From positions 10,289,950 through 10,353,949 of the forward strand of contig NC_037596.1 of assembly GCF_003073045.1 (NCBI RefSeq): DNA of 64,000 nt, read 5' to 3'. Of this stretch, positions 1 to 64,000 are shown piece by piece (position 1 is the first letter of the stretch; each line of letters starts with the position of its first letter). Below the pieces are notes generated by a model. That model saw only the letters and a program-made list of their open reading frames with translations, searched no databases and was not told the DNA's origin. A program made the position numbers and the translations under genes. The stretch comes from Pomacea canaliculata. Taxonomy: Eukaryota > Mollusca > Gastropoda > Architaenioglossa > Ampullariidae.

Positions 1-178
1 GACATTTGAATTTGATAATTATTTTCAATACGATTTTTTTTCGGTGCTGTGATAATGACTCTTGCAGAATTCAGAGTGAGAATACAAGTATCTAGGGACG
101 AGGGAGGTTCACTTCAAGTGTATGAAAGGAGAGAAAAAGTATAAAGATATTAAGCACAGCAAGTCAAAGCATGTACCA

Positions 179-1496
179 CAGCGGTTCTCAACCTTTTACA
201 TGTGGCGACCCCCCTGACGAACACCGGTACGTCCGCGACCCCCTTAGCCAGCTAGGTCGGTGGAAGAGTGGGGGGGGGAGCCCTAGCTAACCTCGAACGC
301 CGCGTCGAGGAAATCAACAACGGAAGAACAAAGTTCGTATCTGCAAGAAGTATAACTGTTAATGAAATTTTACTAAAGCAAATTCTGTGGTGCTAATAAA
401 TATTATTTTATTGGACACTCACTTTGATTAATGAGAAGGTTGAGCCTGCTTGCTGTTGCATAGAGAAGCGAACCTGTGTGCGATGTTCGTACCCACTGCT
501 ATTCGCAGCTCAGCCTCTGCGTCCACACGATTTCTGTATTTCGACTTCAGTGCTGCCAATGCTGAAAATCCTTGCTCACACATGTACGAAGTTGAAAATG
601 GCAGCAGAACTTTCATTGCTTTCTCAGAAAGGAGAGGATATTCACCGTTGACGCTAATCCAGAATGTTGGCACTGGTGTTGTGTGGAAGACCATTTTCAG
701 GGATTGGTCACTCGAAAGGTCGATGAGCTGCTCTTCTTCTTCCGTGGACAACCCACTTGTGCTAGGATCAGCCAGAAATGGATTACGAATCCAATCGTAT
801 TTAGTCACATCAATTTCAGCGAAATAATGCTGAAACCTTTCTTGCAGTCCGTTTAGATGGGCAATAATTACCTTCTTCACCTGATCAAGATTCAAGTTAA
901 AGTCAGCCTTGCACTTACACAAGCACGGAAACATATCAAAAATATTTTCTTGGAGTATCTTCTGCGTCCACAACGAAATGTTTCGGACGAAAGCATTCAT
1001 CTTGTCAGTTGTTTGTAATATGGTGGTGTCTTTCCCTTGTCTGGTCATGGCCTTCTGTCAGGGACCTATAGAGTACTGGGACTGAGCACGTGCGAATGAA
1101 AGGGTGTGAATGATGGACGTTTCCTGAATGCGTGCCTTTTAGATGTTTAAAAAAAAGAGAGGTGTGACTGGAGAGGGAGAGGGGAGTCAGCGATGAGAGA
1201 TTGGGGAAGAGAGAGGGCAAAAGGTGAGAGGAGGGAGACTGGAGGCTTAATTGTTGAGAGGGGGATTGTGTTTTGAGTTTTGGAAGTGAGAAGTCACTGC
1301 ATTGCCGAGACAGTGTACTTGAATAGGGAGAAGAGATTTGGAGTTTGATCGCCCTCACCACTCGGTTACACAATGTAAACTAATTTCACTAATACCAGTA
1401 TAAGAAACTTTTTTAAAAAATGACCACCTTCGCGACCCCCTTGTAGGCACGTCGCGACCCCCCAGGGGGTCGCGCCCCACAGGTTGAGAACCGCTG
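179..1496 (-). mobile_element. hAT-superfamily DNA transposon, internally shortened, with perfect ends
   Basis: The element is bounded by perfect 15-bp inverted repeats, CAGCGGTTCTCAACC at 179-193 and its reverse complement at 1482-1496. Both ends are flanked by the same 8-bp target duplication, ATGTACCA (171-178 and 1497-1504), the size made by hAT transposases. GC-rich GCGACCCCC tracts lie just inside both ends. The minus strand still codes for the C-terminal part of a ZBED5-like hAT transposase; the N-terminal part (BED finger and first catalytic region) is missing, so at 1.3 kb this is a deletion derivative. It sits downstream of the last visible exon of gene 1, probably in an intron. The intact ends and target duplication suggest a fairly recent insertion. 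Confidence 0.93.
428..1048 (-). pseudogene. hAT transposase C-terminal fragment (ZBED5-like)
   Basis: An open frame of about 206 codons resembles the C-terminal half of ZBED/FAM200-type hAT transposases. Visible family features are the QGKDTTILQTTDKMNAFVRN-type start, the FDMFPCLCKC segment, an acidic STEEEEQLIDLSSD stretch, and the hAT dimerisation region with PLLSEKAMKVLLPFSTSYMCEQGFS-like spacing followed by ALKSKYRNRVDAEAELRIAV. It lacks the N-terminal BED zinc finger and the start of the catalytic core, and no upstream frame supplies them, so it cannot encode a complete transposase. It lies wholly inside the hAT element. Confidence 0.85.
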
Positions 1497-1656
1497 ATGT
1501 ACCACCTTCATTTTAGTTCTCATTACCTTTACGAACATAATATATTCAAGCAACATTGTCCTTCCTACTAATGCTTATTAAGCTCAAAGCCTTGGAACCT
1601 CCATCATAAAAGCTTAAAAACCTTCAATTAGAAAAAGGAATGATCTATGTACTTAC

Positions 1657-2347
1657 CTAACAAGGTGATATCACAGGTGTAGTCGTTGATGTAGGACAGG
1701 GTGCGCGTTAACTCCTTGTCAAAGACTCTACACGTGATGCCGATGATGTCGTTGATAACGCTGGGGTAGAAGAAAAGTATACTGGTGATGTTATTAACCC
1801 TAATTGCTCCTGAACCCTCAGAATATGAATGGCACTTGTCATCGGTCATAGAACACACATCAGTATTGGTTAGCTGATTGCCATTGCTAGGGTCCTGTCT
1901 TGTGATCAACCAGGCCACATAGTAGTTAGCTGGGACGTCCACACATTTGAATCTGTAATTCATTTCATACCGCGGCACATCTTTATGTTCACCAGGAGTG
2001 CATCCTTCGATCGCATGACCTGTAAAGGCATTCATTTGTTAAAAAATCATTTTTTTCTAATGAGTTTAGTACCAACAACAATTTTAATAATATGCATAAT
2101 TTTAAACAACTGTATTAGTTTGAAGAAACGTAAGGTTAACCGCATACTTGTCCTTATTTCTTTTGCTCCTGTCTTTCCTTTTGTAATTATAATCATTATT
2201 ATCGCCACTTTGTCATCATTATATTATTATAACTACTATTCATGTGTTATTTGTTTATTTTATTTCTCTATTTGTTCTGCTGAATAACATTTTACCTGAG
2301 CAGTGCTTGAGTATTACAAGCAAAGCAAGGATGGTGATTACTGCCAT
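1657..2347 (-). CDS. Gene 1: secreted or membrane Ig-like cysteine-rich protein, 3' part beyond the visible exons
   Basis: Two coding exons are visible. Exon 1 (2347-2296) encodes signal peptide MAVITILALLVILKHCSG and ends in phase 1 at a GTAAAA donor. Its 5' untranslated part reaches an acceptor at about 2438. Exon 2 (2019-1657, 363 bp, phase 1 in and out, GTAAGT donor) encodes about 121 residues with the family pattern: IEGC near the start, FKCVDVP followed by a Trp (VAW), two Cys in the middle, then IITSI-like and IGITCRVF segments and YTCDITLLG at the end. Cys-(about 11)-Trp-...-Cys spacing suggests an Ig-like fold. The 125-bp and C-terminal exons seen in its paralogues are not found in 1-1650, where a hAT element sits; they probably lie beyond the left edge. 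Function unknown. Confidence 0.8.
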
Positions 2348-2448
2348 CGTGTTGTTGATTGACAATCCTGTGTTTGATGAAACTGGGAGGTTGTTAACCC
2401 GAGATCCGAGCCGATGCCAAGCAAATAAACACAAGAGTCTGGAAACAT

Positions 2449-3347
2449 GAGAATCTCGGTATAGTTACCATGTGCTTCATTCACTTTGTCCTAATAAGAA
2501 TCACAGAGATATGGACATAAAAAATTATTGATAGTTTTTGCTTTTAACAAATCGGGGTTAGAAACATCGCAAACTCTAAGCTTGATGAAATTTGAAGTTT
2601 GTCCTATGTATTTGTTAAGAAAGAATCGTCCAGTTATGAAATGTTCCAGATGTGTTAGCAAGCGTTTCCTCGAGTACAAGTAATAATAATCAGCTTGTTA
2701 ACGACACATAATTAATGTAGAGTTTAACTAGAAATTGAATAAAGACATAAGAGAAAAATCAAGTTAAACATATGTTAACAGTAAAACTCTTGCATAACAA
2801 AAAAATCAAACAAATAAAAGGCAACAAAGTAATACACAATGTACTAACGTTGTCTGCCGTTCTTATCGACTTTTATTCTTTATACTTTCTTCATTAAAGA
2901 CGTATTGAAGGAATAGTTTTCATTTATTTTAAATTTTCTATTCAAATTATTTAAGCGAAAAAACTTTTAAAATAATCAAGCCACCCCTTCGAAGTATATG
3001 TATACGTTTCTTTGCCTTAAAGCTGATGAAGGTTCAAGAATTGGAGAAAATATTCAAATAGTGGTACAGTCGATATGTCTTGACATTAAAACAGATTTTA
3101 TTTACAACTTTTCTTTTTTTCTTTTTCTTTAAAATCAATTATTGTCTATTTATACCGTTCTGTTCAAACGTTTAATTAATGTTACTTTCATTACATTTGC
3201 TTCTAATACACTTAAAAAGATCATCATTCTTGAAAATACACTGTTCCTTCGCTAGAACAACGACTAAGACAAACATCATAAAATTGTGTAGCATGTCACA
3301 TGACCATACCAAAGGAACACTCAGACACACGTTACCTCCACACTTAC
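2449..3347. other. 5' intron of gene 1
   Basis: AT-rich sequence between the proposed non-coding first exon and the signal-peptide exon of gene 1. No repeat, RNA gene or convincing coding exon was seen. The short open frame at 2491-2679 on the minus strand has no splice context or family similarity. Confidence 0.4.
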
Positions 3348-3425
3348 CACCTCAGTGTAGTCACCAGGGTGATTGTGATATTACATCACACCTTATTTAT
3401 AGCGACAGGTGACTCACTGATTGGT
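3348..3425 (-). promoter_or_regulatory. Probable promoter and non-coding first exon of gene 1
   Basis: Read on the minus strand, an inverted CCAAT motif (CCAATCA, about 3423-3417), an AP-1 site TGAGTCA (3416-3410) and a TATA box TATAAATA (3401-3394) follow in order. About 45 bases further on is a strong donor, GTG|GTAAGTG, at 3348/3347. This predicts transcription starting near 3370 and a very short non-coding exon spliced to the acceptor at 2438, the same layout as genes 2-4. The motifs are seen directly; promoter use is inferred. Confidence 0.55.
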
Positions 3426-3774
3426 GGCTGTTTTGATGTGGACGCCCACATAGGTGTCCAAGAAGACAATATGCAAATGTCAATCGTGAATGACAGCAGT
3501 TAAAAAATTCATCTTTTATCAAGATTTGCTTTGGGACCTTTCACGATTGACTCCTTGAATTCTGGTTTTTAAATTTAAAATGACTGGGCGGTGGCGAAAG
3601 ATAAGTCAAAATGTTAAATGAATCAAAAAATTAAAAAAATATTATTACTAAACCTACTGCAAAAATGTAAAGCATGGATGGTTTCTAGCCTTCTTTATTT
3701 TTATTGTTTTCAATTTTCTGTGGTTGATATTGTCTTGTTGAAAAAAAAAACCCGAAGAGTATTAAATCTTATGG

Positions 3775-5062
3775 CAGGATACTAGGGTTAAATGGCGGTC
3801 ACCATATGTGGTTTCCATCAAGACGAACGAATGACAACGCTTTTATTATTTGTGCTTCTTTGCATTTTCTTTACTTCGATTTCATATCAATTTCATAGCA
3901 TGAGCGCTGTCTTTTGTCATATAGTCTGCTCCACAGTCGTAGATATTTCTAGACTCGAACACTCAGTCTATGGTGTCCAGTTATCTAAAAAAAAAAGTGC
4001 AGGGGTTAAGTGGGAATCATCGTGTGTGGTTTCCATCATGACGAGAGAAAGATTATGCTTGAACGACAAACAGCCGCAGTCTGTGATAAATTTTATTAAC
4101 TTTTAGATTAAACGTGGAACCTTAGTCACTTGGAAATCCAAAGCATGAATCAAATGAAACAAAAACATGTACATATCAAAACTCCGCCTGGAAACCACTC
4201 GTGTCACCTGCCGGTCCCAAGCCCAGATGAAGGAGGAGGGTTGGGCGTGGGGCTTACTACGACCACACCCTGTAAAAAAAATAACATGCTACAGAAACTG
4301 CAAACATACTAACTGTACAATTGGAGCCTGGATGGAGGAGACAGACGTGGAGATCAGTCCACAGAGAGGCGGAGACAGCTGGCATTCTTCTCCTTACTTA
4401 CATGCGTACATGTTCTAGCTGTATTGTTATGTGTCTGTGCCATGGTGTATGCGTTTGTGTGATTGCATACTCGTAATTTTCTCTGTGTGTGTAAAAATCA
4501 TTCTGGAAACGAGAAAGCGAGTGGAACAGGAGGCTGGCTTTACAAGTCACTTTACCTTCAACATATGTTTTAGTAAATGCACTGGTATTTATTTTCGTTT
4601 CATCATCTGACTATACTGACTTCATATTCGGACGTGGGAATTTTAATAGCAGGCAGCTGTCGTTTATTTTGTGTCATTGCATCATCTTTACTTTCCTTTA
4701 ATAGAATTTTCATAGTTTGAACGCTGTCTTTTGTGTGCATGATTTCAATCCCTTCATGGCCCTGTTCAACAGCATCAGATGCAGTGTGACTGTGCGTGTC
4801 TTGAAATCAGTGAGTCGATGAATTTGTCTTTTGTCATATCATTTGTTCATCAATGATATATACCGCTAGAGTTAGAAAATTACTGCAGGGGTCAAATGGT
4901 GGTCACCGTGTGTGGTTTCTATCAGAACGAACGAAAGATAATGTTCGAACATTAAACAGCAGCATTCTGTGATAAATTTTAATAACTTTTAGATTTAACG
5001 GGAAAAACCATCGAAAACCAAAGCATGGATCAAATGAAGAAAAAAAAAACTGTACTTCAAAT
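3775..5062. repeat. Local degenerate repeat, at least two and a half copies
   Basis: Related blocks occur near 3786-3835, 4004-4160 and 4886-5060. Each has a GGTCACC..GTGTGGTTTC segment. The last two also share TCTGTGATAAATTTTA, ACTTTTAGATT and a CAAAGCATG(A/G)ATCAAATGAA segment. A second shared segment, TTTCATAG..TGA.CGCTGTCTTTTGT, lies near 3890-3920 and 4707-4735. The copies run in the same orientation and look like old tandem duplicates. No coding capacity was recognised. Confidence 0.55.
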
Positions 5063-5091
5063 TAAATAACAACAAAATGAGATGGCTTATG

Positions 5092-5521
5092 CAGAGACCC
5101 AACCTACGGCCGCGGGCCATATCCGGCCCGCGACGCGGCGCCATCCGGCCGCGAAACTTCTACCCACAGTGCAGGAAATCGGCATGTTAGTAATAATAAT
5201 AATAAACCGAAAACAAACGAAGAAAGGGAAGAAGAAGTATTTATCCCCACGTAGGGGCGTTTCTCAATCGAACATTTCGATTCAGTGCTCCGACTTGGTG
5301 TCTCTATGATGAGGCCGGACATTCAGAAGTTGGTTTCGGAAAAACAACTTCAAATATCCCACTAATTACTACATAATTAATGGTAAGTACAACTTATTTC
5401 TAATAAAAGATGGTATCTGCTCTATTTTTTTTGTCTTTTTGTATTTTTGCGGTTAAGTGGCCCGCGACACGGCTGTCCGAAATGGATATGGTCCGCAGGC
5501 CGAAAAAGGTTGGGCATCACT
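5092..5521. mobile_element. hAT-type MITE with GC-rich ends
   Basis: The ends are imperfect inverted repeats: CAGAGACCCAACCT on the left and the reverse complement of AGTGATGCCCAACCT on the right. They are followed by GC-rich CGGCCCGCGG-type tracts. The 8-bp target duplication GGCTTATG is perfect at 5084-5091 and 5522-5529. The 430-bp interior has no transposase, so this is a non-autonomous element that depended on a hAT transposase in trans. The GC-rich ends stand out against the AT-rich surroundings. Confidence 0.85.
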
Positions 5522-5529
5522 GGCTTATG

Positions 5530-7050
5530 GTTTTATAGATATATCTATATTTATATACTAGAGCCACAGAACTTCGTAAAGAATGACGAGGTTGCTGCAC
5601 ATTAATTAACACAAGATAAGAATAGGTACATTCTAAAACTAAATTTAAAAAAATTATATTCTAAAAGTAGATTTTAAAAAGCGAACACAATGTTCAAAGC
5701 CTAGTGAACCAACTAGTCGACTGCATCATTGATGTGAAAATATCCTCATTCATACATTGTAGATAAATGAATAACTGATGTTTGATTGTGAGCTTTTTCT
5801 GGGAGATTAAAAAAAATACCTTGCTGTGCTTATTATACTTTATACATTTGTGTTTATCTGTATTCTTTCAGGGATATAAGATGGTTAGGTTGATATTTCC
5901 CATATTTATTGTCTGTACATTTGAAAATTTTGTGTAGCACCATTACTACTATATGCAACGAACCTGTAGTGCTTCTTATGGTCATATAATTTTTGTATAT
6001 AGTTTCCTACACTCATTACCATAATTATTGTAATTGTAATCATATTGTTTTTTGTATTTTCTTCCATTTTTGAAATCCGGATGGGCATCGGTAAATGCGG
6101 CTTTGCCTTAATGTATCATTTTATCTTTGACTCAATGAAGAAGTTGCCACACGCCTCAACACTTAGAAGTCCTGGTACAAGTCGCTGTGACGACGCAGAG
6201 GATTGTAGTTGTTGCTATTGTGATTGTGATTGTGATTGTGATTGCTATTGTTATTGTTATTGTTATTGTCAAACTGTGCAGCCAAGTCAGACATTCGTTA
6301 TTTGAGGTGTTCCTTTTTCATGGTGTCGGTCCTGTCGATGTGTCCTTGTGTTCGTCATGGTTCATGTAGTATTCACCAGTCTTTCTATCTTCCTCTTTGC
6401 TGTTTTTTTTTGGGTTTTGTTTTTTTTTTTTGTTTTTGTTTTTTGTTTTTTGCTTCTCTTTGTTCTTCAGAGATGTTTCACTAGCAGTTATTTTATCTTT
6501 TCAGAACGTTGCTTAATAATTCTTTATTCAAGTCGCACAGTTTAAGTGGGCATCCAGATAGGAAAAGACGGTTTATTTGTTATGTAACTTGAACACTTCC
6601 ACCAGGAGAACGATAAGTAGATAAATATTTTAAGAATTATTATAAAAACACACGAACGACACATTCTCTTAGAATGGTGTGACATAGTCTATCAAGTTAC
6701 TACTTATATATAATTCACTGCACTATCAATCATTTATCAAACTTGATCATTAATTTTGATCTTTTACTTGTATAAGCTTCGTGCACTGCAAGTTAAATTA
6801 TTATTGTAAAGCGCCGTTAGTCTGCCTTGTTGTGTGTGTGTGTGTGTGAAAATAAACATTTAATATACCATAAACTGTAATTTTAAGCATTTCTGACCTG
6901 TCTTCTTTAGCTTCATGAAAACATCCATGCTTTAGACATTGACAAACCATCATCGTAAAGTTTTTTTTAGTTTATTGAATCTGTTTAATATTACATCTCC
7001 AGTAACAACAGATTGCTGACTAGGGAAGGTGTCAGTAAAGGTTTGTACAA
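5530..7050. other. Gene-free AT-rich stretch with a short microsatellite
   Basis: No coding exon is seen here. A compound hexanucleotide microsatellite, ATTGTG then TATTGT units, occupies about 6217-6269, and a short TG run lies at 6831-6848. Open frames here are rich in Val/Ile or Cys because of these repeats. A minus-strand AATAAA at 6976-6971 is a plausible polyadenylation signal for gene 2. Confidence 0.5.
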
Positions 7051-7055
7051 CAACT

Positions 7056-8831
7056 TTACTCGAGAATGGCGATGGCTTTTATGTTATCAGGAAGAAGAGT
7101 AGCTTCCACATTTCGTATGTTGTCTGGATTCGGTAAATTATGGGCCATACAACTACCCCCGTCGGTGGCTCCTCCTGGTTCCGTTCTTATGAAGGTAGGG
7201 TTGCTCAAAACCTCGGTTGTATCATCCTAGAACAGGACGACATTCCGACTTATCGTTTTATTTTACATACTAACATTAATTGAATATATCATTAACAAAT
7301 ATTATTATAACAACTTTACAATAACTTAATAATTTTTTTTCAAAAAAATGATTGATCATTTTGTATTTGTTTAAAAAATAGAGAAATCCAATATATTACA
7401 ATGGCAGCTCAGTAGATACAATGTAAGTCAAAAAAGTCTATTAACACAGGATTGATTTTACATGTTCTTCGAAGCTGTGTGCTGCTTAACAGTTTTCAGG
7501 TTGTATTGTATATTGACTGATCACATAAAACAAGCTTGTTATCATGTTAAATTTGAAAGCCACGCACTTGAAACCTCGCAGTCAATTCGCAACTGTAGTC
7601 TCGGCTTCGTATGTAAATGTTTAGAATGGAACAAACTACTGACAAGGAATTGTCCGCTTGTCTTTGCAAACTGCACGAGAAGGTTGGCGAATCTGAAAAT
7701 TAATGGAATGGGGATCACATCTTTACTTTCAAAATCGACGTGCAAATACAAAATATGACGAATATAGAAAAAAAGATGCGTATGTAGAGATGAGCACGCG
7801 CGCACACACACACAAACAAATAGATAGATCGGCACATCTGTATGACTATGTGTCTGACCTATACGTCTAAGCTCATGTTCACTACACACCAAGCCATGGG
7901 GCTTCCATCACAAGAAATCAAAAGTCTCGATGAAAAAAATAAGGAGCGATACTGTTTCTACTTACCTCTCTTGGTTAAGCTGCAAGTGTACTCGTTCATG
8001 TACATGGACCGGTAGGTATCTATATTGTCGAATACTCTACAAGTAATGCTCAGAAAGTCAGACATATCTGTTGAGAAGACTTCAAGCACGCTGGAAGTGT
8101 CGTTGTATCGGCGTGCTTCGGCATTATCTAGGTATGTGGTGAACTGGTTGATGCTTGGAAAACAAGACACAGAAATCAACTGTCTGCTCGCTGCTTTCTG
8201 AAAGTGCCAGGACACACATTGGTTTGGCATCTGGAGATGGCATTTGAAAATATTTCTGCTTATATCCACATCCATAGGACTGTCTAGCCCGCATCCTTCG
8301 ATTACCTGACCTGTGAATATGTTGCTTCATTAAAATATTTGTTAATGATTAGATAGTGTGCACAACTATTTAAATTCATTTGCCGGATTCACATGATTTT
8401 ATCCGTTTTAGGCTGCTTCTTCGAATCGATCACCCTGCACCTCTTTAGAATATATTAAACTTTTTTTTTAGTCCTCTATTTCTTCTGTTCCCTTCTGTAC
8501 TAATGTCTTCTTTTTTGTCATAATTATAATGACCACAAACTACCTTTATGATCACTCTCAATATTGATTTAATGTGATAAACTCTTGTTAAGTTTTGTAT
8601 TCTATATATTTATTATATCATTATTATGATATTTGTATTATTAAATATATATATATATATAATCCCCAAATTTACAATTATTATCATCACTTTTTCATCA
8701 TTATCATCTATTTTCATTTGTTTTTACTTTTATGCGTAATTCTTTTTAGTGTGTTTAGCCTTAACCTTACCTGAGCAGTCTTTCAGTAATACAAGCAAAA
8801 TGAGGCTGGAAATTACAAACATCATGTTCAT
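7056..8831 (-). CDS. Gene 2: secreted Ig-like cysteine-rich protein, four coding exons, 233 aa
   Basis: Exons on the minus strand are 8831-8771 (signal peptide, MNMMFVISSLILLVLLKD..), 8310-7966 (345 bp), 7692-7568 (125 bp) and 7226-7056 (171 bp, ending TAA). Phases are 1, 1, 0 and every border is AG/GT; the third donor is a GTGCGT variant. Joined, they read 234 codons without a stop. Exon 2 has VIEGCG, FKCHLQ, CVSWHF, LSITCRVF and YTCSLT. Exon 3 has FSCSL, VVCSI and RSRDYSCEL. Exon 4 has GSCMAHNLP and VEATLLPDN. The start is the first ATG after the acceptor near 8891. No transmembrane segment follows, so a secreted product is predicted. The pattern suggests two small Ig-like domains, the second split by an intron. 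A minus-strand AATAAA lies at 6976-6971. Function unknown. Confidence 0.85.
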
Positions 8832-9396
8832 AAGTATCCGTGGGAGGTTGTTTACTCCGAGATCCTGTACCCAGCCGATAAACACAATATTCTGAAAACC
8901 TATAATTGTGGAATAACTTCAGTTAGTAAAACGTTCACAGTAAACTTACTTAAACAATACTGATATTTGAATAAAGACATTATAGTATTGCAAGGGAGAG
9001 ACAAAGACTTTTTGAAATATTTTTCTTTGGGCTTGCAAGTCGATCAAAGTGTTTTTAATTTTAAAGATTGATAATAACGGTCAAAGATTATTCCTAAAAT
9101 ATTTTCCCAAACAATATTTCACTTTTTAATGTTATTCATCTACTACTATACTTTTCCTGAAAACCCAATGAATGCGTTTCATCAAGAATTCTATACTGAA
9201 AATCGTAACATTATAAATCAAGCCATCTAGACAAATCATTGAAAACATTAATATTTATACGCAATAACATCGTCTATATTGTTTTTTTCGTTTCCTTGTT
9301 GATATTTTGTCATCGTAGACGTTCTTACATAATTGTTGTTCTAAGTAGGTTGTACAATATTTTGTAAAATATATGAGACTGAGCTTGACATCTTAC

Positions 9397-9664
9397 CAGC
9401 GTTGTGTAGTCGTGAAGGAGACTGCGATGCAGAAGCAGTTTGCAGGTGCAGGTAACCAGCAATGGTCGGCGGCTGTGTTTACAGGGGAAGAAGGGGAGGT
9501 AACAAGTCTGTCCAACAAGAGGACGTGCAGATGTTGCTCTTAAGAGTAAAAGGCAGTAAAATGTGCTGCTTCAACTTGATTCGTTGGTTTACAGCGGTGA
9601 TCGACACGTCCGCGACTGCCTCCCTTCATTTGAGTTTTACTGTTCAACTGGCTGGGTGACGTCA
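9397..9664 (-). promoter_or_regulatory. Non-coding first exon and upstream CRE-like site of gene 2
   Basis: A minus-strand donor, GCTG|GTAAGA, at 9397/9396 matches the position expected for the 5' non-coding exon seen in genes 3 and 4. About 260 bp upstream is a perfect palindromic CRE, TGACGTCA (9657-9664), the binding site of CREB/ATF bZIP factors. The transcription start was not located. The site is seen in sequence; its link to gene 2 is inferred from position. Confidence 0.45.
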
Positions 9665-9669
9665 GAAGA

Positions 9670-10800
9670 CGAAGTCATCATGTCAAAAGGATATAGTCAG
9701 CGTTTAGGGAAAAGTCAATAGAAGTTTAGGAAAGGATTGTGCTTTAGTTACTACTTTTAATGTAGCGGCCAAATTAGCCAAAAAGACGGAAAACAAAATC
9801 TGTTTTTGTACATGCGACATACATTATCCTGCAAAAGTATTTTATTTTAACGCGTTCATTTTTATTTAACGCTTTTAACAGTGATAAATACAATGATTCA
9901 ATTGAAAGAAGCTGTCCAATATTATTGTAAGATTGCTTAGAAAATATCTGCTGCAGGGAATATCGACTTATTAGAAAGAACACATAGGGGTTTGTGAGTG
10001 TTTGTGTGTTTGTTGAGGGAGGAGGATAGACTGTGTGTTCTAGTCCTTTTGTCCTGGTAGATATCATCTATTCAATCTGCTTACTAGTGCGATGTTTTGA
10101 TTTCTGTATATGTGTGTTCTTTTTTGTCTCTCTTACGAAAAACATTCTGGATGAGAAAAGAGGAAGGACTGTATAATGTCACCCTAATGCCCAAGCTTAC
10201 CTAAATATTTTAGTCTATGCACCAGTACCAGTTTTTTTTAAATCTTACTGTGCTTGCTTCATAAAGTAAAATAGTTTTAGTGGAGTAAATTAAGCCTTTC
10301 AGTCTGTCGAAACGTAAAAGAATTTATGAACAAAAATGAAACAATATGTTGTGACATTTATTGCAGGAGAAATAATTGAGTTTCTGAAGACAAGAATATT
10401 TAGAGACCAATGAAGCTCACAAACATCTTACAAGAGGATAAACAGTGACATTGACCGGAATGTGTTTACTGTTTGGTCATATGTGTTTATGGGTGCTTCT
10501 CTCTATCTCATCCGCCCTCGTACTGTCAGTGTGTTTGCCAGTGCCGGTCTGTAACTCGCTGTTGCTGCCTGTCATTGATGTTGTCGACAAAATAGAAGTT
10601 AAGCGATGATAAAATGTTATCGCTAAATACGTCAGCAGATGCCAACGCGAGAGATCTCAGATGGCATAAGAGATTTCACGCGATTTGAAGATGAATAGGA
10701 GACCTATTATTTGATGCTTTTGTGAAGATGTCAGTAAACGAGAGATTTTGTGCTTTTCTGGGTGTCGTGTACTGGACATGTAGAACACAGACGACACAGA
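9670..10800. other. Gene-free stretch
   Basis: AT-rich sequence between the promoter region of gene 2 and the start of duplicated block A. No exon, repeat boundary or RNA gene could be supported. The minus-strand open frame at 9774-10067 has no splice context or family similarity. Confidence 0.4.
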
Positions 10801-11487
10801 GACATCAGAATATCTGTATACCTGGGTCTACTGGTCCGCCATTTTTTTAAATGAAAGTTTATGATTACAATATCACAAATCTTTTAAAAGACAACTTTAT
10901 ATAAGTCAGCTGATTTTTTGGTTTCCTTTTACACCTCAACATCTCTCTCTGTCTCCTTGTCTCTGTCTTCACCGTTAGCCTAGCATGAAGACCCACTTAT
11001 ACATTGTTACTAAATTTGACAGTAGATGTATCAACGTTTATACATAGGCACAAACATTTCAACACAGGATTACAGTCCATCAAAGAGCCCAGGGTGTATT
11101 GTGTGTTAAACTCTATTTAAAACAAACATATGTTGTAAAAATGAATGTTCTCTTCCTGATTAATTTATCATTGAATATAATTAGAGCAAGCTGTCCAATC
11201 ATAATTCTAAATAAGACAGATTTCATATAAAAAAAATAAGTCACTTTCATCGAAGTTTACCTGTATGTCTTTTAATTTTTACCTCTTTTAACTCTGAGAG
11301 TTTGACTACACACTGCTTTCTGTAATGATTACATTCTACGGCAGTTATTCATAGGATTGTCTCCCTTGGTCTGTCACATCTATTTTTTTTCTGTTCAACT
11401 TGTGTACACTGCTATAACATCTTTAATAACTTTTGAAATGTATTAAAACAATTAGTAGTATCAGTAAACAAGATAAGATTGATTCTG

Positions 11488-11521
<34 letters not shown>

Positions 11522-11543
11522 ATAATGATGATGATGATGATGA
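11488..11543. repeat. (TTG)n-(GAT)n compound microsatellite
   Basis: About eleven TTG units are followed by about six ATG units. The equivalent site in copy B (about 21296-21318) keeps only a short GAT run, so the tract changed length after the duplication. Confidence 0.8.
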
Positions 11544-12356
11544 ATGAGATTTTTCTTAGCTTTATAATGGTAAAATACTACAGAGTGAACAGCCTCACAA
11601 CCAGGGTAGAACACCAACTACAAACATTTAGATGCAAAGTTTATTACCAAAACGAAGGATCACTTTATAAAGGTTTAAAACAATAAAACTGTCAAAATAT
11701 AAGACGTTTTAAAATTGTCTATAAAAGTGAAATAAAAAAGTAATGCCACTTTATTTTCTTAATTTACTTAAGAGCAAACGTTTCATACTGTTGAATATTA
11801 AAATTTTTAAAATATTTTTATAGATACATAAACACAAGAGTAAGTGCACCGAGCTGAAAAAGCTTCTCACATTAAATATAAACAATAAAAGAATAAAATC
11901 AATGGTGTGAAACAGATAATACGAAATAATAAATATTTTAGAGATACACACTACTTAAGTCAGAAAAGCAATAACAAAACATTCAGTATCGATACACAAT
12001 AACATCGTCTCATATTCTTGTTCATTTTTATCCTATATGTTTTAATGTATGTTCTTAGTTGTGTCCTGTAAGTGTAAACAGTGTATCACTCAGTGTGGAA
12101 TGGTGGTGTGTGTACGACTTTATTTTATATACAAATATATATATATACTGGCGAGTGATTTTAATCGGTTTTGTTAGTGACTATATTTTAAGAAGTTCTG
12201 ACCAGTATTTTCTACATCTATAAGAAGACTCGTTTCTTAGACTACCTACACTTCTGAAACTGTCAATGTTGTTACATTTTTCTTGTGCATTACAGTATAC
12301 TACTACTTAAACCAGTTTGACTTTTTTACAATGGTATTTGAAAGGTTTGTTGATCA

Positions 12357-15300
12357 TTAGTCTTGGAAATTAGCAATGGCGTGTAGGTCGTCAGGGAGAA
12401 AAATTCCTTCCACTTGTTTAATGTGCTCTTTACGAGGCAAGTTATGGCCAGAGCACGTGCCCGTGGCGGGCCCCTCCGTCTGTTCCGTCGTCATGAGAAA
12501 CGTGCCCGTGATCGTCTGTACTGTCCCATCCTAGAAAAAAATATTTTGCACATATGCTGTAAGGTAACAATATGAAAAGTGCATATTACTTGAATGTAAC
12601 AACGGTAAATATAATTAAAAAAATATTAAAATAATATTAAATTATTTATGTAACATTTTTTGTTGTTCCACAAGAAAAATCCAGCATTTGAGAATGGCAA
12701 AATAGTGCATGCAAAAACTTCTAAAACCAATATATATTCTGTTATACTATCTTTTCATTGATTACATGAAACAAACTTTCATTACCTTAAAAAAATTAAA
12801 GCACCATACCTGCAATGTCAGAATAAAGTTGCATTTGTAGTCTCGGCTTAGTATGTAAATCTTAAAAATAGTGCAGACTGCTGACATGGAATGGTCTGTT
12901 TGTTGAGTTAAACTGCAGGTGAAGGATGGAACATCTGGAAATCAATTGAATTAGAATCACTTCTTCTTTATTAGAAATCAAAGCGTGAAAAATATAGGTC
13001 CTGGGAAATGTCGAAAAAATGGCAAGGTAGAAAAGCTAGTTCTTTTTGACTGACTGTCCCTTCTGCTGATTCTTTAAAAGGTGTTTATATTTTTCAACAA
13101 ACACATGCATTACATAAAAGGTTAGATAAAACAGAGTTACCGGGCTTTCACCTTTTCTGTTATCGCTCTCTTAGTTTCTTGTTTTTGTTAGCTTGTTTAC
13201 TTGGAAACCTGATAACTTTATATTGACATGAGATACAGACCTGAAATTTGGTTGAGATTTTTTTAATACAACTGTAAACATTTTCATAAAGTCTTTTTAA
13301 GACATATTTAGTAGTTTAGTAGTTACACTGTTTTAAATCAAAATTTCTTAAATTTTAGCAAGCAGTTTTACCACAAAAAATATCATTCAATATAATTAAT
13401 TGGATTTCACAAATTTCCCCCTCAAAAGATTGTAGATCTTTCTTTTAGGTAACAATTTTCAAAAAAAGTTGACTTACAAAATTGACGAAGTTATAAACTG
13501 TTTAAAATGTTTCTTTTGGTGCCACTTTGGATCGCTTCCATGGCAACCGATAGTGTGAAAAGTGCAGTAAAACGTTTTTGAACTATCATTCAAGAGCAAA
13601 ATAGTTTAGTTTAGTCCTTGTTACTCCTCAAGGAGCATACGGCCGCAACAACACCTCACCAGTGGACCCGATATAAGGCAACCACACTCAGTTGGGCCCA
13701 TGTGGTCCCGATGTCTTTGCCTCGCTCTCTACTGTTATTTTACAAGTCCACTTCAGTTTCCCAACTCTCCTCTTCCCTGAGGGTTCCAGTCAAGTGCCTG
13801 CCTGGCAATGGTGTCAGCTGGTTTACGCAGGGTGTGTCCTATCCACCCCCATTTCCGAGTTTTAATGCCTTGGCTAGTGGCATTCTGGTTGGTTCTTTTC
13901 CACAGGCTGCTGTTGGAGAGCTTTTCGGGCCTTCTTATTCCCAGAATATGGTGTAGCCATCGGTTGGCAAAAGTCTGGAGCTTGCTTTTAATTATGTTTG
14001 TCACTCTCCAGGTTTCACAACCATAAAGTAGGACTACCTTCGCATTGGTGTTGTAGATGCGAGTCCTACTGCGAAGGATAATGCTCGAGAGTTCCAGATG
14101 GGGCGTAGGCTGTTGAAAGCATGGATGGCCTTGTTGTTGTGGCTTTTGATGCCATCGTCCGCTCCACCATCCGTGTTTACAATACTTCCCAGATACTGTT
14201 TCCATGATGATCTCTCCTTGAAGCTGGATTGTGAGTTCATGCTTGTTGTTGATTCTAATCACTTCGATCTTCTCTCTGTTGACCTTTAAGCCAGTCTTCT
14301 CTGTTTCTTTTGCCAGCTTACTCAGTTTGTTTGTGCACGTTGTTGCCGATGAGATGGGATACTAATGTCATCTGCAGAGTCCAGATCCTCTAGCTGTTTG
14401 GTGAAGGTCTACTGAATACTGGTGTTGTTATCGTAGGTTGTCTTGCGCATAATCCATTCTATGACCATCAGGTAGATTGTTTTCAACCCATTCTTACTCC
14501 GGTCTTCATTAGAAAAGGTTTAGTGAGTTTAGCGCTGTTGATAACTTGGCAGGACGAGTCTTCGTTCAACCGCTGAATATTGTTTATGAGCCAAGGTGGA
14601 ATGCCATAGTGGATCATCAACCTCCAGATGTCTACACTGTCGAATGCCTTCTCTAAGTCCACAAAAGTTATATAGAGGGAGAACTGTCACTCAAAAGACG
14701 GTTCAATGATACGGATGGTGGTAATGTAGTCAGTGCATGACCTATCCTGGAGAAACCCTGCTTCTTCTAGGGAAAAATAGGTGATATTAATAAAATAAAA
14801 ATCAGTTGCAGTCTGTAAAACGTACATTTTTTATTGAGCAATAACGTCTTTACTTACCACTTGATGTTAAGTCACAGGTGTAGTCCATCATCAGTGAACG
14901 CTCTGTGTAAACCATACACCCGATGCTCAAGAAGGCAGACATATCTTGTGAGAAGATTTTCGCCACGCTGGAAGTCGCGGTTTTTTTGAAAGCTTTGACA
15001 TTGTTCAGGTATTTCTTGCAGCCCTTACGTTCCATAGTACACTCCGCAACTTTGGCGACTATTACAATGTGTTCATCATTAGGATACTTTTTTCTGACAT
15101 ACCATAACACACGATGACCAGGCGGAATGTCTACACATTCAAAAGTGTTTGTAGTTGCATTCATTCCCATAGGCGATTGAGGACTGCATCCTTCGATTTT
15201 ATGGCCTGTAAATGTCACACTTTATTTACAAAAAGGCTTTCTTTTTAAAACACAAAAGTCTTCTACTACAACTATATAAACGATTTAAAATAATTTGTTG

Positions 15301-15698
15301 AATTCCCAACGTTCAATCCTTTTTCGGCTGCTTTTTGGAGTCAGCCAACGCCTCAACACCTCCCCTTGAATCTTTAAACTATCTCTTCAGTATTTTTTTC
15401 TTCTCCTTTACCAACCTCTTTTTAACAATCAAGAATGTATTTACGATCACTTATGTTATTATTTCTACACTAATTAATTTGTACTGTTTTCTAAGAGAAA
15501 GACAGATGTATATCATCAACATGCTCAGGATTATAATCATCCCTATTATTATGACTTCCATCTTATATAATATGCATTTATTACCGTTATGCTTACTATC
15601 TGTTCAGTGTAGGTAGCACCAGTCTTACCTGAGCAGTCCTTCAGGATTACAAGCAGAAAAAGGCTGGTAATTACAAACATCGTTATGTCGATAGACAT
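12357..15698 (-). CDS. Gene 3: secreted Ig-like cysteine-rich protein, four coding exons, 238 aa
   Basis: Minus-strand exons are 15698-15629 (signal peptide, ending VILKDCSG), 15205-14858 (348 bp), 12934-12810 (125 bp) and 12530-12357 (174 bp, TAA). Phases are 1, 1, 0 and the join has no internal stop. Exon 2 has KIEGCSP, FECVDIP, VLWYV, AECTMERKGC, LSIGCMVY and YTCDLTSSG. Exon 3 has FTCSL, AVCTI and LSRDYKC. Exon 4 has GTCSGHNLP and VEGIFLPDD. A non-coding first exon ends at 16341 (GTAAGT) and splices to an acceptor near 15758. A LINE fragment sits in intron 2 and lengthens it to about 1.9 kb against 0.8 kb in gene 4. AATAAA lies on the minus strand at 12124-12119. Close paralogue of gene 4; secreted by prediction, function unknown. 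Confidence 0.87.
13614..14769 (-). mobile_element. 5'-truncated LINE (endonuclease-RT type), in intron 2 of gene 3
   Basis: On the minus strand, hand translation of 14690-14590 gives reverse-transcriptase residues FVDLEKAFDSVD followed by a HYGIPPW segment. An open frame at 14262-13753 gives the C-terminal region with LLYGCETWRVT, NRWLHHILGIRRPEKLSN and KWGWIGHTLRKP. No endonuclease part is present, so it is 5'-truncated, and the RT region is broken by stops and frame changes. Copy B of the segmental duplication keeps only about 50 bp of its 3' end (about 23385-23437). The insertion therefore appears older than the duplication and was deleted from copy B. The family differs from the LINEs at 16.9 and 36.3 kb. 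Edges are approximate. Confidence 0.75.
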
Positions 15699-16340
15699 TT
15701 CTGTTAAATGTCAAACATAGAGATTGTTGAGCCCGAGATAGTCACCGGATTCAATATTCTGTAAACTGAGATAATTTTAGAACAGCTAATTATCCATGTA
15801 AGAAGTCGATTATTTAAAGATAATAATGTACCTGAACCTGATGGAAAATTTATTAAACATGTGTTGAATGAAATTTTTTTTTGGGGTAGGAGATATTACT
15901 AACCCTGCTTTTCGAACAAAAGAAGTTATTAAGCTACTAACTAACAAAGATAATCTTAACGGAGTGTCAAAATTATTAATTTTTTTCATAGCTCTCTGTT
16001 TAAAAATACACTTCATTTTCTTGTTGATCAACCAGTTTTTAACTTCATAAAATACTATTCTTGGCTGTCTACTTTTATCAGCAACAATTTTAAATAAGAT
16101 AAATACCGATAAAGAAAACTATATATTGATTTATACTGCATGCATGAAAAATTTTCCTCTATGATTATTCTACAATGTTTTAGAAACTGTGACAATACTT
16201 GTACTTACTAACAACACTAACAGTGAAAAGAAACGGGAAAAAAACATCTTCTGTCCTCAATAAACAGATTCGTCTGTTGATGTAAAAACGTACTGCCGTT
16301 TAACCATTTACCCAGACAGAAACTTTACAAAGGTACTTAC

Positions 16341-16480
16341 CAGTGGCATTCCCTTGATCAAATATGAAGACAGTTGAAGTGTTAGGCAGTTTGCGTCTGA
16401 TAAGGTTACTGAGGAGTCGACGCAAAGCGAATGACGGGATTGTTGTTATCAGATTGTCGGCGCCGATACTCGTAAATATT
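16341..16480 (-). promoter_or_regulatory. Non-coding first exon and promoter area of gene 3
   Basis: The minus strand has a strong donor, CACTG|GTAAGTACC, at 16341/16340. The matching site in gene 4 is at 24980. Upstream sequence to about 16480 is well conserved between the two copies. The transcription start is not fixed; no clear TATA box was seen. Confidence 0.5.
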
Positions 16481-16679
16481 CTGGCTTTTTACTTTCAAAT
16501 GAACATGACAAGGATTATTTTGTTTTAATCATACATCGTCTTTAGTGTCTAAAAGAGACATAAAAAAAATTAAATTGTTTCCTATTTTTATATACTGTTT
16601 TAGGTTTTCAACACTGGTGGTTAAACACCTGAGCCTTAAATAACTAACAACCTGAAATTTTTTCTTTGTATTATTATTG

Positions 16680-16889
16680 TTGTTGTTGTTGATCTGAAGC
16701 CTTGGCGGCTTGAAGAGTGTGAGATATTTCATCAGCTGGTGTAATAAAGAACATACTGGATTGAGGTTAGAAGTCCCTACGGGCCATAACTTGAATATTC
16801 TAAATATGATTATCTCCCCTCCCTTATCACCCATTCATCCACGAAACGTTATGCAATTTTCATTTCTCACGTCGATATTTACACACTAG
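16680..16889. repeat. Dispersed local repeat, left part (copy interrupted by a LINE)
   Basis: The segment from CCTTGGCGGCTTGAAGAG to ACACTAGAGTTTATACACTT is found again at about 28168-28401. After the LINE it resumes at 20136 and runs to about 20290, matching 29167-29305. It continues to about 20636, matching 48050-48345. It is therefore a repeat of at least 700 bp with three full or partial copies in the window. No coding capacity or terminal repeats were recognised. Confidence 0.8.
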
Positions 16890-17026
16890 AGTTTATACAC
16901 TTCCCCTGTGGGACCCCGGGGTATGCTTGCCTAGCAAGCATTGCAAGAATAGGGTCCCTGCCATCCAGCCAGGCATGTCGTAAGAGGCGACTAAGGTGGA
17001 CACCTCACCTAGAGGTAAAATAGGTT

Positions 17027-17758
17027 GTGGTAGGGCTAACAACCCCACCATGTAAAAAAAATCCTGTTACAGAAACTAAAACCAGAGAACTCGTCACAGA
17101 TGGCGAAGGTAATGAAGCACACCAGGAGACTGGACTAATGACGGACGACAGCCAAACCCGAAAGGGAGCTGGCGCCCCGACAGCGGATTTACTGAAGCCG
17201 AGGCAGAAGTTGAGGGTGGGGTGCTGGAACGTCCAGACCTTGTACCAGACTGGCAGGATGCTCCAATTAGTCAAGGAGTTTGACAACTACAACTTGGACA
17301 TCCTGGGAGTCAGTGAGGTCAGATGGACTGGCACGGGAAAGAGGAGACTAGCGTCAGGACATACCATCTTGTTCTCAGGAAGATCAGACGCTCAGCACTC
17401 TGAAGGAGTAGCTCTACCCTCAACAAGAAAACGAAAAGGCACTGCTGGAATGGAAGCCTTATGGACCAGGCTTTTGAGAGCAAGATTCCATTCCAAGTAC
17501 ACCAAGCTGACAGTGCTAGCCTGCTATGCACCAACAAATGACTCTGAGGCAGAAGACAAGGATGCTTTTTACGATCAGCTCCAGGCAGCCTCAGAAAGCG
17601 TTCCAGCCCTCGACATGTTGCTCATCATCGGCGATCTCAATGCCAAGGTGGGAAGTGACAACACCTGCAGGGAGCATGTCATGGGCAAACATGGAATCGG
17701 AAGCATCAATGACAACGGAGAGAGACTGGCAGACTTTTGTGAAGAAAACAACTACTGA
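17027..17758 (+). pseudogene. LINE endonuclease domain fragment
   Basis: This open frame encodes an exonuclease-endonuclease-phosphatase domain: RVGCWNVQTLY (N of the active site), SEVRWTG (E), YAPTND and GDLNAKVG (D, N). It ends early at a stop after EENNY, where a one-base loss shifts the frame. The following endonuclease and linker residues continue in another frame from about 17757 to 18369. It is part of the LINE at 16903-20122. Confidence 0.85.
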
Positions 17759-18343
17759 TTGGAGGCACACTCTTCCCACACAAAGACATCCACAAGGCAA
17801 CATGGACATCACCAGATGGGATCACAAAGAACCAGATAGACCATGTCATCATCAACCGAAAATGGAGGAGCTCACTTCAAGATGTTAGAGCCTACAGAGG
17901 AGCAGACATTGCCAGTGACCACACTCTTGTGATAGCCACAGTTTCTCTGAAGCTGCGTCGATCACGAGGAAAACAGGCACGTCAGCAGGAGAGTGGACTC
18001 CGGCAAACTAAAAAATCCAGCCACCGAAGGGCCTTTGCTATGGAAGTAAAGAACAGGTTCCAGGCACTAGGAGACCAACAAGAGATGACCTTAGACGACT
18101 TCAATCGAGTCTTACAGGAATCAGGAGAGAAAATACTGGGCTTCCAACGGAAAAAGAAAGAACAGTGGATCAGAGAAGAGACATGGAAGAAGATAGAAGA
18201 GAGAAAGTCAGCCAAACAAAGAATCAACAGCACCAGATCTGAACGCCTGAAGGAACAACACAGACAAAGATATGCAAAACTGAACAAAGAGGTAAAGAGG
18301 ATGACAAGAACCGACAAAAGATATCACATAGAGAAACTGGCAG

Positions 18344-18886
18344 ATGAAGCAAGAAAATGCAGCAAGTAAAAATGACCTGAAGACACTGTACAAGATAAAC
18401 AAACAGCTAAACAACGGGTTTAAGAACAGTGATGTGCCAGTGAAAGACGTGAACGGTAATGTCGTCGAGGGAGAGGCAGGAAAACTACAGCGCTGGAAGG
18501 GAAATTTTGAGTCGGTTCTGAACAGACCAGATCCCCCTCAGCTTGCAGACATCCAGCCAGCAGCTATAGACCTTGACATCTGCACAGACCCACCAAGCCT
18601 GGAAGAAGTGACAGCAGCAGTCAAGACAATGAAGAGCGGCAAAGCACCAGGGGCAGATGGAATAACAGCAGAGATGTTGAAAGCAGACGTGAATGTGACA
18701 GCTCCCAAGCTGACTGAAATCTTCAGGCAAATTTGGGAATCAGGGCAGCTCCCTGTTGCTTGGAAGACAGGGCTCATCTTCAAGTTACCCAAGAAAGGAG
18801 ATCTTGGAGACTGCAATAATTGGAGGGGCATAACACTTCTTTCCCTCACCAGCAAGGTCTTCAGCAAGATTGTTTGTCAAGACTGA
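18344..18886 (+). pseudogene. LINE reverse-transcriptase N-terminal fragment
   Basis: The frame contains the RT lead-in and first conserved blocks: AVKTMKSGKAPGADGITAEM, LPVAWKTGLIFKLPKKGD and NNWRGITLLSLTSKVFSKIV. It then stops at QD. The following RT blocks, with FIDLEKAFDSI at about 19020-19050 and an ADDI-type sequence near 19335, are in other frames. It belongs to the LINE at 16903-20122 and is not functional. Confidence 0.85.
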
Positions 18887-20135
18887 CGGCAACTCTTGAG
18901 AAAGACTCCGACCACAGCAAGCAGGATTTCGCCCTGGGCGATCCTGCTCCGAACACATCTTCATTCTGCGACAGATTCTGGAGCAGAGCAACGAATGGAA
19001 CACACCGCTGTACATCAATTTCATCGACCTGGAGAAGGCTTTTGACAGCATCACGCGAGTCCTTATGGAAGATCCTGAGGCATTACGGAGTCCCCTGCAA
19101 AACTTGTTCAGGTCATTGCAATGCTGTACAGCGATTTCAAATCCCAGGCTGTCTGTGACACGGAGCTCACAGACCCCTTCAACGTCAGTACCGGGGTGAA
19201 GCAGGGCTGCATTCTGTCGCCGTTCTCTTCATCCTGCCATGGACTGGATCATGAAGACTTCACCGACAGCGAGAGGAGAGGGCTCAGATGGACATGACTA
19301 TGACAGCAACAACAGCACTGGAAGACTTGGACTTTGCTGATGACATTGCCCTGCTGTCACACCGCCACCAAGACATGCAGGAAAAAACAAAGGCCTTCTC
19401 AGAAACAGCTGGAAACCTTGGCTTGAAGGTCAGCAACAAAAAAGACTAACAGTATGAGAGTGAACGCCAGAGTCCAAGACAGCATCAAACTAAATGGAGA
19501 AGAGATTGAGGAAGTTGACAGTTTCACCTATCTTGGGTCCAAAATGTCAAACACTGGGGATGCGGAGGTGGAGATTCGAGCCCGACTGGCGAAAGCCAGT
19601 CAGGCCTTTGCTCACTCAGGAGCACATGGAAGGCAAAAAACATCAGCCAGAAGATCAAGCTGAGAATCTTCAAGTCTAATGTGATCAGCACCCTCCTTTA
19701 CGGATCAGAATCTTGGAAGATGACCAAAACCATCAGTAAAAGCTTGACGTCTTCCAAAACAGATGCCTCAGGCGCATACTTAACATCTTTTGGGCCAAAC
19801 ACCATCACCAACGAAGAACTCCACCGAAGAAGTGAAACCGAGTCCATCACCACGCAGGTTCAACGAATGGCGTTGGCGATGGATTGGACATGTGCTCCGC
19901 CAGCAGACAGCAGACCTTTCCAGAGTCGCCCTACGATGGACTCCAGACGGCGAAGAAAACGAGCGCGCCAAAGAAACTTGGAGAAGAACAGTGGAAAGGA
20001 GATGAAAGAAAGGGCTGGACATGGGGTCACCTAAGCGTGTTTCAGCCGATCGACATCGGTGGCGGACTCTGGTTGAGGCCTTATGTGCAACCTGATGCAC
20101 AAAGAGGAATAGATAGATAGATAGTTTATACACTT

Positions 20136-20636
20136 AAAAACGCATTTCAAGACATTTTGCATTTAAATGTCAAAATGATTTTATAACATACATTAGTATA
20201 TTTTTTATTTTGTAGTTGGTGTTTGATTAAGAATGACTAGACTATAAGCAAACAGTTGTTCAGTGTATTTATTTTAGCACATTTAAGAAACGTACAGACT
20301 ATCAATGACCTAAATTTGTGTGAATTCTTACTTACTTATAGAATTATTTATCAATAGAATTCTTAAAATAATAGACTTATATTTCGTTTATTATATATTG
20401 CGTAAGTAGATAGGGGCAAATTGATATTTGTTTCCTCTCACAAAGCATTAACCATTCAGGATTTGTCAGCAGAGTATTCTGGTTCCTGTATAAAATGATG
20501 TAGTGTGATAAAACTAACAATAAACTTTTCTTTCTATTTGTGACAATTTTGCAGATGAATATGTTTTGGAGGGAAGAAGTAACAAACATCAATATGATTC
20601 AATGCATTGTGTACAAAGCCAAAGTACCAGGGGCAG
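20136..20636. repeat. Dispersed local repeat, right part
   Basis: This continues the repeat interrupted by the LINE. 20136-20290 matches 29167-29305. About 20310-20635 matches 48050-48345, including TTTCGTTTATTAT, AGTAGATAGGGGCAAA, GTATTCTGGTTCCTGTATA and GCCAAAGTACCAGGGGCAGA. It ends where duplicated block B begins. Confidence 0.8.
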
Positions 20637-22127
20637 AATATCAGTATACTTGGTCTACGGGTCTGCCATTTTTTGAAATGAAGTTATGATTATACTATAA
20701 CAAGTATTTTAAAAGACAACTTTATTTAAGTCAGCCGATTTTTTTTTTTTTTGTTGTTGTTCTTCTTTACACCTAACCCCTCTCTCTCTCTGTCTCCGTC
20801 TTCACCGTTAGACTAGCATGAAGACCCACTTATTACATTGTTACTAAATTTGTGACTGTAAGATGTATCATCGTTTATACATAGGCATAAACTTTCTACA
20901 CAAAGAATAGAGTCCGTCAAATAGCCAGGGTGTATTGTTGTCTTAAACTCTATTTAAACAAACCATATGTTGTAAAAATGAATGTGCTCTTTCCTGATTA
21001 ATTTATCATTGAATATGATTAGAGGCAAGCTGTCCGATCATAATTCTAAATAAGACGGACTTACGTATACAAAAAAAATAAGTCACATCATCAAAGTTTA
21101 CTTGTATGTCTTTTAATTTTTACCTCTTTTAACTCTGACAGTTTGCCTACACACTGCTTTCTGTAACGATTACATTCTACGGCAGATGTTCATTGGATGT
21201 CTCCCTTGGTCTGTCACATCCATTTTATTTCTGTGCCACTTGTGTACACTGCTATAACACTTTACTAACTTTTATTAAATATACTAAATGTTATAAATGA
21301 TGAGATGATGATGATGATATATTTATGAGGTTTTACAGTTAAAAATATTTCAGAGTGAACAGCCTCACAACAAGGGCAGAACACCAACTACAAACATTTA
21401 GATGCAAAGTTTATTACCAACACCAAGGATTACTTTATAACAGTTTAAAACAATAAAACTGTCAGACGTTTTAAAATTGTCTATGAAAGGGAAACAAAAA
21501 AGTAATGCCACTTTATTTTCTTAATTTATTTAAGCGCAAACGTTTCATGCTGTTGAATATTTTAAAAATTTGTAATATTGTTAGCGATACATATACACAA
21601 GAGTAAGTGCACCCGAGCTGAAAAAGCTTCTCACATTAAATATAAACAATAAAAGAATAAAATCAAGGACGTGAAACAGATAATACGAAATTAGAAATAT
21701 TTTAGAGATACACACTACTTAAGTCGTAAAAGCAATAATAAAACATTCAGTATCAATACACAATAACATCGTCTCATATTCTTGTTCATTTTTATATTAT
21801 ATGTTTTAATGTATGTTCTTAGTTGTGTCCTGTAAGTGTAATCAGTGTACCACTCAGTGTGGAATGGTGGTGTGTGTACGACTTTATTTTATATACAAAT
21901 ATAAATATCTATATATATATATACTGGCGAGTGATTTTAATCGGTTTAGTTAGTGACTATATTTTAAGAATTTCTTACCTGTATTTTCTACATCTATAAG
22001 AAGACTTTTCTTAGACTACCTACACTTCTGAAACTGTCAATGTTGTTATATTTTTCTTGTACATTACAGTATACTACTACTTAAACCAGTTTGACTATTT
22101 TACAATGGTATTTGAAAGGTTTGTTCA

Positions 22128-24352
22128 TCAGTACTCTTGGAAATTAGCGATGGCGTGTAGGTCGTCAGGGAGAAAAATTCCTTCCACTTGTTTAATGTGC
22201 TCTTTACGAGGCAAGTTATGGCCATAGCACGTGCCCGTGGCGGGCCACTCCGTCTGTTCCGTCCTCATGAAAGACGTGTCCGTGATCGTCTGTACTGTCC
22301 CATCCTAGAAAAAATATTTTGCACATATGCTGTAAGGTAACAATATGAAAAGTGCATATTACTTGAATGTAACAACGGTAAATATAAAAAAAATATTAAA
22401 ATAATATTAAATTATTTATGTAACATTTTTTGTTGTTCCACAAGAAAAATCCAGCATTTGAGAATGGCAAAACAGTGCATGCAAAAACTTCTAAAACAAA
22501 CATATTCTGCGATACTATCTTTTCATTGATCACATGAAACAAACTTTCATTACCTTAAAAAAATTAAAGCACCATACCTGCAATGTCAGAATAAATTTGC
22601 ATTTGTAGTCTCGGCTTAGTATGTAAATCTTAAAAATAGTGCAGACTGCTGACATGGAATGGTCTGGTTGTTGAGTTAAACTGCAGGTGAAGGATGGAAC
22701 ATCTGGAAATCAATTGAATTAGAATCACTTCTTCTATCTTAAAAATCGACGCGTGAGAAATAAAGGTCCTGGGAAATGTCGAAAAAATGGCAAGGTAGAA
22801 AAGCTAGTTCTTTTTTGACTGACTGTCCCTTCTGCTGATTTTTTAAAAGGTGGTTATATGTTTCAACTAATACATACATTACATAAAAGGCTTAGATAAA
22901 ACAGAGTTATCAGGCTTTCACCTTTTCTGTTATCGTTCTCTTAGTTTCTTGTTTTTGTTAGCTTGTTTACTTGAAAACCTAATAACTTTATATTGACATG
23001 AGATACAGACCTGAAATTTGGGTGAGATTTTTTTTTTATACAACTCTAAACATTTTCATAAAGTCTTTTAAAGACATATTTAGTAGTTTAGTAGTTACAC
23101 TGCTTTAAATCAAAATTTCTTAAATTTTAGCAATCAGTTTTACCACAAAAAAATCATTAAAAATAATTTATTGGATTTCACAAATTTCCCCCTCAAAAGA
23201 TTGTAGATCTTTCTTTTAGGTAACAATTTTCAAAAAAATTTAACCTTACTCACAAAATTGACGAAGTTATAAACTTTTTAAAATGTTTCGTTTGGTGCCA
23301 CTTTGGATCGCTTCCATGGCAACCGATAGTGTGAAAAGTAAAGTGAAACGTTTTTGAACTATCATTGAAGGACAAAATCGTTTATTCCTTATTACTCCTC
23401 AAGGAGCAGAGGGCCGCGACAACACCTCACCACCTTACTCAGTTGCAGTCTGTAAAACATATATTTTTATTGTCCTTAAAACTAATGAGCAATAACGTCT
23501 TTACTTACCACTTGATATTAAGTCACAGGCGTAGTCTGTCATCAGTGAACCCTCTGTGAAAACCTTACACCCGATGCTCAACAAGGCAGACATATCTTGT
23601 GAGAAGATTTGCGCCACGCTGGAGGTCGCGGTTTGTTTGAAAGCTTTGACATTGTTCATGTATGTCTTGCAGCCCTTGCGTTCCATAGTACACTCCGCAA
23701 CTTTGGCGACTATTTCAAGGTGTTCATCATTAGGATCCTTTTTCGTGACGTACCATAACACACGATGACCAGGCGGAATGTCTACACATTCAAAAGTGTT
23801 TGTAGCTGCATTCACTCCCATAGGCGATTGAGGTCTGCATCCTTCGATTTTATGGCCTGTAAATGTGACACTTTATTTACAAAAAAGCTTTCATTTTAAA
23901 ACATTTTGAACAAAGTCTTCTACTACAACTATATAAACGATTTAAAATAATTTGTTGAATTTCCAACGTTCAGTTCTTTTTCGGCTGCTTTTTCGAGTCA
24001 GCCAACGCCTCACCACCTCCCCCACCCCTTGAATCTTTAAACTATTTCTTCAGTATTTTTTTCTTCTCCTTTACCAAACTCTTTTTAACAATCATTAACG
24101 CATTTACGATCACTTATTATTTCTACACTAATTAATTTGTAGTTTTTACTACGAGAAGGATGTATATCATCAACATGATCACCATTATAATCATCCATAT
24201 TATTATGACTTCCATCTTATACAATATGCATTTATTATCTTTATGCTTACTATCTGTTCAGTGTAGGTAGCACCAGTCTTACCTGAGCAGTCCTTCAGGA
24301 TTACAAGCAGAAAAAGGCTGGTAATTACAAACATCGTTATGTCGATAGACAT
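22128..24352 (-). CDS. Gene 4: secreted Ig-like cysteine-rich protein, four coding exons, 239 aa
   Basis: Minus-strand exons are 24352-24283 (signal peptide with the same residues as gene 3), 23856-23509 (348 bp), 22702-22578 (125 bp) and 22304-22128 (177 bp, TGA). Phases 1, 1, 0 give 240 codons with no internal stop. Exon 2 differs from gene 3 at about 18 of 116 residues, for example EGCRP for EGCSP, LSIGCKVF for LSIGCMVY and YACDLISSG for YTCDLTSSG. Exon 4 ends FQEY rather than FQD because the stop has shifted. All Cys and the key Trp are kept. A non-coding first exon ends at 24980. AATAAA lies on the minus strand at 21888-21883. It is a young tandem duplicate of gene 3; predicted secreted, function unknown. 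Confidence 0.87.
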
Positions 24353-24979
24353 TCCTGTTTAAGGTCAAACAAAGAGATTGTTGAGCCCGAGATAGTCACC
24401 GGATTCAATATTCTGTAAACTGAGATAATTTTAGAACAGCTAATTATCCATATAAGAAATCGATTATTTAAAGATAATAATGTACCTGAACCTGATGGAA
24501 AATTTATTACACATGTGTTGAATAATAGTTTTTTTTTGTAAGAGATATTACTAACCCTGCTTTTCGAACAAGAGAAGTTATTAAGCTACTAACTAACGAA
24601 GAGTGTCAAAATTATTAATTTTTTTTCATAACTCTCTATTTAAAAATAAACTTAATTTTCTTGTTGATCAACCAGTTGTTAACTTCATAAAATACTATTG
24701 TTGACTGTCTACTTTTATCAGCAACAATTTTATATAAGATAAATACCGATAAAGAAAGCTATATATATATTTAATTATACTGCATGCATAAAAATCTTCC
24801 TCTATGATTATTCGCAGCCACTGCATTCTACAATAATTTTACTTACTAATAACACTAACAGTGACAAAAAACGAAAAGAAAAGCATCTTCTGTCCTCAAT
24901 AAATAGATTCGTCTGTTGATGTAGCAACGTACTGCCGTTTAACCGTTTACCTAGACAGAAACTTTACAAAGGTACTTAC

Positions 24980-25120
24980 CAGTGACTTTCACTTGATCAA
25001 ATATGAAGACAGTTGAAGTGTTAAGCAGTTTGCGTCTGATAAGGTTACTGAGGAGTCGACGCAAAGCGAATGACGGAATTGTTGTTATCAGATCGTCAGC
25101 GTCGATACTCGTAAATATTC
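24980..25120 (-). promoter_or_regulatory. Non-coding first exon and promoter area of gene 4
   Basis: The donor CACTG|GTAAGTACC at 24980/24979 and the sequence upstream are nearly the same as at 16341-16480 in copy A. This non-coding exon is spliced to the acceptor near 24412, just before the signal-peptide exon. The transcription start is not resolved. Confidence 0.5.
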
Positions 25121-25678
25121 TGTTGATTTTTTTTTTGTTTTTTTTTACTTTCAAATGAACATGACAAAGATTATTTTGTTTTAATCAGGGTCTATTAAAA
25201 TGAAAAAATAGGCATAAAAATTAAGAATTGTTTCCTATTTTTCAATACTGTTTTAGGCTTTCAACACTGGTGGTTAAACGCCTGAGCCTTGAATAACTAA
25301 CAACCTGAAAATTAAGGTTAATTATTTTCTTTACCGCCTGCACATGGTAAGCTTAAAAATATCATAATAGAGCCTGATCTGGCTGCCGTATAGCAGATAT
25401 CTTAATATTTATATTTACCAGATAGTAAATGAAAGAAAAAAAGTAAAGAAACGTGCCTAAGTGGACTGAAGACGTCCACCTTGTGTGCCATGTGAAATCC
25501 ACGACACATGAGATTTTAACTACTTTTGTCTCGTCATCTTTACTTTTCCTGAAAACAATAGGTTCCAAAGATTTCTTTTGTCTATATTCATACACATGGC
25601 ATAACGAAACAAGACAAGAAATTTGCATCACAAAAACCTTAAAGTTAAAACCTAAGGGGCAATAGCTTCTTTAGTTAC

Positions 25679-26364
25679 ATCTCATTATTATGTCGCAGGG
25701 TTATTCGTTGTCGTGTCGTGGACGGTATGATGTTTTAAAACCGTACTCCAGATTCTCATGACATGAAACATAATTTTATGAAAAACTGTGAGCAAACTGG
25801 TATTGGACTTCTTTTTCTCTACATTAACATTTGCCAAAAAGTTTCGGCATATATCGAACGAAGAGCAAACCGCAGAAGGGATACGCCGTAGTTTTCCAGT
25901 CTTGTCGTCCATCTTGTATATGTTCCATGACACATGCTGGTCAGGCTTAATGTTGACACATTCAAAAACATTCCTAGAAGCATTCACCTCCTTGATGGTT
26001 TCAGGGCTGCATCCTTGGATTTCATGTCCTGTAAATGTGTTACTCTGGTTGAAAAGGAAATCTTCTGATAATAATACATCAAACAAACTTCATTATTATA
26101 CTATTCAAACTATTTTCAGTAATGAGTGGATTCACACAATGTGATTTATTTTCTTATTTGCCCTTTTTCACCACAGATTGGTTGTTTTTCATTATCATTA
26201 AAGTGCACGAGTCGTCACTTGCAGTATTTATTTAATAGTAATTAAATTGTATTTATTCTTTTACGAGCATATATATATATAGAGAGACTAATAGATGATG
26301 ATGATGATGATGATTGATGATTGATGATGATGATGATGATGATTGATGATTGATGATTGATGAT

Positions 26365-26406
<42 letters not shown>

Positions 26407-26489
26407 GTACCAGTCTTACCTGAGCAGTCCTTCAGGATTACAAGCAGAAAAAGGCTGGTAATTACAAACACCGTCATGTTGATCGACAT
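25679..26489 (-). pseudogene. Gene 5: decayed member of the secreted Ig-like family
   Basis: Exon 1 (26489-26420) is intact and nearly the same as the signal-peptide exon of genes 3 and 4 (MSINMTVFVITSLFLLVILK). Exon 2 starts well at 26028 with EIQGCSP, FECVNIKPD and a Trp (VSWNIY), then PSAVCSSFDIC. The frame is lost near 25760: the LSIxC and YTCDLT segments are replaced by out-of-frame sequence ending in NNPAT. A remnant of the end, CDII before a GTAACT donor, is visible in another frame near 25679-25693. No 125-bp exon or last exon is found between 25320 and 25680. A GAT microsatellite has grown in intron 1. It is a host-gene pseudogene unless the assembly is wrong here. Confidence 0.75.
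26293..26406. repeat. (GAT)n / (GATT)n microsatellite in intron 1 of gene 5
   Basis: About 114 bp of GAT units broken by GATT steps lie immediately downstream of the donor of the gene 5 signal-peptide exon. In other frames it yields long His or Ser runs, which are not real protein. Confidence 0.9.
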
Positions 26490-26499
26490 TATTGTGAAG

Positions 26500-28140
26500 C
26501 TCAGAAAGTTTGTGTAACCCGTGACTGTCGCCGTATTCTTTAAACTAAGAAACTGAAACAGAAAATAAAACTGTAAAAGACAACTGACTTTAATGACAGT
26601 GACAGATGAACATAGACTTGATGACTTTGGAAAGGACAAGTATATGATTTAAGTAATATTATTTACAGAAAGTCGAGATTTAGGATACAGGGAAACTGTA
26701 GTAATACATATACGCAATTGTACAACACACAATTTCCTACACAATTTCCTACAATTCAATGAATCGAGAAGCACAAATGCCCTTCTGTCTCTTTTGTGTA
26801 AAAATGAATCATCTTCAATCTCTTACCAAATGTGCGTTTCGTACAAAAAGAGAAACATAAAAAGCAAATACTTTTGGTGATAAGGAGAAGAAAGAAAATT
26901 GATATAAAAAGGAATATTTAACGATAACAAATAATAAGGTGTTACAATGTCAGTAAACAAGATAAATGTATTATTGTTGTTGCATTCATCATCATCATAT
27001 GCAAATAAAAAAGAGAACAAGCATGAGATTTATATGCAGGATGAAAGTATTTGGATGAAAGTATTTGGTCAATGAGAAGAGTTTCTCACATGTTCAAATA
27101 CCAATAAATAAAGTAGTAAAATCTTCTTTTTTTTTAATAAAAAATCAAGAAGAATGGGCATAAAAAATTCAAGCTAATAAAGAATAAGACATTGTTTTCG
27201 CAAGGACCTCGCATAAATTAAAGGAACTGGTGTTCACTCTCTTTTACATTAGTTGCATCACAATCTTTTTACTGTTGCAGTGTCTTGGGTTCTTTGCGAT
27301 TGTGGGTTCGAGTCTTACCTTAGTTGACGAACAGCTCTTAGAAATTTCATTTTTAGCCTTTGCAGTCCACCAGGCCTCACGTTTGGCAATTTTATCTATT
27401 GAATGCACGAAAATTTGAGCTTTGTTGGTTCAATGTTTGTTTTCCATTTAGTCCCTTGCTGCTGATACTAGGCTTTTGCGTCCCCTATGATCACACACAC
27501 ACACAATTCTTCAGATTTGAGAGGCATGATGGAGAACTTTATAAAACTTATAAAACTGTAACCTAAGAACAAAAGTCTAATAATTTGTAAGAAGTATTGA
27601 TACCAGAATCCATGCCGTGATTAATCAGAGTAATCTCGACAAATGTTTAATTTTTTTTTTTTCTTCGGCCAGTACCCTTGCCTCTATTTCAGCATGTGGC
27701 ATGGCTCTTAGTTTGATTCCTGCAGAACTTCATTTTTGGGGATATCATACCAGCAGTATGTTTCACCACATTATCGTCTCTGCCTTTTTTTAATCAAAGC
27801 TTTACTTTGCATATTACTCCGTTTAGCATCAACTTAGAACTCCCTCCTTCTTGTCATAAGTCATCAGCAGATGTAAGATCATTCAAACATTCTTTTGAGG
27901 CACATTTCTCCATAAAACACTTTGAGATTTTCCCACAGGTTATTGTTATCTAACTTTTCCAATTTTCCTTGTTTTTATTTCACTTGCAGTTTATACTGTA
28001 AATGGATGATGGGCACTCACAGCCTAACTCTATTATTGGGGTAGATTGCTGCATAAATGTATATTATATGATATTATTAATTTTTTACTTAATTTCTTAT
28101 TATTAATTTCTTACTGGTGTCTGGTTCTTATAATACCAAT
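26500..28140. other. Gene-free stretch upstream of gene 5
   Basis: AT-rich sequence with no supported exon. It contains the likely 5' untranslated region of gene 5 just above 26489 (acceptor TTTCAG near 26553). Repeated phrases such as ACACAATTTCCTAC are present near 26730. No mobile element ends were recognised. Confidence 0.4.
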
Positions 28141-28413
28141 CTACTAGGCAAGCTCTGAAGCATCTGGAAGCCTTGACGGCTTAAAGAGTGTGAGATATTT
28201 CATCAGCTGGTGTAATAAAGAAGATACTGAATTGAGGTTTGAAGTCCCTAAGGGCCATAACTTGCATATTCTAAATATGATTATCTCCCCTCCCTTATCA
28301 CCCATTCATCCACGAAACGTTATGCAAGTAACTTAAACGACTGCTCAAAATGCAATTTTCATTTCTCAAGTCGATATTTACACACTAGAGTTTATACACT
28401 TAAAAATGCAGTA

Positions 28414-29164
28414 CAGGTAGTCCTCGGGTTACGACGGTCTCGAGTTACGTCGTTTCGTGGTTACGACACTCATTCCCACTTACAGCGACAGTGATAACAA
28501 AGCAACGTAGTGGGATGATTATTGAGATGGAAAGATTATTGGCGCTTTGGTTGGAAGACCAAAGTCAACGCCGTATCCCTGTGAGTTTTATGATTGTTCA
28601 GGAGAAGGCTAGGCGACTGTGTGAGGCGTTGAAAAGAGAAAAAGGGGGAAGGAAGTGAAAGTGAAGAATTTGTGGCGAGTAGGGGTTGGTTTATGAGGTT
28701 TAAGGATCGTGCCAACTTCCATAACATTAAAGTGCAAGGTGAAGCTGCTAGTGCTGATGAGAAAGCAGCAACTGAGTTTCCTAATGCATTGGCGAAGATA
28801 ATTGAGGAGGGTGGTTACTGTGCTCAACAAGTGTTCAACGTGGATGAGACAGGCTTGTTTTGGAAACGTCTGCCTAACGTAACACTGTTTATTACTGTTA
28901 CAGCACTTACAGTACAGTATTTCATTATTAAACGTACTGTACTACAATATTTTACTGTACTTATGTTTATTGATAATCATGTAGGGTACTCTGTTAGGAT
29001 AGGTGTTTGGATAGGCTAAGTGTTTGCAGTACTGTACTGGTAATGCAGTACCATATTACCATAATGGTACAGTACTGTATCAACGTGTGATCCGACTTAC
29101 GTCGAAATTCGGTTTACGACGCCGCGTTAAGAACGGATCCCCGTCGTAAGTCGAGGACTACCTG
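28414..29164 (+). mobile_element. pogo/Tigger (Tc1-mariner) transposon, internally deleted
   Basis: Ends are inverted repeats CAGGTAGTCCTCG.. (28414) and ..CGAGGACTACCTG (29164), with a TA target duplication at 28412-28413 and 29165-29166. The empty site can be read in the related repeat near 20143. The interior keeps a fragment of a TIGD1-like transposase: a frame near 28526-28650 with ALWLEDQSQRR and QEKARRLCEALKREKGG, then after a frame change ASRGWFMRFKDRANFHNIK and VFNVDETGLFWKRLP, which holds the first catalytic Asp. The rest of the DDE domain is missing, so at 751 bp it is non-autonomous. Confidence 0.92.
28672..29019 (+). pseudogene. Tigger-like transposase fragment (TIGD1-like)
   Basis: The frame begins with ASRGWFMRFKDRANFHN, typical of the CENP-B-type DNA-binding region, and continues to VFNVDETGLFWKRLPN, the start of the DDE catalytic domain. 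Beyond about 28880 the translation is low-complexity and unrelated. The upstream piece of the same protein (28526-28650) is in a different frame. It is a relic inside the pogo element. Confidence 0.8.
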
Positions 29165-29309
29165 TACAAGACATTTTTGCATTTTAATGTCACAGTGATT
29201 TTACACATGCATTCGTATATTTTATTATTTTGTAGTTGGTGTTTGATTAAGAATTAATAAGCTTCAAAGCAAACAGTTGTTCAGTGTAATTTGTTTTAGA
29301 ACTTATAGA

Positions 29310-30960
29310 TCTGCCAATGACCCATTGTGACCTCTCCCTATATGGGTCACCTCGACTAGCACGCAGCTCCTACCGGATGGTAGTGCACTTCGCCTCTACA
29401 TTGGACCCTCCTGACTGAATGGTTGTTGCCGGTGACCCACTAACGACACGCATATGACAGTTTCTTATCAGCTGCATCGAGTCTTCATAGCCAGATATAC
29501 ACTTACCCTCAGTGACTGTGATCAAACTGCAATGTGGACTCTGAAGTACACGAGGTCGATTCGCCTTCATATCTTCTCATCATTGTGGAGACTGGATACG
29601 CCTTGTGGTTGCCATTCATCCTACAACATTCCTGTTCGTCAATGAGTTTATGTAAGTAAATATATAATAGTAATGCTTATCGTAAAATTATTAAATTAAG
29701 AGCATCATAATATTTTCAATTTTGCTTGTGTGTGAATGTGTGTGTATCTGAGTGTGTGTGTGTGTGTGCATATTAATGTAATAGTCGTTGCTGAACAATC
29801 AAATCTTCTGAAGATAGTTTCGTTATCCATATGGGTTCTACAAACGACACTAAATATTAGAGCTCAGTCGTGAAAAGTGAGCTTCAAAAATCCAAATAAA
29901 GTTTGCAAATCAGACTTTATTTCCGAGCAGAAGAATAAGTGGTTTTCAGCAGAGGCAAACAGAAAAAAAAGAAAAAAAGGAGCAATTGAAAATATTCGCC
30001 TGTCTCTCGACCTGAAGAAGGTTAGATGATTAGCTGTTTTGCAGAAAAACTTCACACGACAATGACCCTGATGTCCTAGCCCTTAACTCTACCTCGCTAA
30101 AAGGTAGCCTTAAGGCTGACACCCAACACTCAGCTAAGCGATTATGTTACGAACATTTAATATGTCTGCAGTGGGTTACCACACGTCTTGCGCACCCGGC
30201 GCCTTAGGGGTGGGTGCAGAACTCCCACCCCTTCTTGGCCCCTAGAAGGCTGTGCAGCAAACTTTGAAGCATTCCTAGCAGGTCTCTCCTTGTCACAAGC
30301 CCGGCTGTTTCATCGCCTTTGATTGGGCTGTCCCTTTAACTAGGCCAGTCACATTAACATATCTAAAGGGAGAAAAATCTAGTTCCGTGTGTCGTTAAGC
30401 TTGAATTTGTATGCGAGTATTACACATCCGGCCTATACGGTGTTGTAGCCAAAGGTCGTTTATGCGAATTTGAAACTAGGCCACGCTTGTGGTGCACCCT
30501 TTGACACGCTTTTTCGGGACAGGGGCCACGTCAGTGAAGCTATAAAGACACAGGAGATGTTTAATTACACGGCGTGGGCTGCATTTCAAGCATACAATTA
30601 TCAACAGTTTTGTCTTGGTTTTTGGGGGGTTTATTTTTCTTTCTTTTTTTTTTTTGTTTGCTTTTAGTGCAATTGAAGAACACATGGGTAGATTGTAGTA
30701 ACCTATTTACTATGTGATTCCTTGTTTGCGCGCGTGCGTGCTAGAATGATAGATACGAAGTGGAATGAAGGAAGGCGATGACACATACACCGAACAGGTT
30801 TTGACTCTAAAAAAAATAGCATAAACATTAACAGTTTGACGTTTAAGCTGATACTTTTCGTCGATTTATATATACACTCTAAATCCACCAAGCATGATTT
30901 TATACCAAACGTTTGGGAGAAAAGGTACGGAAAGCCCTGATTACCTCTGTTCATTATCCT
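29310..30960. other. Unassigned stretch, partly less AT-rich
   Basis: 29310-29640 and 30050-30560 are noticeably richer in GC than the surroundings and may be old repeat copies, but no terminal repeats or coding similarity were recognised. A TG run lies near 29748-29767. A possible minus-strand donor (GAG|GGTAAGT) near 29505 could mark a non-coding exon of gene 5; this is weak. Confidence 0.35.
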
Positions 30961-30966
30961 ATTGGC

Positions 30967-31144
30967 CAGGGGTGGGCAATTAATTTTCCCAAGGGGCCGC
31001 ATGAGAAACTGGGATGGTTCTAGAGGGCCGGACTAATATAGTTAACTCAGTGTTACCCAATACTGTATGCATAGTATATATACTGGCGGGCGGGCCAGCG
31101 GGCGGGCCGGATCCGGCCCGCGGGCCGGCGTTTGCCCAGGTCTG
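30967..31144. mobile_element. Short GC-rich hAT-type MITE
   Basis: The 178-bp element starts CAGGGGTGGGCAA and ends TTTGCCCAGGTCTG, with imperfect inverted ends. The 8-bp target duplication CTATTGGC is perfect at 30959-30966 and 31145-31152. The right half holds a self-complementary tract, CCGGCCCGCGGGCCGG, and a GGCGGGC repeat. There is no coding capacity. Its ends resemble, but do not match, those of the MITE at 5.1 kb. Confidence 0.88.
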
Positions 31145-31152
31145 CTATTGGC

Positions 31153-33000
31153 CTAAAGCGCCCTCTGGTGTTTAGTGGCAAGTGCGTAAAAAGAGGTTTC
31201 AGTACTTGTAGTCGTAGTATTGTGTAGAAGCAGACAAAAAAAAAGGAACTTTTTGGAAACACGTTTCTCATCTCCACGTTTCTCCTGTGTGCTACTAGGA
31301 TGTTGTCAGCTGTGGATCTTACCTTTTGCCAATATTTCCACCTACAAACAGGTTTGAAAGGGTCGCGACTTCTTGTAAATTAGTAAAATGAAACCAGGAG
31401 CAACTGGCTGAGTAACAGGTTATGCATGCATGAATACTATTTCTTTATTTACTTCACCTGGCTGACTGTGAAGAAGCACCTGCTGAGACTTATATATGTA
31501 TACAAATTCAGGGTGAACAGTCTTAAAGCTCAGACCTAAGTTTGACACCTCATATTGTAAAGACTTCTTATGCAAACCAATTTTTGAAAGTTACACTCAA
31601 GAACTTGGCTTAACATCAAGTCTGAAATAACATCTCTTACATACCAGCTCTGGTTACCTTCTGTTGTGATCTTTTCAGCAAGCGTGGTCTAAAAAGTAAA
31701 AAGTTAAATGTCTTCAAACACGGCAGAATGCTTTCTGTTATTATTTACAGAATGTTGCTTTGCAGATATTTTTTCCGCAGCTTTAGAATTAATAATTCTG
31801 CTTGAATTTAAAAACGTAGTAACAACATTTAAACTGCAGGTGTGGGTTAGAGTTAGAAGACGTGTGTGGATGTAGATTGCATGGGTGCCTAGTAGAGAAG
31901 GTAGAGTGTAGAGTGATCTTCCAAGCTGGAAGGACGCATAAATAGGCAATTACAGTTGTACAACATATGGACATATACCTGATAATCAACATGTCTTAAC
32001 CCGTTTCAGGTACACTGATCTTCAAAGTCTAAGAAGATAGTGCTAAAGTGAGGATTACCTGTGGCAGGCGAGTACTTTTGTGGTACAGAAGTAAGTAAAA
32101 AATAAATAGGTGCACAAATAATATTTTGGTAAATTATGTCAATCCTGTCTAGCCAGATTTTTTTAAACAGTAGTTGTATATCCAAAGCTAAAATCGAACA
32201 AGGATTTATTGCTATTTGCTCTGCTATTTTAATTATCTGGTTGTATATTTTGTGCTAAATCATTTCTAGATTTCGTTTTTTTTTTGTTTTGTCAAACCCC
32301 CTAGGGGATCAAGTAGTACAAACTGTACAGGTAACCGTCGCAATAAAATTTTTATCACCTCACTGAGGCAGCAAACAATTTTTGGCGCTTACCCTTGTGT
32401 TACACTATTTCGTTTTATCCTGGCATTGCTTGGGTAGACAAAGTTAGAATCTTCTTGAACCCTTGTAGAACATAGCTCTAGAGGTATCACCCATAGTTCC
32501 TAACTTAAACAGTATACCAATAGTAAAATCGCATAACAGCACAAAGTCCTCACATATTAAATACATCATCAGGACAAATTATTGGTCTGTTAATTGGTGG
32601 CGTCTGGTTTAGTCAGCTAAATCCAGGAAATGAGGTGGGCGCTAAATGTACACTAGTCGTGTGTATCTTAGTCATCACACATCATATACAAATGAGTGTG
32701 TGTGTTTGTGTGTCTGCGGTGGAGAGGTGGAATGATAAAAATACGACCGCTCAATGAAAAGGGAGACAAGTCAAATGTGAGTTTGGGGGAATGACGCTCA
32801 AGTTATTTCTCCTTGTGACACGGTGACTAAATCATTTGATCATGGCAAGTCATCGTGTAATACTGAGCTCAAAGATTAAGAAAGGAAAACCGCAAAAGAT
32901 TAAAGAACAGTTTAATGTACTTACAGTGTACTTACGCTTTCCATCTATCCCTACTTATACTGATTTACTTCTATATATTTCTTCCTTTTTCTTACTTTTC
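31153..33000. other. Gene-free stretch
   Basis: No exon with both coding similarity and splice signals was found. Minus-strand donors such as GAAG|GTAACC near 31660 could belong to a non-coding exon, but nothing supports this. A short GT run lies near 32697-32715. Confidence 0.35.
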
Positions 33001-33160
33001 TTTCTTTCTTTTTAAAATGGACACAGACATTCACATGATACCTTGTGTTATATATTGAGTGTAAACTGGTCGGATCAGTGTAAAAATTAACTGCATCGAC
33101 TTGTCCAGTTTTCCTGATCTTGATTATCCTGTACTGAGGTTGATATCATTTGTCTGGATA
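33001..33160. repeat. 160-bp direct repeat, first copy
   Basis: Sequence from TTTCTTTCTTTTTAAAATGG to TTGATATCATTTGTCTG recurs at 34151-34311 with a few changes. It is non-coding and lies upstream of gene 6. Confidence 0.8.
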
Positions 33161-33767
33161 GTTTGAAGGACATTAACACCACATTGTACACTAAGAGTTA
33201 GGAGGTATTTTTAATTTTCAAACACTGATGAGCAAAATATTTGGGTTCGTCCATGAAATGACAAACTTTTGTCATCATTTCTCTTTCTTCTTTGTGCATA
33301 GCCATCTATTCAGCGTTCTCGGTTGTATTTTTCTGCTAGCTGTTAGTTTGCAAATGTCATCTGTTTGTAGTACTGGGGCAGAAAAAGAATGTCTACACGT
33401 TTCGTGGCTAATTGGTAAAATCATTAGTCTAGAAAAAAGGCAGCTGCAGACAGTTTTCTGAAGGTTATGATCTTCCCCAAGTACAATTTTTGGTATGAGA
33501 ACGTTAAATATTGTATTTTTAAGCTATTTTATCACATTTTCCCACCATATAGTCTGTAAAGCTCCATGTTATTTGATTGTGTCTTTATCATATGGACCTA
33601 CGAGAAAGAAAAAAAAACGATTACAAAAGTAAACTTAGAAATTCTATCTCTTGAAAGGAATATTTCTGTTACTAAGGAACCATTAAAATCATGTAAAATC
33701 ACATTGTCCCATAACCTTCTTTTTAATACACCTGTATATTACATGCCTATATATGCCATCATAGCTT

Positions 33768-33889
33768 AGGGCAGTCCGGTGGCACAATGGTTAGCATCTG
33801 TCGGTGAAGGTTGGCTGTCCTGGGTTCAGATCTGACCTGCCTTACCATGCTATGGACTTACATGGTGGTTCGGCGTAAAATCCAATCTC
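33768..33889 (+). mobile_element. tRNA-derived SINE
   Basis: The 122-bp insertion is flanked by a perfect 12-bp target duplication, CCATCATAGCTT (33756-33767 and 33890-33901). Its 5' half is tRNA-like: GGCACAATGGTTAGCA fits a polymerase III A box, and GGGTTCAGATCTGACC about 30 bp later fits a B box. The 3' part (CATGGTGGTTCGGCGTAAAA) is unrelated to tRNA. It is not a functional tRNA because the arms do not pair. The exact target duplication suggests a recent insertion. Confidence 0.88.
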
Positions 33890-34150
33890 CCATCATAGCT
33901 TGTTCTTGTAAAGTTCAAGAAACACGCTTGACGTAAATAAATACAACTGACTTGTCTTGGTCGCAAAAAGATATACACAGAGCTAAATTATACCTGACCC
34001 ATTACGAATTTTTTTTTATTCCAAGTGCGCGCACTGATCGATATACTTCATCTGCTGTGCTATGTAACCATGCCCAAACCTTACCCATCACTACCTATCA
34101 TTGTCACCGACCCTTATGGTCGACCAGCCTTAATTGGATTGTAGACATTT

Positions 34151-34319
34151 CTTTCTTTCTTTTTCAAAACGGACACAGACATTCACATGATACCTTGTGT
34201 TCTACATTGACACTAAACTGGTCGGATCAGTGTAAAAATTAACCACATCGACTTGTCCAGTTTTCCTTATATCTTGATTATCCTGTACTGAGGTTGATAT
34301 CATTTGTCTGATCACCCCC
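34151..34319. repeat. 160-bp direct repeat, second copy, itself flanked by 21-bp direct repeats
   Basis: This copy of 33001-33160 is bounded by TTAATTGGATTGTAGACATTT (34130-34150, where one base differs) and TTAATTGGACTGTAGACATT (34320-34339). It therefore looks inserted, with duplication of about 21 bp of target. It ends 210 bp upstream of the start codon of gene 6. Confidence 0.75.
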
Positions 34320-34529
34320 TTAATTGGACTGTAGACATTTAAAATTATATTATTTCAAAAAGTAAATACTTTTACGTAAAAAAGGTTAAGTAGAAAAGCA
34401 GATAAAGAAAATACCAAAGGGAAAGCTTGTCCTCTTTACACTGAAAGTAGTCCCCGGATGTCTGTTCGGCAAATGGTCCTTGAACTTTACCGGCCTGCGA
34501 GTGCAAGGCGCACTGAAAAGAAATATATC

Positions 34530-37500
34530 ATGAATTTGTCACGCATAGTCATCTTGTTATTGGGCTTCTGCACATCAGGTTTGTTTTTGTAAATTGTAAA
34601 TTGTAGCTGTAAGAGGAGCTTGATTGTAGCGACAGATGGTTTTCCTCTATATTGGTACTTTGATTTGTCGGCGAGTGAGAGAAATGCCTGAAACTTTACA
34701 TTGAATCTAGCCTGGAATAAGCACTATTTCAGTCATACTTGATAGTAATACCTTTTATAAGTAAAATTAGGTTTTAAAAAAGGTGATATAAAAAGAGCAC
34801 TGCAACAAACAACACAATAGCATAAATGTAAAGATCTGTACAAATGCATATTAATGTCTTACAAGAGTACATCTAAATAAAAGTTTATTTGTGTTTTTTT
34901 CTGTAATCTAATGTGATATTAGTCTCTAGCTCAAAAAGATATCAATTTCTTGCTTTTTCTTAAGGTCTTTATGCATGTCAAGCAACAGTGAAATATTGAT
35001 TCAATGATGACCTTATGATATTGGTTATTTGAGGACAAGATTACCTGTCTATCATGGTACTTAAAAGCAAGCATAAATTATTAGTGCAATAATAGAACAA
35101 ATTCATCTAAACAAAATGTATTACTAGCAAGATATTGCTCTAATGTGAACATAAAAATCATAAATTTGTCAATAATTAAAAATGACTCTTGATTCAATGT
35201 TTAAGAAATGTTGGCAAAATTTGCATCCATACATCTGTGCAGGATTAGTGATATGTTAGCTTTATCCTATATTTTTCCAGAATTTGTTTATCTTAGTATA
35301 ATCATGGTTTACTACACAAGCAAGTTTTAGCTGTGACAATTGGCACTCTGTATCACATTTCTCCTTGTGGTTTCAGCCTGCACATAAATTCAACACATAC
35401 ATCCTGTATTCACACAAATGACATTACACAAAAACAAAAACAATATAAATTTCATGTTCTTAGTTAAAGTTACAAAGGGTAACAACTATTATATACTAGA
35501 AAATTTTAAAATAATATAAAAATCTTCATATGGTGTTGTCTTTAAGGGCCTTGCTTGACATTTTAAAAAAAATAAAACTTTCCCTCAGGCTGCGCAATGG
35601 TTTGCCTTGAAAATGATTAAAGATACCATTCAATTGTTTTCTTTTAGAATAAATGTCATTATATTGTATGTGTTAATGAAATGTGTTTATATTAGTAACA
35701 TTTGAGATAGGGATAAACAATAATTCAGATCATCCTTATCTTAATTGATGTTTACTTGCCAGTACCTTGTTGAGTACTAAGTTATCATTGTGTACTTTCA
35801 CTTTCAAATTGTTTCAGTTGACCTCCTTGGAATAGAGACTATTTGTCCAACACTCATAAATGGGGACAATAGTGTCATATGCAAAATCAATAGAACAGCT
35901 GTAGAGGTTGCACAATGTGAGTCAGTGCAAGATTATGTGACCCTGGAAAAGACAAAACCTTCACGAAGAAACCCACTAGTAATAGGTTTTACAAAAAGTT
36001 TTATTCCATCAGACTGTAGATCTCGTCAAAATCCCGTCCCAGATGGATGCTGGTGCAATGAATATAATAGAGAAATCTTTGAATATAAGTGTGCCTTTGT
36101 GGCCAGTTTGATTGAAGATACTAGTGCACAAGTTGAATGTAAAATCTGCAATTCACCAAAGAATGCTTTTGAAGTAAAAGTGAATGATAACTGCAGAAGT
36201 ATGCGTTTCGGTAAGTATTGCAAATTTTTACTCAAATTACAAATATTTAATGGCTATTGGAGATCTATCTATCTATTCCTCTTCATGCATCAGGTTGCAC
36301 ATAAGGCCTCAGCCAGAGTCCGCCACCGATTTCAATCGGCTGAAACCCACTCCAGGTGACCCCATGTCCAGCCCTTTCCTTTCATCTCCCTTTCCATATC
36401 AGCCTTCGGCCGTCTGGAGTCCATCGTAGGGCGACACTGGAGAGGTCTGCTATCTGCTGGCGGAGCACATGTCCAATCCATCGCCAACGCCTTCGTTGAA
36501 CCTGCATGGTGATGGACTCGGTTTCAGTTCTTCGGTGGAGTTCTTTGTTGGGGATGGTATTTAGCCAGAAGATGTTAAGTATGCGCGTGAGGCATCTGTT
36601 TTGGAAGGGCCAAGTCTGTTACTGATGGTTTTGGTCATCTTCCATGATTCTGATCCATAAAGGAGGGTGCTGATCACATTTGACTTGAAGATTCTCAGCT
36701 TGATCTTCTGACTGATGTTTTTTGCCTTCCATGTGTTCCTGAGTGAGGCAAATGCCTGGCTGGCTTTCTCCACTTGGGCTCGAATCTCCACCTCTGCATC
36801 CTCGGTGTTTGACATTTTGGACCCAAGATAGGTGAAACTGTCAACTTCCTCCATCTCTTCTCCATTTAGTTTGATGCTGTCTTGGACTCTGGTGTTCACT
36901 CTCATACTTTTCGTTTTCTTTGTGCTGACCTTCAAGCCAAGGTTTCCAGCTGTTTCTGAGAAGGCATTTGTTTTTTCCTGCATGTCTTGGTGGCCGTGTG
37001 ACAGCAGGGCAATGTCATCAGCAAAGTCCAAGTCCTCCGGCATTGTTGTTGCTGTCATAGTCATGGTCCATCTGATCCTTCTCCTCTTGCTGTAGGTGGA
37101 AGTCTTTATGATCAAGTCCATGGCAGGATGAGGAGGAACGGCGATAGAATGCGGCCCTACTTCTTTCTTTTTCCGTTGGAAGCCCAGTATTTTTTCTCCT
37201 GTTTCCTGTAAGACTCAATTTAAGACGTCTAAGGTCATCTCTTCTTGGTCTCCTAGTGCCTGGAACCTGTTCTTTACTTCCAAAAGCCTTTTCAGTGGCT
37301 GGATTTTTCAGTTTGCCGGAATCCACTCTCGGCTGACGCGCCTGTTTTCCTCATGGTCGACATAGCTTCAGAGAAACTGCGGCTGTCACAAGAGCACTGG
37401 CAACGTCTGCTCTTCTGTAGGCTCTGACATCTTGAAGTGAGCTCCACCATCTTTGGTTGATAATGACATGGTCTGTCTGGTTCTTTGCGATCCCATCTAG

Positions 37501-39582
37501 TGATTTCCACGTTGCCTTGTGGATGTCTTTGTATTGGAAGAGTGTGCCTCCAATCAGTATGTTGTTTTCTTCACAAAAGTCTGCCAGTCTCTCTCCGTTG
37601 TCATTGATGGTACCAATTCCATGTTTGCCCATGACATGCTTCCTGCAGGTGTTGTCACTTCCCACCTTGGCATTGAGGTCGCCAATGATGATTAACATAT
37701 CGTGTGCTCGAACACTTTCCGAGGCTGCCTGGAGCTGATCGTAAAAAACATCCTTGTCTTCTGCCTCGGAGTCTTCTGTTGGTGCATAGCAAGCTAGCAC
37801 TGTCAGCTTGGTGTACTTTGAGTGGAATCTTGCTCTCAAAAGCCTAGGTCCATAAGGCTTCCATTCCAGCAGTGCCTTTTCAGTTTTCTTGTTGAGGTGT
37901 AGAGCTACTCCTTCAGAGTGCTGACCGTCTGATCTTCCTGAGAACAAAATGGTATGTCCTGACGCTAGTTTCCTCTTTCCTGTGCGGTCCATCTGACCTC
38001 ACTGGCTCCCAGGATGTCCAAGTTGTAGTTGTCAAACTCCTTGACTAGGTGTAGCATCCTGGAAGTCTGGTACAAGGTCTGGATGTTCCAGCACCCCACC
38101 CTCAACTTTTTCTTCTGCTTGAGTAAATGCACTGTCAGGGCACCAGCTCCCTCTCGGGTTTGGCTGTCATCCATCATAAGTCTAGTTGCCTGGTGTGCTT
38201 CATTACTTTCACCATCTCTAATTCTCTGATTTTAGCTTTGGTAACATGCTTTTTCAACATGGTGGGGTTGTTAGCCCTACCACAACCTGTTTTACCTCTT
38301 GGTGAGGTGTCCACCTTAGTCGCCTCTTACGACATGCCTGGCTGGATGGCAGGGACCCTATTCTTACAATGCTCACTAGGCAAGCATACCCCGGGGTCCC
38401 ACAAGGGGGCTATTGGAGATAGCACTGTGAAATTATCTGAAAGTAGTAAGAAAAGTTTTTAAAAAATCAAGAGAAAGTTCATATTTTACATCTGCACATC
38501 AACTTTTGTTTAGAGTGTAATAAAGTGAACATTAACCTATATGTTTTGTGAAAAAAAAACAGTCATTTATTTAAATACCATACTATCAGTCCCATAATTT
38601 TAGATTTTCTATTTTATTGTACTGTTACATTTTCACATCTTATTAACTTTTTAGTACTTGGTGAGCTGAAAACAACCAGTAATGACCAGTTGTCAAATTA
38701 GTATGCTCCTTTTTGTAGCATCTATCCAATGTTGTCTAGTTTTCTTTCTTGTATTAATTAACAAAAAAATAGCAACTATAATAAGTTAAAGACTTTATAA
38801 ATGCAGATTCTGTATGTTTGCTGACTAATCTGGAATCACACAAGGCTTAGCAGGGAAAACACTTGACAATATGTATATCAGCCTTTCAAATACAGGGTCA
38901 CCATGTTTTCTTCTCTATCATACAAGTAAATGTTGCTTTTTAAGTAAGGGGTCAATTATTTTTAAATAGATAAGGAAAGACTAGGCTTTGAATGAAATTA
39001 ATGGGCACACCAGAAAAATTGGATGAAGGCAGAAGGATGTGAACTCTGAACGCTTTTCAGGACAATGCTAGGTAAGAGAAGGTTCATGCATAGCTTTCTA
39101 GAAAGTGTGGCACAGCTACTAACGTTAAAAGACTGAGAAGCTGTCACCTGTGAGAGGAAAGCCGCAGGCGCTTTCTTTTGCAATACTTGTAAATAGTCAA
39201 CATTTCATTTGAGGCACCTGTGATGGGATGAAATGGGATAACTTAGCAGGATATAATACATAACAGATGTGCATCAGAGGAGTTATTGTTTGAGGAATCA
39301 TAATGTTAAATTTTGTGACACTTAGAACTGATACTTTGCCTATTAATTAAGATAAATATATTTTTCACTGTGTTGGTCTTGTGAATGGAAAGTACTTTGT
39401 GGGATCAAACATCATTAAGTTGCAGGTATATTTTCAAATTATTTCAATCTCTATGGTATTTTTTTGCAGATAATGGTGGTAATGGCAATGCTGATTACAG
39501 CTCAGAAATACTTGTTTTTGCAAGCATCTTGGGCTTTCTAATCTCAGGTACAAGCAGGATACCACTTAGTGTCTGGTTATGA
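34530..39582 (+). CDS. Gene 6: cysteine-rich surface protein, probably GPI-anchored, 184 aa
   Basis: Exon 1 (34530-34578) encodes signal peptide MNLSRIVILLLGFCTS and ends in phase 1. Exon 2 (35818-36210, 393 bp, phase 1 in and out) encodes about 130 residues with 12 or so Cys, including ICPTLINGDNSVICKINRT, GCWCNEY, VECKICNSP and VNDNCRSMRF. Exon 3 (39470-39582) encodes DNGGNGNADYSSE and a hydrophobic tail, ILVFASILGFLIS..IPLSVWL, then TGA. With no charged cytoplasmic tail after the hydrophobic end and small residues before it, a GPI signal is the best reading. A GTACAAG donor at 39548 could allow an alternative tail. Exon 2 is homologous to exon 2 of gene 9. Intron 2 carries a LINE (36265-38407). 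A distant AATAAA is at 41560-41565. Function unknown. Confidence 0.8.
36561..37121 (-). pseudogene. LINE reverse-transcriptase C-terminal remnant
   Basis: The frame covers the end of the RT domain and thumb: LDFADDIALLSHGHQDMQEK (catalytic ADD motif), STKKTKSMRVNTRVQD, YLGSKMSNTEDAEVEIR and LRIFKSNVISTLLYGSESW. The RT core before it is deleted, so it cannot be active. It belongs to the LINE at 36265-38407. Confidence 0.8.
37351..38177 (-). pseudogene. LINE endonuclease remnant
   Basis: Two overlapping frames encode most of the endonuclease: RVGCWNIQTLYQTSRM and LGASEVRWT upstream of about 37965, then LASGHTILFSGRSDGQHSEG, VLACYAPTEDSEAED, IIGDLNAKVGSD and NILIGGTLFQYKDI. It keeps the base missing from the 16.9-kb copy, so it reads on through the NNI-LIGGT junction. 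It is interrupted near 37965-37990, where the frame changes. Confidence 0.8.
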
Positions 39583-39589
39583 TGATGTT

Positions 39590-42500
39590 CCCACACCTTA
39601 ATATAGCACTATTGACCTTAATCTATGCTAAAGGTAGCATTTAAACTCAATTGATTCCGTATCATCTGTGTTGATCATGTCAATATGTCTTCCCATTTGT
39701 TAGTATAGTCATACAGTCATGGTAAAATCTTAATGCATATTTCAGATGATCATAATCATACAGAACCAAAAAAGCGGCCATAAACTGCTTCACTTTAAGA
39801 AAAAAACGAGAAATATAGTTTTTTTTAATACCTTTATATTTCATGCACATTCCTAAGAACCTTCTGTGTCCCATAAGCCGATTTAACACTCATCAAAATG
39901 TGTGTGGGGGTTAAAGCTAACATAAATCATAAATAACCTCACTGTTATAAATATTGTTTTTCTGTATTGCTTCCTTAATTACTCTAAACAAATACGTTTT
40001 GAATTCCTTATACTTTTTCAATTTTGTTTATCTCTTTCAACATCCTTACTGTTACCATTTTGTACTACTATTTAAAATTATTAAATCAAATGGCATATAT
40101 TTGATTTTTTTTTTTTTTTTTTTTTTTTCACTTTTCTATCTCCTAAGTGCCTGCACTCTGTGAAAGAATCTTCCTATGACAAAGAAACTATGCATGCTTC
40201 CTGTAGCCATCACTCCTGTAAAAAAGCCATTTAGGACACTTTATGACATGCTAATTATACTACTGCTGTGAAAGGAATGTCTTAGTGATGTCATCTTCTG
40301 GGGCACAAGGTAACAAATTCAGTCTATTCGTTTAAATATGCCTGAAGGATTTTCCTACTCGTTCTTTCTTCTCACCAAAAGATATAAAAGACATATTTTT
40401 CAAACTTTGACTTAAAGTTATTGTAACGATAATACAGCATTGTGAAATATGAAACTATGCTATAGAAGTGAACAAAAAGAAATTCACATATTTTTACTAA
40501 ATACTCTTTTAAAACGGACTCTGTTGGAAATCGTTTTGATACTATAAAGTGTACGTAATGTTAGCAGTTGTAAAATTCATGCCACTAAGCACACTCTTTG
40601 CACATCAGTTGTTTTCTATCATTTATGCCCAATATTAATGACAATTTTTGTTTTTAAAATGCAAAATATTTGTCTTAAGAAAAGCACAACAATATTTTTA
40701 CAAAACTGAAAATGTACCTATTACTTTTATTTTCACTGTATGAATAATAACGTTATGTATACAAACATTGCCAGTTGATGTATATGCTTTAATTGTACTA
40801 TAAACATTTCTTGGGACTTTAAAAGTTGTGCAGCTTTAGAAATTTATATTAAATTAAAATGCATTACTTAGAAATATAACCATACTGACAGAAGAGGGCA
40901 TTTGAAAATATATTGCTGCAATGCATCCGTTTGCCTCTCTTTATTTACTTATTGAAGGGTTACATATTTATTTGTTTGTTTGTTTTTTTGATTGCATATA
41001 TATGAACCACCTCTTTATCACACTATAGGTGCACCAAGATATTTTTAGAAGATATTTTACTATTTTTTTATGATAACTCAGTCAGTACTTACCTCTATTT
41101 TTACTCATGCTGCATCATGCTACTTTACCTTGGCAGTAACGATTGATCTAGTCAATCAGTCAAAACCTACCTAAATCATCCTCTTTATTTTGAGGATCAC
41201 AAATGGTTGATGTACACTTTAAGCATATTACATAACTTATTTGCTTCTATGGTTCTCTGTTTAGGACTTTTCCAAAAGTGGTTATGAAATGTGTCAAATT
41301 GTTTCCCTACTTAGTATGTCTCACTTAGGCCAGGAGAAAAGAGGTTCGTAACTTAAGTTAGTAGCTGAATAGTTACATATTTTTAGGTTAAACTGTACAA
41401 GTCAAAATCACAAGTGTGCCTTACCTTGTTTGAGACTGTGATAGTCATCTCTGTTACACGTGGAAGAATGTCAGATTTTGATCAGCCATTTCTGTACTTT
41501 GTTCAGTTTCTTCTCACTTTATGTAATAAATTAAGATGCCATGTACTTTTATTGTAATCAATAAAACAGTATATGCAATATTTAGTTGTTTACACCTGTT
41601 TTAATGGAGCTTTCCTTTTTAATCCTATAAATGTGGATAGAAATTAATTGTAAAGGGCAAAAAGTTAGCTTTTTTATAATTTATGTTGAGAAGTTTGTTC
41701 AGGAAAGCTCATTTGAGAAAGTATTGGTTTTATTACCAGTACTGCTTCCCACTAGCTGTTATGGAAAGGATCTATGTTCATCCCACAGTATATCATCTTT
41801 GTTAAATAAGTTGAGCTGTTTTAGTCTGCTGATTACAATCATCATAGTACGATTTTATCATCATGACAATACATGTGTACAGGGCGTATGAAATTGTTTG
41901 CTACACATTTTAAAAGGTGATAATTGAGGTTAGTGTAACAGACATTAATTGTGATAAAAAGTGCTTTGTGTTTGACATTGTATGTTATAAGCATTGCTTT
42001 TTTGTGCCTAGAAGATATATTCTTACAAAAAAATATTTTAAAAGGGACTTTAAAATATAATGCTGGTTAAAAATAACTCTGTTGTGTCTTGTTTGGATTG
42101 TCTTATACAGTGTAAAATTTTATTTTAATGTGATGTTTGAAAAGTGAACATTCTCCTTTTTTCAACCTGTTAATCCTTTTACAATCTTCGAAATAGTTTT
42201 CTGATGGCATTGGAATTTATACGCTTTTGTATCAAAAATAAAAATGGATGATGTATGCATAAAGAAAACGTTCACGGACCAGTCCATGCCTTCGTGTTTT
42301 TCTGATTGTTTTACCCCTTCGAGACTTATGGACTGCAAGTGGATGTTGAATATATGGGAGACTGGATGAGACAATTAGATGGGGAAAAGTTAACAGTATC
42401 ACAAAGTTTGGGCGAAGCCGGTTCACCAGTAGATTTTTGGCGGGAATGAGGTAGAAAAATGACAGGTTCGGAATAGTGAAGGAAGTAGTCTTGCCTGAGT

Positions 42501-43880
42501 CACGACTTGTAAATCTCCATACCTGAGATTAGTAGACCATCGACGCTGAATGCGGCGCGGTACTGACCCCTTGTGGATTAACCTCGCGTAGACGAGGTAG
42601 GACATCTTTTTTCTGTTATTGCCTATGGAATTAGAATTCACCTAGGTTTCAAAGTTGCAAACACTAACACGTGAGAGAAAGATGTGTGGATTGGAGAATA
42701 TGGATTAGAATAGCATATATAGTGTAAATATAGAATAGTGTGAACTTGAGTTACAAGTTTTTATTGCATTGGCTAAATGAACTGAAGACCTGGATGAGGA
42801 AGAATCGTCTCCCGGACCATTCTTTGATCGCCTTCGGTCTAACACCCAGCACCATGTGGGCACTCGCATTTGTCTGACGTGTGTTGTTGAATCATCAGTG
42901 CTGTGACTAAAACCAACGATCAAATCACCAAATAAACGAGTAAATGCCTTCGAGTGAGGGACATAACTGGCCTGGGATTAATAAATAAAATACGAATCGT
43001 GTTGTAGCCCTTTGGAAATCACGGCTGTATTTGTGCGAACATCTGGGTCGGCAGGTGGGTAGGTGGAGACGTTAATGAAAATTATATTCGTGTGTCTAAA
43101 TTATTCAATTTGTTGGACAAGTTGGAGATAAGACTAGAGGCGGGAAGTTCAGAGGGTTTTAATTTGTTTGTAAATGAATATTACTTGTGGGGAAATCACT
43201 GTGGAGGACACGATTCAACAAGACCACTCAAACTTGGTGTGTGTGTTAAAGCATTATACCAAAATTATAAGGAAGCGTTTTAAACTCTGCGTAGTCACAA
43301 GCCGAAGTGTCAGAATAAAACTAACGAAAGTCTTTATTAACAGTTATTGACTGCATGCAGGGCCAGTCTGTGAAGCTTCAAGATTCCAGATAAATGTATG
43401 TTAATTGCTTCTGGGAGAATATTCTTTCCGTTCCTAACGTGTTATGACAAGTTTATTTAATATAACTGAAGAAAGTTCACCTGAAATTATCTTACAGCTG
43501 AATAGTTAAAGGAAAAGGAATCTGAATTTCTACTAAATCATGCTTCTGCTTGTTTCTAAATAAACAGCTACTTAGTCTTTCTGTTTGAAAAAAATGTTGT
43601 TTTGGGGCTGAGATAAGTAACAAAAACAGAGACACTCACAATTAACCAAGCACACACCAAGTTATACTTTTTCAGTACTTGTGTCCACTCAAGTATAAAA
43701 CAACAAATACAAATTGTATTAGAAACATAGAATTGAAAATTATAGGTCATAGAAGAACGGGCTAACACGCCTGTAGAAGTATGTGACATGTTTGTGGACA
43801 AAGCAATGATGATTGTCTTGATCTTGATTAAACTTAATCCATGTCACCAGTCTCGAGGTTGAAACCACTCACATGTTAAC
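39590..43880. other. Downstream of gene 6; possible long 3' untranslated region, then gene-free
   Basis: 39583-41600 may be a long 3' untranslated region of gene 6 ending at AATAAA 41560-41565; a poly-T run lies near 40109-40128. 42420-42960 is richer in GC than its neighbours, without recognised features. No exon, RNA gene or element end was supported in 41600-43880. The short plus-strand frame at 43092-43283 has no similarity that I recognise. Confidence 0.35.
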
Positions 43881-44052
43881 ATCTTATAGGCGGAAGGTTC
43901 AAAAGGAAGTAACAAGAAGACTTGGTGAATAGTGGTCTGTGCGTTTCACTCTCGTGACATATGTGTGTGCCGACGGGAGGGGTAAAAAGATGCACATGGA
44001 CAAAAGGATTTCTCCACAGCTTTCACTGTCACAGGAATGTGTAAGACGCAGA

Positions 44053-47000
44053 ATGCTGACAACACTCAAGAAACGACAACAAACAGCAGCAGCTCTTTTG
44101 CTTTTTCTCTTTGGTCCATCACTCATCGCTGGTAAGAAAAATTCACTCTTTTCATTTTTGTCATCCTTTGTTTGAGGCATTTCTTTGTCACTAGCAAGAT
44201 CCACATCAAATTCTCTTGTGCGCCTATCTGCCCAACAATAATAATAGGACATACATAATCCAGTTTCCTTAATCAGAGGTGAGCTCAGTATTTTTCTCAT
44301 CAATTGTCCTCTTATCTTTTTATTGTCATTACTAAAGGAGTCAGCCTCTCACCAAGTTGTATCGATGGTACCTGGGAAGTACTGGCTGAGGAAGAAACTC
44401 ATTTCCATTGCACGGCTGAAGGAGATATGCAGTGGACATTACTACTTACTAACAGCTCTCGTCCCATCTCATTAGCTACATGCAATACAAACTGCATCAC
44501 TCTGAATACCTACCAGGGACTTTTCGCAGCAAGGATTACCGACCTTCACACATCAACTCTCACTATCAATCCTAAGAACAACAGAAAGTTATACGACAAT
44601 ATCCAGCTTGTGAACGGCAGTCTGGAGTGTAATCGTGGAGATATGGATGACTCATTTGCTGGCTGTGGGCTCAACTTTGTGTGTAAGTACATAGTAGTCC
44701 ATAGTAATAACTTTTTATGAAGAGGTGATCATTCTAGCGCAACCCACAGCAGTATGGCCAGCAGTCTGTAGATCTTTTCTAGACAGTCTTTCTTAAATTC
44801 TTTAGCTTAAGTCGCTAATGTGATATCAAATTTGGCCATTGTTTCTTCCTAAAACCAAAATACATTTCAATGGCACTTAAGCTTTGTGAAAATCTTATTT
44901 AACAGATCCTCCAAATGGAGTCTCTTGCACAGCATTGAATACCTCATGGGCCATCAATGTGTCCTGTGTTATCGGCAGTGTCTACTCCTCACGGAAGCTT
45001 TACACATGTTCCTTGATTCGAACACAGATGGTATGTCATAAAAGTGGTAGATGTAGTAAAAATAGCACGTAGGAGGAGGTGGAGTAGAGGTCTTACCATA
45101 TTAGCAACAGGGGAGATAAATGAGTTCATTGATATCACACGTTTATGTTTATTTGGATTTCTTACTCCTCCAAGTTAACAATACTTTTTTACCTCTTATA
45201 TTTACATTTGCTTTTCAGAAGTAACATTTTTGAGTCGTCTTTTATTTGCTTCACTTTTTTCCAGTCCAAGAAGGAAATACTAGAAACTGTCACCATGGTG
45301 ACCTCATCGACCAGCGAGAGGATCACTAAGAATGAAATAAAGGTGTCAGGATCCTGTTGGTTTTACACAACACTCCCACCAGACGAAGGGAAATATGGAT
45401 TCCTTGTCTCTGTCTCACCAGGTGGACGACATTTTAACATGGAAGACAAGTTGTTCACAGTTGGTAATAAAATACTCCATTTTCCTTAAAGTTTAATTAA
45501 AGCTTACTTTCCATTTTAATCAACTGAAACAAATGTACACAAAACCCTCCACATTCGCACTCAAATATTCATGCAGCTGAAAATATGGTAATGTAAATAC
45601 ATGTATTAATCAAGACTATGCAAATCAGCCAAAGCAATTGTCGCTGTATATGATAAAAGTCCTGCAAAGCAGCAATTCATTCAAAATAAGTTGTGATGCC
45701 AAATATTTATAAAATGATTGGTACTGCAATCACTGCTGAGATAGTAAGCTGGAAAAACACAAATCTGACCGGATAAGGTTAAAGAAAGTGTTTATTTTCT
45801 TTAGAACAGCCCGGATTGCCAGCAGTCTCTTGTGGTCCTCACCCCTACGTGTTAGAAAACACAAGAGTTTTCTGTACCTGCAGCACATCTAGCCTCGGGG
45901 TGCCGGCAGGGTACCTGAGATGGGTCACCGGTAACCAACTAAATCAAGGAACAGTTGCCATGCAAGAAAATCTGGAGCTGTCATCAAAAAGACTAGACTA
46001 TAGTCATATCCTTATTTTGTCTGATCACGGTAGGACTTGGTTCAGGTGTGATGTTATTTGGGCAACTGAGGAAATTCGAGGAGAGAACTACACTGCTAAC
46101 GTGGGATGTAAGTTATAGATAGCTTTTAGTATTTTTACTTTAAGTGTTTATGATGAAAATTTAGTAGAAATATAGACAAGCACCAACGGGATTTTGAAAA
46201 ATATAAAAAGCAGCAACTGGAGAAAAACTGAGAGGGGGGGGTTGATTCTTTGGCAAGCCGTTTGGCTTAGGAAGAGGGATATGGTTTGAACTACTAACGT
46301 ATATTGGCTAGCACCTCCTGTCGTCACTTAAAATTAAATCTTATAATTATATCTTATAATTAAAGCCTTTCAATGAATAAAATAAGAAATTCGCTTAGAA
46401 AATAGTATTAGTCATTTTGATATTTCCTTTTTTCTTCAATATTTTACACAAATTTGATGAAATGTACCTTATTCTAAGACTAACCCATAGTAATATATAT
46501 TTTCAGACCCTCCTAAAACACCACATTTTTCTTTCAACAACCTTCAAAGAAATCAATCAGTCAACGAAAGAGATCAAGTGAATTTTCTGTGTGAATCAGA
46601 TGGTCGACCTAGACCAATCGTTTCCATCTATAACAACGACAACGACACTGTTATCATTAGACACTCGTCTCCTGTCACCTACTCGTTCATCGCTCGCTGC
46701 GAGGACACGGCCACCTACACGTGCTCTGCCTGGAATGAGTTTTCTAATCATTCTGGCGTGACAACCTCCTACAGTCTTGAGATTGGTGTCAATTGTAAGT
46801 TCAAAATGTATATAATGCTCGAAAGGTTTTTTAAGGTTTTTCTTTTGTTTTCTTGAGTTATGGTATCTTTCATTGTTCTATTTAGCACCCAGTCTTATAA
46901 GCTAGTTATGTTTATACAAAAGTGTTTCAAACTTGTTGATCTAAAGTGTCATTTGGTACTTATTTAATCCCTTTGTCAGTTTTACATTTTATATTTTGTT

Positions 47001-47346
47001 GTTCTTGACATATTAGGTAAGCCTCGAAGCCTTTCATTCAACCACCTGGGCACGGTCAAGTTTGGAAATAAAACACAGGAGCTGAACTTTGAAGTTATCA
47101 CTTACCCTGCACCTAACAAGTATGACTTATGGTTCGCACCACTAGTAATAAACAACAGTGAGCCCCTCTTCAGGAGGATTGAAAGTTCAGAGCTAAAAAT
47201 CACATGCAAAGCTTCCATACAACGCCGTTACCTGTCAAGGTGCACTTTGACCTTCTATGGCGGTCAGTCCCGATCAGATGGTTTCTACAAAGTACAAGTC
47301 ATCAATGAGCATGGTGAAGACAATTTCACTATTGCTATAAGTTACG
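44053..47346 (+). CDS. Gene 7: multi-Ig receptor-like protein, seven ectodomain exons
   Basis: Exons: 44053-44131 (signal peptide, AAALLLFLFGPSLIA), 44338-44682 (345 bp), 44906-45030 (125 bp), 45265-45463 (199 bp), 45805-46107, 46507-46794 and 47017-47346. The join reads about 556 codons with no stop; phases are 1,1,0,1,1,1,1. Exons 2-4 are homologous to exons 2-4 of genes 2-4: FHCTAEGDMQW, then NVSCVIGSVYSSRKLYTC, then VSGSCWFY. Exon 5 has VFCTCS, YLRWV and WFRCDV. Exon 6 is a textbook Ig domain with VNFLCESDGRP and EDTATYTCSAWNE. Exon 7 has LKITCKAS and YLSRCTL. An in-frame ATG at 43990 would lengthen the N-terminus. No transmembrane exon was found directly after 47346; candidate tail exons lie at 49937-52114. 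Likely a cell-surface receptor, function inferred. Confidence 0.85.
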
Positions 47347-48049
47347 GTGAGTGTTTTCTGGTTAAAATGTTTTTTGTAAAGACAAAAATAGGGAAAAAAT
47401 ATTAAGTTTTGTAGGACGCAAAACCCATTTATCATTACTTTTGAAGATTATGAATCTTGGCTTGATTAGTTGATTGGTTTGAATCCTAGGCTAGACTTTG
47501 ATATTTGTCGTAGATTTATTTTATCTTTTTTGATACCTTATAATCACACTTAACATCGGTTTGGTACCGCGCCTCGTTCAATGTGTTATTGCTCCTCATG
47601 AAAAGAGGTAAAGATTAGTAGCAAATTAAAAACATATTATGTAAGCGTCAGACCTCATCGGATCCCCGCTAGAGCAAGCATTCAAGAATTTTTTTCGTGG
47701 TAATTCTAAAACATCGAGTTGCAGTATTGTGCACCTATTCATCAAAGGTAAGGGGCTTATGAAGCAACAGCTGAATTCATTAGAGGAAGGAAGGTATGTA
47801 ATGTTTACTGGCATAGTATTCGACTTTCTTTCCTGTGATTGTTATATTTATATGCAAAGTCATACTATAAAGTTTGAGAATGTTGGTCGCTATAGAATGG
47901 AAGACTGTATTAAGCCTTGCTAGACTAAAATCTGTGGGATACCTGTTCAAGGAATGTTAGGTAAGAGTGCACTTTCTAACTTTAAAATAATCTCAGTTTT
48001 ATGTTGCGTACAATTTGTTTATTGCTCAATACCACGGCATTTGAAGTTT

Positions 48050-48345
48050 CGAGTTGTGTGTGAATGCTTACTTTCTTATAGAGTTATTTATCAATAAATA
48101 ATTTTAAAAAATAGAATTATATTTCGTTTATTATGTATTGCATTAGTAGATAGGGGCAAACTTATATTCCTATATAATTAGAGTATTCTGGTTCCTGTAT
48201 ACAAGGACAAGATGTAGTGTGATAAAAGTAACAAATAAACTTGTCTTCTATTTGTGACAATTTGCAGATGAATATGTTTTGGAGAGAAGAAGTAGCAAAC
48301 ATCAATATGATTCAAAGCAATGTGTCCAAAGCCAAAGTACCAGGG
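48050..48345. repeat. Dispersed local repeat, third copy (partial)
   Basis: This matches about 20310-20635 in the same orientation, from TTACTT..TATAGA.TTATTTATCAATA to GCCAAAGTACCAGGGGCAGA, with a small internal deletion. The two neighbouring parts of the repeat (16.7 and 20.1 kb) are absent here. Confidence 0.8.
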
Positions 48346-48726
48346 GCAGACAATTTATCCCAATAAAAGCTAAAAAAAGAAAACGCTGATATTTCTTTTT
48401 TTCTCTCTGTATGTGCAAATGTATTTGTGTGAGTATTAACTTCTTTGTCCACACAAGCTCAAAATAGAGAAAGAAGATATACACACCTGCTCACTAGAAC
48501 TATTTTCTCCTGTGTGAGTGTGTGCGCGCGCGTGTGCTTGTGTGTGTGTGTTTGTCAATACGTGTTTAGGCAGAATTTTCTGGGAAAATTTCGTTTCCTT
48601 AAACTCTTTAAAATCCTTGTTATAAGAAAGTGTGACCTCTCAAGGTGTCTTTCTTTCGACAAAGACAGATGTTGGTAGGAGGAAATATAATGTATGCTAA
48701 GAGGTTTTGCTGTAAGCTAGAACACT

Positions 48727-48862
48727 TCACACTTATTAGTACTTTCACTACAAGGAACAAAGTTTTCAGAGCAAACAAGGAAGAGATAGCCATGCCTGGT
48801 ACAAATCACGGTTTCATTTTCCAACACTCCATATGTAGCCCCGTTTGGCTTTACAGTAGAAT
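48727..48862 (-). pseudogene. Orphan Ig-like exon remnant
   Basis: On the minus strand a possible acceptor (ACTGTAAAG) is followed by an open frame with YGVLENETVICTRHG, then LVCSENFVPCSESTNKC. This resembles the first part of exon 2 of genes 7 and 8 (EVLAEEETHFHCTAEG and EVLAGQKTLITCRAEG). It lacks the rest of that exon and any partner exons nearby, and lies antisense between gene 7 exons. It is probably a relic of a lost paralogue; chance similarity is possible. Confidence 0.35.
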
Positions 48863-49936
48863 TGTAAAGGAAACTTTTCAAAACAGCGATTTTTAGCATA
48901 ATGAGTATGTCTTTAGTACAAGATGTTGGGAAATTCACTGATGTTTTAAGAGACGGAGACTACAACTATGATTACATCCCTTTGTGTGTGAGTTGTGGGG
49001 AAGGGGAAGAAAATGAACAGAGCAGATGTATTCGCTCATCTTTACTTAACACTGTAAAAGCCACTAACAAATATCAAACATTTAAAAAGACAGACGTATT
49101 TTCGTATTTGTATGTGTTGGTGTATCTTGGCATTATGGAATAAATTTTTTTAAAACCGTATGAATAAATACACGCGAGCAGTAATCTAGTTTTATATGTC
49201 TGTTTGTCTCTCTTTACATCCCCTCAGCTCTCTCTCTCTCTCTCAAATCCAAGTGCGAGCTCACACACACACACACATACTTCTAGGTATAACAAAGTGA
49301 CAAACAGATTAACTCAAAGAACTTGGTATCAGCGAAACATATGCTCATTTATTTACCTAAATGTAGAGCTCATTAAATAAATCATAGATGTTTAATAGAT
49401 ATGGATTAAATTCCCACAGATACAATGATCTACTGACATCAAACGCATTTGAGAAATCAACTATCATCAACTACAAAAGTATTAGTATTTTTTTCTTTCG
49501 CAACAAAAGCTCCCTTATGATAAATTTAGCCAAAGCATTCATAAACAGTTTTATGCATGGAAACTGGGCACTAGTGCTATAATTTGAGCGAAAAATTCTT
49601 CAGTCCTGACTTGTTTAGACCAGCTCCTACAATCAAGTTCATGAAAGGAATTACTGGCGCTGCTACTTCGATTGTAAAGATATGTCATCAGTAAAACCAG
49701 CTTATACAAGTTCAGTTTTGTTTGTTGCTCTGTGTGCACACCTTCTCCCTCTGTAGGTTCCTAATTATGCACACAGATACAGCAACAAACAAATAATTTT
49801 TCTCATTAGTGTAGTTAACGAAAAATGAAACGAAACGAAACTGTCTCGAAACATTACACAAAGAGGTTTTATTTCTTTTAAATTCCTCTATATATGTAAT
49901 GTTTGATGACTTACAGTCATCTTGCTGAGTTCGTAG

Positions 49937-51183
49937 GAATGCTGATGGCCTGATATACGGAGAGCTAGACTTCACAAACAAAACAACACTTGAGGTCAAC
50001 ATCCTTTCATCATGGATGTATGAAAACAACAATCTGACGATGCATGAGTCAGATTTTGTTACAACAATTTAGTATGTTTTGGTCATTGTCTCTCATTATT
50101 AGATGAGAGAAATGAGACCACATTTGGAAGTTAAATTCTGTCATCCACAGTTTACGTAGATAAAATGTAAAATTTGCTTTAAATACATTTTGTCAAAACT
50201 ATGCACAAGCAATTTTTAAATTTTTTTAAATTTAAAAGTACCTTGATTATTTAAAGTCAAGCTGCTGGTCATGTAATGGGCACACATAAACAAGCTCATC
50301 AAACTACAGATGACAAGAGTGTTCTTCACAAAACTTATTAAAAAATTCAATAGAAAATTGAAACTCTGAAATCCAATCAGAGTATTCGTACAACGTATGC
50401 AACACTATGCTTATTTAACAAAAACATCTCATCCCTGGAGGCTTTGTTAATAATTAAGAGCAACAAGGTTGAGCTCCCTGTCAAATGCTCTGATTGCAAA
50501 CCTTATTTGTGGATAACAAAAAACCTCTCGCATCATGTAGGACACAAATTGGTGATTTGTTACAATTTCATGATTGTAAACTGAACCGAATATCCATCTC
50601 TAAAAAATGAGTATATTTTAGTTGTAGAGGTCCGGTATACGATATCAGTTTCAATGTTTAGAGTCTAAACTTTAGACGATCTGGAAATGTTTATGTAATC
50701 GTGATTGTCACGAAAAGCTTTAATCTGTGTGTGTGTGTGTGTGTGTGTGCACTTGCGTGGGAGGAGTGTTTAAGGCTGTTTAATTAATCTGAAGCCACCA
50801 ATGTAGATACTATATAAGTATTCTCACGGTGTGATCTTTGAAGATGTCTGTCTATGCAGCACTAAAGTCTTGCAAAGATACCATGAAGTTAAGAGAGTCC
50901 AACACAAAGACCGAAACAGTCGATGTCGGAACAGCTCCTCTCATGGGCTTTATCAGCCAATGAGTAGATACTTTATAACCCAATTTCTTGCAAACCAGTG
51001 ATGTCACGCAAGCACATACTATTGTATCATAGACTGTTGTTAATTTATTTGTTAAATAAACGCAAAAATGCATAATTATAATCTCTGCTTTGTTGTGCTT
51101 AGTATGTCAACTGTTGAATCCTCGACCATGAGTTTGTATGAACATTATCTTCTATCGAAGATTTACAGCAAGCTGCTGTATAT

Positions 51184-51270
<87 letters not shown>

Positions 51271-52114
51271 TTTCATTTCATTTCATTTCTTGTTATTTGA
51301 CATTTTAGACTGGGTTTAGGAGTCAATTGAAGATCAAGCTCCATATTTGGTTCTTCATCTTGTTGAAACTGCTTTGCAAATAATAATAATAATAATAATA
51401 ATAAGCGTTTGAGTTATAAAGCTCATTATCGCTCTTACAAAAAAGCATGTTTTTAGCGCTCAAGATACAAAGTAAGTATCTGCCATGTTATAAATAAATA
51501 TTTTGAGCAAAGCATTTAAATAATATTGGTAACCTGACGGGAAAATCAGCACTTTCCCAGATTACAGTTAAAGTACCAAAAGCAACGAATGTATCTCACC
51601 TTGCATGCTACTGAGCGATTGAAGCTCCTCACTCAGCAGGTGAGATACTTTACCACGTGACACATCGGAAAATGAAAGCAGAAAGTAGAGGACACCTTAA
51701 CTAGGTTAAGGGAAGGTGATTAAAGGGAATCTACATTAGGAATTAGTTTTTCGGAGCTCAGACAAGTAAATTGGGATGTGTAGATGTTGAGCCAAGACTC
51801 CCACCAGAAGATGAAGTAGCATACGCTGTTGTGGATAAGGTCAGAGGTAAAGCTCACGGCTATCGTGCTTACGTGTGCAAGGTGGACACCAAGAATAATC
51901 TAATGCCAGCTTGCTACAGAGCTGATAGTGCCAATAGGAAATTATGTATATGTGTTTTCCATCACTATTTCCATCTGTATTTACAGAACAACATGGGCAA
52001 CAAGCGTGATACGTTTTCAAAAGAATGTAATTTCTTTCAAATATATTGTGTTTAAATGTCGAGAGCTTACATTCCAATACGGCAAACATTGCAGGTGAGG
52101 AAGAGAGATGGTGA
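49937..52114 (+). CDS. Candidate cytoplasmic-tail exons with two ITIM-like motifs (gene 7 or an unseen neighbour)
   Basis: Three putative exons fit in frame. 49937-49994 encodes NADGLIYGELDFTNKTTLE (phase 2 in, 0 out; the donor GTCAAC is weak). 51762-51846 encodes GCVDVEPRLPPEDEVAYAVV and DKVRG (phase 0 in, 1 out; acceptor CTCAG, donor GTAAAG). 52095-52114 encodes EEERW then TGA. LIYGEL and VAYAVV both fit the ITIM consensus [SIVL]xYxx[IVL], whose phosphotyrosine recruits SH2 phosphatases in known Ig receptors. The phase-2 entry matches the tail exons of genes 8 and 9. The order and strand suit gene 7, but the transmembrane exon that should join them was not found. A TTTA microsatellite separates the first two. 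Status inferred. Confidence 0.45.
51180..51273. repeat. (TTTA)n microsatellite
   Basis: About 23 uninterrupted TTTA units, ending in a few TTTCA units. An AAT run follows at about 51377-51402. The tract makes an artefactual YLFI repeat frame. Confidence 0.95.
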
Positions 52115-54530
52115 CAAATTTGGCGAAAAATTACGAAATTTACTGAAAATCAAAAACCACCTCTCACGAAAATCAAAGATATCAGAGATATGTCTTATAT
52201 CAAATTATTGGTTGAGTAATTAGGTTCATATCTCTACTCTCATAAGACTTTATGCCTCTTGTGGAAATATAACAAGATATTAATACTTGTATATTGCATT
52301 TATCACCAAAGTCTAATCATTAACTTGTCACGGCCATTGTCGTCTTCTCCAAACCCTGTACTGAAACCAAATTGTAGCCGTTTTGCTCCGGAACCTTTAT
52401 TAATCAATGTAATTTGGATTCAGTGTGAATTTCTTTTTCGAAATCAGAACTGTTCCGTGTGCAGTTTAACGAAAATCTCGGTTCTTTTGGGATTTGAAGG
52501 AAGCACCAAGCACCTGCTGCTAATAACTTTTGAAACCTTTGTCTGAGATTAAAAGGTTAAAGTAACAAGGGCAAAAGGTGTTCAAAAACTGCGATCAAAG
52601 TGTCCGACAAAGAGGGCTCTGACAATGACGGCAATAAAAGCAGAAAATATGCAAAGAAAAAAATTATGTCTAGATTAAGAAAAAATGATCTGTGGTTGAC
52701 ATTTTATTGGAAGATACATAATAAAACTTAACTGAAGGACACCAGCTCAGAAACTGTTTGTCACGTGATCAACGAATGGACTGGCGGGTAAACTCCTTAA
52801 GATCAACTGTAAGAGTTTGCTCATCCGTCTTAGATGGGCTAAGCCTTTTCAAGGAAAGGGTTTATCTGTGAACATATCTCTAAACAGGTTTAGAATAAGA
52901 CCACGAAAGACACTGATAATATCTTCTTATAATTTAGCTCAGAAAAGGAAGGAAAAAGTTTGACGATGAGGATTTATTATGATGACGAGCATACAGCCAA
53001 TGCTCCACAGAACTTCGTGGCTTCTTTCGCGATGCAAAATGCCCATTAAAAGATCAGAAATGTAAGAACAATAGTCCACTTCTGTTTTTACTTATGAGAA
53101 GAGTAGTTTTTTTTATATTCTTACTCATATGTAAGAACATCTCCATCCTTATTCCATCTAATACGGGTAGGACACAATAACTCCCAATGTTAAAATGACG
53201 TATAGCTTGCGCTTGAGTTTTGCTTATAGAAAATCAAAAGAAAAGGAACTACATACATCGCTCAGTAATGTGATACCTCGAAAATCTTAGCGAAATATTA
53301 GGAAAACTTGGATCCTGTATAGAGGTCATGGCGTGCTGCAAACCTCAAAAACTGAGAAGCAAATTAGTAACCCAGTAATACCATCCAACAATCTAATGAG
53401 GAAGATAATCAAACTCATATACTGAAGTTTGTTAAGGAATATTGATGTCCACCGTAAAATTTCACAATCGACTAAAATTATCAGGAGAAATCAGCCCTCT
53501 TCCCCCGATGATACTTATGTGGAGCAATATAGTTTATAGAATTTATAGTTTATAGTTCACAGAATATCGACAAACCTTGTTCTTGAAACCGAAACAATGG
53601 ACAATAAGTTAACTTCCCTTTCAAGCTAACTTAAGCCTTGTCATAAAGAAGGGTTCCTAAAAAAACAGGTTCATCTCTATGTGTGATGAGCTTCTGAATA
53701 ACAGTTTAAGTTCATGTAATGTCGTTTATTGACGAGTAGAGTCTTCCGCCTGTTCAACTCTCATAAGCACTTACGCCTATTTACCAGGAGTCAGATTTCA
53801 ATTATTTCAAAATGAGCACTTTCTCGAAACAATAAACCCACTTTAACTTCCTTGAAGTTCACGAAGTGCTGCTTAATATTCATTAGTAATTAGCAAGCCA
53901 CAGTTTAAACGTTTACAATAGTTATTATGATTTAAGGATGTAGCGTACTTTTACCTTCACACGACGGCCATTGAAGCCAAGAAAACCCGTTACAATCGAA
54001 GGGATAAATTAACAAAAATTCCGCAATTATTTAAAATAACAGTTTTTGAAATAGATTCATAAAATATCATGACATCTCAGTCTAATCAAAGGTTGTGAAC
54101 AATGAAAAAATATGTATATATAGAGACTGTTTAATTGTTTGTTTTGTTGTTTTTATTGTTGTTGTTTTTGTGTTTTTTGCTTGTTGCTGTACACTTTTGA
54201 CATAAAAAATTATTTAACTCTGAACAAAATTTGTGTAAAATGGAAATATGTGTGAGCGTTTCATTTGTCATGGATAAAGTTTATAATGTTTTCATTGGCA
54301 TTGCCTCACATAGTCAGACCACAGTACTAATTGTTTTTCCTTCTACGTGAGTCTTTTACTGAGTGCAACAGAGTTCTACATCATCACAGATCCATGATAT
54401 CTAAACGTCCAACTTCTTTACTGCCGTTTATTGTTGGGCATACAAACCAGTCACAGCTTTGGTGTGTTACAGGGTAGGATACCAACGTTTAGTTCTGCTC
54501 TTGTGCTTCGAAACTTGATCATTCCGAGCC
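52115..54530. other. Gene-free stretch between genes 7 and 8 (tail to tail)
   Basis: No supported exon, RNA gene or transposon end. Genes 7 (+) and 8 (-) converge on this region, so 3' untranslated regions of both probably lie here. The plus-strand frame at 52259-52546 has no recognised similarity. Confidence 0.4.
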
Positions 54531-54536
54531 ATCATG

Positions 54537-57500
54537 TCAAAAAACCTGAAAAGTTCACAAAGGAGTATTTATATTATTTATAGCGCTTTTGGCTGTCAGT
54601 GTGACTATTTTTTTAAATAAATGCTTTTTACACAACTGCCTCCAAAAGCAAAGGATGTCACTGGTAAGTACTTTCTTTTAAAGTCAACAGACTAGAAAAA
54701 TAAATCTCACATGTGCACATTTTCTTGAGGCCTTAAGCCTGATATAAGACTGAAGGTAAAAAGATTACTTACCTCTGACAACCTGGTATAATGCCTCTCC
54801 TTGGTACTGATGTCACGTGACCAGCTCTTTGTAGGCACCTCACTAGCAAGTAAGCAGAAAAACGTGATGTTTAGGTTGTTGTCGTGGCAATAAATAAAGG
54901 ACAACTAGCTGTCACTAATAATAATTAGAATTTAAAAAAAGAAAGAAAAAACGGCAAGTAAGAAGGGAAGGAGAATAAACACATAAAGAAAAAAAAAACA
55001 ACATTAGCTTTGCATAGGGTGATATTATGATCCGTGCACAATGACTTTAGGTATATTCATTTTACTTCTAAATTAAGTTTTTATATCATGATATTTCTTA
55101 CAAAATATCTTAAATTTTTTTTTGAAAACAAGATCATCTTACATTTGTCATCAGCAGCTAAGTACGAGTTTTCACTCAGCTTGTTGGTGATGTTCATTCT
55201 CGCTTCCAGCTGTTACAATGGTTCTCAGACAGTGAATCTTGAGAGCTTCCAGCTGTCACAGTCTCGCAGTTAAAATGTAGAACTACATTGACCTATCCCT
55301 GAAGCTCAGGGCCGTGACTTGTGTAGAGAGCATCTTGGGAGGACTGTGTCAACACATTCTTTGCTGCTCTCTAGAAATGTTTCCCTTTTTTTGGACATGT
55401 AAGTCCTGTATTATTTAGCACAGGACTTACGAATCCACCAATCGTAGCGAACGAAACTTAAATTGGTTTATGATCTTGATCAGCAGGCAAGTACTTATGT
55501 CGCTTTAAACACGGAAATTAGGAAACCTTCCACGCTGTTTGAGTAGGGAAATAGCAACTTTAAATTGTTATCTTTATGATAGCCATATAGTCATGTAGGC
55601 CGTTTGCACTAAGCACAAAAACAGAGTTACCTCTAACCCAAAACTTGAAAATAAATGTAGTCATTAAACACTATTTAATTCTATTCTCTTTTTTTCTGGT
55701 ATTCAGAATTATTAATTACGAAGCTAAGTCTTTGTTTTCAAAAGACATTAACAAATTGGGTTTTTTTTCTGTTGTAATTTAAGAGGTTTTGGTGATTAGC
55801 ATAAACGTGAGGTTGAAAAGTATATAATAGCTCATAAATTTTTAATGTTATTGGTCTAATATAGTTTCGTATTCCAAGTAAATGGGACCTAATCGGGGCT
55901 TCACTTTTTTTCGTTCAAGCTTTGACTGTCTCGTGAGCGAAACAGGTTGTAATTCATACAACCCAGTACACTTTTTCTTTTTAAATGCTAAACTTGGAAA
56001 AACCATAGCGGCAAGTAGAATATTACCTTTAGTTTCATCTATCTTTTTGTCATGAGCTGGAAATTTGACAGAGTAGTTACGGTCGCCTGGTGAGACAGCC
56101 ACAAAGAAGTTTGCTTCTTCTGAAAGTGTTAAGATGAACTGACAGGAGCCTGACGCCTTCACTTCACCTGTCGTGACGCTCTCTCTGGTTGGTGACGTAA
56201 CCATGGTCACAGACTGCAAGCTCTCCATCTTAGAAACAATCAGAATGTCAATGGCAAAAACAGTTAAAAATGTTGAAAACGACAAAGATTATTACAAAAC
56301 AAGAAAAAGAAAGTGGAGAAAAAGAAAGTGAAACAGAGCTCGAAATGTTGATATAAATATCTGTTTGTGAACTTCAACCACAGGAGTTGTGTACGTCATT
56401 CTGAGTACTTTTACTGAAGATAGTTTAGGTTGTTTCCAAAACAGACAACATATTAAGATCAAACTGCATTTAGTTTTCTTTACAGACTTACCTCGCTTTT
56501 AAGACGATAAAGGTGACACTTGTACATTTTACTGGAAGAGAACACACTGCCGATGACACATGACACGTGGACATTCCAAGAGGTTGTGACTGCGTTGCAT
56601 GACACGTTTTCTGATGGAACTGTGTAGGATCGAATGTTTCAACAACAACAAAAACTCAAGAAAGCGTGTAAATAATAAGAAAAAAACAATGTTTTGCATG
56701 TTTCGACGGTAAATATCCTCGCATCGGTGACAGCATCTTAATTTGAAATAAATAAATAACTCACTAAATTTGCTTCACCTTTATTCTGGTTTAATTATAC
56801 AGCAACAGTACTTGTTCGACACTGCCTATATTATCTAGCTTTTTGTTTTGATCTATGCTATTATTTATAACTTTAAATAATATAAATGTAAACTTTGAAG
56901 CATTAGGGTCTATAGTCTATTTTAAATTAGACTGAATTCAGTTTAAAAGTATTGTATACAGGTTAGTGAGCGAGGTCGATAGAGTCATCACAATTATTTC
57001 TTGAGAAACATCGTGATGTTTCAAACTTTCTGCGATTCTTATTGTATATGAAAATAAATGATATATTTCTAAATATTAGAATCAAAATGTTGAGTCTCTT
57101 CTTTGGTATATGCTATGAACGAAATTAAAATACTTAATTTATCGCTTTGTTCTTTATGATGTAGTGTGAAGTTTTCCATTTCTAATTTTTCTGTTTTCTT
57201 ATGGTATTATTGATTTAATTTTACTTAGGAATCGATATCTGGTCTTCTAATCGTTTGAAAGTGTCTAAATTGTATCCGTGAGGTTTTCTTCCTCTTTCAG
57301 AAACACATACACACCCAGAGCAGCAGCATGTACATAATCAGTCTGCCATAAATTAATAAAGGCTACTTACAAACATAGTTGATCGCACAGGTAGATGATT
57401 CTGCGTTGTAAGTTCCAGCATTATGAACACATTCCAGAATACTGTTGACAAGTAGAATGTTACTACTGATGGATGTGTTCTCAGCGTTAATGGTAATCGT

Positions 57501-58105
57501 TTTATTGTGAGGGTCTAGAACTTTCGCTTGAAATATTTCGGTAAAGTATCCCGAACTATTACAAACGTGTTCTGTACATTCTGCCAACGGGAAATACTGG
57601 CTAAAATTATGTAATCCAACTGTAAGTCTCCACACCACTCGTCCTTCAGCCCTGCATGTAATCAGAGTCTTTTGTCCTGCCAGTACTTCTACGAAACCGT
57701 CATCATTACACGGTTGGATGTTTACACCTGTAAAATTTTTAATGAAAAATATTTATTATTCTATATTTATAAATTTATGATGATATGTATTGATAAGATT
57801 ATCACCAAATTTTTGCTTTCAGTCTAGCACTAACTTTCTCTCTCTCCCTCTCTCAACAGACACACACCACCAAGCCAAAATAGATGAACCGATACAATAG
57901 TGCAATACATGAATAAGGACAAATAAAAAATTATCATTAAGATTCATAAGCGAAGATTACAAAAGATATTAATTGACAAGAAATTATAATCTAGATAACA
58001 GAATACATTCTTACCTTCTGCTGGGGCTAAACTAAACCAAAATAAGGAGATACCCATCATCAACATGTTAATGTTTCCAAAAGAATGTGTGCAACTAGTG
58101 AGCAT
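54537..58105 (-). CDS. Gene 8: Ig-like receptor-like protein, paralogue of gene 7 (internal exons missing)
   Basis: Minus-strand exons: 58105-58015 (signal peptide, LMMGISLFWFSLAPAEG), 57727-57371 (357 bp), 56619-56492 (128 bp) and 56228-56027 (202 bp), with phases 1, 1, 0, 1. They match gene 7 exons 1-4: LITCRAEGRVVW, then NVHVSCVIGSVFSSSKMYKC, then KASGSCQF and FFVAVSPGDRNYSV. Further down are a possible tail exon, 54842-54773 (EVPTKSWSRDISTKERHYTR then LSE; phase 2 in, 0 out), and a last exon ending at 54537 that adds VF and a stop. HYTRL is a YxxL motif but not a strict ITIM. The Ig and transmembrane exons expected in 54850-56020 are not visible; only a frame-disrupted Ig-like remnant at about 55148-55270. 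The first four exons are firm; membrane type and completeness are not. Confidence 0.7.
55148..55270 (-). pseudogene. Frame-disrupted Ig-like exon remnant inside gene 8
   Basis: The minus strand reads FNCETVTAGSSQDSLSENHC and then NSWKRE before a stop. In the next frame it reads MNITNKLSENSYLAADDK before a donor AAAT|GTAAGA in phase 1. Together these resemble the end of an Ig-domain exon of gene 7 with one frame change. It may be a dead exon, a sequencing error or chance. Confidence 0.35.
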
Positions 58106-58865
58106 AGTTGCAACTTGGGATGTGACAGCTGTCAGTGAAGTTATGAAATTCCTTCTTTCTCTACTTTCATGCTAGAAGTTTCACGATATTCTTAATTCAC
58201 TCACATCCGGTGAGATGTTCCGGTTGGCATTTTATCATCCTCACGAAACATGAAAGTTTCCTTCTCACACATCCCCATTGTCACTGATGTCAGTGCTACT
58301 GAAACTAGACTACTAGACTTTCTATATTCTTGACATGAAAATTATAGAAGTTAATGGGTGGAGGGTACTGACTGAAAGGATGCAGGTTTCGTGATTGTGG
58401 CCTTTGCAGGTTGGAAAAATAATCTGGAATGAGAAAGTGATAGGAATCTTAATTACGAGGCCATACAAGTCTCCAGCTATGAGCTGAAATAAAAATGTTA
58501 GAAAATCTTGCCGGGACAAATGGACAAATCTAGGGCAAGCTTCTTGGTCCCTGTGTCCTAATTATTGCACCATAAGAGATGATTGGATCTCAATGGAGGG
58601 GACTATGACCCCAATATACTTGCTGGTCAACAGGAGAAATGTTTATTTTTCCGCATCATCGTTCCAAGAACATGGACAATTTTGGCAAATTTTGATAATG
58701 TCGATTAAAAAATTGTACAATCACCAGACGATTGACTCAGTCGGAAAATTCCAATACTAGCGAAGATATTTGTGTATTATCGCGCCACTAGCCCAGTAGC
58801 ATTATGGGAAAATTTGACCTGATTATGTTTCATCACGCGGCATTCACGCCACCTGCTACAGCACC
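58106..58865. promoter_or_regulatory. Divergent promoter region of genes 8 and 9
   Basis: Gene 8 (-) starts at 58105 and gene 9 (+) at 58866, head to head over 760 bp. A perfect AP-1 site, TGACTCA (58733-58739), is followed three bases later by a kappaB-type site, GGAAAATTCC (58743-58752), about 115 bp before the gene 9 start codon. Such pairs drive induced transcription of immune genes through bZIP and Rel factors in animals. No TATA box was assigned. The sites are seen; function and two-way use are inferred. Confidence 0.55.
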
Positions 58866-61800
58866 ATGTTGCCAGCACAGATGAATTATCTCTTCGTATT
58901 TCTCTTTTTTTGTTTCGCAAAACAAGGTTTGATTTCTCTTTTATTTTAATCACAAGTGATTAAATATGCATATAAGCAACTAAATTATTGCTTTGACTGC
59001 TGTAGTCCTTTTATTCCCCGGTAAAAATCAGCATGTAGCTAAGCCGGTATGAATATGTAAGAGGTTTATAGCAACTTCATGCTTTACATGTTTTAAATGA
59101 CAATCACGTGGTGCAAGAAAAAATAATTACTTCGCCACAAATTCCTATAGCCCTTCACAGAAATAGCGCTAATCTCTTGATCATTTATTTTCTGTATTTC
59201 TTTCACTTTATGTAATGTCAGCCATCAACATTCTTTTTTTTTCCTGCGAGCACACCACATGTGTGAACGCATTTGTTCATTAAACAGTCATCTAGCCCGT
59301 GTTGTTAAATACCTAAGAGTATTTTTTCATCTACAGCCTCACCTATGTACTGAGTACAGACACTGTATATGTGAGCAAGCGTGTTCATGATGTATTTACG
59401 TTGATTTCATGTTCATAAGTTAATATTATATATATATAGATTTACAAAAAATATATTGTAAGTGCATTCACATCTAGGTAGCTTGCGAGGTATGATTACA
59501 AATTGCTAGGATGCTTTGCTTTTCTTACTTGCCCTTAGATAAAAGCTTTTTTGTGAGTTCAAATTTCGCTCACCCCACTGCTGACATTTTCGGGAAATTC
59601 CGATAATTAAAAATAACGTAGCGTGATCACGCCACCTGTGATATTTTCGGAAAATTCCGATATGAGTGTTTGCGCGTGTGTGTGTGTGTGTGCTCATGTG
59701 CGCGCTCTCTTATGTTTTTTTTTAAAATTGATAATCCTATAACCTAACTAGAATGAAATATTTTTATTGTTACAGCTTGGTCTCTTGGCATTGATTTCCA
59801 ATGTCCACACAGATTTAAAAATGGAGAAAATATTGTCACATGCAGAGTAAACAGAACTGCTGTCAGTGAAGCCAAATGCCTCTCACTGTCCTCGTCAGTC
59901 AGATTTGAGCGAACTGTTTATTTACAAACAACTCCGCTATGTATAATCAACTATGACCCAAGCCAGCCATGCATGTCTGAAGCCCAGCACAGTCCAGGGA
60001 GCTGTTGGTGTAGCAACATTGAAGGCGACATCATCACCTACAGCTTTTCCTACCTGGGCAACAGCACACGTGATCAGAGAGGACATCTTGAATGTAAAAC
60101 CTGCATTTTACCAGAAAAGCCCTTACATACACGTGTTAACGACAGCTGCAGAATTATGCGTTTTGGTAGGTGAATCAGTAAGCTCTGCTGGTCTGTTTCT
60201 GCGAGCACGAACATACCCACACACACACAATCTGAATAAATGTGAGCATGCAGACCACACAGAAATAATTCATCATAATGAAAAAGACATGGAAATGCTG
60301 CAACGACATTTTAATTACTCACACATTTCTGAATTATACACTTTTGCAAAATTCAGTCAACAGTTTATAATGTTAGTTTCATCATCATACCTTTTTATTC
60401 ATTATACGTTTTTTTTCTCATCATAAGTTATGGTTTTTAGTGCGCGACAATAATCATTTATTGTCCTGGAAGGATGTTTAATAATCTAAAAAAGATACAC
60501 TTTCTAGCTAATGATTTTTTTATTGAATATTTCATATCTGTATATAAAATAAATGTTTATGTCATTATGTATATATTAAACGAAAAACTATTTAAAGCAC
60601 CCTCTTTTCTAAAGAAAACCAAGAAGAAGAAAGACTTCATTAAGAGAAAAATCCAGATTACTACATTGACGAAAACTAAAAAGGGAAAAAGCAGAGAATA
60701 ATAAATCAAGGCACAAAAAAGATAAGCAATGAATTTTAAAAAAATTGAACAATGGTAATGTACTCCAGCTGTCTTATGGATAATACAAACTGATTCTTTC
60801 CAAAAATTATGTATTAATTTTTACGTGAAGCACGGCAAAGTTAAGGGGAAAATATTTAGCTTCATGTGAATGTGCATAAACTTTAAAAAAAAAAGACAAA
60901 GAAACCAATTAGCTTAAAATAATACCATCCTCTCTGCTATTTTCAGCAGATCATCAGATAACTAATGATACCAAGAAATCTAACACTACAACTGTGACTG
61001 AGGAACTCAATAAAGAAGGTGAGCTTTTGTTTTGTTTGCTGTTTCTGGGCTTGCATATGTGTGTGTGTGTAAATGTTAGAACATGCGCTCGTATGTGTGA
61101 AAGAAAGCATGAAACAAACAAACAAAAACAAACAAAAAACCTATTAAAAAAACCAAAGAAGGATGGAAGGCATATTCAAGAAAGCTAGATAGCCAAATAC
61201 AGTTATTTTCAAATAACTTTCGAGTTTTCCATTGTTTTCAGATCATCGGAAAATCGAAATTCATGATAGTGATCAGCCAACTGATCCAGCTATGATTGGA
61301 GGAATCATTTCAACAGCTGTAGTTCTGATAATAGTGATAATAGTCGTTGCATTATTCTTCAGGAATCGTCGCCATCTTCTGTGTAAGCATAGTTTTTCCA
61401 GTCAAAATAGTATTAATTTCCTACTGATGGTACTGTGACGGTAAAAAAAAACCCTGATTTTCAGAGTACTTTTTCTACGATCAGGGATTGGTAGGCATCT
61501 ATTAGCTTTACTGAGTACTTCTAGACCACCTTTTAAATTGTTGTCGTTTGGTTAAGGTTATTAACAATACAGTTTCTTTAAATCAATAAGTCCAATATTT
61601 TTTGTATTACATATATCTCATTCAGCTGATCAATTTGCATTTTAGAGAATGATTGTAAAACCTAGGAACTTACATGTGTTGAAAAAGTGTTAAATTGTTT
61701 CTGCTTTACGTTGGAAAATAATTGCATAAGAAATTAAGGATAGAAAAAGCAAGTATGCAAATAAAGTGATCCCAAATTTACTTTTAACATTTTCCATGAT

Positions 61801-62439
61801 TTTTTTTTTTTTGGCAGTTTCCACAAAAATCAAAAGGTATGCATAATTTACTACTTTGTCTTTCTTCCCTTTATAACTTTATATTTCTCCATCTCTAGCT
61901 TATTTATCCATCCTCCTCTCTTGTTCTCTCGGAATTCACTTCTTTTAATCTTTATTGCTTTTAATTCCCTTTTTTTCGTATTCCACCAAGATTTTTGCTT
62001 ACTGTTTTTGAAAACTCCTATTTAAAAAGTCTGTTAGAAATATGCGTTCTAATGCTCACAATATTTTCCCAGTTATTATTACTACAGTTTTTAATTATTA
62101 TTTTTGCTTTGCATCATCATGATGTATTTGTGATCACAATATTTATGTTCTCTTCTGTTTAGTAATGGTTAGAGACATTTTGTATAATACTATACTTCCT
62201 ACCACATGCATATGTGAAGGTTATCACTCACTGGAACCCTCAACGAGGCATAAGTTTCTCTGTTTTTTTATTTGGTTTGATATGACATGATAATTTATTT
62301 CATTTTAGGGGAGTTAACCATTCATGTTTATGCCTTTTTCAGATCGAATATGAAAATGAACAAAAAGGAACTCCACAAAATGCTTCAACCACCAGATGAA
62401 ATGAAGGATGACAAACAAAAACCAAAACTTCATAGTTAA
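58866..62439 (+). CDS. Gene 9: type I transmembrane cysteine-rich protein, six exons, 259 aa
   Basis: Exons: 58866-58926 (signal peptide, MNYLFVFLFFCFAKQ), 59776-60165 (390 bp), 60947-61018, 61242-61382, 61818-61836 and 62343-62439 (TAA). Phases are 1,1,1,1,2 and the join has 260 codons with no stop. Exon 2 is homologous to exon 2 of gene 6: FQCPHRFKNGENIVTCRVNR, then GSCWCSN, LECKTCILP and VNDSCRIMRFG. Exon 3 is a Thr-rich stalk (KKSNTTTVTEELNK). Exon 4 holds a transmembrane segment, MIGGIISTAVVLIIVIIVVA, followed by RNRRHLL. Exon 5 is a 19-bp microexon (STKIK). Exon 6 gives a basic, Lys-rich tail without Tyr. The exon 3 acceptor is a CAGCAG tandem. AATAAA is at 62658-62663. Surface receptor or ligand by prediction; function unknown. 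Confidence 0.88.
59592..59658. promoter_or_regulatory. Two kappaB-like sites in intron 1 of gene 9
   Basis: GGGAAATTCC (59592-59601) fits the GGGRNNYYCC kappaB consensus exactly, and GGAAAATTCC (59649-59658) repeats the promoter site at 58743. They are 48 bases apart, in the first intron, about 120-180 bp before exon 2. The surrounding phrases (TTTTCGG.AAATTCCGAT) are themselves repeated. This could be an intronic enhancer. Confidence 0.45.
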
Positions 62440-62699
62440 TGAATTTGGTGCTTGCTGTCCTAATGCTTCATTTACAATCTTGGAATATGTGCGACCTGCT
62501 AACCACAGCATATATAAATTTCTGACTCAAAAAGGTCCTTTTTTAAGTTAAATGCAGTCAGTTTTCCCCTAAATTATCTTTGAAAAAATGAATCTCTTGA
62601 AAAACCATGTACACATACTATTATGTATGTAGACCATATGGCATTTTTTAATTTGAAAATAAAAAGTTTAGTTTATGGTTATGGGTGTCTGTTTTTCAA

Positions 62700-64000
62700 G
62701 CACCTGAATTTGTAATATAATCTTAAATATTAATATGTATGTCCTAAAATTTGAGACTTTGAGCAAGTTATTTATTACTTCATACAACAAATTTTAGTCA
62801 CGTCTAGTACTAAGTCTTATTCGGCACTGTAAAACTTCATGGCAGTAAGGATTATCACTGTATAATGGTTAGTTATTATGAAAGACATAAGAAAGTTATT
62901 AGAAAAACCAATTTATTCCTGTGTTTCCTGTAAAAGATCAATATTTTGAAAAAAAAGTATTAATATATTTGCTCAATTACCATGTTACTTTTGAATCATT
63001 TTATATTTGATTCCGTGGAAAGAACATATCAATTTTTGCAGTAAGCTTAAGTCTATTTTGTTGTGTTATATTTCATGTTCTGTGTGAGGGGAGGCAACTC
63101 AGCAAGCAGTGAACGTGATTAAGGTTATTAACCGTTAGTTGCTCCGCCTGACGTTCTAGTCAAAGGATCAACCTTAGACAAATGTGGCTTTTTCTTTAGG
63201 AATTGTCTTGATCCTGCCATGGAACTTTATCAATTTGTTTTCCTAAACGCCGATGTCTCCTGGTCATAAGAATCTGCCACTGAGAAGTAAGGAGACATCA
63301 CATCCAGCGACAAGAACGACCAAAGCACACATCAAAACGAATTCTGGTGACGAAAGAAGACATCAGGAGATACAAAAAGATATCAGTTCCCTCAAATTGT
63401 GTCTCATCCTTTCTTTTGTCTTTCAGAAAGTTGGACATTGAGACTTGCACAAACCCCGGATTCTTTGCATTTTGTAACCAGTCTTTTTGAGTCCATCCCA
63501 ACTGAAAATTTGTTCAAATGTGCTTTTGCTATGCATGGTTATAGAGGAAATGTTACATTGATGTGATTATTGTACAGAAAATAGGATTTAAATTTTTTTC
63601 CAATTCTCTACAGTGAAGGGATATTGAAGGGTAAAGGTGCTGGAGTGTGAACCAAGACTCAATCTCTCCAGTAGAGCTTTACTGTGTTATGAATGACAGA
63701 TGAGCAAGTGTTAATTTTAAGATAACGGGAAATGTGTTTGTGTGACATTATGTGTTGACAGACAAAGTGTTGTAGTAGCAGTGGTTGTTGTTGAGACTTT
63801 ATAGTATAAACTAGCTTATTTCTATTTTGTTGTGCCAGAAACTGTAACTGTAGCTTGGCAGTACTGTGTTTTTATACCCAAGAGAGAATCCATAATTTGG
63901 TAGATACATGTCTGACCTTTGTATGTTGTGTAAATCATTTACCTCCCTTTAATCAACCTCTTTTCATCTGTCCTGTTATCTAACGTCCAGTCGATTTGTA
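62700..64000. other. Right-edge gene-free stretch
   Basis: AT-rich sequence downstream of the gene 9 polyadenylation signal. No exon with splice signals, RNA gene or element end was recognised. The short frames near 63253-63501 on both strands overlap each other and have no family similarity. Confidence 0.4.

Follow-up and report, generated by a model that had tools for sequence, protein, structure and literature searches.

Organization of the locus

The window, the whole 64,000-nucleotide stretch of Pomacea canaliculata contig NC_037596.1 that was analyzed (positions 10,289,950 to 10,353,949), contains a cluster of genes built on a shared three-exon module, with genes 1 to 5 and 8 on the minus strand and gene 7 on the plus strand. 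Rebuilding the window genes with GT/AG splice sites gives signal-peptide exons that end in phase 1, followed by an exon 2 running from phase 1 to phase 1 (345, 348, 348, 345 and 357 bp in genes 2, 3, 4, 7 and 8, and 363 bp in gene 1) and an exon 3 running from phase 1 to phase 0 (125, 125, 125, 125 and 128 bp in genes 2, 3, 4, 7 and 8). These sizes and the 1-1-0 phases are as reported in a first-pass annotation of the region, whose outer coordinates of 1657 and 58105 are also exact. Exon 4 has a short motif (GSCMAHNLP, GTCSGHNLP and GTCYGHNLP in genes 2, 3 and 4, and GSCWFY and GSCQFI in genes 7 and 8, respectively), and is either closed by a stop, with lengths of 171, 174 and 177 bp for genes 2, 3 and 4, so that the protein ends there as the annotation stated, or ends at a phase-1 donor-like GT, at 199 bp in gene 7 and 202 bp in gene 8.

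Gene 2 is of the secreted type and encodes a 233 aa protein from a signal-peptide exon at 8771-8831, exon 2 at 7966-8310, exon 3 at 7568-7692 and exon 4 at 7056-7226 (minus strand). Genes 3 and 4 have the same layout on the same strand and encode proteins of 238 aa and 239 aa; the signal-peptide exons lie at 15629-15698 and 24283-24352, exon 2 at 14858-15205 and 23509-23856, exon 3 at 12810-12934 and 22578-22702, and exon 4 at 12357-12530 and 22128-22304, respectively. Gene 1 was described earlier as showing the first part of the module, and its signal-peptide exon (2296-2347) and exon 2 (1657-2019, minus strand) are indeed what the window contains, but the gene continues beyond it, with exon 3 at C7:10289683-10289555 and an exon 4 that can be read to a stop. 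Gene 5 (25690-26489, minus strand) has a signal-peptide exon and an exon 2 in which, by eye, the reading frame breaks down over the last third; exon 3 and exon 4 were looked for and neither was found, and gene 5 is probably a pseudogene. Two other genes, 6 and 9, were considered as extra members and rejected, having no profile similarity to the module (probability 0.57% and 0.09%); they are 39% identical to each other.

The long-type gene 7 (plus strand) has a signal-peptide exon at 44053-44131, exon 2 at 44338-44682, exon 3 at 44906-45030 and an exon 4 at 45265-45463 that has no stop and continues in phase 1. Three further exons follow: an Ig-like exon 5 (45805-46107) that resembles exon 5 of a gene at 27.17 Mb and has a CD80-like C2-set match below cut-off, an ordinary Ig domain in exon 6 (46507-46794), and an exon 7 (47017-47346) resembling the exon that closes the ectodomain in the 27.17 Mb gene. 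Gene 8 (minus strand) consists of a signal-peptide exon at 58015-58105, exon 2 at 57371-57727, exon 3 at 56492-56619 and exon 4 at 56027-56228.

Two-domain structure of the module

The annotation treated the three exons as one module, and they do form one homologous unit with an Ig-like first domain, but the module is really two domains, encoded by exon 2 and by exons 3 and 4. As modeled for gene 3, exon 2 is a V-type Ig-fold domain with canonical strand-B and strand-F cysteines and a strand-C tryptophan. The best PDB matches of this AlphaFold2 model (pLDDT 83.6) are the V domains of antibodies, TCR and CD8, and C23, W34 and C96 sit in strands 20-23, 31-40 and 91-99, which we name B, C and F. 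The canonical Cys/Trp/Cys positions are kept in all 14 of 14 exon 2 copies and are in register in four long-type sequences, and the domain has three or four extra cysteines beyond the strand-B and strand-F pair. The annotation had proposed a comparison of predicted folds; gene 3 supplies a V-type Ig model for this, whereas the model of gene 7 exon 2, built from two sequences, has a pLDDT of 34, and this exon is classed as V-like by profile and by its cysteine/tryptophan register.

No Pfam family reaches its curated cut-off with exon 2, and sub-cut-off matches to QueF_N and DUF6745 were taken as chance. Among the sequences scanned against Pfam, the only matches above cut-off are in gene 7 exon 6 (Ig_3 and I-set) and, beyond the module, within residues 1-611 of the 27.17 Mb protein (Ig_3, Ig_2 and ig). 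A search of PDB sequences with the exon 2 profile returns a single match up to E 10, to SYG-2 (E 0.067), a nematode cell-adhesion Ig protein.

Exons 3 and 4 encode a second, four-cysteine domain that is divided by the phase-0 intron. We infer that this domain is also Ig-like in nature; one Pfam match, to Ig_NFAM1, was seen in gene B10 (E 0.041, below cut-off).

Relationship of the secreted and long types

Sequence comparison shows that the modules of the secreted and long types are homologous. For each of the three exons the score between the types exceeds 200 of 200 column shuffles, whereas a suspected kinship of exon 2 with gene 7 exon 5, suggested by a common CGP..V.EN look, was rejected when its score did not exceed the shuffles. 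Profile searches recover the relationship only weakly for exon 2: with the secreted-type profile, gene 8 is the one match (E 0.039) among the four long-type copies, and with the long-type profile two secreted-type copies are recovered (E 0.047 for the best and 4.8 for the other). The secreted-type and long-type exon 4 profiles have no mutual match in an ORF search. By hhalign, the long-type and secreted-type exon 2 match with a probability of 15.5%, and a smaller comparison with fewer copies, four short-type against two long-type, gives 0.26%. The 15.5% figure and the low pLDDT of the two-sequence long-type model would be expected if the short and long modules were unrelated units, both generic Ig domains sharing general Ig features only. 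We regard this as very improbable and largely refuted, given that the exon count and phases are identical at every module boundary, that each module exon exceeds the shuffles and the Ig-like exon 5 does not, and that the 27.17 Mb gene joins a secreted-type exon 2 with a long-type exon 4 behind it. In an exon 2 tree the 27.17 Mb gene groups with the long type at 25% support, which is uninformative.

Long forms and the membrane anchor

All seven secreted-type genes that were read to exon 4 stop there, and within the window gene 7 is the only one with a clear continuation into further Ig exons. The first-pass annotation had both genes 7 and 8 running on, and this holds for gene 7; because no further exon of gene 8 matched queries with exon 5 to exon 11 of gene 7 or the 27.17 Mb gene, its continuation is read only from the missing stop and the donor-like site. 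A hydrophobic-exon scan for a transmembrane exon gave 12 candidate rows for gene 7 and 5 for gene 8, none of them convincing; the grounds for discounting rows were low hydropathy, a bias toward cysteine or repeats, the wrong phase or a poor donor. The identical scan recovers the transmembrane segment of gene 9. A tail-like ORF downstream of gene 7 at 51747-52055 (EVAYAVV) was considered as a cytoplasmic tail of gene 7 and dropped, with stops present in the corresponding stretch of an inverted copy of the cluster. The term receptor is not established for genes 7 and 8, because no convincing transmembrane exon was found.

The window long genes may be without transmembrane exons, or have lost them, and be further soluble forms or decaying genes, an alternative that we consider somewhat unlikely. 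It would fit the outcome of the scan and the lack of a transmembrane exon in gene B10 by reading, and it draws further on the inverted copy, in 70 kb of which no long-type exon was found and the segment C7:10315.3-10338.0 kb (genes 5, 6 and 7) has no match of at least 300 bp except a repeat at 10326212-10327112. However, gene 7 is open across seven exons with good splice sites, and phase-1 hydrophobic candidates further downstream, at 53011 (gene 7) and 53471 (gene 8), may be transmembrane exons.

Outside the window, the C7 27.17 Mb gene is a long relative with a predicted transmembrane segment and a candidate tyrosine-motif tail. It has a secreted-type V exon (E 2.8e-21), matching phases, further Ig exons and a clear transmembrane exon (27183331-27183480), and a candidate tail exon, with splice sites judged by eye, contains two YxxL/V motifs (SLYESL and SHYEEV). 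A transmembrane segment together with a tail of the form (S/I/V/L)xYxx(L/V/I), the tyrosine-motif consensus of immune receptors, was found in this gene only, with its tail as a candidate. The gene model is without a placed signal-peptide exon, and with the chosen splice sites, joining an Ig exon at 27181404 to the preceding exon creates a stop. The module is a two-domain unit that occurs alone in short signal-peptide proteins or at the N-terminus of longer multi-Ig proteins. The earlier proposal that one cluster contains soluble as well as membrane forms is not supported in that wording; the membrane form was found outside the cluster, at C7:27.17 Mb.

Distribution of the family on the chromosome

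The 26 exon 2 copies that were read (6 in the window and 20 outside) belong to members found on a single chromosome, mostly in tandem clusters. Exon 3 follows exon 2 in both copies to the left of the window, in 8 of 8 copies of the inverted cluster (an insert divides one of them), as well as in gene B10 and the 27.17 Mb gene; outside the window, the 1-1-0 phases were checked in the last two genes only. A cluster at 30.6 Mb has nine exon 2 and five exon 3 matches, and a hydropathy scan there gave 17 candidate frames but no convincing transmembrane exon. The inverted copy of the window cluster lies about 0.6 Mb away, and gene number differs between the two copies. Neighboring genes can be very different, with gene 3 exon 2 having 26-38% identity to those of genes 1, 2 and 5 versus 84% to that of gene 4. 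Values of dN/dS are near 1 in a few recent pairs only.

From this architecture and clustering we infer that these apple snail genes make up an IgSF recognition family having both soluble and membrane forms, and we think it probable that its use is immune. The secreted forms would be haemolymph proteins whose V-like domain binds a ligand (possibly of parasite, microbe or self), and the long membrane form would show the same kind of binding head at the cell surface and signal via its tail. The secreted forms could serve as opsonins or, being soluble, as competitors or co-ligands of the membrane forms. The module and its secreted/long split would also stand in a family of ligand-receptor or adhesion pairs serving development, reproduction (egg/sperm proteins) or the shell/mucus matrix. 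No pathogen ligand is named by sequence, the 27.17 Mb long form looks like an adhesion-type multi-Ig protein, and SYG-2, the only PDB sequence match of the exon 2 profile up to E 10, is an adhesion protein; nonetheless, the tandem clusters, the gene-number difference between the inverted copies and the low neighbor identity are a better fit to recognition or conflict genes than to conserved adhesion pairs, and we consider a non-immune family unlikely. Reproductive conflict genes are equally compatible with the clusters and the low neighbor identity. On either reading, the family illustrates that sequence profiles can miss a V-type Ig domain in a snail genome, and that such a domain can recur, intron phases included, in both secreted and membrane proteins; an immune family would in addition make soluble partners and their membrane counterparts tractable for study in an invasive snail.

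Comparison with known recognition systems

Crab Dscam reportedly provides one ectodomain type as both soluble and membrane protein from one gene; the apple snail family is similar in having one ectodomain type in soluble and membrane proteins, but uses separate gene copies. The Alr proteins of Hydractinia are mostly transmembrane, whereas the secreted form is the commonest product found in the apple snail family, as compared by description with this cnidarian. Oyster CgIgIT2 has an Ig ectodomain with a signaling tail, a combination that, by description, it has in common with the snail long form and its candidate tail. Vertebrate LILRB receptors likewise have an Ig ectodomain, with ITIM tails (PMC11999971). 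The Hydractinia Alr allorecognition genes are, like the snail genes, clustered invertebrate IgSF members with V-set-type domains (PMC11999971). Gastropod FREP and VIgL proteins form an immune snail family whose members have one Ig-type domain or two at the N-terminus, a feature shared with the family described here (PMC7588048, PMC9178244). The apple snail module differs in being without a lectin or fibrinogen domain such as lies at the C-terminus of the FREP and VIgL proteins (PMC7588048, PMC9178244); Pfam finds neither in the whole gene 3 protein or in exons 1-4 of gene B10.

Some gastropod resistance loci encode proteins without a recognized domain. Biomphalaria PTC1 (GRC) and PTC2 are gene clusters encoding fast-diverging proteins without a named domain, with large gene-content differences between haplotypes; the PTC2 transmembrane proteins are of 166-530 codons, and PTC2 genes 3 and 11 resemble the transmembrane genes 2 and 8 without having a transmembrane segment, such that the two kinds of copies adjoin (PMC7494358). 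The apple snail genes are likewise clustered gastropod genes with no named domain, a likeness by description to the PTC loci as presented there (PMC7494358). It is conceivable, if rather improbable, that the family is a snail counterpart of paired V-domain receptors, in which a diversifying cluster of secreted V+C two-domain proteins would act as opsonins, decoys or ligands in soluble partnership with long ITIM/ITAM-type membrane receptors that have the same binding head, and that polymorphic gastropod clusters regarded as "domain-less", PTC2 among them, have an Ig-level identity. An immune role would make the composition of other unnamed snail clusters a testable idea. With respect to a PTC-like cluster of single-pass transmembrane proteins, genes 7 and 8 have no convincing transmembrane exon, genes 2-4 are of the secreted type, and gene 9 has a transmembrane exon. 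Unlike in PTC2, most of the snail-module members found are secreted-type two-domain proteins, and the transmembrane form found is a long multi-Ig protein (PMC7494358).

The module in short-type and long-type genes

The module occupies exons 2–4, with a V-like Ig domain in exon 2 and a second, four-cysteine domain in exons 3 and 4, and it is found in genes of a short, secreted type (genes 1–4 and their relatives) and of a long type (genes 7 and 8, B10, and a gene at C7:10373500, where C7 coordinates are those of the chromosome contig). When the genes are rebuilt with splice sites, the exon sizes and phases of the first-pass annotation are reproduced. Exon 2 identity between long-type and short-type members is 12–17% by pair, and the two types were compared as profiles (14 short-type versus 4 long-type rows for exon 2, 9 versus 3 for exon 3, and 5 versus 3 for exon 4), with 200 column shuffles per exon and reversed controls as the null. 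Exon 2 scores 23.9 (shuffle maximum 17.0, reversed control 12.3), exon 3 scores 22.6 (16.4 and 13.7), and exon 4 scores 17.3 (13.6 and 7.0). When exon 2 is instead set against the Ig-like exon 5 (3 rows), 158 of 200 shuffles reach the score of the short type and 16 of 200 that of the long type; the short–long signal is therefore not generic Ig likeness.

Searches of ORFs give a graded picture. Among 7,103 ORFs, the short-type exon 3 profile finds 19 short-type members, followed at ranks 20–23 by all four long-type exon 3s present (E values of 6e-4, 0.0033, 0.02 and 0.033), and the next ORF, which is unrelated, has an E value of 0.061. The short-type exon 2 profile matches gene 8 alone among the four long-type exon 2s (E 0.039), the best outsider for the long-type exon 2 profile is one short-type member (E 0.047), and neither exon 4 profile matches the other type. 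AlphaFold2 gave no usable model of gene 7 exon 2. The sharing of one module by short and long genes, as originally proposed, is real and is better founded than a reading of the sequence alone could have known.

A multi-Ig membrane gene linking the two types

A long multi-Ig relative outside the window, at 27.17 Mb on C7, has features of both types. Its exon 2 is matched by a short-type profile built without it (E 2.8e-21), its exon 4 by the long-type profile (E 1.9e-6), and its exon 3 by both (6e-4 and 0.0043). The three exons of its module measure 354, 128 and 184 bp, and the phases at their boundaries are 1-1-0-1; after them come an exon 5 related to gene 7 exon 5 (E 1.1e-5), more Ig exons, a membrane-proximal exon related to gene 7 exon 7 (E 3.4e-4), and a transmembrane exon (hydropathy 3.5). 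A candidate tail exon 2.5 kb past the transmembrane exon reads GGQTSLYESLQMEDVGKRSHYEEVQRYQNASTTAPYEG, its splice sites and phase being assigned by eye. No signal-peptide exon is placed in this model, and with the chosen splice sites the Ig exon L050 (C7:27181404-27181691) has a stop at the junction with the preceding exon, for which alternative splicing, an unplaced exon or an assembly error are possible reasons. With those limits, the head of the secreted proteins is seen here on a predicted multi-Ig membrane protein. The first-pass annotation had placed soluble and membrane forms in a single cluster; both forms are found, and it is their common location that fails, the membrane form sitting elsewhere on the chromosome.

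Gene structures

Genes 2, 3 and 4 are complete with four exons each and encode 233, 238 and 239 residues. Each has a signal-type peptide at its start (by eye), a stop within exon 4 and no hydrophobic end, and we therefore read the predicted products as secreted. Gene 1 extends past the window edge, where exon 3 is matched and exon 4 with its stop is assigned by reading; in gene 5, exon 2 is disturbed. The second intron of gene 1, between exons 2 and 3, contains a hAT-type transposase fragment (428-1057, - strand) with a Pfam dimerisation domain match (E 5.7e-5). LINE-type reverse-transcriptase or endonuclease-like ORFs are seen by eye at 13753-14800 (-), 17024-20034 (+) and 36561-37998 (-), one of them within the ~1.9 kb intron 2 of gene 3.

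Gene 7 has seven exons in frame (end phases 1-1-0-1-1-1-1; 556 residues so far), of which exon 6 encodes a conventional Ig domain (Pfam Ig_3 at 33 bits, above the cut-off of 30). A hydrophobic-exon scan that recovers the transmembrane exon of gene 9 gave no convincing one here, and gene 7 may thus be a soluble protein of the long type. In gene 8, a search for exons beyond the fourth found none. Two further long-type genes, with matches at C7:10366632 and C7:10373500, lie a short way past the right edge of the window. The first of them is B10 (C7:10366062-10369170, + strand); it begins with a signal peptide and has exons 2–4 and an exon 5 match, with nothing further found between that match and the next gene. 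The second runs from C7:10373500 onwards, also on the + strand.

Genomic distribution and divergence

The window corresponds to C7:10289950-10353949. The genome searched has 440,159,624 bases in 24 contigs; the published Pomacea canaliculata assembly is described as 440.1 Mb in 14 chromosomes, the longest 45.4 Mb, with heterozygosity of 1–2% (PMC6129957). Gene 3 exon 2 has 22 matches, all on C7. Seven fall at 10.28-10.32 Mb, five of these inside the window, and another eight, at 9.67-9.72 Mb, have the opposite orientation and a mirrored order. Of the rest, six are at 30.62-30.67 Mb and one is at 27.17 Mb; these seven are weak with this query (E 0.015-0.70), and a profile search confirmed them. 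The second short-type cluster (C7:30619108-30667923) contains nine exon 2s, five exon 3s and one or more copies of exon 4 that end in a stop.

The mirrored clusters (C7:9662001-9725566 and C7:10269952-10344964) are inverted, ~0.6 Mb apart, and ~83-96% identical in DNA over stretches of more than 1 kb. Gene number is unequal between them, one unit having three copies versus two and gene 1-like genes numbering two versus one, and for the segment with genes 5, 6 and 7 (C7:10315.3-10338.0 kb) a repeat is the only match reaching 300 bp in 70 kb of the mirrored cluster. The mirrored cluster may be a genuine inverted duplication, or else a second haplotype misplaced by scaffolding. Its gene 2 counterpart looks broken, since exon 3 is in two pieces ~150 bp apart (C7:9685470-9685747).

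As pairwise estimates, dN/dS values range from 0.06 to 1.32 among 17 exon 2 pairs. Values near 1 are seen for genes 3 and 4 (1.08) and their mirror pair (1.32), for gene 3 and its own mirror copy (1.07), and for gene 1 and a neighbour copy (1.02); four old pairs with dS >1 have 0.32-0.54. The module genes are thus constrained overall, with probable fast change in some recent pairs.

Relationship to known systems

The family is a divergent invertebrate IgSF with secreted and membrane members, a kind already known. The nearest printed parallel that we found is Biomphalaria PTC2, in which transmembrane genes lie beside relatives lacking a transmembrane segment, known domains are absent and no homologues are reported outside gastropods (PMC7494358); the likeness is one of description. 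A FREP-type identity for gene 3 was ruled out, as it has no lectin or fibrinogen part. Literature searches by title and abstract, in a collection that takes in a minority of subscription papers and not the annotation of the genome project, listed none describing this family, and to the strength of such searches the family is undescribed.

A two-domain protein of secreted type carries the V-type domain, and so does the transmembrane protein of one gene, which also has a candidate tyrosine-motif tail. By analogy, and from the clustering, the gene-number difference and the divergence, we infer an immune setting. The V-like domain would bind ligand, the tail of the membrane form would signal, and the soluble forms could serve as opsonins or competitors.

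Two other genes in the window, gene 6 (35817-36212, + strand) and gene 9 (59784-62440, + strand), have in common a cysteine-rich exon (39% identity) that matches no Pfam family above its cut-off. By reading, gene 9 goes on through a stalk and a clear transmembrane exon (from 61242) to a short tail, and the two genes form another small membrane protein family within the cluster.
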